Assembly (NCBI GenBank): GCA_015179045.1
Contig: WHUZ01000004.1
Coordinates: forward strand, 1 to 64,000
DNA: 64,000 nucleotides
DNA from: Kalaharituber pfeilii
Taxonomy: Eukaryota; Ascomycota; Pezizomycetes; Pezizales; Pezizaceae
Direction: 5' to 3'
Made by a program: the position numbers and the translations under genes. Positions within the stretch are counted from its first letter, which is position 1, and each line of letters opens with the position of its first letter. Below the pieces are notes generated by a model that had not been told where the DNA came from, did not search any database, and saw nothing but the letters and a program-made list of their open reading frames with translations. This document shows, in pieces, positions 1 through 64,000 of this stretch.

Positions 1-464
1 GCATATGCTGGACATCTGAGCAATATCATTGTGGGTAGATATTAACCGGAATTTAGGTAGAGTTTATGGGCTGTAACGAGGATTTCGCTATCCATAAGTT
101 CTACAAAACCTTCTGACGCTACATTTGGTACCAGAGCTCCCTAGATGCAGGAGTGGGATTACGTGATATTATAAATAACAATGAGAATATACTGACATGA
201 ATAAATGCAGAGAAACGAGATTGTACGGTCATGGAACTGGTAAAGAGTGTACAGTCACTTGACGCCGACTTTACGGGTCCCTTATCCACTACCGCTACAC
301 CTACACTCACCCTCGCGGTCGCGAGGTGGCCACATGCTAGTAACTCAGTACTATATAAGATGGCATTCGCGGTTGTCGCCAAGGTCTTTTTTGACAGGGG
401 TTCGGTGTACGCCAAGAGGGATGTAACTCAGTACTATATAAGATATAAGATTATCTAGCATCTG
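1..464. other. No gene recognised; 20-bp direct repeat
   Basis: I see no convincing coding region here. A 20-bp perfect direct repeat (TAACTCAGTACTATATAAGA) lies at 341-360 and 424-443, 83 bp apart. It contains a TATA-like core, so the stretch may be part of the LTR remnant that follows, but I cannot align it to the second LTR copy near 24 kb. Confidence 0.4.
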
Positions 465-893
465 TACTACGTTGCATGTTTCTTTGTTATGATTATTGGC
501 ATTGTTGAATTGCCGTTTCTTTATTTGCTTGCCTAGTCATGTATGATGCGCTCAGTCTATTTAAGCACAGGCGATAGCACAGTTGAAGAATCAAGACACA
601 AGCGGTGTTCTAGTTCTCTATTGCTCTGAAACCTATCGTTTCCTCATTACGCCCGTGAATCGCTTCGCTCCGCTGCGCGCTCCACGCCAAACAGCTATCC
701 TTTCTGCCTGCCGTATACATACCTCCGAAGCCATTCCGGCCCGCAGCCTATATACCTCCGTAGCTACTCCGGCCCGCAGCATATATACCTCCGTAGCCAT
801 TCCGGCCCGCAGCATATCCGCCTCCGTGGTCCTTTCGGCCCGCCGTGTACACACCCTAACGCAGCCCCAGGCCCCATTCCGGCAACCACCCCG
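465..893 (+). mobile_element. LTR fragment (copia-type), partial copy of the 24-kb LTR
   Basis: This stretch matches the 3' half of the LTR at 24039-24984. Shared features are a TATA-like box (here CTATTTAAGC near 558; TCTATATAAGC near 24673), a following 'agcatagtt...tcaagaca' segment, the block 'aaacctatcgtttcc', and a series of imperfect 'ccgtatac..ctccg..gcc' repeats. The right end runs directly into the coding sequence of the DUF8032-type fragment, so the LTR or a rearrangement has replaced that gene's 5' end. I did not find a clear LTR terminus or TSD. Confidence 0.6.
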
Positions 894-2460
894 TTGGTTG
901 TGAGACAGGATAACAATGGTGTTCAGTGGATTGCTTTTGAATACTCACGAGATAGGGTGAAAATGGAATACACGATCCGCTGCGACGTGGAGTCGGTCAA
1001 TGTGGACCAACTGTCACATGACTTTAAGACGGAAAACTGCGTGTGCCCTCGTGCATGCTGTCCGAAAGACCAGTATCGCGGGAATCGATTGGTATACGAG
1101 ACGGAGTGTAACACGGTGGGTTGGGCGTTGGCGGAGCTGAACCCGTGCCTACGCGGCAAGCGAGGCTTGATTCAGCGGGCGGTCGACAGCTGGAGGAATT
1201 CTAACCAGGACCCAAAGTTGATGAGCCGACGCGTGAGGCGTATGGCAAAGTTAAACAGCCGCAAGAATGCAGCGGCGCAACAGACGCAAGTTGGCGCAGG
1301 TTCGTCAGTCCATAATGCTGTTTCGAATACTACGAACACGAGTGTAGGATTAGGGCTAAAAGGTGCGTTGTTGGGAGATGGTTCAGGCCAAGCTCTCCAA
1401 ACCCACCATCATCATCATGCAGTTCCCTCGACAGAACAATCTAACGGAGGTGTTGAAGATGGCTCGATGGGCAACATGTTGCATCACCACCATCAGAGTG
1501 GTAGTAACTATGCTCCTGTAGGATCGATGCCGTCCACTGGCACCTCACGGTCGACATCCGGACATATATCGCCGGCGGTTGGTGGCGAGGACTTTAACGC
1601 TAACGGTCATCATCATCACCACCATCACCAGGGTCCGCCCACGAATGGGAATGACCTTCGACCAGGACGAGTCTTTCACGGATACCCGACCTATCCGCCT
1701 GAGCCCGTAGCGGGCGCGAGCATGGCACCAAACATGCACGACGGCATGGAGACGATGGGTAGCTCCAGCAACCAGACCACTGCCGTCGCCACGTCCGCTC
1801 CAGCCGCCAACGCTGACAGCGCTGCAAACGACTCCAAGTCCCTCTTCGGCGACATCCCCGACAGCAAACGCCGCAAATTCATCCTAGTCGACGACCCACA
1901 CCGGGGGTCGCGCGTGCGGGTGCGCGTGATGCTAGACCAAGTCCAAATGCAAGAGATCCCCGACTCGTACCGCAAAAGCAACAGTGTGTATACACACCGG
2001 ACAACCCACCTCTGGACAAGGACGGCGACGACACCATCCACGCGAGCGAGATTACGATACCTTTACTTGACGGTTCGCATTTGCCGGTGTCGGCGCCGCC
2101 GCCCAATCCTGGCAAGAGAAGAAAGGAGAGGCAATTGACTGAGTTGGGCTACAGGATGAGTTGGAGTCAGAGTAGGGTGTTTGCGGGGAGGACGATGTTT
2201 CTCCAAAGAGCTCGTAAGTCACCTCCTCTTAGAAATTAGGAGGTTCTATGCTAATACTGACAAGCGGAGCAGTGGACGCATACCGAAACAAGATGCGCTC
2301 CTCGATGATGGCGACCGGTCAAGACGTGACTGTGTCGGCACCGCATCTAGAGACACGAGCAGGAAAGAGGAGGTGGTTGGAGAGGGGGAGACGGAGCACA
2401 AGTAGTAGCTCGGCTGCCGTGGCAGCAGTCACCGTCAGTGCAAGTGGCGCGGCGAAATAG
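894..2460 (+). pseudogene. DUF8032-type fungal protein, 5'-truncated and frameshifted
   Basis: The reading frame opens without an ATG (TTG at 894) with VVRQDNNGVQWIAFEYSRDR, followed by the conserved block ending GKRGLIQRAVDSWRNSNQDP. I remember these as typical of the fungal DUF8032 family, which has no established function. A His- and Ser-rich linker follows (runs of 5-7 His), then SKRRKFILVDDPHRG and RVRVMLDQVQMQEIPDSYRK. At the AC repeat near 1990-1998 the frame shifts by two bases. In the new frame come DDTIHASEITIPLLDGS and RVFAGRTMFLQRA, then a 59-nt intron (2214-2272, GTAAGT...CAG, branch-like GCTAATA), then DAYRNKMRSSMMATGQDV and a stop at 2460. Either the AC insertion or a short unrecognised intron explains the shift. 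The N-terminus is missing, replaced by LTR sequence, so I call it a gene fragment. Confidence 0.75.
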
Positions 2461-2608
2461 AGGTGAATGACATCTTTGCTCCTCAATACAACGAAAGTTG
2501 AGAGGGGAGCGAAAGAACAATAAGCCCATCTAGCGGCTATTAAAAACGTCACATTTGCGATTTAGTGTGGATTTATCAAAGTAATACTCCATCTATATCC
2601 GTATTGTG

Positions 2609-2842
2609 GGGAGGGGGCGAATTTCCGTTTGGTAGTAGGTGGCGGGGGAAGAAAGATGTAGCTATTTTTAAAGTGCCTCGGGGATGTGGGGCGGGGAGGG
2701 GTTGATGTTTTCGTTTGTAGAGATGGCGGTGGAAGATTCAGGTAGATAAGCCTGCCTCCGGGCTTTGAGGGTCTAGACCCAGGGGCCCTGCCATGGCGAA
2801 CAGCTACAAGCGGGGTCATGTGATATAAAAAAAAAAAAAAAA
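2609..2842 (+). mobile_element. LINE 3' fragment, tail type A, with TSD
   Basis: This 234-bp retroinsert ends in the A tail (CCCTGCCATGGCGAACAGCT, then CAAGCGGGGTCATGTGATA) and about 16 A. A 15-bp TSD with one mismatch flanks it: 2594-2608 TATATCCGTATTGTG and 2843-2857 TATATACGTATTGTG. The block 'gcctgcctccgggct' upstream of the hairpin is shared with the LINEs ending at 8462 and starting at 57319. No ORF2 coding is left. Confidence 0.85.
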
Positions 2843-2857
2843 TATATACGTATTGTG

Positions 2858-3369
2858 TGTATGTGTGTGTATGTTGTTTATCTTGTCTTGTAGGGATACC
2901 TTCCCGTTTTATTTTTCCTTTACGTCCATCACTGAAACTTTTTCCTCTCTTATATCTCTCTGCTTGTTTCCTTTGCCAGATAAAATTTTCGGCTTATCTT
3001 TTTTTTTTTTTTTTCCTTTGCTATATACTATTAGTGTTTTTTCTTGAATTCCCACGACGAGAGAGCTCTATTTTTTCCTTTTTTTTGTTTTTGCTACATG
3101 TAACGTGTGGGCTGGTCTTTTTCTGTTTGTGCTTTTTTTTGTTATTATTGTGACATTGGATATTGGGAAATTATTCAAGCTATATTGGTGGATTTCTTTT
3201 TTCATCTATTATTTTATGTTACTGTGGATATTGGTTTGCTGTTGGCAACTTGACTAAACGTGCTGTTGCATGTTGGTGATTATTGTTGTGGTTAGTAGAT
3301 GGTGGTGGTGGTGGTCGCGTGGCAGGGATTGGGGCGGGGAGAGTAAGTATTGTTTTACACAATGTCAAG
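2858..3369. other. Intergenic, T-rich, no gene seen
   Basis: This stretch is low-complexity and T-rich, with TG and TGG runs near 2857-2873 and 3298-3312. The open frames here are short and hydrophobic because of the T bias. I see no motif, splice pattern or repeat match. Confidence 0.5.
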
Positions 3370-4440
3370 TATTTTTTTTTTTTTTTTTTTTTTTTTAATT
3401 TCATTACTCGTATGCCGCCCTATGGGCTATGGCGAGGGTTTAAATTAACTAAAACAAAATCAAAACAAAAACGATCTTAGGTACATGATGCCCGCGGTCT
3501 TTAGAAGGTGTTGCGGGGAGAGCAGTCAGCAGCCTGAGTCTTTCATCTCCGTCCTCTTTCCGTCTCATACTGACACACCTTGAGCCATTTCCCTCTGAGT
3601 CGCACCTTGTCCTTGTCTAGTTCTTCCTCCAAATATACCACTACAGAGCTTGTCTTTTTCCCCTCTCCGACCAGTATGTCTTTTTTTCTTAGATATCTGA
3701 TGCCGGTGATCTTTGGCATGTCTTTATTGTCCTCGGACAGCCATCTTCTGACGTTGCCCAGTTCCCTGCTCAAGGCAACGCCATGTATGACTAGTCCAGC
3801 TTTGGGTTTCTTTGTCAGCGGGGTCGGCAGGGTAATCTTTTTAGTGTCTTTTGGCGGGGTGCTACGGGGTTGTGGCTGTGGGGTTGGGGTAGCTGGGGCT
3901 GGTATCGGAGCCGGGGCCGTGGGGGTGGGGGTGGCTGGGGCTGATGCCGGAGCCAGGGTGTGTGCTGAGGTGCCAGCTGGTTTCGGGACCGGGGAAGGTG
4001 TCGTCTTTCCTTGTCTTGTCTTCCTCTTCCTCGTTGTGGGTGTTGTAGGTCCGGATGAGGCCGGGGGAGGGGGTGTCGTCTTTCTTCCGGTCTTCTGTGG
4101 TGTTTTCGTGGTTGAGGTTGCTGGTGGGGCCTTCTCGGGGACAGGTTCCTCCGAGAGTAGCTGGTAGGTGTGGAAGCTTAGGGCTTCCGGTGTTGTTTCC
4201 TCTGGTGGAGTGTCCACGCACGTGATGGGGCTGAGCCTCATGGGTGGTGGTGTCAGTGGTGGGGTCACCGGAATGTCTATGGCCGTGATGGGGCTGAGCC
4301 CTAGTGGCTGTGGTGGTGGCGGAATCGCCGGAGTGTGTCTGCTCGTGATGGGGCTAAGCCCGAGTGGCTGCGGTGGCTGTGGTGGTGCGACAGGCTGGAG
4401 GCCTGGAGGGAGTTGGCCAGGTTGCAATCCCAGGATAAGG
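3370..4440 (-). mobile_element. ORF1-only (half-LINE) element, tail type B
   Basis: On the minus strand an open frame of 294 codons (4427-3543) encodes a Pro-rich LINE ORF1-like protein. Three copies of an LSPIT motif (QPLGLSPITS, QPLGLSPITA, MRLSPITC) lie near the N-terminus. A C-terminal globular part follows: LVIHGVALSRELGNVRRWLS, EGKKTSSVVVYLEEEL, GKWLKVCQYETERGRR, then stop. About 100 bp after the stop come the B tail hairpin (CTCGCCATAGCCCATAGGGC, GGCATACGAG) and the poly(A), seen on the plus strand as a T run at 3371-3398. There is no ORF2, endonuclease or RT between ORF1 and tail. The 5' boundary near 4440 is approximate and I found no convincing TSD. Copies at 16.3 and 60.3 kb have the same layout. 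Confidence 0.8.
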
Positions 4441-4559
4441 TATATACTATAACTTTAAGTTATTACCTCTACAGCTATCACTATGGCACCTCTCGCAATC
4501 GAATAGCACCCAGAAGCCCTCCCCCTCGGAGACACAGTAAAGATCCTAATCATTAGGGA

Positions 4560-5400
4560 ACCCGTTACCCCATGCAGTCGCCAGCAAGCTCCTGAATATT
4601 CTCCTCGAAAAGTTTCAGAAAATTCCTCCAGGTAATCTCGCAGAATTCTGGAAATGGTTTCAAGAAATCCCTAGCCGAAGTTATTAATGCAGAGCTCGCA
4701 GTCATCCAAGCACAGTCACTAGAGTTTCAACAGGAAATGCATATATAGAAATAAGATTTATGCAGGAAGCCACTATATATATGATACGAACCATCCACGA
4801 ATGTTGACAATCCATCTTGGACAGTATAAAACATATAATCATCCCTCCACAAACCACTAAAATGGATTGGGAATAGATAATACTAGCTACCGTAGCACCT
4901 GGGTTGGAAACCAAGTTCAAACGAGCAATAGACCAAGGGAAGTATACTCTTGAGGAAGAAGATAGTGATAATCGATATACAGCAGCTGACAGGTGAAGAC
5001 AAGGAGGATCCACCTTACCTCCACTACCAGAATCTGGATCAGGGGGCTCAGGCAGGCAATGTGCATCCAGTTTTGTGGAAGGAGGACTCCCTCCTCCGCT
5101 ACCAAGAAGTCAAAAAAAATCCAGAGCAGAAGGTAGCCTCTCCAGTTCCAACTCTGAGGAAGAAGAGAAAGGGAAAAAGAGGAAGGAAAAGGGGAAGGGA
5201 AAAAAGCAAACTACATTGCAATTGATAGAGGAATTCTTTGCACGATTTCTCAAAACAATGCCTAAGCAGAAGGAGACCTCAGAGGCTCCAAAACCATAAC
5301 CCTATAAGGGCGACCCTAAGGATCTAAAGCGGTTCTTATGGCAGTTGGAAAATGTATAGGCATTGGAGAAATAAAAGTATAGGAAGGATATTGAGTCACA
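4560..5400 (+). pseudogene. Ty3/gypsy Gag fragment, decayed
   Basis: Conceptual translation gives Gag-like sequence broken by stops: an acidic/Lys-rich low-complexity part (SNSEEEEKGKKRKEKGKGKK) and then PYKGDPKDLKRFLWQLENV and KYRKDIES. I recognise these as the retrotrans_gag type found in fungal gypsy elements. Several stops interrupt it (after KP, after ENV, after ALEK). The similarity ends abruptly near 5400. No LTR of this copy is identified next to it. Confidence 0.65.
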
Positions 5401-5473
5401 TCAGCAACAACGAAAATGCGTCCTGACACGCGGGCGCAGCGTCATGACAATTGGATACGTCTCATGCATTAGT

Positions 5474-5560
5474 GCGTCCCGACGCCTCATGAATTATCTC
5501 TGGCGTCCCAATACTTCATGAATTATCCCTAGCATCCTGACATATATATACTTTCGCACT
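5474..5560. repeat. 29-bp tandem repeat, ~3 units
   Basis: Units start at 5474, 5503 and 5532 with GCGTCCCGACGCCTCATGAA, GCGTCCCAATACTTCATGAA and GCATCCTGACATA (decayed). The period is exactly 29 bp. The same period occurs in an unrelated array at 17969. Confidence 0.7.
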
Positions 5561-5670
5561 GCGTCATAGCACTAAACACTTGGCTTTGCACGTTGGGATA
5601 TCCGGTAATTGACAGATAACTTCCTCAAAGCTCCCGACGCGCACTTTGCTCTATGGTTCATAATGGTGAT

Positions 5671-8580
5671 AAGGGGATGGAAGGCAGCAGTGAAAAGGAT
5701 GAAGTGGAAGATCCGGGAGGAGAAGAAGAAGTGCTGGAGGGAGTTCGTGGAAGAGGAAGGGTATAGCGACCCGTGGAGGGTGGTGAGGGTGGCGAAGGAC
5801 CCTTTCGGAGGAAACGAGAGGATGGGAAGGTTGAAAGATGAGGAGGGAGGGAGTTAGAGGGGATGGAGAGAAGGTGAGGACGCTGGTGGAGAGGAATTTT
5901 GCGTGGAGGGAAGAGGGGGAGGCAGAGGCGGGGAGGAGGAGGCGGGGGAGGAGGAGGCGGAGGGGGAAGCGGAGGGGGAGGGGGACGAGAGGGAGAGGGA
6001 GAGGGTGGAAGGAGAAGTGAGGGCTGCGTTGCAGGGCACCAAAAACAATTCGGCACCGGGACCTGACGGAATCGGATACCGATTGATCAAAGCTGCCCTG
6101 AAGACTCCCATAGGAGATGAGTTAGTGAGGGAGATCGCCGAAAACTGATCCGGAACAGGACCCCGGCGGAGTGGAGAGAGATGAGGGTCGTCATGATACC
6201 AAAGCCGGGAAAGGACATCAAGACGGCGAAAGCGTGGAGGCCAATCAACCTGATTAATTGTATTGGGAAGATCGGGGAGAAGGTCATGGCCAGCAGGCTG
6301 CAGAAAGAAGACCGCCTCTTCCACAGGCTCCAGCTGGGAGCACGCAAGGGGAGGAATGCGATCCAGGCGATGGCGAGGGCGGTGACAAAGGTGCAGAGGT
6401 GCCTGCACAGGGGGGGAGAGCAGCGTGGGTGACGGCGGAGAAGAAGGCTTTAACATCGTGAGGAAGGAGGTGGTCCTGGGAAGGATTGAGGAGAGAGGGA
6501 GCGAGGGGGTGAGAAAGAAGCGGAGGTGGCTGGAGGAGTTTATGGGAGGCAGGGAGTTCGGAGTGTGGTGGGATGGCGAGGAGAAAGGGAGGGGCAGGTC
6601 GAACGTGGGGGTTCCGCAAGGGTCACCACTGTCACCGGTCATCTTCCTAATCTTCATGGCTCCCACCATTGAGAAGATGGAGAGAAGGCTGAGGGGGTGG
6701 CGATGGGGGCGGAGGTAGAAGTGCCATCGTATGTCGACGACCTGGCAGCAACGATCCTGGACTGGCACGGGTACTGGGATATGGGCGGCTCAGGGAGAAA
6801 GTGAAGGTGGCAATGGCGGAGGTGGCGGAAGAAGATCAGATCCCGCTGGAGGAGTCGAAGTGGGAGATGATAACTTTCGGAGTGGGGAAAGAGGTGGAAG
6901 AAGGAGGGGGAGATGCTGAAGTGGCTGGGAGTCATTTTCGATGAGAGGCTGCCTTCAGTGCGCATTGGCGAAATAGGCTGAGTAGGGCGAGGAGGCTGGC
7001 GGGGGCACTCTCAGGACTGGGAAACCGGGACTGGGGGATGTCACCACGGAGCTGGCGGCAGGCGTACACAGGGATGGTGAGGGCGGTGGCGATGTGGGGG
7101 AGTGAGATCGGGTGGAGAGGCCAGAAGGAGTGGAAGGAGATTACAGCTGCAAGTTTTAAAGAGAGCAGCTGGAGGGGGAGAGGTGCCGGGGTGGAAGGGG
7201 TGAATGCGGTTTGCGGAGTGGAAGACGTGGAGACGGTCCTGGATGGCACGCAAGCGAGAGCGATCGTCCGGGAGGTGGAGGCGCCGTCAGAGCTGGCGGA
7301 GCTTTGCACGGGCGACTTCGGAGGGGGTGAGGAGAGAGAGGAGGCGAGAAACTGGAGAGACTGGGGGGTGCAGTGGGCACTGGCGGAGAAGGATGGGTAT
7401 GAAACGGTGTTGGACCGCTGGCAGGGCTAGTGGGTACGTTTCTCAGAAGAGGGGGAGGAGATTTCATGGGGAGGAGGATGTGAGGTGGTAGAGGTGGGGA
7501 CTGCGGAGAGGCTGGGGAGGAAGAAGGGGGGCCGAGAGGAATGGGAGACCTCGATTGAGGAGGCTGGAAGGGAGAGAGCCGTCTTCTTTTCAGATGGCAG
7601 TAAAATCGAGGATAGCAAGGTGGGGGCAGGTGTGTGGGGAGGTCGGCAGCGGTGGCGGAGGTGGTGGGAAGAACAGCGACGGTTTTCGACGGGGAGGTGA
7701 GGGGAGTGAGAAGAGCACTGGAGAGTGCACCGGAGGAGGTCCCAGTCCTGATCTGTCTGGATTCGGAAGCCGCTGTCATGGCGATTCAGAAGGCGGGCAG
7801 GGAGGGAAAGGGAAAGACGGAGGATTTGAGAAGGGTGGTGAATGCAGTGGCGAGAAGAAAGAGGAAGGGGGGGGATGCGAAACTGTTGTGGGTAAAAGCT
7901 CACATCGGAATCGCAGGCAATGAGAAGGCGGATGAGTGGGCGAAGAAGGGGACGGTGATGCAGGGGAAGGAGGTGGCCACCGGAAGTGGGGTGCGCCAGA
8001 GGGTGAAGGCGTGGAGGAAGGAGAAGAGAGAAGTGGAGGGCTTTGGAGGAGGAAAGGTCATGGAGTGGAGTAGGGTGGCGACATCAAACTTCACTGCATT
8101 GCGACTGGAGCGAGGAAGGTGTGCTGGGTGGTTGAAGAAGCTAGGGGTGGCGGAATCGGATAGGTGCAGGTGTGGGGAGGTGCAAACGGGGGAGCATCTC
8201 GCTTTCCGATGGTGGAGCGACATGGGGAAGGATTGGAAAAGAAAGGCGGAGAATGGGGAGGAGTATGACGTTTTAGAGAATTTCTTCGCTGGGGTCAAGT
8301 TCTAGAAGGTAGGAGAGCGGGGGCGACGGCGCGTGGGGGCCATGTACGTAGAGAGTTAGTTTAGCCTGTCTCCGGGCTATGAGGCCTTGCCCAGGGTCCC
8401 TGCCATGACCAAGTGCTACAAGCGGGGTTATGTGATTAAAAAAAAAAAAAAAAAAAAAAAAATTGTGCTTCCAAAGTGTGCTTGTGCTGTGAAAGTGCGT
8501 TGCCATTGCGTCTCATCATGCCAAGAAACCATGGAGCGACTGTAGCTCCATGGTTTCTTGGCATAGGTGCTATAAAAAAA
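5671..8580 (+). mobile_element. Tad-like LINE, ORF2 remnant, A tail plus 3' transduction
   Basis: This is a 5'-truncated LINE with decayed ORF2 in shifting frames. Recognisable parts in order: pre-RT helix region; RT block SAPGPDGIGYRL (~6050-6090); VVMIPKPGKDIKTAKAWRPI (~6190); GVPQGSPLSPVIF (~6608-6646); SYVDDLAA (~6727); YTGMVRAVAMWGSEIGWR (~7060); RNase H with FFSDGS (~7585), LDSEAAVMAI and WVKAHIGIAGNEKADEWA (~7890); and zinc knuckle CRCGEVQTGEHLAFRW (~8165). In the knuckle the last Cys is Trp. ORF1 and endonuclease are absent. The A tail and poly(A) end at 8462. A further 111 bp and seven A follow. The 14-bp TSD TTCATAATGGTGAT (5657-5670 and 8581-8594) encloses the whole unit. Confidence 0.85.
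8463..8580 (+). other. Putative 3'-transduced segment with 20-bp perfect hairpin
   Basis: This lies between the LINE poly(A) (8438-8462) and the downstream TSD copy. It contains a perfect inverted repeat: arms 8518-8537 (ATGCCAAGAAACCATGGAGC) and 8545-8564, with the 7-nt loop GACTGTA. It ends in CTATAAAAAAA directly before the TSD. The best reading is flanking DNA from a source locus copied when transcription read through the LINE tail. Confidence 0.6.
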
Positions 8581-8735
8581 TTCATAATGGTGATGATATA
8601 GCAATGTGGTCTTCTACGATTTGCAACGTGAGGCAACCGACCTGTCGCGTCGGATGCTATACCCAATGACCGTTCACTTGATGCTATCAGATCCTTTAAA
8701 TTGCTACATGATGCCTGATTTATTCTCCGAACTAA

Positions 8736-11700
8736 TTACATTTCATCCGCCTGATATATGTCCTGCCAAGTAGCCAAATCTATCCGATTATTTACATACC
8801 ACTGCGAGTCCGGCTCTATTGGGATTAGATGAGCCATTCCAGAGATACTGCGAATGGGTATCACCCGCTTGTTCGCTGGCGTCGGCACGCGGACTTTAGG
8901 CATACCTTCAGGACCTTCGCACCTCCCTTTCCCGACACATTGAAGTAGAGAAACATATGCACAACGGTAAGTATTACCTGTTTGGCGGTCGAAAAGTTTA
9001 AAAAATGCTTCGATCCTGCCTGGAAGCTTACCTTTCAGCGTAGCATTAGTACGCCTTCCCATCTCTACCCAGGCCCAATCTGCTCTTGGTGCTCGCTTGC
9101 GGAATTTTTGCCTTCCAGTACAGCGAATGTGATGCAAAATGAAGCCATTATCACTGAGGTCAGGTACTGGAATTTGCAGTGCTGTAAATAGCTCCGCGGG
9201 GCCACTCAGCAGACGCTCGATGTCGGAATCTGTCTGGATTAGTTCCTGCAAATATGCGCGCGTAGCAGATACAAGATCTGCGAGTTGGTACTCTTCTGCG
9301 ATAAGTTTCAGGGAATAAATCTTCTCCGGGTTGACTTTACCCATCAACTTCATAAAGAGAGGGCTTCCGGCGTCTGCCGTCATATTCTCAACGCGGCGCG
9401 TCGGGCGAATCAAACTTTCCATCGCAGTTTTGACATGTGGTAACTCTTTTGACCATGCCTCTAGGTTCTTATCTCTCATGGCGAATCCATGATCCCGTGT
9501 GTATATCTGCACAATTTGTGACATAGCGTCAACACGATTACTTCGATTGTAGGCATCCTTCATAAGCTTGTGGTAGGTTTCGCATATTTCTGTGGAGTAT
9601 TGTGGCAAGCTACCGTACCTGGGTATTTGGTCAGCGTAGTGAGAGAGCATATGGATCTTAGGGAAGTTGAAGTCAGCTTCTTCTCCTAAAAGGTCCTCAA
9701 CCAATAACTGACGCTCTAATTGGTGCTCCTTCCTCAACCGCTCTCGTTGCGCCACAGTGTGTCGCTCAGAGGCTTCTGCAAGGCGATGATCCGACGCAAG
9801 TTGTTGTTTTGCTTTTCCAGCCTCGTTCCGTGCTTCTTTCCCAGCGCGGCAAGCGAGGAAGACATCCTTGTGCTCATGGAACTTCCGCAAATACTTCTCC
9901 ATGTATGCGATAGTGGATGCGGTGTGACTTCTATACTGCGCCATTAGCATGAAATCCGTTAGATATCTGATGCAGGAGATTGCTTTGTCGAAGTCTTGTT
10001 TTTGTCCTCCTGTCAACCGTGGTTGATTGGCTGTCCGACGTAAAGCGGCGGCAAAAGCACCTAATACAACCTTTCCAATACACCGCATTTCCTTACCAGA
10101 CCACTGGGAGACAGATCTGTAAGCCTTTCTGGGGGGATGAAATCCGGGGTAAACAGGCAATCTCTTCCATACATAATCGAATGGGACTAGGCGGTCATGC
10201 TTTTCAAGAAATGCTTGAATCCACTTCATCATATGATCAGTACCGGTGATGCCAAGGAATAGGTGGTGGAGAATATCGGCTCGAACAAGCTCGTGCGGGA
10301 TAATGTCCGGGAGTGACCACAATGCATTTTCCACATACTTTACACCATCGGAGAGAAGACCCTTTTTGTCGGATTTGCAATAAGCAGCGGTGTAGGCTTT
10401 GTGGTCTCGTTTAGGGTATTCACAGCCAGGTTCAGGTAGTTCACCTAACTGTTTTTTTGGCGAACTGCAAATTGTGCATAGATTTGACTTTATGCCGTGT
10501 ATGGTGCAGTTTTCAGGATGATCGGCAAGCCATCCAGAGACACGAGGGATGCAAAGTCGGACTTGCTCATCAGCGCACACCATTTCAATCCCTTTGCGGC
10601 ATGCAGGATTGGATAGTGGCTTCAGTATGTACGCTAATAGTTTGTGGATAACATCTAATGACTCCTGCTTTTGGGTGTCAATGGAATATCCATCAATGCC
10701 AGAAACTCTTTTAGGCGAAATCGGCAGGAGAGCTAGGGGAATCCAAGCATTCATTGAGGGCATGTTTCGGACTCGAGATGTGATATTCCCTATGCTGAGA
10801 TAGAGGGGCCACAGCTTTTTGCCGCCGGAAAAGTTGGTAAGGTGTGTCACGTCAGAGGCGAGAAGAATTGGGACGAGTGTGGATCCAATCGGTAACGTGA
10901 GCTACCCGACTCCATGAGTAAGATATGCAATAAGCAGGGTGTAATTATATTACCTGTGTGTCCCACCACCAATGTGCAGTATGCATCTCATTGTAGATCT
11001 GCTCGCCTTTGCTGTCCGTCTCTTTTACCGGACTCCACACCATGTTCTCTGCATAGGCCCTCTGACGTAGGAGATACTTCGTACATTGCAATATATTGCG
11101 ATAGTAGAATTGGGTTTCTGGTTCCAGTCGGTATTTTACGATTCCCTCAGTCCACTGCGGTTCGGAAGCCATTGAATCCAGAAGTTTGTGTAAAGTGTGA
11201 CTCGAGCGAAAAGAGACTCTGTACGTCGGATCGTTCTCTGCTGCCGCCGCCATTATTCCATCTTTAAAGAATTCATCAATGCGAAATCTGGAAATCCCGG
11301 ATGTTTGAAAGAACCGAGCAAGCTTGTAGTCTAGAGCATTCGCAAAGGGTTGGAAAATATTGGAGGAGGCATTCCGGGGGTGACGAAACATATGCTGGCG
11401 TAATGGAACTCCGGCTTTGTATTCGGAAGGAAAGGGGAGTGTCCTTTCACAAATCTCAACGGAAGGGGAAGCGGAAGTCCGACTTGCGGTGTCGGAGGAT
11501 GCATTCCCCAAGTTATCCTCCTCATCGGTGGGGGAGAGATTGTTGAAGTGAATTTCCTCAAAATCTGAGCCGTCATCCATGGAGGTTTCAGGATTGTGGG
11601 GTTCAAAGTCGGAATAGGCTGAATGGATTTGTTGAATCACGCGTTCCAGTCTGTTTTCATCCTTCCCATCCCTTTTCCGGAGTTTGGCATTTTTTGACGA

Positions 11701-11865
11701 ACTCAGGGTGTCGGAACACCGTCGCTTGCGTGCGAAGACGTTTGTTCGCTCAGATGTGGGCTTCCATCTGTGTTCAGGATGTTTCTTGCGCAAGTGTTCC
11801 GCATAAGCACCAGCACGGCTATAAAGCTTGGAACAATATGGACAACAGGTTTTAGTAGTATTCAT
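8736..11865 (-). CDS. Plavaka-type transposase
   Basis: Exon 1 is 11865-10954. The intron is 10953-10902 (52 nt, GTAATA...GTAG). Exon 2 is 10901-8736. The join is in frame and gives about 1025 aa, the usual size for the family. The start is an ATG opening MNTTKTCCPYC. Residues 8-29 form a C2H2 zinc finger (C8-x2-C11-x12-H24-x4-H29), followed by an acidic/Ser-rich linker. Across the splice comes LTLPIGSTLVPILLASDVTH, then LTNFSGGKKLWPLYLSIGNI and SMNAWIPLALLPI. This is the stretch I remember as diagnostic of Plavaka transposases, the fungal CACTA-related group. Later motifs include HELVRADILHHLFLGITGTD and FPKIHMLSHYADQIPRYGS. It would bind element ends and catalyse cut-and-paste transposition in the nucleus. 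No stop or frameshift is visible. I could not find terminal inverted repeats. Confidence 0.88.
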
Positions 11866-12870
11866 TTCTGGATAAAGAGTTCAGTCAAGGGGGCTATAAT
11901 GGAAGGTGAAAGACCCGTACTATCGGGTAGTGGACCTTTCGCGTCAGTTGTAGAATTTGTATGCCAAGTGCTTCGCGAGAGTGTGGGTTGAAGTTTCCGA
12001 AAGATTGAAGTGGAAAGCTGTGGTCTTTTTTTTTTTTAGAAAAATTAAGCATAAGAAATCAGCGGAAAATCTGTTCTCGTGCCCGGACTCCCTGGCCTAA
12101 GAGGCGGTACATAATCATCAGGCAAGCTTTGCCGAGATTAGAACCCTGACATGGTGCCTAAACTACCTGGGCATAGTCCCAAGATCAGTACATACATGTC
12201 AGGGGTGAATCCCAGCGTTCTGGTCCCAATCCGACGCTCTGGATCCAGTGTCTTCCAGAACGCGTCCTGAGGTAAGTGTGATCCAGCGCGGCAATCGGAT
12301 GTCTTCCAGAACACGTCCGAAGGCAAGTGCGTTCCAGCACGGCATCATGATTCAGGCGTGTTTTAGTGCAGGAGGCCGATCGGATCAAACCGAGATCAAG
12401 ATCCATGTAGTTCTTGTGTCAGAATGTTAGAAATAGATCGTTGATTCAGGTAATGGCCATGACGGTCTGGGGTCTATGAAATAGATAGAGTTGTTGCTTT
12501 GTTCTATGTATTTAGAATGGCCATGAGGATTCGAGATAAACATTACCAGAATCCATGTTTTTGTATACTCTAAAACAAGCAAACAATTAGTTGTTCGATC
12601 TACCTACAAGGCAATTCTCAAGTGCATATCAGAACCAAACTACCCTTATTCTAGGTTCTGCGACATCTTTCGAAAAGAACTCTAGGTATATAATCCGATG
12701 TTGAGCACGATTGAGGACCTAAACTCCTGTAAATTGTGAGCACAACAGTACTTCAATTTTGATTCACGGCGTTTATATCGTGCAACAGAGGTAATCGCTC
12801 CTTTGAGTTATTCCCGAAATAGGGCTAAATATCCGGCGCGTCAGTTATCTGACCCCACACGGCAGGAAAA
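11866..12870. other. Intergenic; 51-bp tandem duplication at 12248-12349
   Basis: No gene is recognised. Two degenerate 51-bp units carry GTCTTCCAGAACGCGTCC at ~12250 and GTCTTCCAGAACACGTCC at ~12301. The stretch may hold the promoter and left end of the Plavaka element, but no terminal repeat could be matched to the other side of the transposase. Confidence 0.45.
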
Positions 12871-13255
12871 ATGGTTACCAAAAAGGACGAAATATCCAAC
12901 TCCAAGGCGCTATTGGGATGGGGAGATAAGGATGCGGAATATACCGCATGGAGGAGTGCCCTAAAAAACCTATTGTGTCACTAATAATATTACAGGTAAG
13001 CGACAAGCAGGGGAAGATAAATTGGAGGACGAAGCCAAGAGAATGGTTGGATTCAAAAGATCTGCCAAAACTCTCTTGGCACGCAATGATGACCGAGCAT
13101 ATGAAGCATTCAAAGCCCTTCTCATTGATGCATGCAAGAAAAGACGGGAGACCGAACAAAAGCTGCGACTTGCCGTCGCTGAACAGAAGCTGCAGGAAGG
13201 GCAGCTAGGATTGCTGCACTCAACCACTTGGAAGCGGGCAAAGGGAGTCGTTTGA
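12871..13255 (+). CDS. Small charged hypothetical protein (114 aa, one short intron)
   Basis: The ATG at 12871 opens MVTKKDEISNSKALLGWGDK. A 40-nt intron (12956-12995, GTGCCC...TTACAG, branch-like CACTAAT) joins in frame to EDKLEDEAKRMVGFKRSAKT and continues to the stop at 13255. The C-terminal half is rich in Lys, Arg, Glu and Gln (KKRRETEQKLRLAVAEQKLQ) and should be helical or coiled-coil. I do not recognise a family. It sits between the Plavaka and DUF6532 genes on the opposite strand to the transposase. The donor is weak and the intron very short, so the exon model is uncertain. It could be a fragment of a larger gene. Confidence 0.4.
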
Positions 13256-13384
13256 GATCACATGGTAAGTTGTTCCTTGTTAGTTTTTCAGTTTTGCACT
13301 CATTGATTTGTACTAAACGAAATGCATGGGATAGACCGTTGTGAATTACTCCGTAATTAGTTTAGAGTGAAGGAAATGTCACAT

Positions 13385-13690
13385 GGGAGGGGTCCGACGC
13401 TGAGGATAGGCAGCTGGGTTGTTTCACGTTGAATGTCTTGATTTTAGAATTTGTTATTTTTGTCTTTCTTTTTTATTCCCTTTCGCTGTTTTCCCCTATT
13501 CTTGCTTTGCCCTAGCACTGAAAGCAAGTTTTTTCTGTGTAATTTACGTAATTACCAGTCCTGGAGTGGGATTGCGGCTGCATGCCAAAGGCGGTCCGAC
13601 GCCGTGGATAGGTTGACCGACTCGAATAGAATGTCTTTGATTTTGAATTTGTTATCTGTATTCGTGTTTTTTTTATTTTTGTTTTTATTT
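13385..13690. repeat. Duplicated ~100-bp segment
   Basis: Two similar blocks at ~13385-13490 and ~13575-13690 share GTCCGACGC..GATAGG, GAATGTCTT.GATTTT and GAATTTGTTAT, followed by T-rich tails. I see no coding here. The open frames covering it are T-rich, hydrophobic and probably spurious. Confidence 0.5.
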
Positions 13691-13907
13691 TTATTTTATC
13701 TTACGTTTTCTATTTCTCTATTGTCTGGCTTCTTTGTTCCTTCTACTTCTACATTATCTGTCCCTTTCGCCTATGACATTTACTTCCCTTTCTGACTGTG
13801 ATAAATACTCGCTCATTGAAGCTATTCCAATACTTTCTAAACGAGCGCCATATTCATAGCAATTTGAATTGAGAGCTTAATCAACAAGCGCATGGAACAT
13901 TTGCACA

Positions 13908-14105
13908 CTTCCCTTGCGAGGACCCAGCGCGTCGGCGGACTGACACAATGTACAGGTGATACAATCTCATGAGCTTCCCTTGCGAGGACCAAGCGTGCCG
14001 GCCGACTGATACAATGCACGGTGATAGGATCTCATGAACTTCCAACTAAGGATGCCTACCGACCCGTCCCCAGACTGAGAATATATGCACCGATAGCAGG
14101 ATTTT
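13908..14105. repeat. ~66-bp tandem repeat upstream of the DUF6532 gene
   Basis: Units start at 13908, 13974 and 14039. The first two share CTTCCCTTGCGAGGAC, then CGACTGA.ACAATG.AC and ATCTCATGA; the third is strongly diverged. The array ends about 170 bp before the DUF6532 start codon, so it overlaps the likely promoter. No function can be shown. Confidence 0.6.
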
Positions 14106-14274
14106 GATGGACATAAGAGAAACTGAAGGGTATATCAAGTGATATATAGCTTCCTCGATTCATGATCCTCCATCTTTTCTCTTGTACTCTACCCATTCCA
14201 CTCAGTCTCTGTCTGCTCCTCATTTTTCTTCTCTTTTCCTCTCATCTACTACCAAACTTGATTCAACATCTGAA

Positions 14275-15699
14275 ATGTCTAGCAGTACATCCACTAGAAG
14301 GAGAGCCAAGACAAATGATGACGGTACGCCAGTGGAGAAGTCCAAGAAGCGACAATCTTCTGCGAAAATAGTGCAGAAATCGAAGGTTCGTATTACGGTC
14401 AAGAAAGCAACAGGTAAAAGAATGATCACACAGGTGAGTTTAAAACGCTCTATCTCTTGGTGAATCCTTAAACTCACTTATTTGATAGATAATTCCGGAT
14501 GAACGTGATCCAAGCGATGACGGTAGAGACCAGGATGTAGAGAACCTAAGTCAGGATCTCGACGACGAAGAGGAGCCGGAATTCGACGCAGAGGAATCTC
14601 AACAAGATTCTGAGGCAGAGATTGACTCTCGCAACCCAGTTCAACGACAAACTCATAGAGGGGTCCGATCTCGAGCGTTCTGCAGCATTCCCCCCACATA
14701 TCAAGGGTTAGCAATCCGGGCGGAGGAGATTGTCAGGAATTTAACACTTTTTGATCGTCCGCTATTAAGTGCTGGTGAAGTAGTGGACATGCTTGAAGAA
14801 TCATGGGGTATGGCTCAGGATAGGCTGGGTGAGTATAAAGTTAAAATTAAATCCATTGATTCACATGTAAGTCAATACATCTTATTCCAACAGGACCAGT
14901 ATGATTGCTGACATCCTGTAGCTCAAGAGCATCCATTCGAGAGTAAGATCACAGTTGGTATATGAATGCCGAGATACAGTGATGAATCTGTATGGACTTA
15001 ACCATCTCTCAGCAGAGACAAAAGCCGCCAAAGTGAAGGAGTTGCTACTCCATGACCGTTTCGTATGTGAGGGGAAATGTCGCATGGTAGGTACTCCGAC
15101 GCGACAAGTGGTTGAACCGACGCTTACTCTCATAGGGGATGGAAAATCGGTTCATGGCCGAAGAGATTGTTGAGTTAATCTGGAATAAGTACTTTGTGGG
15201 TACAAAAATGCGGGGCAACATTGACCCCGGATTCCTGGATAGAATAAACAAACAATTCATCTGCCTGGTAGCCAGCGTGATACGGCATTGTCTAAAGGCG
15301 TGGAGTCTTGGAACTTTCAACCAAAACAGCGTTGAGTTCAAATTTGAAACTGCCTTTTGTAAGTACAAATCCGACGTTACAAGGAGGGTTACTAACATGC
15401 AGCAAGCCATTTACGACCGCCTTATCAAGGCCTGGGAGGACCATTCAGACCAGGTCCAAGATCTCATTGTGGCGAATGTAAAGGCAGAGGTGAAGGATCG
15501 GCTTCTCCGAAAAACAAGGCCCGTAGACCAGGAGATGGTGGTGTATAGTGTGGTGGGCGATATGGATCAGTATGAGATGGAGTTAAGAGAGCGGCTGTTC
15601 GATCACCGCCTCCGTAGGGACCAGGCTACCACTACACGACAGGCAACCCCAGCCCAAAGTGATACGTCCACTGAGCAGGATGCGCAGCGTCAGGACTAG
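14275..15699 (+). CDS. DUF6532-type fungal protein (421 aa)
   Basis: Four exons join in frame: 14275-14433, 14489-14866, 14922-15086 and 15136-15699. Introns of 55, 55 and 49 nt have GTGAGT/GTAAGT/GTAGGT donors and AG acceptors. The start is the ATG opening MSSSTSTRRRAKTNDDG. The N-terminus is basic and the next ~60 residues acidic (DLDDEEEPEFDAEESQQDSE), as in a nuclear protein, but that is inference. The globular part contains RPLLSAGEVVDMLEESWGMA, RVRSQLVYECRDTVMNLYGL, KELLLHDRFVC, AEEIVELIWNKYFVG and ICLVASVIRHCLKAWSLGTF. I remember this pattern as DUF6532, a fungal family without known function. The C-terminal ~90 residues are charged and helical, ending with a Gln/Thr-rich tail. All splice junctions keep the frame and there are no stops, so it looks functional. 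Confidence 0.8.
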
Positions 15700-15888
15700 T
15701 GCGCTGTACCGACACATTGCATCAGGCCTTGCTTTCCCGGCTTTTCCCATCTTTTTGATTTCTTTATTTCTGTCACCTCCTTTTCTCTGCATGTTCTCTG
15801 ATGCGTCCTTTTCTCTCTTGTTCCTGTTCTGGCCCACCGACGAACATTTTCCGGTTCGCGAACCGGCCAGCCGATTCGTGAACCGGCC

Positions 15889-15925
15889 GGCCCCGTGAAA
15901 AACATATGGTGTTTTTCACGGGGCC
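15889..15925. repeat. Perfect 16-bp hairpin inside the left cassette
   Basis: Arms GGCCCCGTGAAAAACA (15889-15904) and TGTTTTTCACGGGGCC (15910-15925) flank the loop TATGG. It is the longest perfect palindrome in the cassette and has no counterpart in the right cassette. Confidence 0.85.
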
Positions 15926-16006
15926 AGCCCAGCTACGAACACCTGGCCCAGCGGCGAACATGAATGTACCTCGATGTACCTATATGTAATATATATACTC
16001 GCTTAT

Positions 16007-16180
16007 TTTTTTTTTTTATATATCATTACTCGCATGCCGCCTTGCAGGCTATGGCGAGGGTTTAGATACATGAATGATAATCAACGGAAAAATAAGTAAC
16101 AGATAAGGAGATAAAGTGAAAATATGACCGGTTACTCCGCCGCCCAGTCCATCACCTCCGCCAACGTTCTCTCCCCCCCC
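16007..16180 (-). mobile_element. LINE 3' fragment, tail type B, perfect 15-bp TSD
   Basis: On the minus strand the last residues of an ORF2 (EVMDWAAE, then stop) are followed by a 3' UTR, the B tail (CTCGCCATAGCCTGCAAGGC, GGCATGCGAG) and A-rich sequence. The TSD TATATACTCGCTTAT is present at 15992-16006 and 16181-16195. The insert is 174 bp and 5'-truncated. Confidence 0.92.
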
Positions 16181-16292
16181 TATATACTCGCTTATGATTT
16201 AATGTAATAGTGATCTATCATACAGCCAGCTAAGCAATTTCCACAGTCTCCTATCCCCCTATGCAGTCATCTATGTACAAACAATAGTACTT

Positions 16293-16680
16293 TTTTTTTT
16301 TTTTTTATATCATTACTCGCATGCCGCAGTATGGGCTATGGCGAGGTATTTATTAAAGAAAGAAAATTAACCGTCACTAAATACATGTGGTGCCCGCAAT
16401 ACTCATACATGGTGCGGGTAGAATGTACACACGGGTCAATACAGCCTATTTCCTCCGTCTGTCCGGCTCGTATTGAGTGGTCCTCAACCATTTCCCACCT
16501 AACCTAACTCTGTCTACGCCCGTCGCTGCCTCCAAGTACACCACGACCGAGCTGGTCATTTTTCCTTCTTCCAGTAGCGCGGTCATTCGTCTCAGCCACC
16601 TTATCCCCACGGTCTTGCTTAGCCTATCATTCCCGGACTCCAACCATTTCCGGACCTTCCCTAAATATACATCACTATGT
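16293..16680 (-). mobile_element. ORF1-only element, 5'-truncated, tail type B
   Basis: The minus strand encodes YLGKVRKWLESGNDRLSKTV, GIRWLRRMTALLEEGKMTSS, VVVYLEAATG and GKWLRTTQYEPDRRRK with a stop at 16446. This is the same ORF1 C-terminus as at 3.4 and 60.3 kb. The ~100-bp 3' UTR carries the second hairpin (ACCCGCA...TGCGGGC), then the B tail and poly(A). The 5' junction lies near 16680, where the similarity stops. No TSD was found. Confidence 0.75.
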
Positions 16681-17340
16681 TCACTCTCATTCTCCTGGTT
16701 AGTACATTGACCAGCACTGCTTTTATTACAAGAATAAGAACATTTAACCTTTTGACATATGCATGTACAACGAAGAGAAGAACAGGTACCTAGACAAGAA
16801 GATGAAATTTTGTCTTGACAAGTTTTATCATGATGAGGTTGCTTAAAGTGGGTACTTGGCACTTGCAGGGCTCTTATTATCTACTGTTTCTGGTAATACA
16901 ACCACCAAACTTTTCATTCTTGGCATCAACGCAATCCTGTTACTGCCACAATATAATACCAGAATGGCGGAGGATTCCGGAAATCTCTACCTATGAAGAT
17001 AACACTCCAAAATTTCGCTTAGAGTAAGAAGAATACTAGAAGCATATTTAGTAATTTTCTTCTAGTGTTTCGGTTAACAATAATTTAGTTATGATTACAA
17101 ATTGGTATTCTTAACTATAGCAGTCTAGAAGCGTAGTGAATTATTAATTAAACTGTCTGGTAAGAAGTAGCAACTTATCACCGACAGCAACTTTCAAGTG
17201 GCAACTTGTAGGTGGCAACTTGTAGGTGGCAATAGGGCTGTGCTAGCATACAGTAACTGGCTTATCAATTAACGCTGGTAGCAGAATGTTTCTCTATACT
17301 CAATCACTGGTAGTACGTAGAGGTACCTAGTGGTACTTGT
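16681..17340. other. No gene recognised
   Basis: This is AT-rich sequence between the ORF1-only remnant and the right palindromic cassette. A short direct repeat of GTGGCAACTTGTAG occurs near 17198-17225. The open frames are short and show no motif. Confidence 0.4.
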
Positions 17341-17465
17341 ACTAAACCAGTGTTCGTCGGTGGGCTGGCCCATTCGCGAATCAGCCAGCCCACCGACGAA
17401 TTGGCCGATTCGCGAATGGGCCTGGCCGGTTCGCGAACCGCAATGTTCCTCGGTAGGCCAGAACA

Positions 17466-17968
17466 TTCCTAATTGTCTCTTGTCTCTGGTTGTTTAATGT
17501 CTTGTTTTCTGCAAACTGATGGTGAAACCATGTGCTGTGTCTGCTTTGTGCCGCTTTCCACTTGTTTCCTCCTCCTTTGTTACTATTTCTTACTTTCATG
17601 ATTGTTCATTGTCTCCTGGTCTTAATGTGTTGTATTGAAAGTGTGCCGTGTTGTGAACAAGAGGCAGAAATATCTATCCAAGCGACTACAAGCACAATAT
17701 CATCTGTTATATTCATAAAAGTTTGCATTAGTAACCGCTGCGTCGGACTGAAAATAAGGCACGAACCTGTGCTTACTGCGTGCGTCGGATATCCGGAATT
17801 TCGTATTTTGGGAGTCCTGTATTACTTACGTTGATAGAACATTCTATAACGCCGTGAAAGATAGCGTACATTAATAAGAAGATCTGACATTTCCAAGGTC
17901 GGACATCCGACATGCTGTGTCTACAAGGAATTTCAACTTCAGTAACATAATACAGTTTGTGTCGGAAC
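17466..17968. other. No gene recognised
   Basis: A 100-codon open frame at 17532-17834 is hydrophobic at its start and has no motif or splice support. I regard the stretch as non-coding. Confidence 0.4.
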
Positions 17969-18113
17969 GTTGAGAACATAGGCGGATTCAACATGTAGTT
18001 GAGAACATAACCCGATTGAAGCTGTTGTTGAGAATGGAGGCAAAATTGAGTTGTAGTTCAGAACGAAGACACTTTAAAGCTGGAGTTGACAACGTAGGGT
18101 TGTCCGAGTTGTA
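17969..18113. repeat. 29-bp minisatellite, 5 units
   Basis: Five consecutive units of exactly 29 bp begin GTTGAGAACATAGG, GTTGAGAACATAAC, GTTGAGAATGGAGG, GTTCAGAACGAAGA and GTTGACAACGTAGG. There are no indels, although the units have drifted considerably. They are not in a recognised coding frame. Confidence 0.85.
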
Positions 18114-18419
18114 GTTATTAATATATCTCTAAATTCATAATGCATAATGTAAAAAGTGCCAATCGCCGGATGCCACAGTAAATACTTCCCCGTTGCAGAG
18201 GTGAGCCGATTCAGAGTGGCATCCGGGACCCTGTGAGTAAAAAGGGTATGTCACTGTGTAAAGCGGTTGACGTCCCGTGGCATTAGTGCGTCTGACGCAT
18301 ATAATGCCTTGGGACGTGAAAAATTTTCTTGCTGAAGTCAGGTGCATTTTACAGCATGACAAACTGACCCTGCACATGCAACTCATACCCAGTGTAATGA
18401 CTATAAATCACCATATAAA

Positions 18420-18735
18420 TAATCCCTATACAAGTCGATTTCAGATTCTATTTTGAACTTGTTGGGCCAGTTTTTGCCTTAAAAAAAAAACAAACTTAGT
18501 TAGACAAGTCAGTGTTGATCATTTAGAAAACTTGTATTAAAAAACCAACTTGGACTGACTTGGACCAATACAAGTACTGCCAACTATGCATTGATTATCG
18601 GGCACTAAATAAGCTTACTATTCCAAACAAATACTCTCTGCCCTTGATGTCAGAACTACTTAAGAAGACTCAAGGTAGTAAATGGTTCACCAAATTAGAC
18701 CTCAAGAATAGCTACAACCTCATATGAATCAAGTC
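18420..18735 (+). mobile_element. Ty3/gypsy fragment: LTR piece plus RT motif
   Basis: The left part (to ~18580) matches the LTR piece at 22490-22760 (CTTGGACTGACTTGGACCAA, TACAAGTACT). It is followed by RT sequence CIDYRALNKLTIPNKYSLPL and KWFTKLDLKNSYNLI before a stop. This is the first conserved RT block of gypsy Pol. The rest of Pol is absent. Confidence 0.75.
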
Positions 18736-19111
18736 AAGCTCACTGCTCTAGTTAGAGTTTTGGTCTTGGCTAAGGTTTTCTAGTTTTAGTCTGAGTTAAG
18801 GTTCTAGTTGGGTGGCGGGCCATGGAGATTACATCTCAATATATCGTGCATCACATATCATTTTGCTAAAAACATATAACCTAGCTCCATATATAAGAGT
18901 GTACTGTGCAGACTTATCATACTTTATTTTTTCAGACGTAAATGAGAATTCAATTAAGGTTATAGAGGGAAACAGGTATTTACCTACAAAACCATAACTA
19001 CTAATTGAACTTTAGAAACAAACAGCATCCGCATATTCATTCTTTCTATATCACATCCTTCTAATTTAGATCTATCTACTCAGAGTCACGGCCAGTCGTG
19101 TCTTTAAACCA
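18736..19111. other. No gene recognised
   Basis: AT-rich sequence with CTAGTTAGAGTTTTGG-like degenerate repeats near 18750-18810, which weakly resemble sequence near 22850. Nothing coding is supported. Confidence 0.4.
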
Positions 19112-19689
19112 TTAAGCAACAAGAGAACCAGAATGCGGTAGAGGAGGATCGAGAGCAGCTTGATACTCTTCAAAGTTGGCAACGAACTGCTTACCGATAG
19201 CCATCATCACTTGAAGCAACAGCCTACCAATTTTGTAGCAGATGAACTCATCGGTAGAATCGATAATGCTGCAGTAGCTAATATGGTCCCGATATTCGAG
19301 CTTCCCATCATTGTGGGCTAGCCCGTCGGAGGCAACCATGCACTTATCATAAGTGTGATATTGGTTGAAGCCGATCAATGCCGCAAGCAGGGTGATGTGA
19401 AGGTGCTCGAGCATGGGGTGGTCGGTGGTAGGGCAGACCTTTAGATTGACGCTGCTGAAGAAAATTTGAGAGTAGCTAAGCATATAGCTGCTGATGCCAG
19501 TATAGATGGGATGATAGTTCTAGACTGCGTGGGCATACCAATCGCGGGCAGCTTCGACTGCTTGGTTGACGATGGCATCAATCTTGTCAGCATAGCTGGT
19601 GATGCGGGGATAGGCGTCGATGTTGGCAAAGAGTTCGTCTAACTGGGTTTCACTCAGTCGCTCAAGCTTCCAATGGTAATCGGCGCCGG

Positions 19690-20380
19690 TATTATGGGTT
19701 GCAACTGACCGTCTTGCAAACCGTTGCACCAAAAGGTAGAACTACCGGTGACTCCTAGTAGTACAGTCAGGATATATAGGAGTATTCATGCATACAGGCT
19801 CTTGGTACCGGTTCGCGGCAGGTCTTCAGGCATAGCAGGGGTGGGCCAGTCATATGACCTCATAGCTCACTGCATTTTAGCCCTGCTCTGGGTACGCTCG
19901 CATATCGCCATGTCATACCATCATGACATTACTCCCCCCTTGGCAAAGTACGTCCCGGACTCTCTATATATTAACTCCCAGGCACCCATTACCGCCTTAA
20001 GGCTTCAATTTCATGTGCCACCATACTACTTTATAACCAGCGACCGGCCTGTGTCTGTAAGCCATCCAAATCCAAAGGTTGCATGCAGTATCTCACGTTC
20101 GCTACATACAAGGTTTGAACTGGCAACCCCACCGGTAGTACTGTTACGGGTTGCAATCGACCGTCTTGCAAACCGTTGCACTAAAAGGTAGAACTACCGG
20201 TGACTTCTGGTAGTACGGTTAGGATATATAGGAGTATTCATGTATACGGGCTCTTGGTACCAGTTCGCGCCAGGTCTTCAGGCATAGTAGGAGTGGGCCG
20301 GTCACATGACCTTGTAGCTCACTGCATTTTAGCCCTGCTCTGGGTACGCTCACATACCGCCATGTCATACCGTCATGACA
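19690..20380 (-). mobile_element. TRIM-like LTR element (691 bp)
   Basis: Two direct repeats of 239 bp (19690-19928 and 20142-20380) flank 213 bp of non-coding DNA. On the minus strand the LTRs begin TGTCATGA and the upstream one ends GTAACA. Just before the downstream LTR lies a polypurine tract, GCCAAGGGGGGAGTAA (19944-19929). A possible primer-binding site, TGGGGTTGCCAGTTCAAACC, starts 10 nt inside the element (20131). The 5-bp TSD is GCCGG / GCTGG (one C/T change). The size, LTRs, PPT and lack of coding fit the TRIM class (terminal-repeat retrotransposon in miniature), mobilised by an unseen LTR element. Confidence 0.85.
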
Positions 20381-21026
20381 GCTGGCAGTCTCAGGGGTGA
20401 AGATGAAATTGGTCTTGCGGCCAACGACCTGAGGATAATAGTGCGTGAGATTGAGGGTGAGGAGGGCAGGTCGGTCAGCGGCAATCCTGGGATCCTTGAT
20501 GTTACTGTCCTTGAGGTAGGCGAGGTCATACTCAATAGGTGTACCCATTGTACGCTGCTTTCTAGCTCTCTTATCATAGACTGCAGTGAATGGATTCTCC
20601 TCCCTCCTAATCGGCATGTCAGACCAGGTGAGACCAAGAAAAAGTATGTAGAACGCTTTCCACCTGGTCTCATTACTGCTTAAGATGGTGATGATATGGG
20701 GAAGAGTCAGGAGGCAAAAACCACAGTCCCTGAGAGTAAGATTGCTATAAAGGAAATAGCCAGCAGCGCTTTGAAGACCCGCACCAGTTGTTAATGTGAC
20801 TAGACGGGTGAAGACAGGCATGGAGAGCCCAAAGGTGACTTACTAGGTACTTCAGCAGACATGAAGTCAGTCTTGATGTGGCTAAGCTCGGCGATGTGAG
20901 CGGCATACTTCTGATCCCAATCCAACAAAGTACAAAGGTTTTGCTACTTCTTCCCGTCTGTGTCGAGGCGAAGGACTTTGACAAACTTGCACTCGATATA
21001 GTTGATTCCGAAGATTGGCATCTGCT

Positions 21027-21860
21027 ATGACAGAATTATACACAGAAATACATAATATGTAGCTGAGGAAACTCTCAAAGAAAGGGGAATCACAGACTGA
21101 TATAGAGATACCACTAAAGCTATCTTATGCAGCAGTTATCTTCCAAAACATTCTGCCAAGCACACTCCCGAAAGGGAACAAATCGGACTCACCTTTAGCG
21201 CCGCCACCAGAAAGCCGAACAAAGTCCACTACTTCCCAATCCAAAAAAGCAAAAAGGGAATAGAGTACCAGTCCCCCTAAGCAGGAAACGTCCAAAAAAC
21301 CATCTCCAACACTATCTCTGAAGCCAATCCCAAAGGAAAGGACACTCCTGCAATCCGGTCGTGCTATTGTAGTACATGAAATTGTGGTAACAAAGAAACT
21401 CAGGAAAGTAAGAGATTGGATAGAGACTGCAAACCCCTGGATGGGAAAGATTGTTGGTTAGTGAAGAAAGAGAGGAGGGAGGGAAAGAAGGCTAGCTCGG
21501 TTGTCATCTACCTAAAGGAGGAGGTGAAATCAGATAGCCAAACACCAGTGAAGGTAAGGTTGTTAGGCAAGTGGTACGATTCATGCCTGTATGACTGGGA
21601 CAGAAATTTAAAGGTAGACAGAAAGGGGAAGAGGAGGGATGTGAAGGAAATGGACTTGACGGCATAATCTTTCATTTTTGGAGGAGCGGGTTGTCTCAGG
21701 AGTTTTATTTCCTCTATTCCCTTATGAATGTCGGTGTATATAGTGAGTTGTTTGTTTTTAGGTGCCTGTCTCTAGGCCATAAGGACTTCGGTTCAGGGAC
21801 TCTGCCATGGCAAACAGCTGTAAGCGGGGTTACATGAAATTAAAAAAAAAAAAAAAAAAA
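21027..21860 (+). mobile_element. ORF1-only (half-LINE) element, tail type A
   Basis: A decayed ORF1 reads RAIVVHEIVVTKKLRKVRDW, then EGKKASSVVIYLKEEVKSDS, GKWYDSCLYDWDRNLKV and a stop at 21667. It corresponds to the ORF1 C-terminus of the 3.4-kb copy. No ORF2 follows. After a ~95-bp 3' UTR comes an A tail (CTGCCATGGCAAACAGCTGT, AAGCGGGGTTACATGAAATT) and poly(A). TSD: GGCATCTGCT (21017-21026) and GACATCTGCT (21861-21870). It interrupts the minus-strand pseudogene. Confidence 0.8.
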
Positions 21861-22336
21861 GACATCTGCTGCGGTCCGAATTCGTCATAGCTATAGGAGA
21901 AAGAGAACTGGTTGTTTCAAAGGAGGAGGCTGGTTGCATTGGTGGTGTAGTGGGCTATCGCCTTTGGAGCTTTAAATTTATGAAGGCGATCTGGACGGTG
22001 CAGCTTCATCTGAACCAAATACATATGATACTCGAACTCGTCCTCCATGTCTGCGGCAAGCTCTAGCAAGCCATTATAGTTGTAACGGACCGACCTCACG
22101 GGGCTATTAGCCGGCGCTGAGTCGCAGATCGAGTCAGGCGGGTCACGTAGTGCTCACAAGTTTGAGCAGGACGCTGCTTGTAGAGGAAAGAGTATGGTCA
22201 GGAGAGTATATGTTTTATTACTTGAGGGACCTAGGCTACGGGGTGGAAAAGAGTCTTTATATACAGGAAAGTGCAACACAGAAACAGAGAGATACAGAAG
22301 GGCTTCCTTAAGCGCCGTGCCTTCAGCAGGATTGAT

Positions 22337-22429
22337 GTTATCCAAAAAGCGTAATTCCTTAAGCGCCGACAATTCTGTTATCCAAAAAACGTAATTCCTT
22401 AAGCGCCGACAATTCTGTTATCCAAAACT
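22337..22429. repeat. 40-bp tandem repeat, ~2.3 units
   Basis: GTTATCCAAAAAGCGTAATT followed by CCTTAAGCGCCGACAATTCT is repeated at 22337 and 22377, with a partial third. A related CCTTAAGCGCCG lies upstream at ~22302. Confidence 0.75.
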
Positions 22430-22489
22430 GTGGTAGTGGGAGATTCCTTGAACCCGGTCGACCTTAGTACAGTTTTTGGTACAGTTCAG

Positions 22490-22760
22490 GGTAACCGATT
22501 GTGATCCGTGACACGTATTGAAAAACTTAGACTAATAAGTTGAAACAGATACAAGTTGAAAATTTTATATTGTATCATACAAATAATCTCTATCTAAGTT
22601 AGTTTTTGGCTCTATTTTCAACTTTTCAGACAAGTTTTGCTAAATAAAAAAAACTAACTTGTTGGAGCAAGTTTGTGTTAGTTTAAAGTAAAAACTTATA
22701 CTGAAAACCTGACTTATACTGACTTGGACTAATACAAATACTATGAAGGCCTTAGAAGGT
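22490..22760 (+). mobile_element. Gypsy LTR fragment
   Basis: This is the same LTR sequence as at 18420-18580 (GACTTGGACTAATACAAATACT) and the non-degraded relative of the AT-rich copy in reverse orientation at ~32880-33150. It lies directly left of the copia remnant. Confidence 0.65.
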
Positions 22761-22894
22761 AAGTTCTCTATAATTCTTAATATTCTTCTTAATGGATTAT
22801 TTCTAATTAGCTGGTTTTCTTGAATCTTTAGAGTAGATTCTAGAGTCTTAGTTGATTAGTCCAAGTCTCTAGTAAAGTCTATTACTTCTCCTTC

Positions 22895-24038
22895 TACTAG
22901 CCGAAGAAGTTGATATGGCACAGCCGGAAGGATTTGAGGCGAGTGGGAGTACAAAAGTGTGCCGGCTGAAGAAAGCGCTATATGGGCTGAAATACAAGAT
23001 GAAGGATATGGGCGCTGCACGCCTGTTTATAGGGCTTGGGATTGAGAGGGACAGAGCGAACCGAACTTTTACGCCTCCAACAAACCAGATACTTTACCTC
23101 AAAACAGAGACGTTCGGTATTCAACTCACGTTAAAAGGCCTCTCAACGCCTCTCGCTCCAAACTCTCTAGTGGGAAATCGATTTACGCATACTAGGAACT
23201 CGCCCCAGATCACCTACACAGTATTAGGGCGTTTCAGCTCAAACCCCACAGCAGAGCACGCCGACACTACCGCAAAACGAGTTCGTTGATGCTTTCTACA
23301 GATGCTCAATTATGGGCTCGTTTATGGCGTTCGTCATCAGGATATGTCTTGTGGACACTCAATGGTAGTGCAATCTCATGGACATCGCAAAATCAACCCA
23401 CCGTGGCTCTATCATCCACTGAGGCAGAATATATGGCTGCAATTGAAGCTTGCAAGGAAGCTATCGGGCTGCGCAGGCTATTCAACGAGCTAACTCGCGT
23501 GGGCATGATTGAACGAAACACACTACTATCAGGCATCATTTCATCCATGAAGTCATTGAACGCGGATCGGTTTCACTCCGTCACTTCGTTACATTCACAC
23601 CGAATCAAATATAGCCGGTGACGAGAGAAAAACATTAGAGGCACATCACCTCAATGGGCATTCGTTTAATTTCCTGAGAAGATTTATTATATTCCTGATT
23701 TTTGGTCATCTCGTGATGATACTGATTTACTGAATTTTATGATTTAATCTCGTCTCTGAGTTTTCTGATTTTTTGGTATTTTTTGGGAGTAGTACTCTTT
23801 CTCTCACACAGGTTTTTCCCACTGGGTTTTTCTGTGGTGGTATGCAAAAAAGGCATCGAGAGTTTTAATGAGGCTACAAGGATTATATTTTTGATTTGAT
23901 GACTCTGGATTATATGGGCCCTCGAATGTTGTACTACTGTTTACACATGCTACCTGTCTGTTTTTGAAAGCATCTGTTTCTGACTGATCTTGAATTTTCT
24001 GAAGCATTGATTGTGCGGATATTTCGGTTGAGTGGGAG
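22895..24038 (+). pseudogene. Ty1/copia Pol remnant (RT and RNase H) with internal deletion
   Basis: The sequence opens with RT motif MAQPEGFEASGSTKVCRLKK and ALYGLK, then jumps to the later RT block YKMKDMGAARLFIGLGIERD. Most of the RT core between these, including the catalytic YVDD, is deleted. After a frame change comes RNase H: SSGYVLWTLNGSAISW, QPTVALSSTEAEYMAA and IEACKEAIGLRRLFNEL. This order is that of copia Pol. Non-coding DNA and a purine-rich AGTGGGAG stretch then lead into the 3' LTR at 24039. Gag, protease, integrase and the 5' LTR are missing. Confidence 0.85.
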
Positions 24039-24984
24039 TGTTGAAGAATATGCAGCGCTGAAGTGAAACATCATGCACAGTGGTTGGGTGTGCTGAAACA
24101 TATGCAACCTGAGCTGTGGCCATAATGCAGACTGACGTTTCATGATTCTATGGTCTTCTATTTCCTATACCGATTATATCCTCTTTACCGTCTGAATCCG
24201 CTGCTATGCGCAACCTCATTCCGCACCAATAATTGTTTAGTTGGGTACGAAGGTACTTCCTGAATTGTGCCGCATAAATAGGGCCGTTGTGGGACGCATA
24301 TTTGGGGTTATTCTGTTAGAATTAATCAACGGTATCCCACCGCAATTTAGCTCGTAATCTGTAGTTTACCACAAATGCTGACTGACCGGACTGATCACCC
24401 CTTAGGCTTGGCTGTTGATTCTCGCATTTTCGTATAGGGTAGTACTACGGAAGTGTGTGTCATTCGAAACGCAGCTTGATGCATGCACTCTACTTACGAA
24501 AGCTTTATTAATATACGCACATGCATTAGTACATTCGTTATCTTTGTCCTGTACTATTTTGCATGTTTTCGGTTACGTGTGCCTATTACCACAGGTATTG
24601 GCATTGATAAGGAATCGCCGCGTTGCCAGTCATTTATTCATTTGTTGACTAGTTATGTATGACTGCGCTGAAGTCTATATAAGCGCCGGCTGGCGATAGC
24701 ATAGTTAGAGGGAAATCAAGACACTAACGGTGTTCTAAGTTTCTCTATAAACTCTGAAACCTATCGTTTCCTTTCTACGCCCGTGAATCGCTCCGCTCCG
24801 CTGCGCGCTCCACGCCAAACAGCTGCCCATTCCGACCCGCCGTATATACACTTCCGTGGCGACTCCGGCACCGCCGTATACAAACCTCCGTAGCGACTCC
24901 GACCCGCCGTATACACTCCGCCGTAGCCGTAACATCCGGTGCCTTCCAGCGCCCACCGGAGCCTAGCCCCTCACGCCCGTAACA
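24039..24984 (+). mobile_element. 3' LTR of the copia remnant (~946 bp)
   Basis: It begins TGTTGAAGAATATGCAGC right after the purine tract and appears to end CACGCCCGTAACA, giving TGTT...AACA ends. It contains a TATA-like box (TCTATATAAGC near 24673) and a downstream array of imperfect CCGTATACA..CTCCGTAGCGACTCCG repeats. A partial copy lies at 465-893. The right end is inferred from the inverted terminal bases only. Confidence 0.65.
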
Positions 24985-25664
24985 GGTTCGGCATCCAAAG
25001 GAAAAAAGATGCAAGGCCTAGTGGTCAGCAGCATTTTTTATTAAGTGTATGTGGTATGTCGCTCCAGAATTACAAAAAGAAGTTCACATTCAGAAGTTTA
25101 ATAAGGCTATCGGTAAGTAGAGGCTTGTACTTGAAGTATATTTAGGAGGCATATTGGACCTAGCTAATATTCAGTATAGTGGAACAACAGCGTATTGGAA
25201 CATCATTCCTAATAGAGTTCCGTCTGCTGCGAACTGTTGGAGTTTGTCGACGACAATGTCCTAGACTCGATGAGGTGGAACTATACAACCCAGCAGCTCT
25301 TCGCTTAAGAGCAACTAGATGGATCCACGCATTAGAACAAGAGGATATAGCTACGGTTATAGAAGATATCTTAGGGGCACAAGGGAGTTGGGTTGAGGAG
25401 GTAATGAAAAATTGCCATGATCACTCTTATAACATGTACAATAGACAAATGTCAAGATTTCATTGAAGTTAAACTCAAGCTATTCTTACTCTAAGTTGCT
25501 GTGAATATCGAACCGATGCACCTCGAGCTAGTTTCTTTGTTTCACACACTCTACGTCTCTTTATGATTTATCAGTTACTATTTGTTCTTTATGTACCTAA
25601 CACCTCGCCGTAGCCTATCAGGCGGCACGCGAGTAATGAAATAAAAAAAAAAAAAAAAAAAAAA
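24985..25664 (+). mobile_element. LINE 3' end, tail type B, with unassigned ORF upstream
   Basis: At 25603-25664 lies a B tail (CTCGCCGTAGCCTATCAGGC, GGCACGCGAGTAATGAAATA) with about 22 A. The 135 bp before it are T-rich like other LINE 3' UTRs here. Further upstream a 95-codon frame (25179-25466, no ATG) has no motif I recognise, so I cannot say whether it is LINE ORF2 or unrelated. The 5' limit and TSD are unknown. Confidence 0.6.
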
Positions 25665-26811
25665 TACCCAGCGTCCGGACGCACTATTTCTATTATACCC
25701 AGTGCACCCTTACGTTCTGATGCTAAATAGCATTCTATGTCACCTTTGGATGCTAAATAGATTGTATCTCGGCGCATTTATATGTTTACATTGCAATTTC
25801 AATATTGACTTGCACCGGGCCCGACACTAGCAGCCCGCGTGGGGCCTTCGTGGCCCCTCTACATTTTGCCTATATCGCATTCAGCATGAAGCCTGAAGTC
25901 GGCACAGAGTCGTAGCCCCGTGATTCATTACTTTTGGCATCCCAATTCATTTCCATCAATGTATGTAGACTTAATATACTCAATACTCTGTCTCATGCTA
26001 CGGTCAATATACTTAATATTCTCCACACCTTACGGTACGCCCACTGTGCTTAATATTCTCCACATCTCATATGTGCGGAATTGATCACTTTTGCGGTGTA
26101 TATGAGATGTTGAAAAAGTGGCCAGCCCGGGTTGGAACTCTGATCATTATAGTTACCTGTATGAAAGATATATACTTTTGCAGCAAAAAATATCAGACAA
26201 TAAGCACGAAATTTTATGTATGCTTTGTTCTAAGACTTAGCAAGTCAAAAAGCCATGCAACAACCGCATCTCACCATTTTCAGAAGTCACATACGTCATT
26301 TCCACTGTCTACATTTAGAACTTGTGACATCAACTGGCAACACTACAGGGTTGAAGCGATGAATACTATTCGACATGATGGTTTCAATAAAGTGAGCTAA
26401 ACTAGAGGGCTTTTCTGAAACACTCTTTTGCAGGTTTCTTATCTCAACAAATTTACTAATCAAACTAGCAAAATATGCCATTCAGTACCAATTGCGGTAG
26501 TCATTGCGGTAGCCATTTCCGTAGCCATTCCATAGCCATTTCGGTACCCAACTCCACCCGTTTTTGCTCCTTGTGTCTATGGAAATCGGCACATGAAATA
26601 TGCCCCAAGCTGGTAAGTCACATATACCTAAAATAGGCAATTTTGTAGATATTAAATACGTTGAAAACTAGCACACTGTGCATGTGTGGAATAGGCCATT
26701 TTGTGCAGGCTAAATACATCAGAACATTGCCTACTCGCGTCTATAGAAACTAGACTATTGTGCAAATATTAAATATATCGCAAATAGGTACGTAGAAAAT
26801 AAACCATTTTG
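25665..26811. other. No gene recognised; degenerate short repeats
   Basis: Degenerate 'tttgtgca.(g/a)(c/t)taaatac(a/g)tc' motifs recur near 26640-26790, and 'gcggtagccatttc' repeats near 26495-26550. A 109-codon frame at 26071-26400 shows no motif. Nothing is supported as a gene. Confidence 0.45.
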
Positions 26812-26813
26812 TA

Positions 26814-27677
26814 CTCGGGGTTGCCAGTAAGTCTGTGGAATTATGCAGCGCCAAGGTACTCACGTGGATTCACATGGTACTTCTGCTGCAGCTGTGATAG
26901 GTCAGTCAGTAAACAAGTTAAACGCGCGCGGTTGCAACAGAAAATAAACAGTAGATCATGAGAGCCCGGTATCGGTAGCTCTCTGTTTTCACGTCTGACT
27001 GCTCTCTATCAGCAGCTTCAGCTCAATAGGTAGGTTTGATAGCTCTTCTACTATATCTAACTTGTTAGCTAACTTAATGATTTTTCTATTAGTGTTGACA
27101 GTCCTCTGCTAGCACTAGTACTCCGCTGGGCACGAGAACAGTACTGTGGGAGAATTCCTTCTCTCAAAGCCGGAAATCTTAAGAAAGAACTGTACTTGTA
27201 TGATGTAGGTTAGGAGAAAGGAGCAGAATCTCCGTCCTACCCCTCCTTACATACAAGTATACAGGATACGACACATACCCCCCCTCTTTCAGCACCAGCC
27301 TGATGGGGAGGCGACGCCTATTGATTTTCACTTGTGGTATGAGTTTTTTTTTTATTTTTATTTCTTCCTACAAGTTTCAAGTTTTTTGAGTTTTTCAAGT
27401 GCGTTCCATGGTTGCAATATTTTTTTTTTTTGAGTCGTTTTACGAAATTTTTGCATTTTCTCATATATTAGTGTTGTCGTGTATATAGCATTTTATCATA
27501 CTAAAAGTCTGTGGAAAAATTTTGCGGGTTTCCCATACAAAAATTTCCACAGACTTTTCGTCCTTTTTTACACCACTTTTCCTTCGCTCCATAGGCCCCA
27601 TAGCAACAGAAGTACCACGTGAATCCACGTGAGTATCTTGGCTCTGCATAATTCCACAGACTTTGCCGCACCCCGAG
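26814..27677. mobile_element. 864-bp non-autonomous DNA transposon, TA-flanked
   Basis: The left end reads CTCGGGGTTGCCAGTAAGTC then TGTGGAATTATGCAG. On the minus strand the right end reads CTCGGGGTGCGGCAAAGTCT then GTGGAATTATGCAG. The inverted repeats extend about 75 bp through ACTCACGTGGATTCAC and GGTACTTCTG. TA lies at both outer ends (26812-26813 and 27678-27679), suggesting a Tc1/mariner-like TSD. Near 27508-27560 a second internal inverted repeat uses the same AAGTCTGTGGA core. No transposase is present. Confidence 0.75.
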
Positions 27678-27679
27678 TA

Positions 27680-28329
27680 CATGGTATTAACATGCCCTCG
27701 CACTAAGCCAGTTTTCAGCATATTTTACATGCCTATCTGCCGCGTATATGACAGAAGGGCCCCAATATGATTTCTACCCACTTTCACATGCATCCAGTGC
27801 TCGTTTTATAAAAAAAACCCTCCTGCATCAAAAAAATAAGTATCTACTTTTAGATAGCATAGAAACAACCACGTGGTTTTAGTTTAATTCATGTTGTATA
27901 CCAACGTTTGGCATAACAGCCTTTACTTGATTTTTATGTGATGGCAGTTTGCATGACACTCTCAGTTTGTTTGATAGCCTCAGTTTGCGTGACAACAGTC
28001 GAGTACCAGTATTAGCAGTAGTGTTACGCCACTATTGTAGTCCATTATGCAAAGGGCATGCTGCCATTGTTCTGTTATTGTGCTGCGCCAGTATCACCTT
28101 TGCCATTTTGCGCATGCTAAATGCATCGAAAATGTCCTCATTACGCATCTATGGATATGGCTTACTACGCATGTGCCACTTTGCTCACATTAAAGATGGG
28201 CATGTGTCAAGTAAGAAGCCGGCCCCAATTTGCCAAGGCTGCGTAAAATAGCAGAGGCGCAGTAGTTAATTACTGTACAAGGCATTAATATATGTCGGTA
28301 CGAGCGAAGCCCTTGCACGAGCTGATCAC
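27680..28329. other. No gene recognised
   Basis: Degenerate repeats of 'gtttg(c/t)(a/g)tgac' occur near 27945-27995, and 'gc.catttTGc.ca' near 28035-28110. A 100-codon frame here (27949-28251) is composed of them. I regard it as non-coding. Confidence 0.4.
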
Positions 28330-28935
28330 GTAACCAGGTCTAGTGCAAGAGCTGAAAAGCACGGAGGGCGGCAGAAAGAAACAGGCTCAACCTGACATAC
28401 AGACATCTATCAAGACGAGGAAGACACACGGGAGCTCTGGAGCGATTACTGGGGGGCAAAGGCCTCAGGGCATGGAAGTCCAAGATAGGGAAAGCAGACA
28501 GGCCCGAATGCCACTGGTGCGGAGAAAAGGAGGAAACCACGGCTCACCTCCTGGAAGAATGCCGGACATGGATAAGGAAATTATGGCCGGGGGGCAGGAA
28601 AGACATTGAGGAACCCCCAAAACGGGAGCGACGAGCCAATCTTTGGTCTAATGGCCACCATGGAAGCGCTTGACGAGAATTAGGGGATGTTCTTACTCTA
28701 CTACTTCACTGTTAATTTCCTACTTCATCGCCATGGCCCATAGGGCCGCCTGCGAGTATTGATATAAAAAAAAATAAAAAAAAAATTTCCTAGTTGACGA
28801 GAATTAGGGAACCTTTCTTACTCTACTATTTCACTTCAAATTCCCTACTTCACTTGTCAATTTCTTGCAGTGTACGTACAATTCGCCATAGCCCATAGGG
28901 CGGCACGCGAACAATGATAAAACAAAAAAAAAAGA
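28330..28935 (+). mobile_element. LINE 3' fragment, tail B, with tandemly duplicated end
   Basis: A decayed ORF2 C-terminus includes a zinc knuckle of the C-x2-C type, CHWCGEKEETTAHLLEEC. A B tail (CGCCATGGCCCATAGGGC, CGCCTGCGAG) with A-rich sequence ends near 28788. The 3' UTR (GACGAGAATTAGGG...) and a second B tail are then repeated, ending near 28935. The duplicated end could come from tandem insertion or local duplication. Confidence 0.8.
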
Positions 28936-29561
28936 AAGCCGTTGCTGCCAAATGTACCCGCATGCCCAAGTGCAGTATGCTAACGCATGCTTTGAAGCAG
29001 AGGGTAGAGGGGACATTATTGCAATGACATGTGAGGAGAGTGCAGAGCAGTCACCTGTGGCCCAATCATAAGCCTTGTAAGAGAAGGACGGCTTGGATGG
29101 AGATTTATGCGATGGAAGGTATAGGTATATGGGACATGCAGGAGCGAAAGACGCAATATCCAGCCGCAGATGCGGGCTAGCCAGCGTTCCACAACAAGTA
29201 TCAAACGTGGGGGCGGGCATGAGCGAATGTCGAGTATCAGCTTTCTATTTGATCGGCGTACTTACTAGTGGTTGCCTTGCGTTACGTTACATTCGGTAAC
29301 CCATGCCAACCTGCTAAGCCCAAATGAGAGGAGGGTACTGATTGCCCCCACGTAACCTACATTACCGTCACATCCGTAAAATCAACATGCCTCGCATATC
29401 GGAGAAGGCCAAAATCGAACAGGTGGTCACGACAGTAATCGAGGCTCATGCCATGTCTATGCTACTTAATTCAGGTACCAGAGAGGGTAGCAGAGGGTGG
29501 AGTAACAGCTTGTGAACTTGCTGTGATTGTAGCAGACGTTTGCTGGCTCACGATGGTAGAA
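28936..29561. other. No gene recognised
   Basis: Short frames on both strands (e.g. 28831-29220 minus, which overlaps the tail) show no motif. No splice pattern supports a gene. Confidence 0.4.
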
Positions 29562-29573
29562 ACCGGAGAGCTT

Positions 29574-29632
29574 CTCGCCATAGCCCAGAGGGCGGCAGGC
29601 GAGTAATGATATAAAAAAAACAAAAACAAAAA
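29574..29632 (+). mobile_element. Tail-only retroinsertion, type B
   Basis: The insert is only CTCGCCATAGCCCAGAGGGC, GGCAGGCGAGTAATGATAT and an A-rich run. TSD: ACCGGAGAGCTT (29562-29573) and ACTGGAGAGCTT (29633-29644), one C/T mismatch. The 5' end sits exactly at the base of the hairpin. Confidence 0.9.
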
Positions 29633-29948
29633 ACTGGAGAGCTTTCATGTGTATGCTCATGAGAATGGTAAACACGTTCTTATTATGCATATGTTGCTGA
29701 TTTAGGTAAAAGACTAGTCAAAGGCCCCTGCAGTCAGCTAAAACTCAGTCGCATATCCTAGTCTGGTTCGCATATCCTTGTCGTTACCTAAAGTTACGCA
29801 AAGTTATGGTGGTAATGCGACGATTTTGGCTCCGTAATCATGGTTACGTTGTGTAACGAAAATCGGCTCCCTCACGTTACGAAATCAGCCAATGAGAGCT
29901 TTTGCTTATGTCATGTTATCTCACTTAACAGTTACATGACGCAAAGCT

Positions 29949-29992
29949 TTTTTTGACGTGACCCCGCATGCGGCTGTTCGCCATGACAGGGC
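29949..29992 (-). mobile_element. Tail-only retroinsertion, type A (44 bp)
   Basis: On the minus strand the insert reads GCCCTGTCATGGCGAACAGC, CGCATGCGGGGTCACGTC and a short A run. The perfect 12-bp TSD TGACGCAAAGCT lies at 29937-29948 and 29993-30004. It is the shortest complete case in the window. Confidence 0.93.
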
Positions 29993-30004
29993 TGACGCAA
30001 AGCT

Positions 30005-30580
30005 GATAGACCCCTACTGTATGCCGCTGAGGGATGCAAAACGGAAATCGCCTAACTAATGGGCGATCCCAGCGAGCCTAATAAAGTAGATTGGGCCTGT
30101 TACGTGTTATATAGCTGATAGCGCGTCAGAGGTATCTGAGCTTATCTATAGCAGGCGGCGCGGCTAATTGCAGAGGCTCCACTGCTAAATCTATCATGGA
30201 TGTAGGCCTGACTTTGACTTCTTATCGTGCGCTAGAATTAAAATATAGATACGTAAAAGTTTCGTGAATATACCCACCAGAAGTTAGTGTCACTATCGTG
30301 ATGTTCCTGTTATATATGCTGGTGTGGTCGAGCTCGGAAGTACGACGGGAAGCAAGGACGCTGGAACAGAATTCTACATCCTCTTCTGTTGTACGACTCC
30401 AGCTTCACCACCCGCATGAGGGCTTCTCATAAGCCCAAATCATCCAACAGGGGCGCCTCCAGCACTTGCATCACGTGCAATACTCCATCGTCCGCTCCGC
30501 TTCCGGCAGTGCGCAAGTGCATCAGCTCGCATTATTCACTTACATTCTTCCAGGCCTTCTTTTGTACGAGCCTTCGCCGC
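30005..30580. other. No gene recognised
   Basis: A plus-strand frame at 30389-30619 (RASHKPKSSNRGASSTCITC) looks mildly protein-like but is cut by the tail insertion and has no family match I know. I leave it unassigned. Confidence 0.35.
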
Positions 30581-30594
30581 AGACTGACAAGCTT

Positions 30595-30650
30595 TTTTTT
30601 CTTTTGTTGGATCACATAAACCCGCATACAGGCTATGAGCGTATGGCAGG
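30595..30650 (-). mobile_element. Tail-only retroinsertion, type A
   Basis: On the minus strand: CCTGCCATACGCTCATAGCC, TGTATGCGGGTTTATGTGAT and an A-rich run. The core TSD CTGACAA occurs on both sides (30584-30590 and 30654-30660), with imperfect flanks. Confidence 0.7.
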
Positions 30651-30844
30651 AAGCTGACAACTTTCCTACTATGTTGCCAATAGGTCTAACATCGATTATG
30701 GAGACATTGATATTTGTAAGAAGTTGCAATAAAGCGTTACACTAATCTCCCCAGCATTCGTGTTGCAGATGCAGTTCTTGGTTTTTAGTATCTGGTACCA
30801 GCAGCGGAAGACTGGGCCGTAATGTCCAAATTCTGCCTGTTCGC

Positions 30845-30949
30845 TAGTGAGCGGCACGAGCTAGCTCGAGCCGAGCTGGAGGGTGAGCTCGAGCCAGCTC
30901 GTGAGTAAGTGAGCTCGGCTCGTGCTGGCTCGGCTCGTGCCGCTCACTA
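30845..30949. mobile_element. 105-bp hAT-type MITE (foldback) with 8-bp TSD
   Basis: Terminal inverted repeats are TAGTGAGCGGCACGAGC and its complement at the right end. The interior is also largely self-complementary (GAGCTCGGCTCGTGC-like). A perfect 8-bp TSD, CTGTTCGC, lies at 30837-30844 and 30950-30957. An 8-bp TSD with TAGTG ends fits the hAT superfamily. A partial copy is at 40354. Confidence 0.88.
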
Positions 30950-31345
30950 CTGTTCGCTCTGGACAAACCGACGATCTCAAGTCACGAAAAATTTAACCAT
31001 CAAGGTGCTTGATGTTTCTCAAGGCGGTAAGAGAGTCATGACGTCGGGCCAAATATCAAATATGATGATGGAAACGAGTCCATGTGACAGCAAATTTGCA
31101 AGCATCACACAAGCGGGAATATTGAACACGGAATACTGTTAGTTTCATTTCACAAAAGGGTAAAACCAAGCGCTTATTTACAGATATTTGTCTTACGATC
31201 TATCCCGATAACGGACTTCTATAATATTGCCGAACATTAATTATTCTTCTGTCTCTACTACCTCTATTCTTATGTTTGAGGGTACTCCTCATACTCGAAC
31301 ACCTGGATCGCTCATCAATGGCCCAGCCCAGTTGGTAACTGGACT

Positions 31346-31406
31346 TTTTTTTTCTTTCTTTTTTTTAAATCACATAACCCCGCTTGTAGCACGTGGCCAT
31401 GGCAGG
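31346..31406 (-). mobile_element. Tail-only retroinsertion, type A
   Basis: On the minus strand: CCTGCCATGGCCACGTGCTA, CAAGCGGGGTTATGTGATTT and an A-rich run. TSD: GTTGGTAACTGGACT (31331-31345) and GTTGGTAACTGAACT (31407-31421), one mismatch. Confidence 0.92.
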
Positions 31407-31770
31407 GTTGGTAACTGAACTGGGATGGGCTAATATCAGTGCAAATGAAAATTCGCCCGGGAAACCCCAAGCGCCCTGTGTACCCTGGATGCATTCCACC
31501 ACTTCGCAGCGCCATGGCACGCTTCAAGTAAACCTTGGCTTCAACATTGTAATTTTGTAGTGCTGGCGTAAAACTGAGTCAGGGTGACAACCATATGCCA
31601 TGAGCCTACTATAGTGGCCAAATAAATGTCCAACCTTTTTAAATTTAGTGTCCAACATGCGAAGTCTATTACTTTATAAAGAGAAAATCAAAAGACCTAT
31701 TTTAATTTAGTATATAAACTTGTGCTACGAAGATGTGCTGTAAGAAATTCAATTTAGCATACAAAAGTAT

Positions 31771-31786
31771 AAAGCGGGGTTATGTG

Positions 31787-31819
<33 letters not shown>
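31771..31819 (+). mobile_element. Truncated type A tail remnant
   Basis: Only AAAGCGGGGTTATGTGATTA and about 27 A remain: the 3' half of the hairpin plus poly(A). No TSD could be fixed. Confidence 0.65.
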
Positions 31820-31821
<2 letters not shown>

Positions 31822-31899
31822 TACGCTATAGCTTATAGGTTCAATAGTTTCTACTCTCTGCTAAGGTTTCAAACTGACCTACTATAGTTTACTACTATC

Positions 31900-33300
31900 C
31901 TGGGCATCCCACGTTCTGAGACATATTTACCATCAAAACTGTGAAACATTTGTACTTAATATCTCAACAACTACAATAGTATTAGTAAATACACTATAGA
32001 AAGCTATTAAGTAAAATATAATTCTTACTATCTAGTACTTTTTCTATATTAGAAATTATAATTATAGCTTATTAAATTTTAGTTAAAAGCTGAGCATTTA
32101 TTTAAAAAAAATTTTTATATAAAATATTTATTAGACTCAAAAATAAATCTATTCTTTAATATTAATTGTAATAACTATAATAATATATATTAAGAATTAA
32201 TAGTAAAAGTATAATAAAATACTTTATTTAGTTTATTTTTATTTATTAAATAATAGAAGTACTATATAATTATCTAGATTTAAATATAGTTTTTATATAA
32301 AAAGTTTTTATATTAATAGAAAATATAAATATTATAAATAATTTAATAACTATTATAAGTATTATCTAATAGTATTATTTATAGTATTTAAATAAGTAAT
32401 ATTATTAAATATAAGTATTTAAGGTTTTTTAAAAGTTAATTATAAGTATAATATATAAAATTTATAGGTAATAAAATTTATATAAAAATTTTATATAAGT
32501 AAATATTAAGTTTTTTAATAAAAATATAATAAGTTATAATCTTTTTATAATTATATTTTTAATAATAATAAGATTTAACTATATTGAAATATTAGCTTTA
32601 TTATATTTTAATACTTAAACTAATATATTAAAATAGATATAAGTTAAAAATTTATTTTTTTATTATATAAACAATTTTTATTTAGATAAATTTATAATAT
32701 CTATTAACTAAGTTTATTAAAAAAAAAATAATTTAATAAAAAAATAATCTTACTATAAAAAAAAAACTTAAAATAAAAAATTAATTTCTATAAATTTAAA
32801 CTATTATTAATACTATTAATAAATAATAGTATTTTTAAATAATATAAGTATTTACTTTTACTTATATATATATTAGATAGTTTTTATATTAGTTAGTATT
32901 TGTATTAGTTTAAGTTAATATAAGTTAGTTTTTTAGTATAAATTTTTACTTTAATTTAATATTAACTTCTTTAAATAAGTTAGTTTTATTTTTGAGAAAA
33001 ACTTATCTTATAAGTTGAAAATAGAGCTAATCATTAACTTGAATAAGAATTATATATATAGTAAAATATAAAATTTTCAACTTGTATCTATTTTAACTTC
33101 TTAGTCTAAAGTTTTTAATAAAAAACTAATAAGTTAAACTAACAAGTACTTATAATCAATATAAATACTAATATTAGTATAACTAAGCTAGTATAAGCCT
33201 TCAATAAAATTTTTCTTACTTTAATATAAACTTACTTAAAAACTAAGAAATACTTATTTATTATTATATTAACTTAGTAATACCCTATATATGATCTGAT
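31900..33300 (-). mobile_element. AT-rich, RIP-like degraded gypsy LTR DNA
   Basis: For about 1.4 kb nearly all C and G are gone and TA steps dominate, unlike the flanks. Read on the minus strand, ~32880-33150 aligns with the gypsy LTR piece at 22490-22760: ATAGATACAAGTTGAAAATT in this copy against ACAGATACAAGTTGAAAATT there. Most differences I can see by eye are C/G to T/A. This is the signature of repeat-induced point mutation. No open frame survives. Confidence 0.75.
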
Positions 33301-33875
33301 TTAGTTTACTAAATAACTAAGTAAGATATAGTATAACGAGATTTATAGTTAAGAACCTCATATTACTATGTCATGCTATTCAGAAAGCTGTTCTATGTAG
33401 CTGAGCGTCGACCGCGAATACTTTATTGTAAAATCTTCAAATTGATTGGTGGATAGGAATTCTCTTTTGGGATATGACCCGCGCCTGGCAGAATAGTGTG
33501 CAGAACCCCAGTCTGCGGCCTTGTACATGCAAGTACGATTCAATTAATGTAGTAGCACTACGGCTGGGGATTCTTAGCCCGCTGAACCCCCACACTTTGC
33601 TTTTTGTCTCATATTAAGTCAATGAATTAGTTCAATGATTTTCCAATGGCCGAACTGTTTCATTCTTAGAAACCCTGCACGAGGCTCCTATCACGCATAT
33701 AGCAGTAGTGCTCTCCTGAATAGCTAGATAAGGACTCTATATAAGTGCTCGATGGTTAGAAGGCAACGCTTCTTTTAAGTATTGGGAGATTTTCTCTTCA
33801 TACTCCGCATCATAATTGCATCCTCCGTCACTCCTCTAAAGACCCCTTCGGCCATTGTCGCGTTGTCCATAGCCA
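33301..33875 (+). promoter_or_regulatory. Upstream region of the decarboxylase-like gene, possible TATA
   Basis: After the AT block the composition returns to normal. TCTATATAA at 33736-33744 lies about 130 bp before the ATG. No other site can be supported. Confidence 0.4.
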
Positions 33876-36800
33876 ATGTCATATTATAAGCTTCCAAACG
33901 ATCCACGCAAGCCAATCAACGAGTCGGCCCACAGTAAGGTTGCGGCCTGGTTCCTAGGGCCTCGAGCAGAGAATTTCAAGTATCTGCATCACCTTTTTAC
34001 CGCAATTGCGGAACGTCAGGCACATGCCAGAAAAAATGTCTACCCGCATGACAAGGACTTCATCACGCAAGAGATCCAAGATTCCCAGACATTCCAGAAT
34101 GAAATGCGGAAAGTAGGAGATTATACTGAGCTGATCGCATGTCTGCTTTCGGATCATTCAGTGCCGTTTTGGTCTCCTCGATATAATGCCCACATGAACA
34201 TGGATACAAGTCTGCCCTCCATCATGGGCTGTAAGTGGTCCCCTTTCTCTCACAGATGTCCTTTCCTAGTTCTGCGTTATAGCTTGCAGTGACATGGAGC
34301 CCCAAGTTGGAATATATTCGAAAATCATTGCGGAAATGCTAACTTCGAACAGACTTGACAACAATGCTGTATAATCCGAATAACGTAGCTGCTGAAGCCA
34401 GTCCTTTGACAACTTATATTGAAACGACGGCGGGGCTTGAACTCTGTAAAATGCTTGGATATAATGTTGCGGAAACAGCAGACCAAAAGGAGACGGCTTG
34501 GGGTCATATTACCTGTGTAAGTCCAGAGTCGTTACGTTCCCTTCTGGCACTAACCTTGAATAGGATGGCAGTGTTGCAAACCTTGAATCTTTGTGGGCAG
34601 GTGAGTCTGCTGCTACCCTAAGGTTTCATTATTTACTAACGATGTATAGCTCGGAATTTGAAGTTTTACCCGCTCTCATTGAAGCTCGCGACCATCGAAG
34701 GCGGCCTTAAATTCCTCGTGGATGCACAAATGGAGCAACGAACACCGTTCAAAATCCATCTTTGTACTGGAGAATTGAAGCTTTTCCGCCTCTGCTCCGT
34801 TTGGGAACTCCTTAACCTCACTCCTCAAACCATACTAGACTTCCCATCTCAACTTTTCATACAATATGGAATCACAAAAACTTTCTTGGAAAGTGCACTT
34901 TCTCCATACTTGATTCAGACATTGGGTAAAGATTATTTGGAAAAGTACTTCCAGATTTCCAAGCCGGGAAAAATATTTGTCCCATCAACAAAACACTACT
35001 CATGGCCTAAGGGCGCAGGTAGGCACAATTTCCATATTGCTATGAACCCTATAGGCATACTTCCGACTTGATGGCTAACCTCATTACATAGCGATTGTGG
35101 GAATTGGTAGCCAAAACATTATCACTGTACCGGTTGATAATCGCGCCCGTATGGATGCTGAGCAGCTGGACAAAAAGCTGGCTGAATGCATTCTGCCGGA
35201 GAAGGAGAGTGAACGAACACCAGTATATACCGTGGTTGCCGTAATGGGGTCAACTGAACATGGCGCTGTTGACCCGCTCCGCAAAATCCTCGAAATTCGG
35301 GCAAAATACCAGAAGAAGGGTTTATCATTTGTCGTCCACTGTGATGCAGCATGGGGAGGATACTTTGCATCTATGATTCGAGATCGCCCATCTCGCCAGG
35401 ACTTGTGTCTCGATAGGTCGAACTTCCCGAGTATTGTCCCGAGTTTGTCTCTAAATTGTTACACCGAAGAACAGCTTAAAGGGTTTCCTGAAGCAGACAG
35501 TATTACTATTGACCCGCATAAGTGAGTTGATTTGCAGCATGGGTGTAAAGATTTCACCAAGCTAACAAATGTGAAGGTCTGGATATTGTTCTTATCCAGC
35601 TGGAGGACTCTGCTATCGTGACAACCGCATGCGGTACCTTGTTACTTGGACCAGTCCTATTGTTTTTCATGCTGGTGACGAGGATGGGAGTATCGGTGTT
35701 TATGGGGTTGAAGGAAGCAAACCTGGGGCTGCACCTGTTGGAGTCTGGTTATCTCATCAAGTCATTCCATTGAACTACACTGGTTATGGCACGCTTTTAG
35801 GTGAAGCTACTTTCAGCTGCACTAAGGTTTGTGGCTCGCTGGAATATGTTGTTTTGGACATTGAAGCTCATCATTCTTGCAGCTCTATTGCCATTGGGCT
35901 ACAATGACATCAGAGGCTGATAAGATCATCGTTGTGCCATTTAATATGCTGCCTACGGAGAGCGTCCCGAATCCTAATTCCGAAGAAATTGAGACACAGA
36001 AAGGCATATGCAACAGCATCCTCGGCTCCGAAAACGCGGACTTTGACCCAAACGCTTTGCTACAGCTGAGTCAAATTGGGAGTGACTTAATGATCAATGC
36101 ATTGGCCGTCAATTTTAAAATCGGTGGGAAGGTCAACCGTGATGTTGTAAGTAGCTGAAGTACTTTGCGCACTAGCCATGAAGGATATCTCTAAAATGTT
36201 GATTAGGTTGAGGCAAACTACTTCAACCATCGTATCTTCACCCGCCTCTCTGTCTCCAAACCGACAGATGTAGTTGGAGCCAAACCTCTGTTTATAACCT
36301 CGTCTTCCTGGCGAGCCGATGAATATGGGGCGTGCCTGGATAACTTCAAACGTCGACTGGGGCTGGAGGGGAAACAAGACTTATATGTATTAGTGAACGT
36401 GACAATGAGTCCCTGGCCTGCTGCAAACGACTTTCTGAAGAGGATTGCACACAAGTTTAAGAAGGTTGCGTTGGAGGAGTACAAAGTTAGTATAATCACT
36501 CCTATTATCCCAGGAGGACTGTAGGCTCACTGACGTTTTTCCAGGCCCTAGAGATAAGGAATACCATCAAACCCGATATCCACGGCTTCGTGATTCAGGG
36601 GGATACCAGAACGGTTCACCTAGTACATCTACCAATGTTCAACATGGCGAACCACCGATATCAAGCTATCCTCACTGGTGACTTACCAGAAGAAGTTTGG
36701 AAAAAATATATCGACTATAGAAAAAAGAACCCGGGCAAATTCTTTACTTTGGCAAATTGCGAACTGGATTTGCTTCCGACACTTATTAAGAAAGGGCATT

Positions 36801-37708
36801 TCCAGGCTAGGATCGATTTAGGAATACCAAACAATCCTAACGATAAACCACTTATTGATGCCTTCCAGCTTTCGAATGTGAAGTCGATTTTTATGAAGAA
36901 ACTCAATTCCAACTTCCTCGATGATGCTTATCCCGAGTTCATGCCATTCTATCTATATGGGATATCAAAGGAGGAGGCACATATCGAGCATATTCTGCGA
37001 GCTTCTCCCAACATACAGTTGAACAGTGAGTGTGTCACACTTCAGCTTCGAAAAGATTTGAGCCAGGAGCAACTTCGGAGTGGCGTTGTTGCACTGTTTA
37101 CCGAGATTCGGGAACGCTCGTTGCAACCATTGTGAGTATTAACTCCTCTGTTCCGGAGGGTTCTTTGAGTAATACCTAAGCTAATGAAAGCAATGCCAAT
37201 AAGACAATCAACAGACAAGCAGGTTACAGATCAAACTCAACCCAACTTCCGTTCTCAGGCCTTCAACTTTGTCCCTGGCGAAAGGTTCCGGGTAAACATC
37301 TATAAGGACTGGAATGACTCTCAAGACCCAAATGCACAACCGATATCGGAAGGCACACTAACGCTGGGGTCTCGTGTATATGTGGATTTTGCTATGATCA
37401 ATGAGGACCCAGCACCACCACCAAAGGACGATACAAACGAAGCCGAAGAAACGCCAGATACAAACGAAGCCGAAGAAACGCCAGACCCTCTAGGTCGTTT
37501 GGAGCTCGCCAGGAGGTCATCCGCTCGTGCGGGATTGTATCCACGTGTTCCGGTGCCAACAACTTCATGCCCGTCTCCGGAGAGTGTGGAACACTATATG
37601 GGGCAGGTGGCAGCTCAGTGGGGAGACTGGTTGAAGCAGGTTCGTGGGGATATAGCAGAAGGGAGAAGAAAGACACTTATTTCTCCTGAGGAATTGAGAA
37701 AGATTTGA
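33876..37708 (+). CDS. Group II PLP-dependent decarboxylase-like protein (1079 aa)
   Basis: Ten exons join in frame: 33876-34230, 34353-34516, 34564-34600, 34650-35018, 35092-35521, 35577-35826, 35883-36146, 36207-36485, 36545-37131 and 37204-37708. The nine introns are 47-122 nt, all GT-AG, several with CTAAC-like branch sites. Visible motifs: PFWSPRYNAHMNMDTSLPSI near residue 100, FVVHCDAAWGGY with the presumed cofactor-binding Asp393, and SITIDPHK with presumed Schiff-base Lys452 followed by SGY.SYPAGGLCYRD. These fit the glutamate/aromatic amino-acid decarboxylase fold. The Asp-Lys spacing (59) is longer than the ~32 usual in GAD/DDC because of an insert. The protein has about 450 extra C-terminal residues, including a repeated DTNEAEETP (two copies). 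The substrate cannot be told. Start: first ATG, MSYYKLPNDPRKPINES. No disabling lesion is seen. Confidence 0.9.
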
Positions 37709-38257
37709 GCAAGGATACTGCATTTTCAAGTTCATAGGTGTTTAGCACGCTGCCAGGTGGTGGAACTATATCTTTTCGGTTCACACAAGGTGTTTGACAG
37801 GGTTTGGCATAGTGTGTAGTGATTTGAGGTTTTGATTTTCCTGATTGTTTATGTATGTAAGTTTTGTATGTTGTCGATATGGGATTGAAGGTACAAAATG
37901 ACAAGTGGGGAAGAAAACTGCTTCGCAGGCTTGTTAGGGTGACGTAGCGGAAGGATACGTAATAAAAGTCCTTGTATGCTTTTTGTGATTCTGATTCCTA
38001 TTTCTTCCGCATTTTTTTCAGTTTAATTCATTTTTTGTTAGCATGTGTACTAAGAGAGGCTTAAAGAAGATGATTACTATTTCTATATTTTGTTAGCGTC
38101 ACTAGCATCCGAATACAGATCCTATTCTGTTGATATTTCTACTTATCTGAGTTCTTGTTGATAGTATAATGAAAGATCGTTTTTGTTCTATTAGGCAGGC
38201 AGTTCGGTACTATGATGGTCTATCATACTAGGTCACATGTAGATGCATTTTGAATTA
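37709..38257. other. 3' flank of the decarboxylase-like gene
   Basis: T-rich sequence without an open frame of note. AATAAAAG near 37960 could serve as a polyadenylation signal. Nothing else is supported. Confidence 0.4.
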
Positions 38258-38303
38258 CCATAGCCCCAAAGGCAGCAGAAGAATGATGTAATGAAAAAAA
38301 TAA
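38258..38303 (+). mobile_element. Degenerate type B tail
   Basis: CCATAGCCCCAAAGGCAGC followed by GAATGATGTAATGAAAAAA resembles the B tail but the outer stem is lost. No TSD was found. Confidence 0.5.
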
Positions 38304-38604
38304 AGATATATTGTAACTGGAGAAAGTATATAATTATAATTAATGTGTGCGCAAACGGGTGGGTCGGGGCAGGTTTTGCTCCGCTACAACCCACCCGCAA
38401 CCCCACCCACAACCCGACCCTCCACGTCGGCCTCTTTGGCCAACCCGCCCGCGGGCCCTGCCTTGGCGCCAAGCCACAAATGTTGGCCACATAAAATGCA
38501 GTCACGGCGACCATATATGGCGAGCATATTAGGGCTGCTAATACAGCCATTGCGGCGGGCATATACGGCTGCTTATACTTCCATTCCGGAGCACATATGT
38601 GGCT

Positions 38605-38606
<2 letters not shown>

Positions 38607-38635
<29 letters not shown>

Positions 38636-39960
38636 GTAACGTAACCCCGCATACAGGCTACCAGGTTATGGCAGGGGCCCATATACCTGGGCCAGGTTTG
38701 AGACAACTAACTACGGAATCTACATACACACCTTGAGCACCCAGTGCCCTCCGTCCCCCGGTCCCCGGCTACCCCAGATCGAGGCAGGCAAACCAGTACT
38801 CGACCGGATCGCCTTCCACGCCTTCTTGCTTCCAGCCTTTCTCCTCTAGGTCCTCCCAGGACTGCCAGGTGACATGCGCTCCATCTTTGTTCTTCCTCTG
38901 GGGCCGCTCCAGTTCGGTGCATCTGAACACCACATGCTCAGCACTCCATTCCTCACCACATGTGCATTGTACCTCCTCGCCACTGACCATCCTCCTCCAC
39001 ATAGCTCCGCCTTTTCCAGTCCGCAGCCATGTGTAATTTGTGAGTACTCTCCTGCCCCACTTTACGAATTTGTCCTTCCCAAACCCTGCATGCTCCCTCT
39101 CCTCTTTTCTTTTTCGAACTAACTCTTGACGCAGCCCACCCTCAGTGGTCTGCCCATCATATCTCATGCACTTGGCCCCCTCTTTGGCCAACTCATCTTC
39201 CTTCTCATTGCTTTCTATCCCCACGTGAGCCTTGACCCAGCCAGCTTCACTGCATCCGCCTTCCTTAGCCTCCGCCGCCTCTCTGCAATCAGCTCTATCA
39301 CCCGCGCTAGGTCTGCGGTTCTTGCCTTGCCAGTTTTTCCTGCTTTCTGGACTGCCCTGATAGCTGCCTGAGAGTCTGCGAGTAGTAGTACTTTTGTACT
39401 GCCATCAACTGCTTCAAGGGCACCCCTCATTCCTGAGACCTCACCGTTCCACACAGTTGCTTTTGTGCCTACCACCGGGACCCTTCTGACTCACCTGCTA
39501 CCACCTGCCTCCAGCACCATCCGCAACCAACACCGCCTTCCTCACTGCGGCTGCCATCTGTAAAAATAGCCACAGAGTCACCCTTAGCCTCATTGATGGC
39601 CTTTTCCCATTTGGCTGGGGCGTCTCCCTTGCACAGCTTGAGGTCAATGCCTGTCTGCGGTAGGTGTACATCTCGCCCCCAGGACACTCTCTCCTCCTCA
39701 TTGACCTCGAGAGTGCTGGCAATCTTTCCAGCTATTGACTCAAACCCATCATTTTTGTCTGTAGCATAACCCAAGCTAAAGTCTCTCCAGTCCCTCCCCC
39801 TCTCACCCTCTCTGTCTGGGTCTGGGCTACCATTCCAGTGAAGCTTTCCGGCCACAGATATACGACGAGTAACACCTAGCGGCTGTAGCGGCCGACCCAG
39901 TAAGCGGCCGGCCTGGCGAGCGGCCCAGCAAATGGCCCCACCGAGTGGCCGGACCTCACT
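38607..39960 (-). mobile_element. Tad-like LINE 3' part (RNase H, zinc knuckle), A-like tail
   Basis: On the minus strand three frames in turn encode the ORF2 C-terminus. They are VAIFTDGSRSEEGGVGCGW (RNase H start, ~39580-39520), VLLLADSQAAIRAVQKAGK (~39390-39335), GIESNEKEDELAKEGAKC (~39222) and the knuckle CTCGEEWSAEHVVFRC (C-x-C-x7-H-x4-C, ~38980-38930), with a stop near 38769. The tail reads CCTGCCATAACCTGGTAGCC, TGTATGCGGGGTTACGTTAC and poly(A), a type A variant. RT and upstream parts are missing. Confidence 0.88.
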
Positions 39961-40353
39961 TTGCAACAGTGTCCTAAGGGGGCGCCTTAGGCATGCTGTG
40001 ATATTGCCGGATTGAGATAATGGACCACTCTGAATATATTGGGCATATCGGGTGTTTTAAGCATATTGAGCGCACTCATGAGATATTGGGCATTTGAGCA
40101 TATCAAGTATATTGAGTACACACATCGTATATAGAGTGCATACATGCGGGGTTGAGCACATTCGACATGTTGGGCACATTGGGCACATTGGGCATATTGG
40201 GCATATTCAGCATGTTAAGCGCGCACTTCTCACTAGTATATTGAGTCTAATAAGTAAAATTGGTGTGTCTGGGCACGAGAACAATACTGTGTACTATGCA
40301 GAATATCTCATGCATGTCCATATACGCACTCAACATGCTGATGTACCCATCTC
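39961..40353. repeat. 10-bp minisatellite at ~40160-40212 in otherwise empty DNA
   Basis: CACATTGGGC-type 10-bp units (TTGGGCACA, TTGGGCATA) recur five to six times, with looser 'catattgag' copies on either side (40020-40130). No gene is seen. Confidence 0.65.
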
Positions 40354-40386
40354 TAGTGAGCGGCACGAGCTAGCTCGAGCCGAGCT
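40354..40386. mobile_element. Partial copy of the hAT-type MITE
   Basis: TAGTGAGCGGCACGAGCTAG and CTCGAGCCGAGCT match the first 33 bp of the MITE at 30845. The remainder is absent and satellite DNA begins at once. Confidence 0.75.
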
Positions 40387-40600
40387 GACAGGTATGGCAG
40401 GTTCCACTCGACGGCACGAGACATGGCCAAATGCGCTACATTTACAGGTATAGTAGTTCCCACTCGGCGGTGCGGGTTGGGGCAGAATGAGCTGAATTGG
40501 GCAGGTATGGCAGGCCCCTCTCGACGGCACGAGATCTGGCAGAATAAGCTCAATCTGACATCTACAGCAGGCTCCACTAGACGGCGTGATTTTGATGGCA
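40387..40600. repeat. ~60-bp satellite array, copy 1
   Basis: Three to four diverged units carry GACAGGTATGGCAGG, a CCACTCGACGGCACGAGA-like centre and GGCAGAATGAGCTGAA. The same family forms the array at 63590-64000. Confidence 0.8.
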
Positions 40601-41210
40601 AGCTATAGTGAGGTATCTGGAGGCCATTTGGTGACCGGGTGGGCGCAGTGGGCATAGACGTGCACCAGAAAGTCATTTTTGTAGATGTTTTTAGTCATTG
40701 TCTTTATTTAATAAATTTATAAGCTGCACATTGCATATTGGTATTCGAAAGTACACAGGAGGCAAAATAAGCGCAAGCGCGCAATAAGCGAATGTATTGT
40801 ATTATGGACACGAGCTACAATATCTAATACATCATGAGTGAATACCACAATGCCCAATGCATCATGGACGAGCACCTTGTTGTAGCTACGTTCAGGATGC
40901 TCATGGTCGGCGTGCTAACACCTGAAACGTTCAAGGTAACTGAAATTACGTCCGCGAAAGGTTATGTGCGCCCACAATGCAAGCTGAAAGAGGCTGTGCG
41001 CCTCATGCGCCTAGTGCACCGGGCGCAATCGGGCGGAAAAAACTTTTTCTGCTGATGCAGCTCCCAATTAGTATCCAACAATCATAACTAATATATTTAT
41101 CTCAGCGGTGTTAAGGAGAAAGTACTACATGTTGGATTCGTCTAACACCAAACTAAACAGTCTAAATAAACGAAAACGAGCTGGAATGGTGGCTAGGCAT
41201 TCTTTCAAGG
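40601..41210. other. No gene recognised
   Basis: Two small plus-strand frames (40834-41055 and the start of 41108-41395) show no motif. The second leads into the LTR candidate. Confidence 0.35.
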
Positions 41211-41640
41211 TGTTAGAAACCATGAGCCGAACACACGCGAAACAGTCCGAGCGAAACAGTCCGAGCGAAACAGTCCGAGTGTGTAAAACATCCGAACATC
41301 CGCAATGGCCTAAGCACTCCGAACATCCGCAATGGCCTAAGCACTCCGAACATCCGCGATGGCCCAAACACTCCGGACTGAGTATTCCATATTAGGCAGT
41401 CCAAATACTTAGCTGTTCTGTTCACTGGTTTTGTATGCAACTTCGTGTTATAGAGTTTTTGTATATATATGGGCTCTGGAAGCCCCGTTCTTGATTGATC
41501 ATTAGAATCGAATACACACATCTCTGAGCCTATTCCTCTACTCCTTTTCACACAAGGTATATTGTGCCACTTCGTTGTCGCTGCATTACGAGGGTAATCC
41601 CTTCAGGCCGAATCTAATCTACTGTACTCCAGCTCCAACA
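41211..41640 (+). mobile_element. Candidate LTR (~430 bp) with internal minisatellites
   Basis: It begins TGTTAGAAACCATGAGCC and ends CTCCAGCTCCAACA (TGTT...AACA). It holds a TATA-like TATATATGGGC near 41463. Inside are a 16-bp repeat (GCGAAACAGTCCGA, three copies near 41238-41280) and a 27-bp repeat (CGAACATCCGCAATGGCCTA + AGCACTC, three copies near 41293-41375). The flanking 5-mers CAAGG and ACTCC do not match, so a solo LTR with TSD is not shown. Confidence 0.45.
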
Positions 41641-43717
41641 ACTCCACCATTGAAATAGCCGGATAGATCGGAAACTAGATTGATGGTAGCTCCTGAGCCG
41701 CGTGCCGCTATGATAAGTACGGTGTATAGGTTGTGCAGGTTGTTTGTCGGTTGTTGGGAGAAATCAGGGTGTGGAGATCTTCCTTTTCATACCATGGGTA
41801 TTGATTGTTGAGCACTCTAGGTCAAGACCTGTTACATTCCACCTTACGAGGATCCCAAGATTTCTTCCTTGTATCGCTGAACGCACCCAAATGATGCTGA
41901 ATGATCATGCGTAGAGGTCGGTGCTACTTACGTGATAAAAAAAAAAAAAAAAAAAAACACGATAAATATTTCTTATCCACCTCAAACATCATGTGTTTCC
42001 GCCCAATCACTCCATCAACGGAATCCAGTTGTGCAACTCGGTCTTCTAGAATGCCTATTGCCGCGAGGCAAAGCTTGATGATGCATAATGTGCAGCTTGC
42101 ATACTGACGGTGCGCTTAGGGCAGTGAATCATGATGGTCAATTGAAGACACTCTTATTATTCCCAATGTGTGGTGTTGCTTTGTGAGAAAGATTCATTGC
42201 TTGAATATGTGAACATTATCCGGTTGTCTGGAAGCTACAAATAGCATCAAACTATGTTTTGCGATAAAAATACCCAGAATGCCAGCAACCTATTCTACAA
42301 GCAACTCCTCAACAGGAAGTCTGGTTTATTGATACTGAGAGCAGAGTCGCTTCAGTTCGTTTTGCAAATTCTTTTCCCGCGCTTTGCTGAGGCTCTTTAA
42401 TGGATACGTGGATGACTGACTCTCCGCACCTGCAGCTGCCCACTGGTGCCGAGATACCCGAAGCCAATGACAGCTGAATGGCATCAGCCCACACCCAGTG
42501 AATGCGAAAAGGAAGAAAAAAGCAAACCATTGAATTAGCATGCTATGTAGTCCAACTATCTATTATAAGCTAATGTTGGATGACGGCATCCCTGTGTGAT
42601 TGGTTGGATGAAGGTAACGTCTGTGGGGCAGGTCTTTTTCTCGATTTTTGTAGTTGCATGGAGAACTGAGGATCGAAAGCATAGTCGTCCGTGACTGCAT
42701 TATGGGGCGACTTGTCTCCCACTGAAAGCGATTTGCCCAATGGTTGCCCAATTCTAACTGCTTTAAGCATCTGGATGTGGGATTGATTTGTCACTCAATT
42801 TAATTATAGGTGTTTCACTTTGGCTCCATGGCCCTTTTTTTCTTTCAGCGGAAAAAACAAGCCTTGCCCAGCAAAACCAGGCGTGTTAGGCTTGCAGATC
42901 GGTGTGTTGTTTTTGGATTGCTAAGAGATTTGATACAGCATCTATCGCATGGCGCTAAGTGTAGATCAGGAAAGCGCGATCATTTGGAAGCTTCCACGAT
43001 TAAAGCACTTGGCCATGGGAGCTTCCTAACAGGCTGTAAATTTGCAGTAGGAAATGCTTGTCTGTCATGCTAATGGAATACCTGCATTAGGAGACTTCGC
43101 GGCAATAGCGCCTTGCGCGCCTCGTGAAGAGTGCACGACGGGCTGCAGCAGTACCAAAAAGGCTGGATTGTTATGTTAAACCAGGCGCAATACGTATGGC
43201 TCGTCAATATTCACCTTAGTACGGAGTCAGGTATGAACCTAAAAGTGGGCAGGCTCTTGCATACACACAATTCAATATATGCATGGCAACGGCACACCAA
43301 CACGCTATAACGGGACCCCGATAACCAAAAAAAAAAAAAATTCGTAGGATTCTAACACTACCTCACGCCGCTGTGGCAAGGCTATCAAGCTTCACTGTTT
43401 GCACGAACATACCCCTTTCTGCAAGAGTCAAGAAGCAAAAAACAGGTAACAAGCCGGAGGAATAAAACATTACATTTTGCCTGATATACTTCTTCCGGGG
43501 GTTGTGCAGCTTGCAAGCAGGGCTCTGGGGTTACATACAAAGAACACACTAACGCCTCATCAAGTGGTGGGCTTCCTAGTATTCCTCCTCCCATTTTGCG
43601 ACTTAGTTCCAAATCACGCAAACAGCACCCGGGGAAGCGAAGAAACTTTTGCGGGGCACGATGTTGTATAGAATCTGAATTAACCGCTTTCCGCATCTAC
43701 GGTTGAAGTTGGTAACT

Positions 43718-43720
<3 letters not shown>
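41641..43720. other. About 2 kb without a supported gene
   Basis: Two minus-strand frames look mildly protein-like. One at 42541-42326 starts ATG with a hydrophobic segment (LIQWFAFFFLFAFTGCGLMP). The other spans 42794-42570. I see no splice model joining them and recognise no family. A TTACGTGATA + A19 remnant at 41930-41957 may be the last bases of a type A tail. Confidence 0.35.
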
Positions 43721-43751
<31 letters not shown>

Positions 43752-44185
43752 TCATTACTCGCGTGCCGCCCTATGGGCTATGGCGAGGTGTAGTTACATC
43801 GAACCAAAGTACGAGTACGAAAAAATAGACGTAAATGAGGAGGTAATAGAAACAAGGCTTATAAGTGTCCATCACACGTCCGTTCCCGGGGACTAACCCC
43901 TTGCCCATTCCAAGATTTCCGTCACTCCTCCGAGGTCCCCTCCTTCGTCTTGGTTATTGAAGGGTCTGCACAATCCGTCCTCACCCCTTGGGCATCACTG
44001 CTTCCAGACTCTGCAGTTGGTGACTGAGATATGACAATACTACTCCTGCTGCTGCCAATGGACTAGGGACACTACATAGCTTCTATCTGGCCTGATGTGG
44101 CATGTTCTAAAACACTGGCACCTCTCAATCGAGTCCTCCGCTTTCCATTGCATTCCAGCTCCCGGTGGAACCCTGGGCAATCTTT
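43721..44185 (-). mobile_element. LINE 3' fragment, tail type B
   Basis: A B tail (CTCGCCATAGCCCATAGGGC, GGCACGCGAGTAATGATAT) with a ~28-bp poly(A) lies at 43721-43787 on the minus strand. Upstream the minus-strand translation includes GMQWKAEDSIERCQCFRTCH, which resembles a damaged ORF1 CCHC knuckle. It could therefore be another ORF1-only element, but this is not certain. The 5' limit is near the start of the tandem duplication. Confidence 0.6.
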
Positions 44186-44189
44186 TAAC

Positions 44190-44252
44190 TTTTCTTTTCT
44201 GTTCTTTTTTAGTCAGATAACCCCGCATACAAAGACTAGGAGCCAATGACAA
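44190..44252 (-). mobile_element. Tail-only insertion, type A, shared by both duplicated units
   Basis: On the minus strand: TTGGCTCCTAGTCTTTGTAT, GCGGGGTTATCTGACTAAAA and an A-rich run. The orthologous tail is in unit 2 at ~47533-47602. This insertion predates the duplication. Confidence 0.75.
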
Positions 44253-45584
44253 GGATCGCTTTTTCTTCTGCCACTTGGCATTTCACATCCCTGTGTGAGG
44301 TTTACTTGCTTTTTTGCATGTTTGCCAGTGTGCTAACAGGGTATGCTGAATGGCATAGTGCAGTATGCAACACTGACAATTTCCTTTTGAAACAACTGAC
44401 TCAATATTATAATATTGTCTTCTAATGTAGATCCTGTGCAATATCAAAATGCTAACAAAGAGCTTAGCAGTGTAGGAGATGTAAGATTACAGATAGTTTG
44501 CGTTACTGAGTTTCAATGGACTGGGGCGGTGGGAGCTGGCGGAATGAGCGTATGACTACTCATGTAAAAGTGCGCGTACGAAAGAAAGGAAGTCTATTAT
44601 ATGAGCTACAGTACAGAATACCACATATATACCCATGTTCCTTACGTGCCATTCTCATCACCACGTACTCTCGGTTCCAAACTTGAGCTTTGCATGTACC
44701 TCCTCATTCCTATCTGGCGCCTTCCCTGCAGAAGGAGTCATTACTTTTCGTGCAGCGTTGTGTGTTCAGAATGAAACCTTGTTAGTTGATTCTGTTTTCT
44801 TGCCTGAACAAATTATCCAATAATGGATGAATCAAACATGAGATTGAATACCAGTAGGGGATTGCCGCTGCAGCCATTGAACAGGGATTTATATCGTTTT
44901 TCAGGCCCAAAGTGCGGCTGAGGATCCAAGAAATGTTCTTTTAGGCTGCAGGCCATAGATTAAAGTGCCTGTAATATACTACCATGATTCTGTGCACTCT
45001 ACAATTGCCTTGGCAGTTGCATGTAATTGGACATCTCGAGCCTCTTGGCGTCCGATAATGGGCAGTAACTTTCGTTTCAATATCCCTTCCCCACCTTGCA
45101 GCTGCAAAAAGAAAGGAAGATAGCTAAATGGATAATGCGCAACATATTGTAAACAGTGACCCATAACATTAATACCTTCCAAATGCCCAGCAATGCTAAT
45201 ATTTCAGCATCCGGTATGCTTGAAAGTTAAAGACTACCATGGGTCATCGCCCATAACACCTGGGCCAAGATTAGAATACAACCTATCACCAAGTTGGAAA
45301 ATTGCGAGTACATTTAGGTTTGGCTACAAATTATGTCCAATTGCAAAACGACAGCTCATTTCCAGATGGTTGCAAGATTATATGCACTTGTCTAGTGAGG
45401 CACGTGGCCTGTTTATTGATTTCTTTCTTTCAATTGTGAAGGGAAAACATCACATAACCACGCCTGCAGCTGTTCGCCTTGGCAAGGCGGCTGAGAATGG
45501 GAAAGGAAGAGATTGGGTTTGGCCTATAGAACTGTACAAGACGAAGTGGCTTGGTGGGCACCTTGGAGGGCTTGAAGGCGATAT

Positions 45585-45633
45585 TTGATTTTTTATATCA
45601 CATGACCCCGCATGCAGCTACTCGCGAAGGCAT
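45585..45633 (-). mobile_element. Tail-only retroinsertion, type A
   Basis: On the minus strand: ATGCCTTCGCGAGTAGCTGC, ATGCGGGGTCATGTGATATA and a short A run. TSD: GGCTTGAAGGCGATAT (45569-45584) and GGCTTGAAGGCGACAT (45634-45649), one C/T mismatch. Confidence 0.92.
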
Positions 45634-45649
45634 GGCTTGAAGGCGACAT

Positions 45650-45867
45650 AGGATTCCCTCAGTAGGTGAAGAGGACCCACTGGCTGATCTTGTGAGGTGG
45701 ATAGAGAGACAAAGGGCCCAGAGCCTCTGAGCCAACAGTATGAATTAGGTTATATTTTCTTTGATGTTAATGTTCCCTTTGTTTTTCTTTAATCTCTTGT
45801 TTATTTATACTAGCCATAGCCTGTAGGGCGTGGCATACGAAGTAATGACCCTAAAAAAACCAAAATT
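45650..45867 (+). mobile_element. LINE 3' fragment, tail type B
   Basis: The last ORF2 codons (EEDPLADLVRWIERQRAQSL, stop) are followed by a T-rich UTR, a damaged B tail (CTAGCCATAGCCTGTAGGGC, GTGGCATACGAAGTAATGA) and A-rich sequence. The 5' limit is unclear because the preceding tail-only insert interrupts the area. Confidence 0.65.
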
Positions 45868-46128
45868 TTGTTGACTATTGCACTAAGATGAATACAGACA
45901 TAGGGACGTAAATAGAGAACTTCATGGAAAATTAAAACTCCTCAGTTTGGAGAAGCACCAGAAGGACGTAAAAGGGCAAACTTCTGTGAAAAAGTGCCCC
46001 CACGCCAACTTTCCTTCCCGTTACATCGCTTCTTTGCGCTACTCCATACTTAGGCCGTCCTCACACTCCTGACACTTCAAGGCTACCTGGCGCCCTGTCA
46101 TGGCGAACAGCTGCAAGCGGGGTTATGT

Positions 46129-46323
46129 TGGTCACTCCTCCGAAGAGCAAGGACACAGACCCACTTAGAGACATCTTGGAGTGGGCAGGGGCATAGGAGA
46201 CACACAGGATCTTTTCTTATTCCTTTTCTTCTACCTTCATATGTATCTAATCTCATGTAACTAATCTCGCCATAGCCCCCAGGGCGGCACGCGAGTAATG
46301 ATATAAAAAAAAAAAAAAAAAAA
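46129..46323 (+). mobile_element. LINE 3' fragment (tail B) nested in a type A tail
   Basis: The last ORF2 codons (VTPPKSKDTDPLRDILEWAG) are followed by a UTR, a B tail (CTCGCCATAGCCCCCAGGGC, GGCACGCGAG) and ~22 A. The perfect 14-bp TSD AAGCGGGGTTATGT (46115-46128 and 46324-46337) is itself part of an A tail whose two halves lie at ~46090-46128 and 46324-46347. Confidence 0.93.
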
Positions 46324-46376
46324 AAGCGGGGTTATGTGATATAAAAAGCAAGAAAACAAAAAAGGCTACCGTGGCA

Positions 46377-46860
46377 TTAAAAGTCTTTAACCATTTTCGT
46401 TTTTAAGAGAAGAAAAAAAAATATACAAAGTGTACTCCTTTCAAGAAAGTTTAGGAAAAACCTCAAACTTACAACTCCCTTCAATGATTGATCAGGAGAC
46501 AAATGTGTCATTGTCCGATACATAGTTTCAACAGTACTGTAAAGCATTCCTTCGCTTCCTCTCCCAGCGACTTGATTGCTCCCAACCACTCTGATCCCCA
46601 ATTGACAGAGGAGGAGGCAGCCCATGCTCGCGCACTCATCTGCTTATTCTGTTAACTTACCTACAATTCATACCTGCGGTCGACCTTTTCTGTCATTACT
46701 CATATGCTGCTGTGCGGAGCCATGGAAAGACCTCGGGGGGAAGGATAATAGTGGTACCTCTCTTGAAACACCTCGGCGACTGCCACACATCGCAGCAACT
46801 CCATTAAGCTTTCCCTCTCCCCACCCTCCCCTCATTTCAGGCCCGCCTCCCCCTCCTGCT
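46377..46860 (-). other. Block present only in unit 1; possible exon remnant
   Basis: The minus-strand frame GRGSEGMLYSTVETMYRTMT + HLSPDQSLKGV ends at a GTAAGT donor (~46470). It looks like an exon of an unknown gene, but no partner exon can be joined and the family is not recognised. Confidence 0.3.
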
Positions 46861-48124
46861 ACCTCTGCAGCTCGCCTTCCTGTAATAGGTGGTCCTTCGT
46901 CTCCTCTGCCCTTCTACGCCACATGGATTCTTTGCTTTTCTTCAACTCGATGGTGACTCCTTATCAGCATTGATCGGCGGTTGTGATATTAGTACTCTAA
47001 TTGCTCCTGTCAAAATCGAACAGGACAGAATGATAGGTTAGGTTGAAGCCGATAGCAGGACTCATGCCAGCTGATCTCTTTCATCCTGAGCCATCAGGTA
47101 GACATTTCCCTCCCTACTACATGCAGGATTTTTCAAGTCAGTTTTGAAAAAGGGACTGTATATTGAACATTTGTTTTTCCTTTCTTCTATCAGGAGCGAA
47201 TTAAAAAAATTTTGTATGTTAAATAAAGGGCCTACTTATTAAACGCCTTTCATATAACCTTGTAGTCGGCGTTTTGAAAACTTGTGTATAACAGCTCACA
47301 ACGTAGCAGGAAGAAAACACCCTGATGCATATAGATTGCACATTGCTGTGCAGTCAGTGGTATTTTGGAAAACGGATATCTTGCACTGTGGGCGCCAAGT
47401 AAGCTCTATAGATTGTTTACACTAGTATCACGATGTGCCCATCATAAAAGTGAACTATACGTGAAAAGAATAACTCGGAGAGAGCATGGAAAGGGCAAAG
47501 AAGCTAGAACCCTGGACAATGTTTTAACTTACCTTTTTTTTTTTTTTCTTTTAGCTTTTTTGGTCAGGTAACTCCACATACAAAGGCTAGGAGCCTATGA
47601 CAACGATGGCTTTTTCTTTTCCGACTTAGATTCACATGCCTGTGCGAGGTTGGCTTGTTTTGTTGTATCTTTGTACCAACAGGGTACTTACTGACTGGCA
47701 TAGTGTAGCAACACTAACGATGTCTATTCGAAATAAGTGATATAATATTATAACATTATACATCCGCCGTAATATCAAAATGCCGACAAAGAGGTTAGTA
47801 GTGTAGGAGAAATAACCTGAAGATCACAGATAGTATGCATTACTGGCGGAACAGGAGTATGACTACTAATGTGAAAGTACGAGTGCGAAAGAAAGGAGGT
47901 CCATTATAAGAGCTACAGTACAGAATACCGTATGTTTCTCACGTGCCATTCTTATCACCACGTGGTTCCAGTGCCAGACTTGAGCTTTGCATGTACTTCC
48001 CTGTTCCCATCCGTCGCATTCCCTATAGTGGGATTCATTATTTTGGCTATGTGTGTTCAAAATGAAAGCTTGTTATTTGTTGCTGTTGTCTTTTGTGAAC
48101 AAATCATGCGATAAAGCATGAATC

Positions 48125-48189
48125 TTTTTATTTTATTTTATTTTTTTTTTTCACGTGACCCCGCATGCAGCTTTCCGCCATGGCAGGTC
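48125..48189 (-). mobile_element. Tail-only retroinsertion, type A, with empty site in unit 1
   Basis: On the minus strand: ACCTGCCATGGCGGAAAGCT, GCATGCGGGGTCACGTGAAA and an A/T-rich run. The perfect 14-bp TSD ATAAAGCATGAATC lies at 48111-48124 and 48190-48203. The matching place in unit 1 (~44820) has no insert. Confidence 0.95.
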
Positions 48190-48652
48190 ATAAAGCATGA
48201 ATCAACATGAGACTGAATAGGGGATTGCCGCTGCAGCCGTTGAACAGGGATTTATATTGCTTTGCAGACCCAAAGTGCGGCTAAGGATCCAAGAAATGTT
48301 CTGTTAGGCTGCAGGCCATGGCTTAATGTGCATGTAAGATGCCGCCATGATTCTGTGCACTAATACAATTGGCTTGGCAGTTGCATGTAATTGGACTCCT
48401 GCATCCGATAATGGGCAGTAACTTTCGTTTCAATATCCCTTCCCCACGGTGCAGCTGCAGAAAACATGTTGTCAATAGTGATTTATAATATCCCAATGCC
48501 CAGTAATGCCAACATTCAAGTATTCCAGTATGCTGAAAATTAAGAATACCATTGGTCGTCGCCTATAATGTCTGGACTGAGATCACAAGACAGCCTATCA
48601 CCTAGCTGGAAAATCGCGAGTACAGTTAGGTTAGGCTACACATTATGTCCAA

Positions 48653-48931
48653 ACCACCGAACATATACTCACGAGGTGCAGGACATGGAAACGGACCTGG
48701 TTACCCCACCGAAGAACAAGGACAAAGACCCACTGCGAGACATCTTGGAGTGGGCAGGGGCGTAGGAGACATCGTGGCGCGACCAGGGACGCAGGAGAGC
48801 TTATGTAAATAGACGGCAGGACGACGGACACTTTCCTTTAATTCCTTTTCTTTCCTTCTCGCATGTAACTATTCTCGCCATAGCCCCTAGGGAGGCACGC
48901 GAGTAATGATATAAAAAAAAAAAAAAAAAAA
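48653..48931 (+). mobile_element. LINE 3' fragment, tail B, perfect TSD, empty site in unit 1
   Basis: ORF2 end (ETDLVTPPKNKDKDPLRDIL + EWAGA, stop), T-rich UTR, B tail (CTCGCCATAGCCCCTAGGGA, GGCACGCGAG) and ~20 A. The TSD ACATTATGTCCAA lies at 48640-48652 and 48932-48944. Unit 1 reads straight through at ~45325. Confidence 0.95.
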
Positions 48932-49208
48932 ACATTATGTCCAATTGCAAAACGGCAGCTCGTTTCCACATTGTTGCGAGATAATATGCACTTGCCTAGT
49001 GAGCAATGTGGCCTGCTTTATTGATTTCTTTCTTTCAATTTTAAAGGAAAAAATCACGTAACACTACGGCCTGCAGTTGCTCGCCTTCGCGAGGCGGCTG
49101 AGATATAGGAAAGGAGCAGATTGTGTTTGAATTACCCGCACCTCGCCTTCCTGTAGTACGTGTCCCTCCTTCTTCTCCGCCTTCCGTACCACCTGGGCTC
49201 TCTGCTTT

Positions 49209-49259
49209 TATCGCCATAACTCCTAGGGCTGCACGCAATTAATGATAAAAAAAAAAAAA
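49209..49259 (+). mobile_element. Tail-only retroinsertion, type B, with empty site in unit 1
   Basis: TCGCCATAACTCCTAGGGCT, GCACGCAATTAATGATA and 13 A. The 8-bp TSD TCTGCTTT lies at 49201-49208 and 49260-49267. Unit 1 lacks the insert near 46935. Confidence 0.85.
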
Positions 49260-49670
49260 TCTGCTTTCCTTAGCTCAGTGTTGGCTGCTTATCAGCCTTG
49301 GTCAGAGGTTCTGATACTGGTACTCCTGTTGCTCCCGTCAAAATCGAACAGGACAAAATGACCAGTTAGAAAAGCCGAGGGCAGGACCCATGCCAGCTGA
49401 TCTCCTTCGTCCTAGCCAGCAGTGGGATACTTATAAACATTTCCCTCTCTACCACATGCAGGATTTTTCAAGTCAGTTTTGATAAAGGGCCTGCATATAG
49501 AATGTTTATGACTCGTTTCTTCTATCAGGAGCGAAATAAATACAAAATAAAAAAAAAGGACCTAATTATTGAACGCCTTTGGTATAACATTGTGGTCGGC
49601 GTTTTGAAAGCTTGTGTATTGACAGCTTGCGGCATAACCGAAAGAAAATACCCTGATGCATACATAGAGA

Positions 49671-50340
49671 TTTTTTTTTTTTTTTTTTTTTTTTTTATAT
49701 ATATATATATATCATTAATCGCTTACCGCCCTATTGGCTATGGCGATGTCTATGTAACTAATTCTGGCTAAAAATTGACATGAGGACTAAAGAAATAGTA
49801 GAAAGGAAATCATTCGCTGCCCCCTTGCATCCCGTCATCATTCAGTAACTCTATCAATCTCCGCAGTGGGTCACCTTCTCCTCCCGTCGCCTTCGGTGGG
49901 TGTCGTATGTCCTCCATCCCCCCTGGCCATCTTCTCCGCCACACCCTGCACTCCTCTAGTGAGTGTCCTGTCGTCTCTTCGTTCTCGCCGCACCACCTGC
50001 ATGTCGGGTCCATCACTTTCTTCACGTTAAATCTCCAACCCCGTAATCCCTTTGACCCGAGGAGGCCTGCCAATGATGCGACGTGGTGTCCTAGTCTTTG
50101 TAGTGGTCGGTACGACAGCCCCAGTCTATTCCTCTCTTTCGTTCTCAGTTGTCTTGTGTACTGTCTCATGCCTGCTTCTGTTATCACTTCCGGTTCGTAT
50201 TGCAGGGCGGTTCCGACTTTCGCGGCTTTATCGGCTAACTCGTTTCCTGGGATGCCTCTATGCGCATTTACCCACATTATTGCAATATCCAGATCGCCTC
50301 TTTCAACTCTTCTTTTCCAGGCTATGCGGGCTCTCTGTGT
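49671..50340 (-). mobile_element. LINE 3' part, tail B, 178-codon open ORF2 end
   Basis: The minus strand is open from 50346 to 49810. It encodes the RNase H end (MWVNAHRGIPGNELADKAAK), a Tad-like linker (QRLGHHVASLAGLLGSKGLR) and the knuckle CRWCGENEETTGHSLEEC (C-x2-C-x8-H-x4-C), ending LIELLNDDGMQGGSE. The tail reads CATCGCCATAGCCAATAGGG, CGGTAAGCGATTAATGATAT and poly(A). The imperfect TSD ATACATAGAGA / ATACATATAGA flanks it. Unit 1 has the empty site at ~47328. Confidence 0.9.
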
Positions 50341-50985
50341 ATACATATAGATTACACATTGCTGTAAACTCAGTTACCATATGAATCTAAGAACAAGACA
50401 TTACTATATGGTAGGACAGTATCCGTTTGTGGGACAGTAGAAACAGGAAGTAAAATATGTCATTACCAGCGACTCACTAGTAAGACATTAATATCACTTC
50501 AGCATAGCAACCAGCTGAATACAGGTACCTTAAGGTATTTCAGCGTGAGGCACCAAGTAACTAAGATAAGCACGGCAGGCAAGGTGAAGCATCTAATGTA
50601 GTTCCTCGAATAAGATAGCACTTACTCATCAGAAAGTACTGAGAATAAGAGTATTTTAGAGGGCTACCGAATTGCACATCCAGCCATAAGCCAGCATTTG
50701 TAGTAGCGAATTAACGCAGTATGTTATGGAAAACTGATATCTCGTAACCTGCATTGTAGGTTACCAAGTAAGCTCTGTGCATTCTGTACACTAGTATCGC
50801 GATGTCCTACATCATAAAAGTGAACTGCACATGTGAACAATCACTTGGAGAGAGCATGGAAAGAGCAAAGCAGCTTGCGTAAACCCGCTAGTCATACAAA
50901 GAAAAGATCGGCTTGCATGCAGATTCAGCCATAGGCATCGAAGTGCAGTCTGGTGGTGACTGAAGCTGGAGTGATGGTGATAACT
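50341..50985. other. Right part of unit 2, no gene
   Basis: A ~350-bp block (50362-50712) is absent from unit 1. The remainder is homologous to 47345-47510. No coding is supported. Confidence 0.4.
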
Positions 50986-50989
50986 AAGA

Positions 50990-51470
50990 TGCAGAGAGGT
51001 GATGAAAGGAATAGACTGGATCTAAACTACAGGCCACTTCACATTCTAAGGTACATGAACATACTACGTAGTTTGTTGAGAGGTAAGGGATTGAGGGTAT
51101 AGAGCTATAAGGGAGGGAAGGCAAATAATCCGGAATGTAAGTGGTGTAGCATGGAGGAAGAATCGACGACAAATGTTTGGTCCAGCTGCAAGGTATGGAA
51201 GACGAGGTGGTTGAGAGCTTTTTTTTTTTTTTTTTAGTCCACATAACCCCGCATACAAGCTACAAGCCTATGGCAGGGAGTGGATGGGCAGTTGGGTGGG
51301 GATAATGGGACCATCGGTGCCCCAGCTGGATGAACTAGGCCCTTGGTGGAGTTGATGATGCGAGTGGACAGATGAGACTGGGCTGCACTACTTCTGATGA
51401 TGGGGGTTTCTATATAGTTCATTAACTTTTTTTTTTTATTGCGGCGGTAATACGAGTGATGATATTAAAA
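50990..51470 (+). mobile_element. LINE ORF2 fragment (knuckle region) with nested type A tail
   Basis: The plus strand encodes KERNRLDLNYRPLHILRYMN, LRSLLRGKGLRV and the knuckle CKWCSMEEESTTNVWSSC, in which Asn replaces the His. At 51219-51276 a minus-strand type A tail (CCTGCCATAGGCTTGTAGCT, TGTATGCGGGGTTATGTGGA, poly(A)) interrupts it. A damaged B-tail end (GCGGCGGTAATACGAG, TGATGATATTAAAA) near 51437-51470 may be this LINE's 3' end. Confidence 0.7.
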
Positions 51471-51874
51471 GCTAAAAGAGGGTACTCTTGTACGAAGGAC
51501 TCTTTATCACTCAACCAAATATCCTTGTTGCCTTTAGCCCATCCTAGTATTCCCATTACGTCACTGCAGGAGTGCGTTGCGGGGCCTCTCGGTCTGCAAG
51601 GTAGCGCTTACAGGAGTGTGTGTCTACAGGGGGCTATATCTACAGGGGACTACACAGGTCATCAGACAGCACGGCAAGCTAATGCATATGAGGAAGAGGC
51701 GAGTTATGTTATTCAATTTATGAAACTATCTATATACAAGGAAGATATAGGAGGCTACAATGGAGCAGTTGAGTGCACGTGTCGAGCCTGTAGCAGAATT
51801 ACATCTTGCTTTGTGATAATTCATTAACATTGATATCATTTCTTACCTGGGCCCGCTGATTGGCCCGACGCGCT
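51471..51874. other. No gene recognised
   Basis: A 123-codon frame (51456-51827) contains short 'tacagg(g)ggct' repeats and no motif. I consider it chance. Confidence 0.35.
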
Positions 51875-51887
51875 GCAAGTTCCACAT

Positions 51888-51941
51888 TTTTTTTTTTTTT
51901 TGTCACATGACCCCGCATGCAGCTGTTCGCCATGGCAGGGC
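51888..51941 (-). mobile_element. Tail-only retroinsertion, type A
   Basis: On the minus strand: GCCCTGCCATGGCGAACAGC, TGCATGCGGGGTCATGTGAC and ~16 A. The perfect 13-bp TSD GCAAGTTCCACAT lies at 51875-51887 and 51942-51954. Confidence 0.95.
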
Positions 51942-51954
51942 GCAAGTTCCACAT

Positions 51955-52754
51955 CAGTCAATACCCGCGCTGCCTTGCCGTAATGTTTGTTTTTTTCTCA
52001 AGCTCAAAGAACGTTCAGCAACAGCAGGTGCAGAATCTGAAGGAAGATGGGACTACCACTCATGGAGATGCTGTTTTTCTCAGCTGCAATAGACCATTCA
52101 CATAATTGATGTTTAATGTGCCGTCCTATCTAACAAGGACTTCATTATACCTTTAAGTTGATCACTAAGTAGTACACTAGAGTGAGAACCGAAACTAAAC
52201 ACAATTTCATCCAACTAGTATTGTATTAGTACCACAACTAATAAATTTCTAGGCATACTTACAGGCTCCTCACTACTCTCGCTTTGTATAAATCAAGTCA
52301 AATGATAAAGTAGTGCCAGTATTCGTACTTCAGATTTTAAGAAGCTACATCTTCAAAGCATCACTTCGAAGTGTAACATCCATTTCAATAACAAACCCTG
52401 CTGCAAATTGTTATCCTAGTATGAGTGCGATGTGAACGAGGCAGGCATTCCTATTCGTTTTGTAGACACATGCATACACTTTGCGTCTGGTATGCTATCC
52501 CCTGTAGATACTCCTGCAGGTATGGCCTTGCGGGGAGACCAGTCTTGCCTGGCCAGAGAGGCCCCGGACTGTCATGTGCCCTCCCAAGGTAGAGGAGGCA
52601 TTGGTAGATATAAAGCTCCTCACTCCTCACATTCAGAGCCATCACTATCTCCTCAGGCTCGGACCACTGGCCACACAACAAATCTGCTCATTTTCCTCTC
52701 TCATTACCCACCAATTCTCGCACTTGATCTATATATAAACACGTACCTGCGACA
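51955..52754. other. Upstream region of the lectin-like gene
   Basis: No coding is supported. CTATATATAAAC at 52730-52740 looks like a TATA box but lies only ~15 bp before the ATG, too close for a normal start site. It may be 5' UTR instead. Confidence 0.35.
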
Positions 52755-54009
52755 ATGGCTACTCACAGCGTTGAACCCCTTGAAAATTCAGCTGTTGCAG
52801 TCATTCGTTACCTTCTCGCAACGGAACCCACACCAGAGAAAGTACCTTCAGTACCTGTAATTATCTATTACCAGCTTGAAAACGAACGCATTGCCAGTCA
52901 GGTTCTTCCAGACGGTGAAGTTGAGGTTTATGCTACGGTCCAAGTGAATAAGTCGACTTCTCTTGCTGCTGCTCGAAAATTATCTCAACCCTACCCAGTA
53001 GAAGAGGTATGTTCCGCTATATCTCATCTCGCCCTTTTTCTTAAGCAGACCTTGGCGTGTTGATGCATGTGATCTGCTAGAGACCCTTTTTTGCTCTTCG
53101 AACGCCAAACGTACCGCTATCTGAGGTCATTGAAGTAAATGGGTCAGTGACTACGGTAGTTGGAGTCGCAGCAAAAGCATCAAAACTCGCAGCAACCAGC
53201 AACAGTGAGAACTTGGTCAGGGTAATCTACCAGGTCACCATCGAGTATGGCAATAGTTCTCTAAAGCTCCTATATGTTTATTCATGATTTCATGAGCACT
53301 AAATCTATCTTTATGACTATAGGAATGCTCCGGTCACAACAGTGGAAAAAACTATTGGTGATTCAGAAATTATCGTTGGCAAGGATATCGGCCTTGGCAA
53401 CAACTTTGCCTCAGTAAATCAGGTTGAGATTACTGAAAAGGGCGAGAAGCACGAAAAGCGCTACTTTGTCAACTACAATACGAGTTCCATTCAATTTCGT
53501 GAAATCAATGGTATGTAATAGACATCATCTTCGAACAGGTAGTGGGTTGGTTTGTTACTGATGACGAGAGCTAGGGTCCCTGCCCCCATACCCGATTCCA
53601 GGAATCCCTGACCTTTACGAAAATTCTCCAGTAGCACTGGCTTCAGACCCCATGTACGACATACTTTCCGTTTACTATTTGAACACTGAAAGCGTTATTT
53701 ATGTTACTCGACGAGTGCGTAACCCGATCCCTTGCCCGCCCAATGTGGATGACGAGCGCAACATTCCCTTCCATATATGGACGGAGCCAGAGAAGGTGCC
53801 ATCATCCGGGAAACCGCCAATACTCAAGGGAAGCAATTTAGCAGCTGTTGGAATTCTACCTGGGATAACCGCTGTCATATACCAAAGTTCAGTAGATAAC
53901 AAGTTCGTACGTATAGACGACGTGTACAATCCGTGAGTCACCCTCTTACTCGTTTCCATTCCTATGATCGGGGGGATTAATTTGATGGTATAGGCCGAAC
54001 AAAGCGTAG
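52755..54009 (+). CDS. Possible beta-propeller / fucose-lectin-like protein (325 aa)
   Basis: Five exons join in frame: 52755-53006, 53081-53244, 53323-53510, 53575-53932 and 53994-54009. The introns are 61-78 nt, with donors GTATGT, GTATGG, GTATGT and GTGAGT. The ATG context is ACAATGGC. At least five segments share a V-x-V/I-x-Y-(Q) strand followed by an I/V strand: VPVIIYYQLENERIASQVLP, LVRVIYQVTIE, KRYFVNYNTSSIQFREI, DILSVYYLNTESVIYVTRRV and GITAVIYQSSVDNKFVRIDD. 'S.LAA' precedes two of them. Length and repeat style resemble the six-bladed fucose-binding lectins of the Aleuria aurantia lectin family, but the sequence is too divergent for me to assert sugar binding. There is no signal peptide. 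Confidence 0.6.
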
Positions 54010-56385
54010 TAATGGAAAATGGATGGTTTACCTGATACAAGATTGTGCGTGAGTAAAAGCATTGAGAACAGTTGTTTGAATGCAGTTTCTGATGGTATGT
54101 TATATTAAACGAGAAAAAGCAGAGGGGAAGGCAAAAAAAAAAAGGAAAAAAGGAAAAAAAAAAAAAAAAAAAAAAGTGGGGGGGGGGAGATTAGTAATTT
54201 GTTTCTGAAAAGTTTGAAAGGAGGAATGCGGGAATTGGAATATTGCTAGCACCGATAGTTTGACTCCACAGAGAGAATTGAAATGCTTTGTTTTATCAAA
54301 TGTTAATGTTAGATATCTCTTACTATAAGCTGTTTCAACCTATCTGTATCGGCCTACCGCTGAGGTACTTTCAGCCAATGTAGTAGACGCTTGAACAACC
54401 CCACAGATATTTAATATCAGAACTCCAGCTCGTATTCTGTGGAATACAATCACAAATATCTAGAAACTAGTTAACTGAGGAATAGACATTGTGATTACCA
54501 TGAGTACATTCAAAAGTTTTGCTTGTATTTAATTACATGAAATGATGGGGTTACCAGTGTGGACATGAATGCAGCTTCCAGTGTGTACGTCCTGATGGGG
54601 TGGCGACATCTACAGAAGGGCTACAAATGAGCGTAGAGCACAGAATGATTGCTGAGGCCACAGGAGTTGGCTATAGGAACATCGGATGTCACGTAAGGTC
54701 AAGTTGGCGAGGTGCTGCATTGGCTAGGAGGTGGTAACCTTGTGAAGGACGTGTAGATAGAACAATAAACCTGTTAGGCAAGCATGGATAGACTAGAGCG
54801 TTGGCTTGTAGACAGGCTTGGAGTCGCCATAGAGTATTTCCTATACCAGAATCGCTGTCATTGGACGTAAGCACAGCGAGCTGCGCCCTGTACCAGAATG
54901 GACTAGTCGTACATGGTGTTTCTCGACCGTACGCCGGACGGTGTGAATGCCGAGTGGGCCTGCCGTACATGAAATATACTTCCAGGTAGTGCCATATGCT
55001 GCCGTGTGTTGGTATATATTGCTCTCCTATGCTGGTACTGTATACTGCTGTCGAGCTGTAAATGAAGATGGCGAGCTGTCAACCTGTTGATCTGCTATGG
55101 TGCCATGCTGCCATGTACAGGAGGTTACCATCCTCGGCATGCAAGGCGAGTGTTTGTATACTCATCTTGCAGCTATACTGTTCATCTTTGAAGGCGTTGA
55201 GCTATTGGGTTATTGAACAGTACCATACTGGACACTTGCTGTATTTTTACAGTAAAGCAGATCATAACATAGAAGCAGCTCCTGAAATTTTGAAGAATAC
55301 AAAATTAAATTTATTCTATATGGTCTTGATGCCTTCATATTGCTGCTCTCCTCAGTTACTCTAGGTAGTTTAAAGAGTCTGAACTTCTGTACTCAGAGCA
55401 GGGAGAATAGATGATGCACATCTGGTAATATTCTGTTGATTTCTCCATCGACAAAAACATGGTTAGGATTACAAGCTTTTATTATGAAGTTAGGGATAGT
55501 ACAGTAAGTTATTAATTACATTGTGTACATTATTTTCTAGAAACCATAGTAGGTCAGTGTAGGCCTATGGGAGATATAGTTTTATGGCCAGTGGCAGGTA
55601 TTACAAAGTTGTACTTGTGGGTACTAGTGTTAAAACGGCTGTTCCTGGGCAGTCACGCATGTGCACGAACCAACAATATCAGTCACCAGGCGAGAAAAGT
55701 TCCTCGTACCCGAGCACCCCTCTATTTTTATTTTTATTTTTTTCTCCTTACATCATTATGCATATCCAGCCTTACAGCCATGACGAGGCCTATTAGAGCG
55801 TGCCTCCATACCTGTCTATGCTCTACCTATGTCTGGAGTACAGCTGTTCGCCCTGCCATTTTTTGAAAAAATTCGACACTATGCATAGCGCACTAGTGAA
55901 ACACACACAATGGGAGATCGGCAAAGCTAATCTGACACTAAGTCTAATATAATACTCTTATTTTAACGACTCGCCTCTTGACAAGGGTTAACTAAAGCAT
56001 GGAATATAAGTGAGAACCTTAAATTTCTGCGCCATCCACTTGCTGGTCAATCCCAGCTCTCAGATCTACATATGCATCTGCAGTGCCACGAGTCGACTGA
56101 GCCGCACTGTTGCATGCAGCTTAATCTACATGTACTATAGCTGCTCTTCCCCGTCCACTAGTAACTAGTAGCGTCGTTCCTCAAAGTCCACTAAATATTG
56201 GGACGGGTAGTACAACCAGACTAACTATCATAAGTATCTCCTTCCAACCTTACTCCAATGAGTAAAGCATGAGATTACTAGATGACACACATATTCTTCT
56301 CCTTGCGTCTGGCTCTTGGCTAGCCTCGTCCCTTCTAGCCCTGGAACATGTGACACACCAGCAGACAGTTTAGTAAGCAATGACT
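54010..56385. other. About 2.4 kb without a supported gene
   Basis: An A-rich tract with a G9 run lies at 54132-54190. A degenerate, minus-strand B-like tail (CCTCGTCATGGCTGTAAGGC, TGCATAATGATGTAA) with T-rich flank is at ~55728-55790. Other frames are short and without motif. Confidence 0.45.
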
Positions 56386-56387
56386 TA

Positions 56388-56497
56388 CTCGCTGATTTCG
56401 GAAAGTATTGGAACGCTGCATAAAGCGTATGCGCTATTCGCCTTTTGAGATAGTGCATATTATTATGCAGCGTTCCAATACTTTCCGAACCAGCGAG
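56388..56497. mobile_element. Small foldback MITE, TA-flanked
   Basis: The left arm CTCGCTGATTTCGGAAAGTA, TTGGAACGCTGCATA pairs with the right arm (minus strand CTCGCTGGTTCGGAAAGTAT, TGGAACGCTGCATA) with one mismatch and one indel. TA lies at both outer ends (56386-56387 and 56498-56499). Size is 110 bp with no coding. Confidence 0.75.
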
Positions 56498-56499
56498 TA

Positions 56500-57304
56500 T
56501 CGTGAGCGAGAATCAAACCCGATCTTGGCATGCACTGCCGTCCCAACATATATTTTTTGTTTTGAGCAATCGCTTGAAATATCAAGAACATTGGGAGAGA
56601 TGGCGACAATGAAAAAGAGAATCAACCAAGAAAATAAAGAAATATGTGGAAAGATAGAAGGGCGGGGATAAGTACTAGTTGATTATCATAAAATGCTATC
56701 GCATATAGCACACCTGTGCCAAGAAGTTGACCTTCCCGCACGTGATCAAATAGCGAAAGCTAAGATCAAATGGCAAACTAAGTAATATTTATTGTTATAT
56801 ACTCGAAATGGCAAAGATTGAATATTCCAAATCAAATTGGGAATCTAACGACTAGAAATTGAAACTGGCGATAAAGTTAGTTTGAGTCAGCTATCATTAG
56901 AAGAATCAGCAGCGACTGCCAATGATAGCAGAGCGAGTCCCCGTCTGCATTTATTCGATGCGATCTCAGATAGAATGCCAAGCTATCCCCGTGCTTGCCC
57001 CACGCCAAGACTTGCACTAGTTGCCTCTCACCTTTCGGCAGTCCCGTGACCAGACTTAGTCAGGTCGTATGAAATCTGAGACGAGAATACACACATGCAT
57101 AAACTCTGATTAGTCAGCCAGGCTGCCCTTTCTCCCAACCTCCCGCCACTCCGACAAGCGTCTGGAAACCCCCTCTCTCTGCACTTCTCTTCATCCCTGA
57201 CCCTCATACCCGCCTTAGTCCCTTCCTCCTCCTGATATTACATGCACGACCTTATTCTCGCCCTATCGTCATTATGGCCAGCTCAAGATCCTTTCTACCT
57301 TGTT
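56500..57304. other. No gene recognised
   Basis: Short frames only. ATGGCCAGCTCAAGATCC at ~57273 is in frame with the Ulp1-like frame beyond the LINE insertion, but this join is speculative. Confidence 0.35.
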
Positions 57305-57318
57305 CTCTTTTCCGCTTT

Positions 57319-58055
57319 TTTTTTTTTTTTTTTTTTTTTTTTTCAATCACATAACCCCGCTTGTAGCCCGGGCAAGCCCTCATAGCCCGGAGACAGGCTA
57401 AACTAACTTTCTACGTACATGGCCCCATCGCGCCGTCGCCCCCGCTCTCCTAACTTCTAGAACTTGACCCTGGCGAAGAAATTCTCTAAAATATCATATT
57501 CCTCCCCGCCTTTCTCTTCTAATTCTTTCCCAGGTCGCTCCGCCTCTCAAAACCTTCTGGACGGTTCTCCTGGCTTCTGCATCGGAAAGCGAGATGCTCC
57601 CCGTTTGCACCTCCCCACACCTGCACCTATCCGATTCCGCCACCCCCAGCTTCTTCAACCATATAGCACACCTTCCTCGCTCCAGTCGCAATGCAGTGAA
57701 GTTTGATGTCGCCATCCTACTCCACTCCATGACCTTCCCTCCTCCGAACCCCTCTATTTCTCTTCTCTTTCCTCCACGCCTTTATTCTTTGGCGCGCCCC
57801 ACTCCCGGTGGCCACCTCTCTCCCCTTCTCCATCGTCCCTTTCTTCGCCCACTTATCCGCCTTCTTATTCCCTGCAATTCCGATGTGAGCCTTAACCCAC
57901 ATCAGTTTCACATTACCCCCCATCTTCTTCCTCCTATCCACCGCATCCACTACCCTCCTCACGTCCTCCGTCTTCCCCTTCCCCTCTCTGCCTGCCTTCT
58001 TAGTCGCCATAATGGCAGCTTCCGAGTCCAGACAGATCAGGACCGGTACCTCCTC
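57319..58055 (-). mobile_element. LINE 3' part, tail type A, perfect 14-bp TSD
   Basis: The minus strand encodes the ORF2 end in two frames: GKTEDVRRVVDAVDRRKKMG, LMWVKAHIGIAGNKKADKWA and the knuckle start CRCGEVQTG. It is the same subfamily as the LINE at 5671. The tail carries GCCTGTCTCCGGGCTATGAG, then TACAAGCGGGGTTATGTGAT and ~28 A. The TSD CTCTTTTCCGCTTT lies at 57305-57318 and 58056-58069. Confidence 0.93.
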
Positions 58056-58072
58056 CTCTTTTCCGCTTTGCT

Positions 58073-58384
58073 GTGATTGTTAATAAGAATTTAAGCTCCA
58101 ACAAAGGGATCCGACCTCGTTTGGTCGGAAATAGGAAAGATACGCATAAACTGGACGACGTCATGAAGATATCCCTCCCTGCCCAACATTCTAGACCACT
58201 TGTTTGGATGCCTTTCTATCACTTGGAAGATAGTATCCATTTCATTGCGATAGTCCCGGTGACGCTGACAACTGCGGAATTGGAAATTACTATCCACTTG
58301 TTTGACGCACAGTCCGATCTCCACCATGGTTGTACAGGGGAGTATGACAGCATGCGAAGCCAATGGAGTAGAGTTGCTCACTGA
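58073..58384 (+). pseudogene. Fragment resembling a Ulp1-type (C48) cysteine protease
   Basis: The frame includes SRPLVWMPFYHLEDSIHFIA, IVPVTLTTAELEITIHLFDA and Q. This resembles the His-Asp part of Ulp1/SENP-like peptidases, with possible catalytic His in SIHF and Asp in LFDA, often found in fungal transposon or KDZ-type proteins. The catalytic Cys region is not seen; the frame stops at 58384. The LINE at 57319 inserted just upstream. The antisense frame 58420-58091 is also open, so the call is weak. Confidence 0.3.
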
Positions 58385-59339
58385 AGTCTCATCGAAGTCC
58401 AGTCTAGAGCACTTCCGCATTTCTCATGGGCCATCAGCAGTGCCCGCAGAATCCTTTCCCGCGGCATCTGTCTCCGTCCCATTAACTTGAGGGTAGATGT
58501 TTGCTGCACTGCCCCCAAGAGCAAAAGTTGAATCCGCCTCTTGAGGTATGAGGGGTAAGGTTTGCAGGAATCCGCATGCATCATTCTCTTCAGTGGGCGA
58601 TAGAGCCGGAGGGCTGGAGGTTGTTGAGAGTGGGTTACGCTAAGGATGTTTGGAAGGGATATGAGAACTGACCATATCTGAACAATAGGAGGCACCCTTC
58701 CGCCCAGCGCCTCAAAATCTCATTTGTCTTTATACACAAAGTGCTCACCTATCCCCCGTACCTCTTTCGGGTCAACAAGATTCGCTGGAGAGAATCACGA
58801 ACGCTACATCTCTACAACTAGCTCGTCGATATACCTAAGCTTCGTGGGCCTACAATAGCTTCTCAATATACCGAGCCAGGTGACTTATCACAACACACTC
58901 TTAAAGAATTGTATTGGTCAACTCAATTTACCGAGTCTATTCCTCAATCACTGTTCCAATTACCCCCTGTTTACAAGATTTCCAGAAGCCATCATCATGA
59001 TGAGAAAAACCTGAGGAACTCTTAATAGTTTACATAGTGGAATGATGCTGATGTACTCATTGGTGCAATTTTGATATATTTCCGAATTGTATCATTATTT
59101 GAGTTGAGAAGAGGTTTGTCTTCCAGGGATGTCGGTTCGCGACGTGTACGTTATTCAGCTCACTAACTCGGTCATTGGCATAGGAAGCAATCAGTGAACT
59201 CTAAATTCCATCGCACAACCGAAAACTTATAAGCGTTTACAGGCAGCTGGATTTTGAATATTCCGATTCCCAATACTACATCACCCTCATCACCGGGACG
59301 ACGTGGAGGTTTCAAAAATGTGGTAAGGGAGAAAATCTT
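58385..59339. other. No gene recognised
   Basis: No frame of note with a motif. Sequence near 59000-59200 is AT-rich. Confidence 0.4.
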
Positions 59340-60300
59340 GGAGGAATCCGGAAGAGGAAGGGGGCGGGTAGATAGGAGAGGTGGCTGAGGAATTTTTTCA
59401 GAAAGAGAATATTCAATGAATGGGAATGCAAGGAGAAACAGAAGGATGAATATAGGAGCTCACAGGAGTCACATTAGCACCGATTATATTTAATTTGGCT
59501 GGCGCAAATGCTGAGGAAGACAGAAGAGACCCTGGCAGAGAGTTGTAGGATGCAGAAACGGATGTACCCTCCACATGGACGACATAAACGCAATAATATG
59601 GGACTGGGAGGGCGCAAAGGACATGGAATGGCTAAGGGTGAGAAGAATTGTCAGGCAGGTAGCAGAACTGAACGGGGTACCACTAGCGGAGGCTAGTATA
59701 GGGATATAGTTATCAAGGGGGAAAGAGGTGGAGGGACCTGAATAGGATAAAAGGGCTGGGAATCATTTTCCACTCGACTCTAGCCTTCGATTTCCGTTCG
59801 AGGGCAAAAATCGAGAAGGCGAACAAACTGGTGAGGGCGGCGGTATTCACAGGAATAGATGGAGGAAAGTTGGGGCTGAACCTAAATAGCTGGGCCAGTT
59901 ATACACCGGAATGGTGATGGTGATCGTCATGTGGGACTCGGAAATTGGCTGGAGGGATCAGGAGGAATCGCGAAAAGAAATAGAGACATTGCAGCACCAG
60001 GTCCTGAAGAAGGGGACGGGGGATACATGGTAACGGTACAGCGAAGGAGGGGTGAATTGGATTGTGCGGGTGGAGTTGATACTGGATGATGCACATGCAA
60101 GGATCGCCGCACGCAGCATGGGAGATCCCGCAGGGTGCCGGGAACGTTTGGACAACGGACTTCAAGGGGGAAGGAGGGCAGGAGAGGAGAGAGTGAGGGA
60201 TTGGAGGGACTGGGACATAGGCTGGACAATAGAAAAGGCGGATGGCTTCGAGTCGGTTGTAGGGCACAGCTACGCCATGCCGGAAGGATTGGAAGAGCTA

Positions 60301-61392
60301 TTTTTTTTTTTTTTTTTTTTTTATATATCAATACTCGCATGCCGCCCTATGGGCTATGGCGAGGGTTGATATTAAAAGTAAAGGAAAAATTTCAAAGATA
60401 GGTACATGTGATGCCCGCAGTGCTCATACATGATGCGGGTGGAATGTCAAATCCAAGAGTCGTGTGCCGGGACCTGCCTATTTCCTTCCTCTGTCCGGCT
60501 CGTACACGCTCGTCCGCAACCACATTCCTCCGAGCTTGACTTTCCCAATTTCCTCCTGTGTCTCCAAGTATACCACCGCGGAGCTAGTCTTCTTGCCTTC
60601 CTCCACCAAGATGGCCTTTCTCCGCAGCCATCTCATGCCTAGAGTCTGTCCGATGTCTTTGTTGGCAGCCTCCAACCATCTTCCGACATTCCCCAAGTCT
60701 TTCCTCAGGGCTATGCCATGTACGACAATGCCGTATTTCGCGGTGGTGTTGTCGGGGCTGGTTGGGGCGTCTGTGCTGGCTTTGGAGCGTGGAGGTGGGT
60801 TCTGGGGGCGGCGTGGAGGTGAATTCCGGGAGCAGGGGAATTTTTTTTTGTTTTTTATATCAGTACTCGCATGCCGCCCTATGGGCTATGGCGAGGGGAG
60901 CGGGGGGAAGGAGTAGGGGTGGCAGTCGGTGATTTCGATGTTGTGGCAGGCGCGCCGCCTACGGTCTTTAGTGCATTGTTCGGGGGTGCTGAGGCGATTT
61001 CCTTTGCCTCCTCGTCATTCAGCTGGCGTTTAACGGCGTATGTGTCCAGGCTGCACGATGTCTTTCCTTTGCGCTTCTTGTTGTTCCCGATTGGCTGAGT
61101 GGGGGTCGACGTGGGGGGGGGAGGGGGAGGGCGTCGTTGGCGTCGTGCTCTCCGGTTCCTCTAAGAGCACGGTGGAGATGGGGCTGAAGCCTATAGCTTC
61201 AGTCGCCGGCTGTGTCTGTATGCACGTGATGGGGCTGAACCCTAGTTGCTGTGGTGGCGGTGGCGGGGGCTCGGAGGGGCTGGGAAGGCTGATGGCCGGC
61301 CGCATGTCTGTGCCCCAGCTGCTCCCTAGGACCGATCCTGGTGTCGGATCGGGGGCCGGGCCGCGGACGTCTTCTGTCGTGTGTCTCCAGAG
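60301..61392 (-). mobile_element. ORF1-only (half-LINE) element, tail type B
   Basis: The minus strand encodes the Pro-rich N-part (QQLGFSPITCIQTQP, IGFSPISTVLLEEPE; 61305-61030) and the ORF1 C-part (GNVGRWLEAANKDIGQTLGM, KKTSSAVVYLETQEEIGKVK, LRTSVYEPDRGRK, stop at 60478). A ~110-bp UTR follows with the hairpin ACCCGCA...TGCGGGC, then the B tail and poly(A). AGAGCTA occurs at both ends (a short TSD candidate). A B tail-only insert splits the ORF at 60841-60895. No ORF2 is present. Confidence 0.85.
60841..60895 (-). mobile_element. Tail-only retroinsertion, type B, inside the ORF1-only element
   Basis: On the minus strand: CTCGCCATAGCCCATAGGGC, GGCATGCGAGTACTGATATA and an A-rich run. The flanks GGGAGCAGGGGAA and GGGAGCGGGGGGAA are an imperfect TSD in G-rich DNA. 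Confidence 0.8.
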
Positions 61393-61987
61393 CTAGCACT
61401 GGGCGGAGAATGCGAAAAAGTGGACGTTGAAGAGGTAACAGGAGAATGAAAAGAAGGGAGGAGAGAGAATGAGAAACCTCAATCGAGTGGGTCACGAAAG
61501 GGATGGGAGGAGTATACACTGATGGCAGCGTATTTGGAAAAGGAAGGTGAGGGGGGATTGGGAATGAGACAGTAGAGGGGGCGGCGGGGAGGGAAGGGGG
61601 ACGGGGATGGAAACAGGAGCCACCGGTGTAGAGTTAAAGGGGATAAGGTTAGGTTTAGGACCGATGTACGAGTGATAATACTGACGACTCACAGCCAGAA
61701 ACTGCAGCAGTGAAGAGGGCACGGGAGAAGAGGAAAGGCGAGGGCGGAGGACAAAAGGGAGCAGTGCAAGAGATAGCCAGAAAAAATAGGGGAGAATGTG
61801 GTGAGGCTGATGTTAGTGAATGCACACGCTTCAACGGGAATGAGAAGGCGAATGCGGAGGCCAAGGAGATGATGGGGGGAAGTCAGTGGTTACCGAAGGT
61901 GCTGAGGCAGAGCTGGAACCGATCGGGGCAATGGCGAGGAGGGAGCCAAGATACGGAGGCGGAAAGATTGGGAGAGTGGGGGGGCAC

Positions 61988-62063
61988 TTTTTTTTTTTCT
62001 TTTTTTTTTTTCTTTTTTTTTTAAATCACATAACCCCGCTTGTAGCACGTGGCCATAGCAGGG
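61988..62063 (-). mobile_element. Tail-only retroinsertion, type A, inside the LINE
   Basis: On the minus strand: CCCTGCTATGGCCACGTGCT, ACAAGCGGGGTTATGTGATT and an A-rich run. The perfect 14-bp TSD GAGTGGGGGGGCAC lies at 61974-61987 and 62064-62077. Confidence 0.93.
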
Positions 62064-63001
62064 GAGTGGGGGGGCACGCCAGCACTTTCAAGAGTCAAGG
62101 GGATGACGAAAGGTTGGAAAGTGACGATGGGAATTGAGGATCGGAGGAGGGAAGGAGGGAGAGGAATGCTAACAACGTGACCCACGAGAGGGTAATACGA
62201 TGCGTAGCGGAAGAATAAGGATAGCGGGGCAAGCGCTATAGAGAAAGATAATGGTGCAAACGGCGGCAGCAATGGAGTGGAGGCACGGAGGAAGGAAACG
62301 AGGAGAGGAGTTGAGCGACTCTATGGTATTAAGTGGGTGCGGGTTTCCGCAGACTATATACACAGAAAGCGAGACGACTATACCCAAATGGTAGCCGTAG
62401 ATATAGGCAACAAACTTGTACAGTTTCGTAAAGAAAAGACGAAGTAACACAAGCTGTATGCGAGTTCGAAACAAATCCCAGCTGAATGTGATATCCGAAG
62501 TAATTCCGTAAATAAATGAAAGAATTACAATATACGAGATAACCATAGCAACCATCCATGTAAACGACATGTGAAACGAAGATAAGAAAGAATTAAGCCA
62601 ATAAAACATTAACAGAACGTGTATGTCGTGATAATAGAAGGCGGGATCAGACTGTCCGTTTTGACAAATGCGAGTGCCATGAAAGACAAATGGCGGCACA
62701 CTTGGTGTTTGAGTGCGCGTCAGCAGAGTACCCAGAAGGATAAGAAAAATGGGAAGATGTGGACGTGGGAATATTGGTAGAAATGGTGAAGAGGTGGATT
62801 TTCTCGAGCAGCTGTTTTATTCCATAGAAGCATTGAGAGCGGGAGTGAAGAGAAGCTGGAGGGAAGTGGGAGGATCATGTAGCTAATTTGTTTTTAGTTT
62901 TGCCTCATACTTTCCCTCCAAGCATTGAGGGGGACGCTGCCGTAGCAAGTAGCGGTGACCAGAGCTACGTGAAAATACCAATCATAATACAAAAAAAAAA
63001 A

Positions 63002-63589
63002 CGGTCATCACCGGTTGCGCTGTTTTTTCGGAACATTGTTTTCAATACCTGACGTGTTTCTGACTTATTCCCCGAGACAGTGCAGAAAATTCCCGAATTG
63101 TCAAGTCGGCACGTCACTCAACTCTGGAGGTACTTGCCGCGGAAGTTGAGTCCGTCAAAAGGCCTGAAGTTCAATTAGACCAAAGCAATTGCTGGGTGTG
63201 GTTGTTGATCGCGAAGTAGCCGGAAAACAACCCGCTGTATCACCGGTCCCTTGCATTAGGTCTCCGCATGAGTGTGTTTGGAGGACTTGAGGGTAACAGC
63301 TGCAGAGCGGCATTCGGGCACGGTGAGACAAAAAACTCCGCATTGCTAGAATAAACGCTTACCCTGAAAAAGCAAGCGCGGGGAATTATATCTCCGGGAA
63401 CCAGTGAGAAATAAATCTGCGGCGCGGCTTATCCACTCTGCAAAGTTCTAAAGAAATTATAGAACAGGAATCGCGGCCACTCGTCGTAAGTACTGCTGGT
63501 TACGCCTCGCGCCGGATTGAACCCAGTCGCATTTGATATAGCTTGGGCCTAACATAAAGGGCTGAAGCACCAAGTAGTTCTGCAGCCTG
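63002..63589. other. No gene recognised
   Basis: No frame, motif or repeat of note could be supported. Confidence 0.4.
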
Positions 63590-64000
63590 AGTTAAACTTA
63601 ATAGATATGGCAGGTCCGGCCGGCCCCACGGCCTCAGGTGAAGAAGAATGAGCTCAGATTTACAGGTATAGCAGGCCCCACCTACTGCCGTGAGATGAGG
63701 TAGAGTGAGCTGAGTTTGACAGGCATGGAAGGCCCAACCCGACGGCATGAGAAAGTTGACAAGTATGGCCGGCCCACAAGATGAGGCAGAATAAGCTGAA
63801 TTTGGCACGTATAGCCGGCCTGACCTGACAGCGCGAGATCAGGCACAATGAGCTGAATTTGACAGGTATGGCAGGCCCAACCTGCCGGCACGAGATGCGG
63901 CAGAATGAGCTGAACTTGACAGGTTTGGCAAACCCTATTCGACGATGTAAGAGATGAGACAAAATAAGCTGAATTTAACAGGTTTGGCAGGCCCTATTCG
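63590..64000. repeat. ~62-bp satellite array, copy 2 (continues past the window)
   Basis: About six diverged units carry AGCTGAATTTGACAGGTATG, GCAGGCCCAACC.G.CGGCA and CGAGATG.GGCAGAATGAGC. The same family is at 40387-40600. The array runs off the right edge. Confidence 0.85.

Follow-up and report, generated by a model that had tools for sequence, protein, structure and literature searches.

Hairpin and poly(A) inserts in the window

The window, i.e. the whole stretch of 64,000 nucleotides of Kalaharituber pfeilii DNA analysed here (contig WHUZ01000004.1), contains ten inserts described in an earlier note, and all ten were found at the places given there, each consisting of a hairpin and an A/T run. 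Their hairpins belong to tail types A, B (B1 and B2) and C. The inserts and their target site duplications (TSDs) are as follows:

29574..29630 (+): tail-only insert, tail A hairpin and A run; TSD 29560-29573 / 29631-29644, 14 bp with one mismatch
29949..29992 (-): tail-only insert, tail B1; perfect TSD of 12 bp
30591..30653 (-): insert with tail C hairpin (30595 insert); TSD of 7 bp, score 7, not clearly above chance
31342..31406 (-): tail-only insert, tail B2; TSD of 11 bp perfect, or 15 bp with one mismatch
45582..45633 (-): tail-only insert, tail B1-like; perfect TSD of 13 bp
48125..48189 (-): tail-only insert, tail B1; perfect TSD of 14 bp; empty paralogous site at ~44.8 kb
49209..49259 (+): tail-only insert, tail A; perfect TSD of 8 bp; empty paralogous site at ~46.9 kb
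51888..51941 (-): tail-only insert, tail B1, matching the B1 genome-count pattern exactly; perfect TSD of 13 bp
60839..60895 (-): insert with tail A (60841 insert); TSD of 11 bp with one mismatch, score 7, not clearly above chance
61988..62063 (-): tail-only insert, tail B2; perfect TSD of 14 bp

Between their TSDs the inserts measure 44-76 bp, A run included. We scored TSDs as the number of matches minus 3 per mismatch, and eight of the ten inserts have a TSD of 8-14 bp with a score of at least 8. Among 300 random position pairs, scores of at least 7, 8 and 10 were reached by 18, 9 and 2 pairs, respectively. Since 18 of these pairs also attain a score of 7, the TSDs are no proof for the 30595 and 60841 inserts. 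A TSD had previously been assigned to all ten inserts; its presence is upheld for eight and not clearly above chance for these two, and the mismatch counts differ from the earlier ones because the TSDs were cut at different places. For two of the ten inserts (48125 and 49209), the joined flanks align to insert-free paralogous stretches within the window, and these alignments are continuous save for small gaps. No Rfam match at gathering score was obtained within the window.

LINEs carrying the same tails

As the earlier note had proposed, the tails of the inserts are LINE 3' ends; these LINEs encode a reverse transcriptase (RT) and an RNase H, one of them also an endonuclease domain. The source LINEs are putatively of the Tad1 clade, a name familiar from fungal LINEs. 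Three of four RT loci share a tail with the inserts. At L129, an ORF with Exo_endo_phos, RVT_1 and RNase_H stops 163 nt short of the end of a B2 tail; at L130, an RVT_1/RNase_H ORF stops 84 nt short of the end of an A tail; and at L131, a B tail is preceded by RVT_1 and RNase_H frames. The fourth locus, L132, has no tail within the stretch examined. LINE-borne tails are also present in the window:

2772..2823 (+): LINE-borne B1 tail with TCTAGACCCAGGG upstream context, reaching 201 nt above the 3' motif; TSD of 15 bp with one mismatch
7616..8434 (+): LINE 3' part, with RNase H ORF (7616-8305), 3' UTR, tail B2 and then an A run
46266..46303 (+): LINE-borne tail A; the insert extends ~137 bp upstream of the hairpin; TSD of 14 bp

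Length and 5' ends of the inserts

The hairpin and poly(A) inserts of K. pfeilii form a sharp size class that starts at the stem base. The length distribution covers the window and the loci around the first-listed pattern matches. A TSD score of at least 10 was found for 88 of 182 tails, compared to 1 of 182 in a flank-swap control. In the loci beyond the window, counting inserts with distinct TSDs, the start lies 22-28 nt above the 3' motif in 26 of 69 cases for tail A and in 19 of 29 for tail B, which corresponds to the stem base. The starts of the remaining A and B inserts are scattered up to ~1.2 kb, and seven of the 69 tail A inserts end within the hairpin. The 29-60 nt intervals next to the peak hold only 3/69 (A) and 2/29 (B) inserts. 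Under a log-uniform truncation model, 3.9 of 71 inserts were expected against 25 seen, and 1.9 of 35 against 23 seen. All positions were searched alike, and the flank-swap control contains no insert in the 21-27 bin at a TSD score of at least 8. About half of the tails have no TSD, so the tail-only share is a range.

The effect is strong for tail A as well as for tail B. First noticed in the window, the accumulation of 5' ends at the hairpin base holds outside it and far above the control; the insert-length plot suggested at that time gives the predicted sharp peak among the loci around the listed matches, supporting a discrete unit.

The start is nearly nucleotide-precise in B1: in 44 of 47 tail-only inserts the base immediately before CCCTGCC is a G, which belongs to the outermost (G-U) pair of the predicted stem. 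The TSDs end flush at the stem start in 24 of the 47, and TSD and element overlap in 13 of the 47, which is close to the 25% that a single chance match would give. Twelve inserts (10 B1, 2 B2) carry extra nucleotides, and the G of the LINE adjoins the start in only three of them. The outer A-U pair is the start in 9 of 10 B2 copies, and one B2 copy (C1:1184455) has its start close to the base of the next hairpin upstream. The boundary of tail A is softer, with starts mostly 0-3 nt above the stem and, in several cases, extra bases that match the sequence upstream in the LINE (ac in five, c in three, aac and cac in one each; n=32). A discrete unit with a defined 5' end is thus observed in B1 and, less sharply, in A. 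None of seven examined copies of tail C, a third type with a more stable hairpin, was tail-only with a TSD score of at least 8.

Among the 5' junctions of longer copies with internal truncation, 36 are flush; the donor overlaps the TSD by at least 10 bases, the mark of the same locus, in 18, and the other 18 have an overlap of 0 (n=9) or 1 (n=9).

Copy number, variants and fold of the hairpins

Genome-wide we count 5,483 A hairpins and 2,078 B1 hairpins (up to 2 mismatches), and 312 B1 hairpins have known LINE upstream sequence (up to 3 mismatches over a shorter part of the hairpin). Of 20 examined loci with an exact B1 match, 17 are tail-only and have a TSD. LINE-attached B1 tails carry CTACAAG in 16 of 20 examined cases, compared to tail-only B1 copies, of which 34 of 36 do not and mostly have CTGC, in a set biased by the 20 loci picked for exact CTGCATG. 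We considered this marker difference as proof of an independent SINE lineage and dropped it, because CTACAAG-type hairpins are tail-only too: 11 of 12 examined loci of this type, chosen for not being listed with LINE upstream sequence, are tail-only with a TSD.

Compensatory changes occur in tail A, where the outer pair changes from C-G to A-U in 16 and an inner pair from C-G to U-A in 13 of 94 distinct sequences. This covariation argues that the tail A hairpin is kept as RNA. The B hairpins show one-sided pair changes only, and their fold z-scores are modest (-1.2 and -1.4); the basis of the structure claim is therefore the stem that the tails share, together with covariation in the case of tail A. 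Tail-only and other A copies have at least seven loop variants in common, as expected if many source RNAs were trimmed alike.

Origin of the inserts

We propose, with about even confidence, that the inserts are units of a ~38-40 nt LINE 3' hairpin and poly(A), made when a LINE RT reached the stem-base end of a short RNA template. The end of the cDNA would then be the end of the RNA, and this RNA end may in turn arise when longer transcripts are shortened from their 5' end, perhaps through a 5'-to-3' exonuclease. Such an exonuclease would halt at the hairpin, or at an RT bound to it, and leave a stub of hairpin and poly(A) competent for target-primed reverse transcription, and the LINE RT would run off this short RNA at the stem base. 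The hairpin would have two roles, recruiting the LINE protein and setting its own 5' end, so that neither a promoter nor a body would be needed within the unit.

The earlier note had left the choice between an RT stop at the stem and a tiny hairpin RNA. The discrete unit is supported, and a plain RT stop fits less well, since an RT moving 3' to 5' would run into the other arm of the stem before this one and yet the whole hairpin is inserted. A more elaborate form of termination is on balance doubtful: the LINE RT copies the full RNA, hairpin included, and stops at the far base of the hairpin, for example because the new cDNA folds into a hairpin of its own or because a second, stem-bound RT blocks passage, and the product integrates as an extreme 5' truncation. 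The same footprint is expected here, with the cDNA end coinciding with completion of the stem, and the LINE RNase H could free the cDNA, which may then fold. The 0-3 nt variation of the partly templated tail A ends and the B2 copy that begins near the next upstream hairpin agree with termination, as do the hairpins predicted near template-switch sites of a Magnaporthe LINE (PMC2104539). On the other hand, the same study reports that the Magnaporthe MGL RT exits before GCC at GCC*A/U motifs; GCCAU is present in both of our hairpins, yet starts 17-19 nt above the 3' motif, as an MGL-type exit would give, were found in 0/55 B and 1/74 A inserts. Moreover, the extra B nucleotides are seldom LINE-like, and the B1 junction overlap is little in excess. 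A start fixed to nearly one nucleotide and extra B bases that are mostly untemplated fit a short-RNA end better than an RT stop.

An origin of the tail-only copies in a single dedicated small-RNA gene, or in a few such genes, each under a promoter of its own, i.e. in a conventional, very small SINE family, is improbable. The excess of B1 hairpins over those with known LINE upstream sequence (despite the differing mismatch limits and hairpin parts) and the CTACAAG contrast in its biased set would suit such genes. However, the tail-only CTACAAG loci off the LINE-upstream list show that this variant is not a clean marker, the A and B tails behave alike, and tail-only A copies cover many loop variants; a unit of ~40 nt also leaves no space for an A/B-box promoter. 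Ordinary random 5' truncation, with the cluster due to chance or to easier detection of short inserts, is very improbable: long inserts are indeed harder to resolve (most examined loci end 0.7-1.5 kb upstream) and the truncation points of longer A copies do scatter, but the uniform search, the empty swap control at the peak and the sparse neighbouring intervals among the loci covered mean that detection bias is no explanation.

Returning to a short RNA that ends at the stem, we tentatively raise a stronger version, itself rather unlikely, in which the ~39 nt hairpin is a complete non-autonomous element with neither promoter nor body. Its fold would recruit the LINE RT and, as a block to RNA decay, also fix the 5' end; any read-through transcript could then be trimmed to an identical mobile stub.

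If the inserts derive from tiny RNAs ending at the stem, they would be among the shortest retroposons known; their natural population probably exceeds a thousand copies. They would show how little RNA the LINE machinery needs and that heritable mobile DNA can arise from RNA decay intermediates, and the old question of how a non-autonomous retroposon acquires its 5' end would become testable. Repeat finders may overlook elements of such a small size, and in fungi these may also be spared repeat-induced point mutation, a process directed at longer repeats.

Comparison with known systems

The inserts share with LINE-mobilised retroposons a TSD (for eight of ten) and 3' poly(A), empty sites (for two of ten) and a tail in common with an RT-coding LINE, and from this anatomy we infer integration by target-primed reverse transcription. 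A SINE head (tRNA, 5S rRNA or 7SL, with internal Pol III promoter) is absent, the inserts being hairpin and A run only. Among the accessible papers on fungal LINEs and SINEs, stem-loop tails, shortest or minimal SINEs, truncation and exonucleases, judged by title and start of the abstract, no element of this size was recognised.

Zebrafish LINE proteins recognise stem-loop tails and the Tad1 clade has tail-sharing pairs, according to PMC4176376, and PMC3747384 lists the pairs MGL/Mg-SINE and Blumeria SINE2-1_BG/Tad1. In stringent-type systems (UnaL2 and its SINE, the ZfL2 LINEs, MGL/Mg-SINE), as in K. pfeilii, the LINE 3' tail is common to autonomous and non-autonomous copies; the partner SINEs named in these papers are listed as tRNA-derived, whereas the K. 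pfeilii copy is the tail alone. The WEIRD-MGL chimeric retrogenes of Magnaporthe likewise involve a fungal LINE RT and predicted hairpins near switch sites, and the two new chimeras carry 12-bp and 14-bp direct repeats (PMC2104539). Their MGL parts of 230-5,461 nt are fused to a second RNA there, whereas the K. pfeilii inserts end beyond the hairpin with nothing fused. Finally, 5'-truncated LINE copies have the same LINE 3' end, poly(A) and TSD. Their truncation points are scattered, as in our longer copies, whereas the K. pfeilii inserts pile up at the stem base, most of the B1 copies on the outermost pair.

Tail-only inserts in the window

We inspected ten inserts, named here by their start coordinates, in C295:1-64000 of the assembly of the Kalahari desert truffle, Kalaharituber pfeilii (an ascomycete; 78.03 Mb, 360 contigs). 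Two main tails were found. Tail A is CTCGCCATAGCCCnnAGGGCGGCAnGCGAGTAATGATA followed by A's, and tail B is (G/A)CCCTGCCATGGC...GCGGGGTYAYGTGA, also followed by A's and divided into subtypes B1 (GAACAGCTGCAT, GAACAGCTACAA and relatives) and B2 (CCAAGTGCTACAA and relatives).

The earlier note had described these inserts as a LINE 3' hairpin plus poly(A) and nothing else, and our results confirm that they are real and unusual. The target-site duplication (TSD) score, counted as matches minus 3 per mismatch, is at least 8 in eight of the ten and at least 10 in seven, while random pairs reach these levels in 9/300 and 2/300 cases, respectively. For the remaining two, 30595 and 60841, the TSD does not prove insertion. 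The comparison with empty sites covered two inserts, 48125 and 49209, and in both the two flanks put together match insert-free paralogous stretches of the window, apart from small gaps.

Other features of the window are as follows:
8736-10901: Plavaka transposase, a 721-aa open frame (Pfam PF18759, E 2e-47)
30838-30932: GAGCTCG-rich sequence, recurring as copies of 88-95 nt at no fewer than 35 other genome places, nearly all at 95-99% identity; many copies are accompanied, a few hundred bases off, by a related piece, and the sequence resembles the terminus of a short DNA transposon or MITE
32001-34000: 22% GC (40-60% in other 2-kb bins) and numerous short AT-rich repeats; the stretch may be a repeat that has mutated heavily, or an insert resembling organelle DNA
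40386-40591 and 63635-64000: related 57 bp minisatellite arrays, separated by ~23 kb
44635-49540: several diverged repeat pairs of 78-90% identity, spaced by ~2.3 and 3.3-3.6 kb, the source of the empty sites

Source LINEs and genomic copy number

The tails of the inserts are LINE tails. In a search with the RVT_1 profile, 150 of 1,113 candidates were scored, and we fetched four places where the match length suggested a LINE reverse transcriptase (RT); three of them carry tail A or B. The first, L129, has a 1,150-aa open frame that encodes Exo_endo_phos, RVT_1 and RNase_H; the end of a B2 tail lies 163 nt downstream of it. At L130 (RVT_1, RNase_H) the corresponding distance to the end of an A tail is 84 nt, and a B tail follows after a further 93 nt; at L131 RVT_1 and RNase_H lie in two frames and are followed by a B tail. 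No tail was found within the stretch fetched for L132. Inside the window, an RNase H open reading frame (7616-8305) is likewise followed by a B2 tail. The source LINEs may belong to the Tad1 clade.

The genome contains 5,483 matches to the A hairpin pattern at up to 2 mismatches (reversed control, 0); for the 3'-only patterns the numbers are 4,547 for A with its A run and 1,790 for B. For B1 there are 2,078 matches to the pattern itself and 312 (up to 3 mismatches) to LINE upstream sequence joined to its first part; for B2 the number is 765, against 516 for the corresponding LINE junction. At up to 1 mismatch the variants CTGCATG and CTACAAG give 1,115 and 1,248 matches, sets that partly overlap and are not additive, and LINE upstream is present at 90 CTGCATG-type places at the same threshold.

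Insert length distribution

To measure insert length, tails were located by the 3' motif and A run, leaving the hairpin's 5' half unused, and the best TSD within 1.5 kb defined the 5' end. The merged sequence totalled 270 kb, and its 142 A and 66 B tails yielded 71 and 35 inserts with a score of at least 10, of which 25 and 23, respectively, start 22-28 nt above the motif. A score of 10 was reached by 88/182 tails, compared to 1/182 with the flanks swapped. When every position was searched alike, the 21-27 bin was the highest and the swap control gave 0 in it; the bin above it is elevated as well, since a TSD can be counted again through its shortened matches.

Outside the window, a TSD that occurred repeatedly entered the count a single time, and the 20 loci selected for their exact B1 hairpin were excluded.

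Table. Inserts outside the window by distance of the start above the motif (nt).
Tail; 0-21; 22-28; 29-60; 61-200; >200; tails with an insert
A; 7; 26; 3; 11; 22; 69/131
B; 0; 19; 2; 0; 8; 29/52

Inside the window the 22-28 class holds 1/5 A and 5/7 B inserts (score at least 10). The sample drawn with the A hairpin pattern under-counts ends inside the hairpin, since most of the hairpin is required for a match; the 3'-only A sample had no such requirement. About half of the tails have no resolved TSD, and among them are long copies running off the fetched stretch. The peak at the hairpin base that the earlier note had proposed to look for is thus present in the sampled genome, strongly indicating that tail-only inserts are a discrete unit.

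Hairpin structure and 5' junctions

The predicted folds reach -13.5 to -13.9 kcal/mol for tail A (z about -2.2 to -2.3), -14.3 for B1 (z -1.2), -13.6 for B2 (z -1.4) and -18.9 for a composite of a further type, C (z -2.3). Among 94 distinct tail A sequences, double changes keep the pairing at the outer pair (C-G to A-U, 16) and at an inner one (C-G to U-A, 13). Pair changes in tail B are one-sided only, including the outer G-U or A-U, which form the outermost pair in 22 and 17 of 44 distinct hairpins.

In B1, a G, which occupies the outermost pair of the predicted fold, precedes CCCTGCC in 44/47 tail-only inserts. The TSD ends flush in 24, overlaps by a single nucleotide in 10 and by 2-3 in another 3, and is separated by extra nucleotides in 10. 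These figures describe junctions and not population shares, because 20 loci were chosen for the exact hairpin and 12, those not listed with LINE upstream, for the CTACAAG variant. B2 inserts start with A in 9/10 and are flush in 5/10. The base adjoining the start is the LINE's G in 3/12 inserts with extras, and one of these three lies within a simple repeat. One B2 copy, C1:1184455, starts at AAGCCTG, close to the base of the hairpin that lies next above the tail, and has a 15 bp TSD; this single case is possibly a second stop.

Of the 32 tail-only A inserts, 8 start exactly at the stem base; 6, 7 and 2 start one, two and three nucleotides above it, 2 start four or seven above it, and 7 start one to three below it. 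Several of the starts above agree with LINE upstream.

Origin of the unit

Among three models we favour, at even chances, copying from a short RNA template that ends at the stem base and would arise by a trimming step. Such an end would explain why starts are nearly fixed to one nucleotide, why extras are mostly untemplated and why B1 junctions overlap so little.

Termination of RT after it has passed the hairpin is a more tentative explanation. It requires no additional RNA species and accounts for the softer boundary of tail A, but the opposite side of the stem would be met first. Moreover, GCC*A/U, described in a report on the fungal LINE MGL as a proposed exit motif (PMC2104539), occurs within the A and the B hairpin alike, with almost no use as an end point: 0/55 B and 1/74 A inserts start there, at 17-19 nt. 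A dedicated small-RNA gene is a possible source of the B1 copies, yet it leaves tail A, whose tail-only copies show many loop variants, unexplained.

Comparison with known systems

Recognition of their own 3' stem-loop tails by LINE proteins is described in zebrafish (PMC4176376). Whole elements of 100-1,500 nt are given for the animals studied by RetroSeeker (PMC11727581), and we recognised no described element of ~40 nt in our literature searches, which covered fungal LINE/SINE, stem-loop tails, minimal SINEs, truncation and exonucleases. LINE/SINE pairs with common tails are reported from fungi (PMC3747384); the tail principle is common to both systems, whereas the K. pfeilii unit consists of the tail without a SINE head or body.
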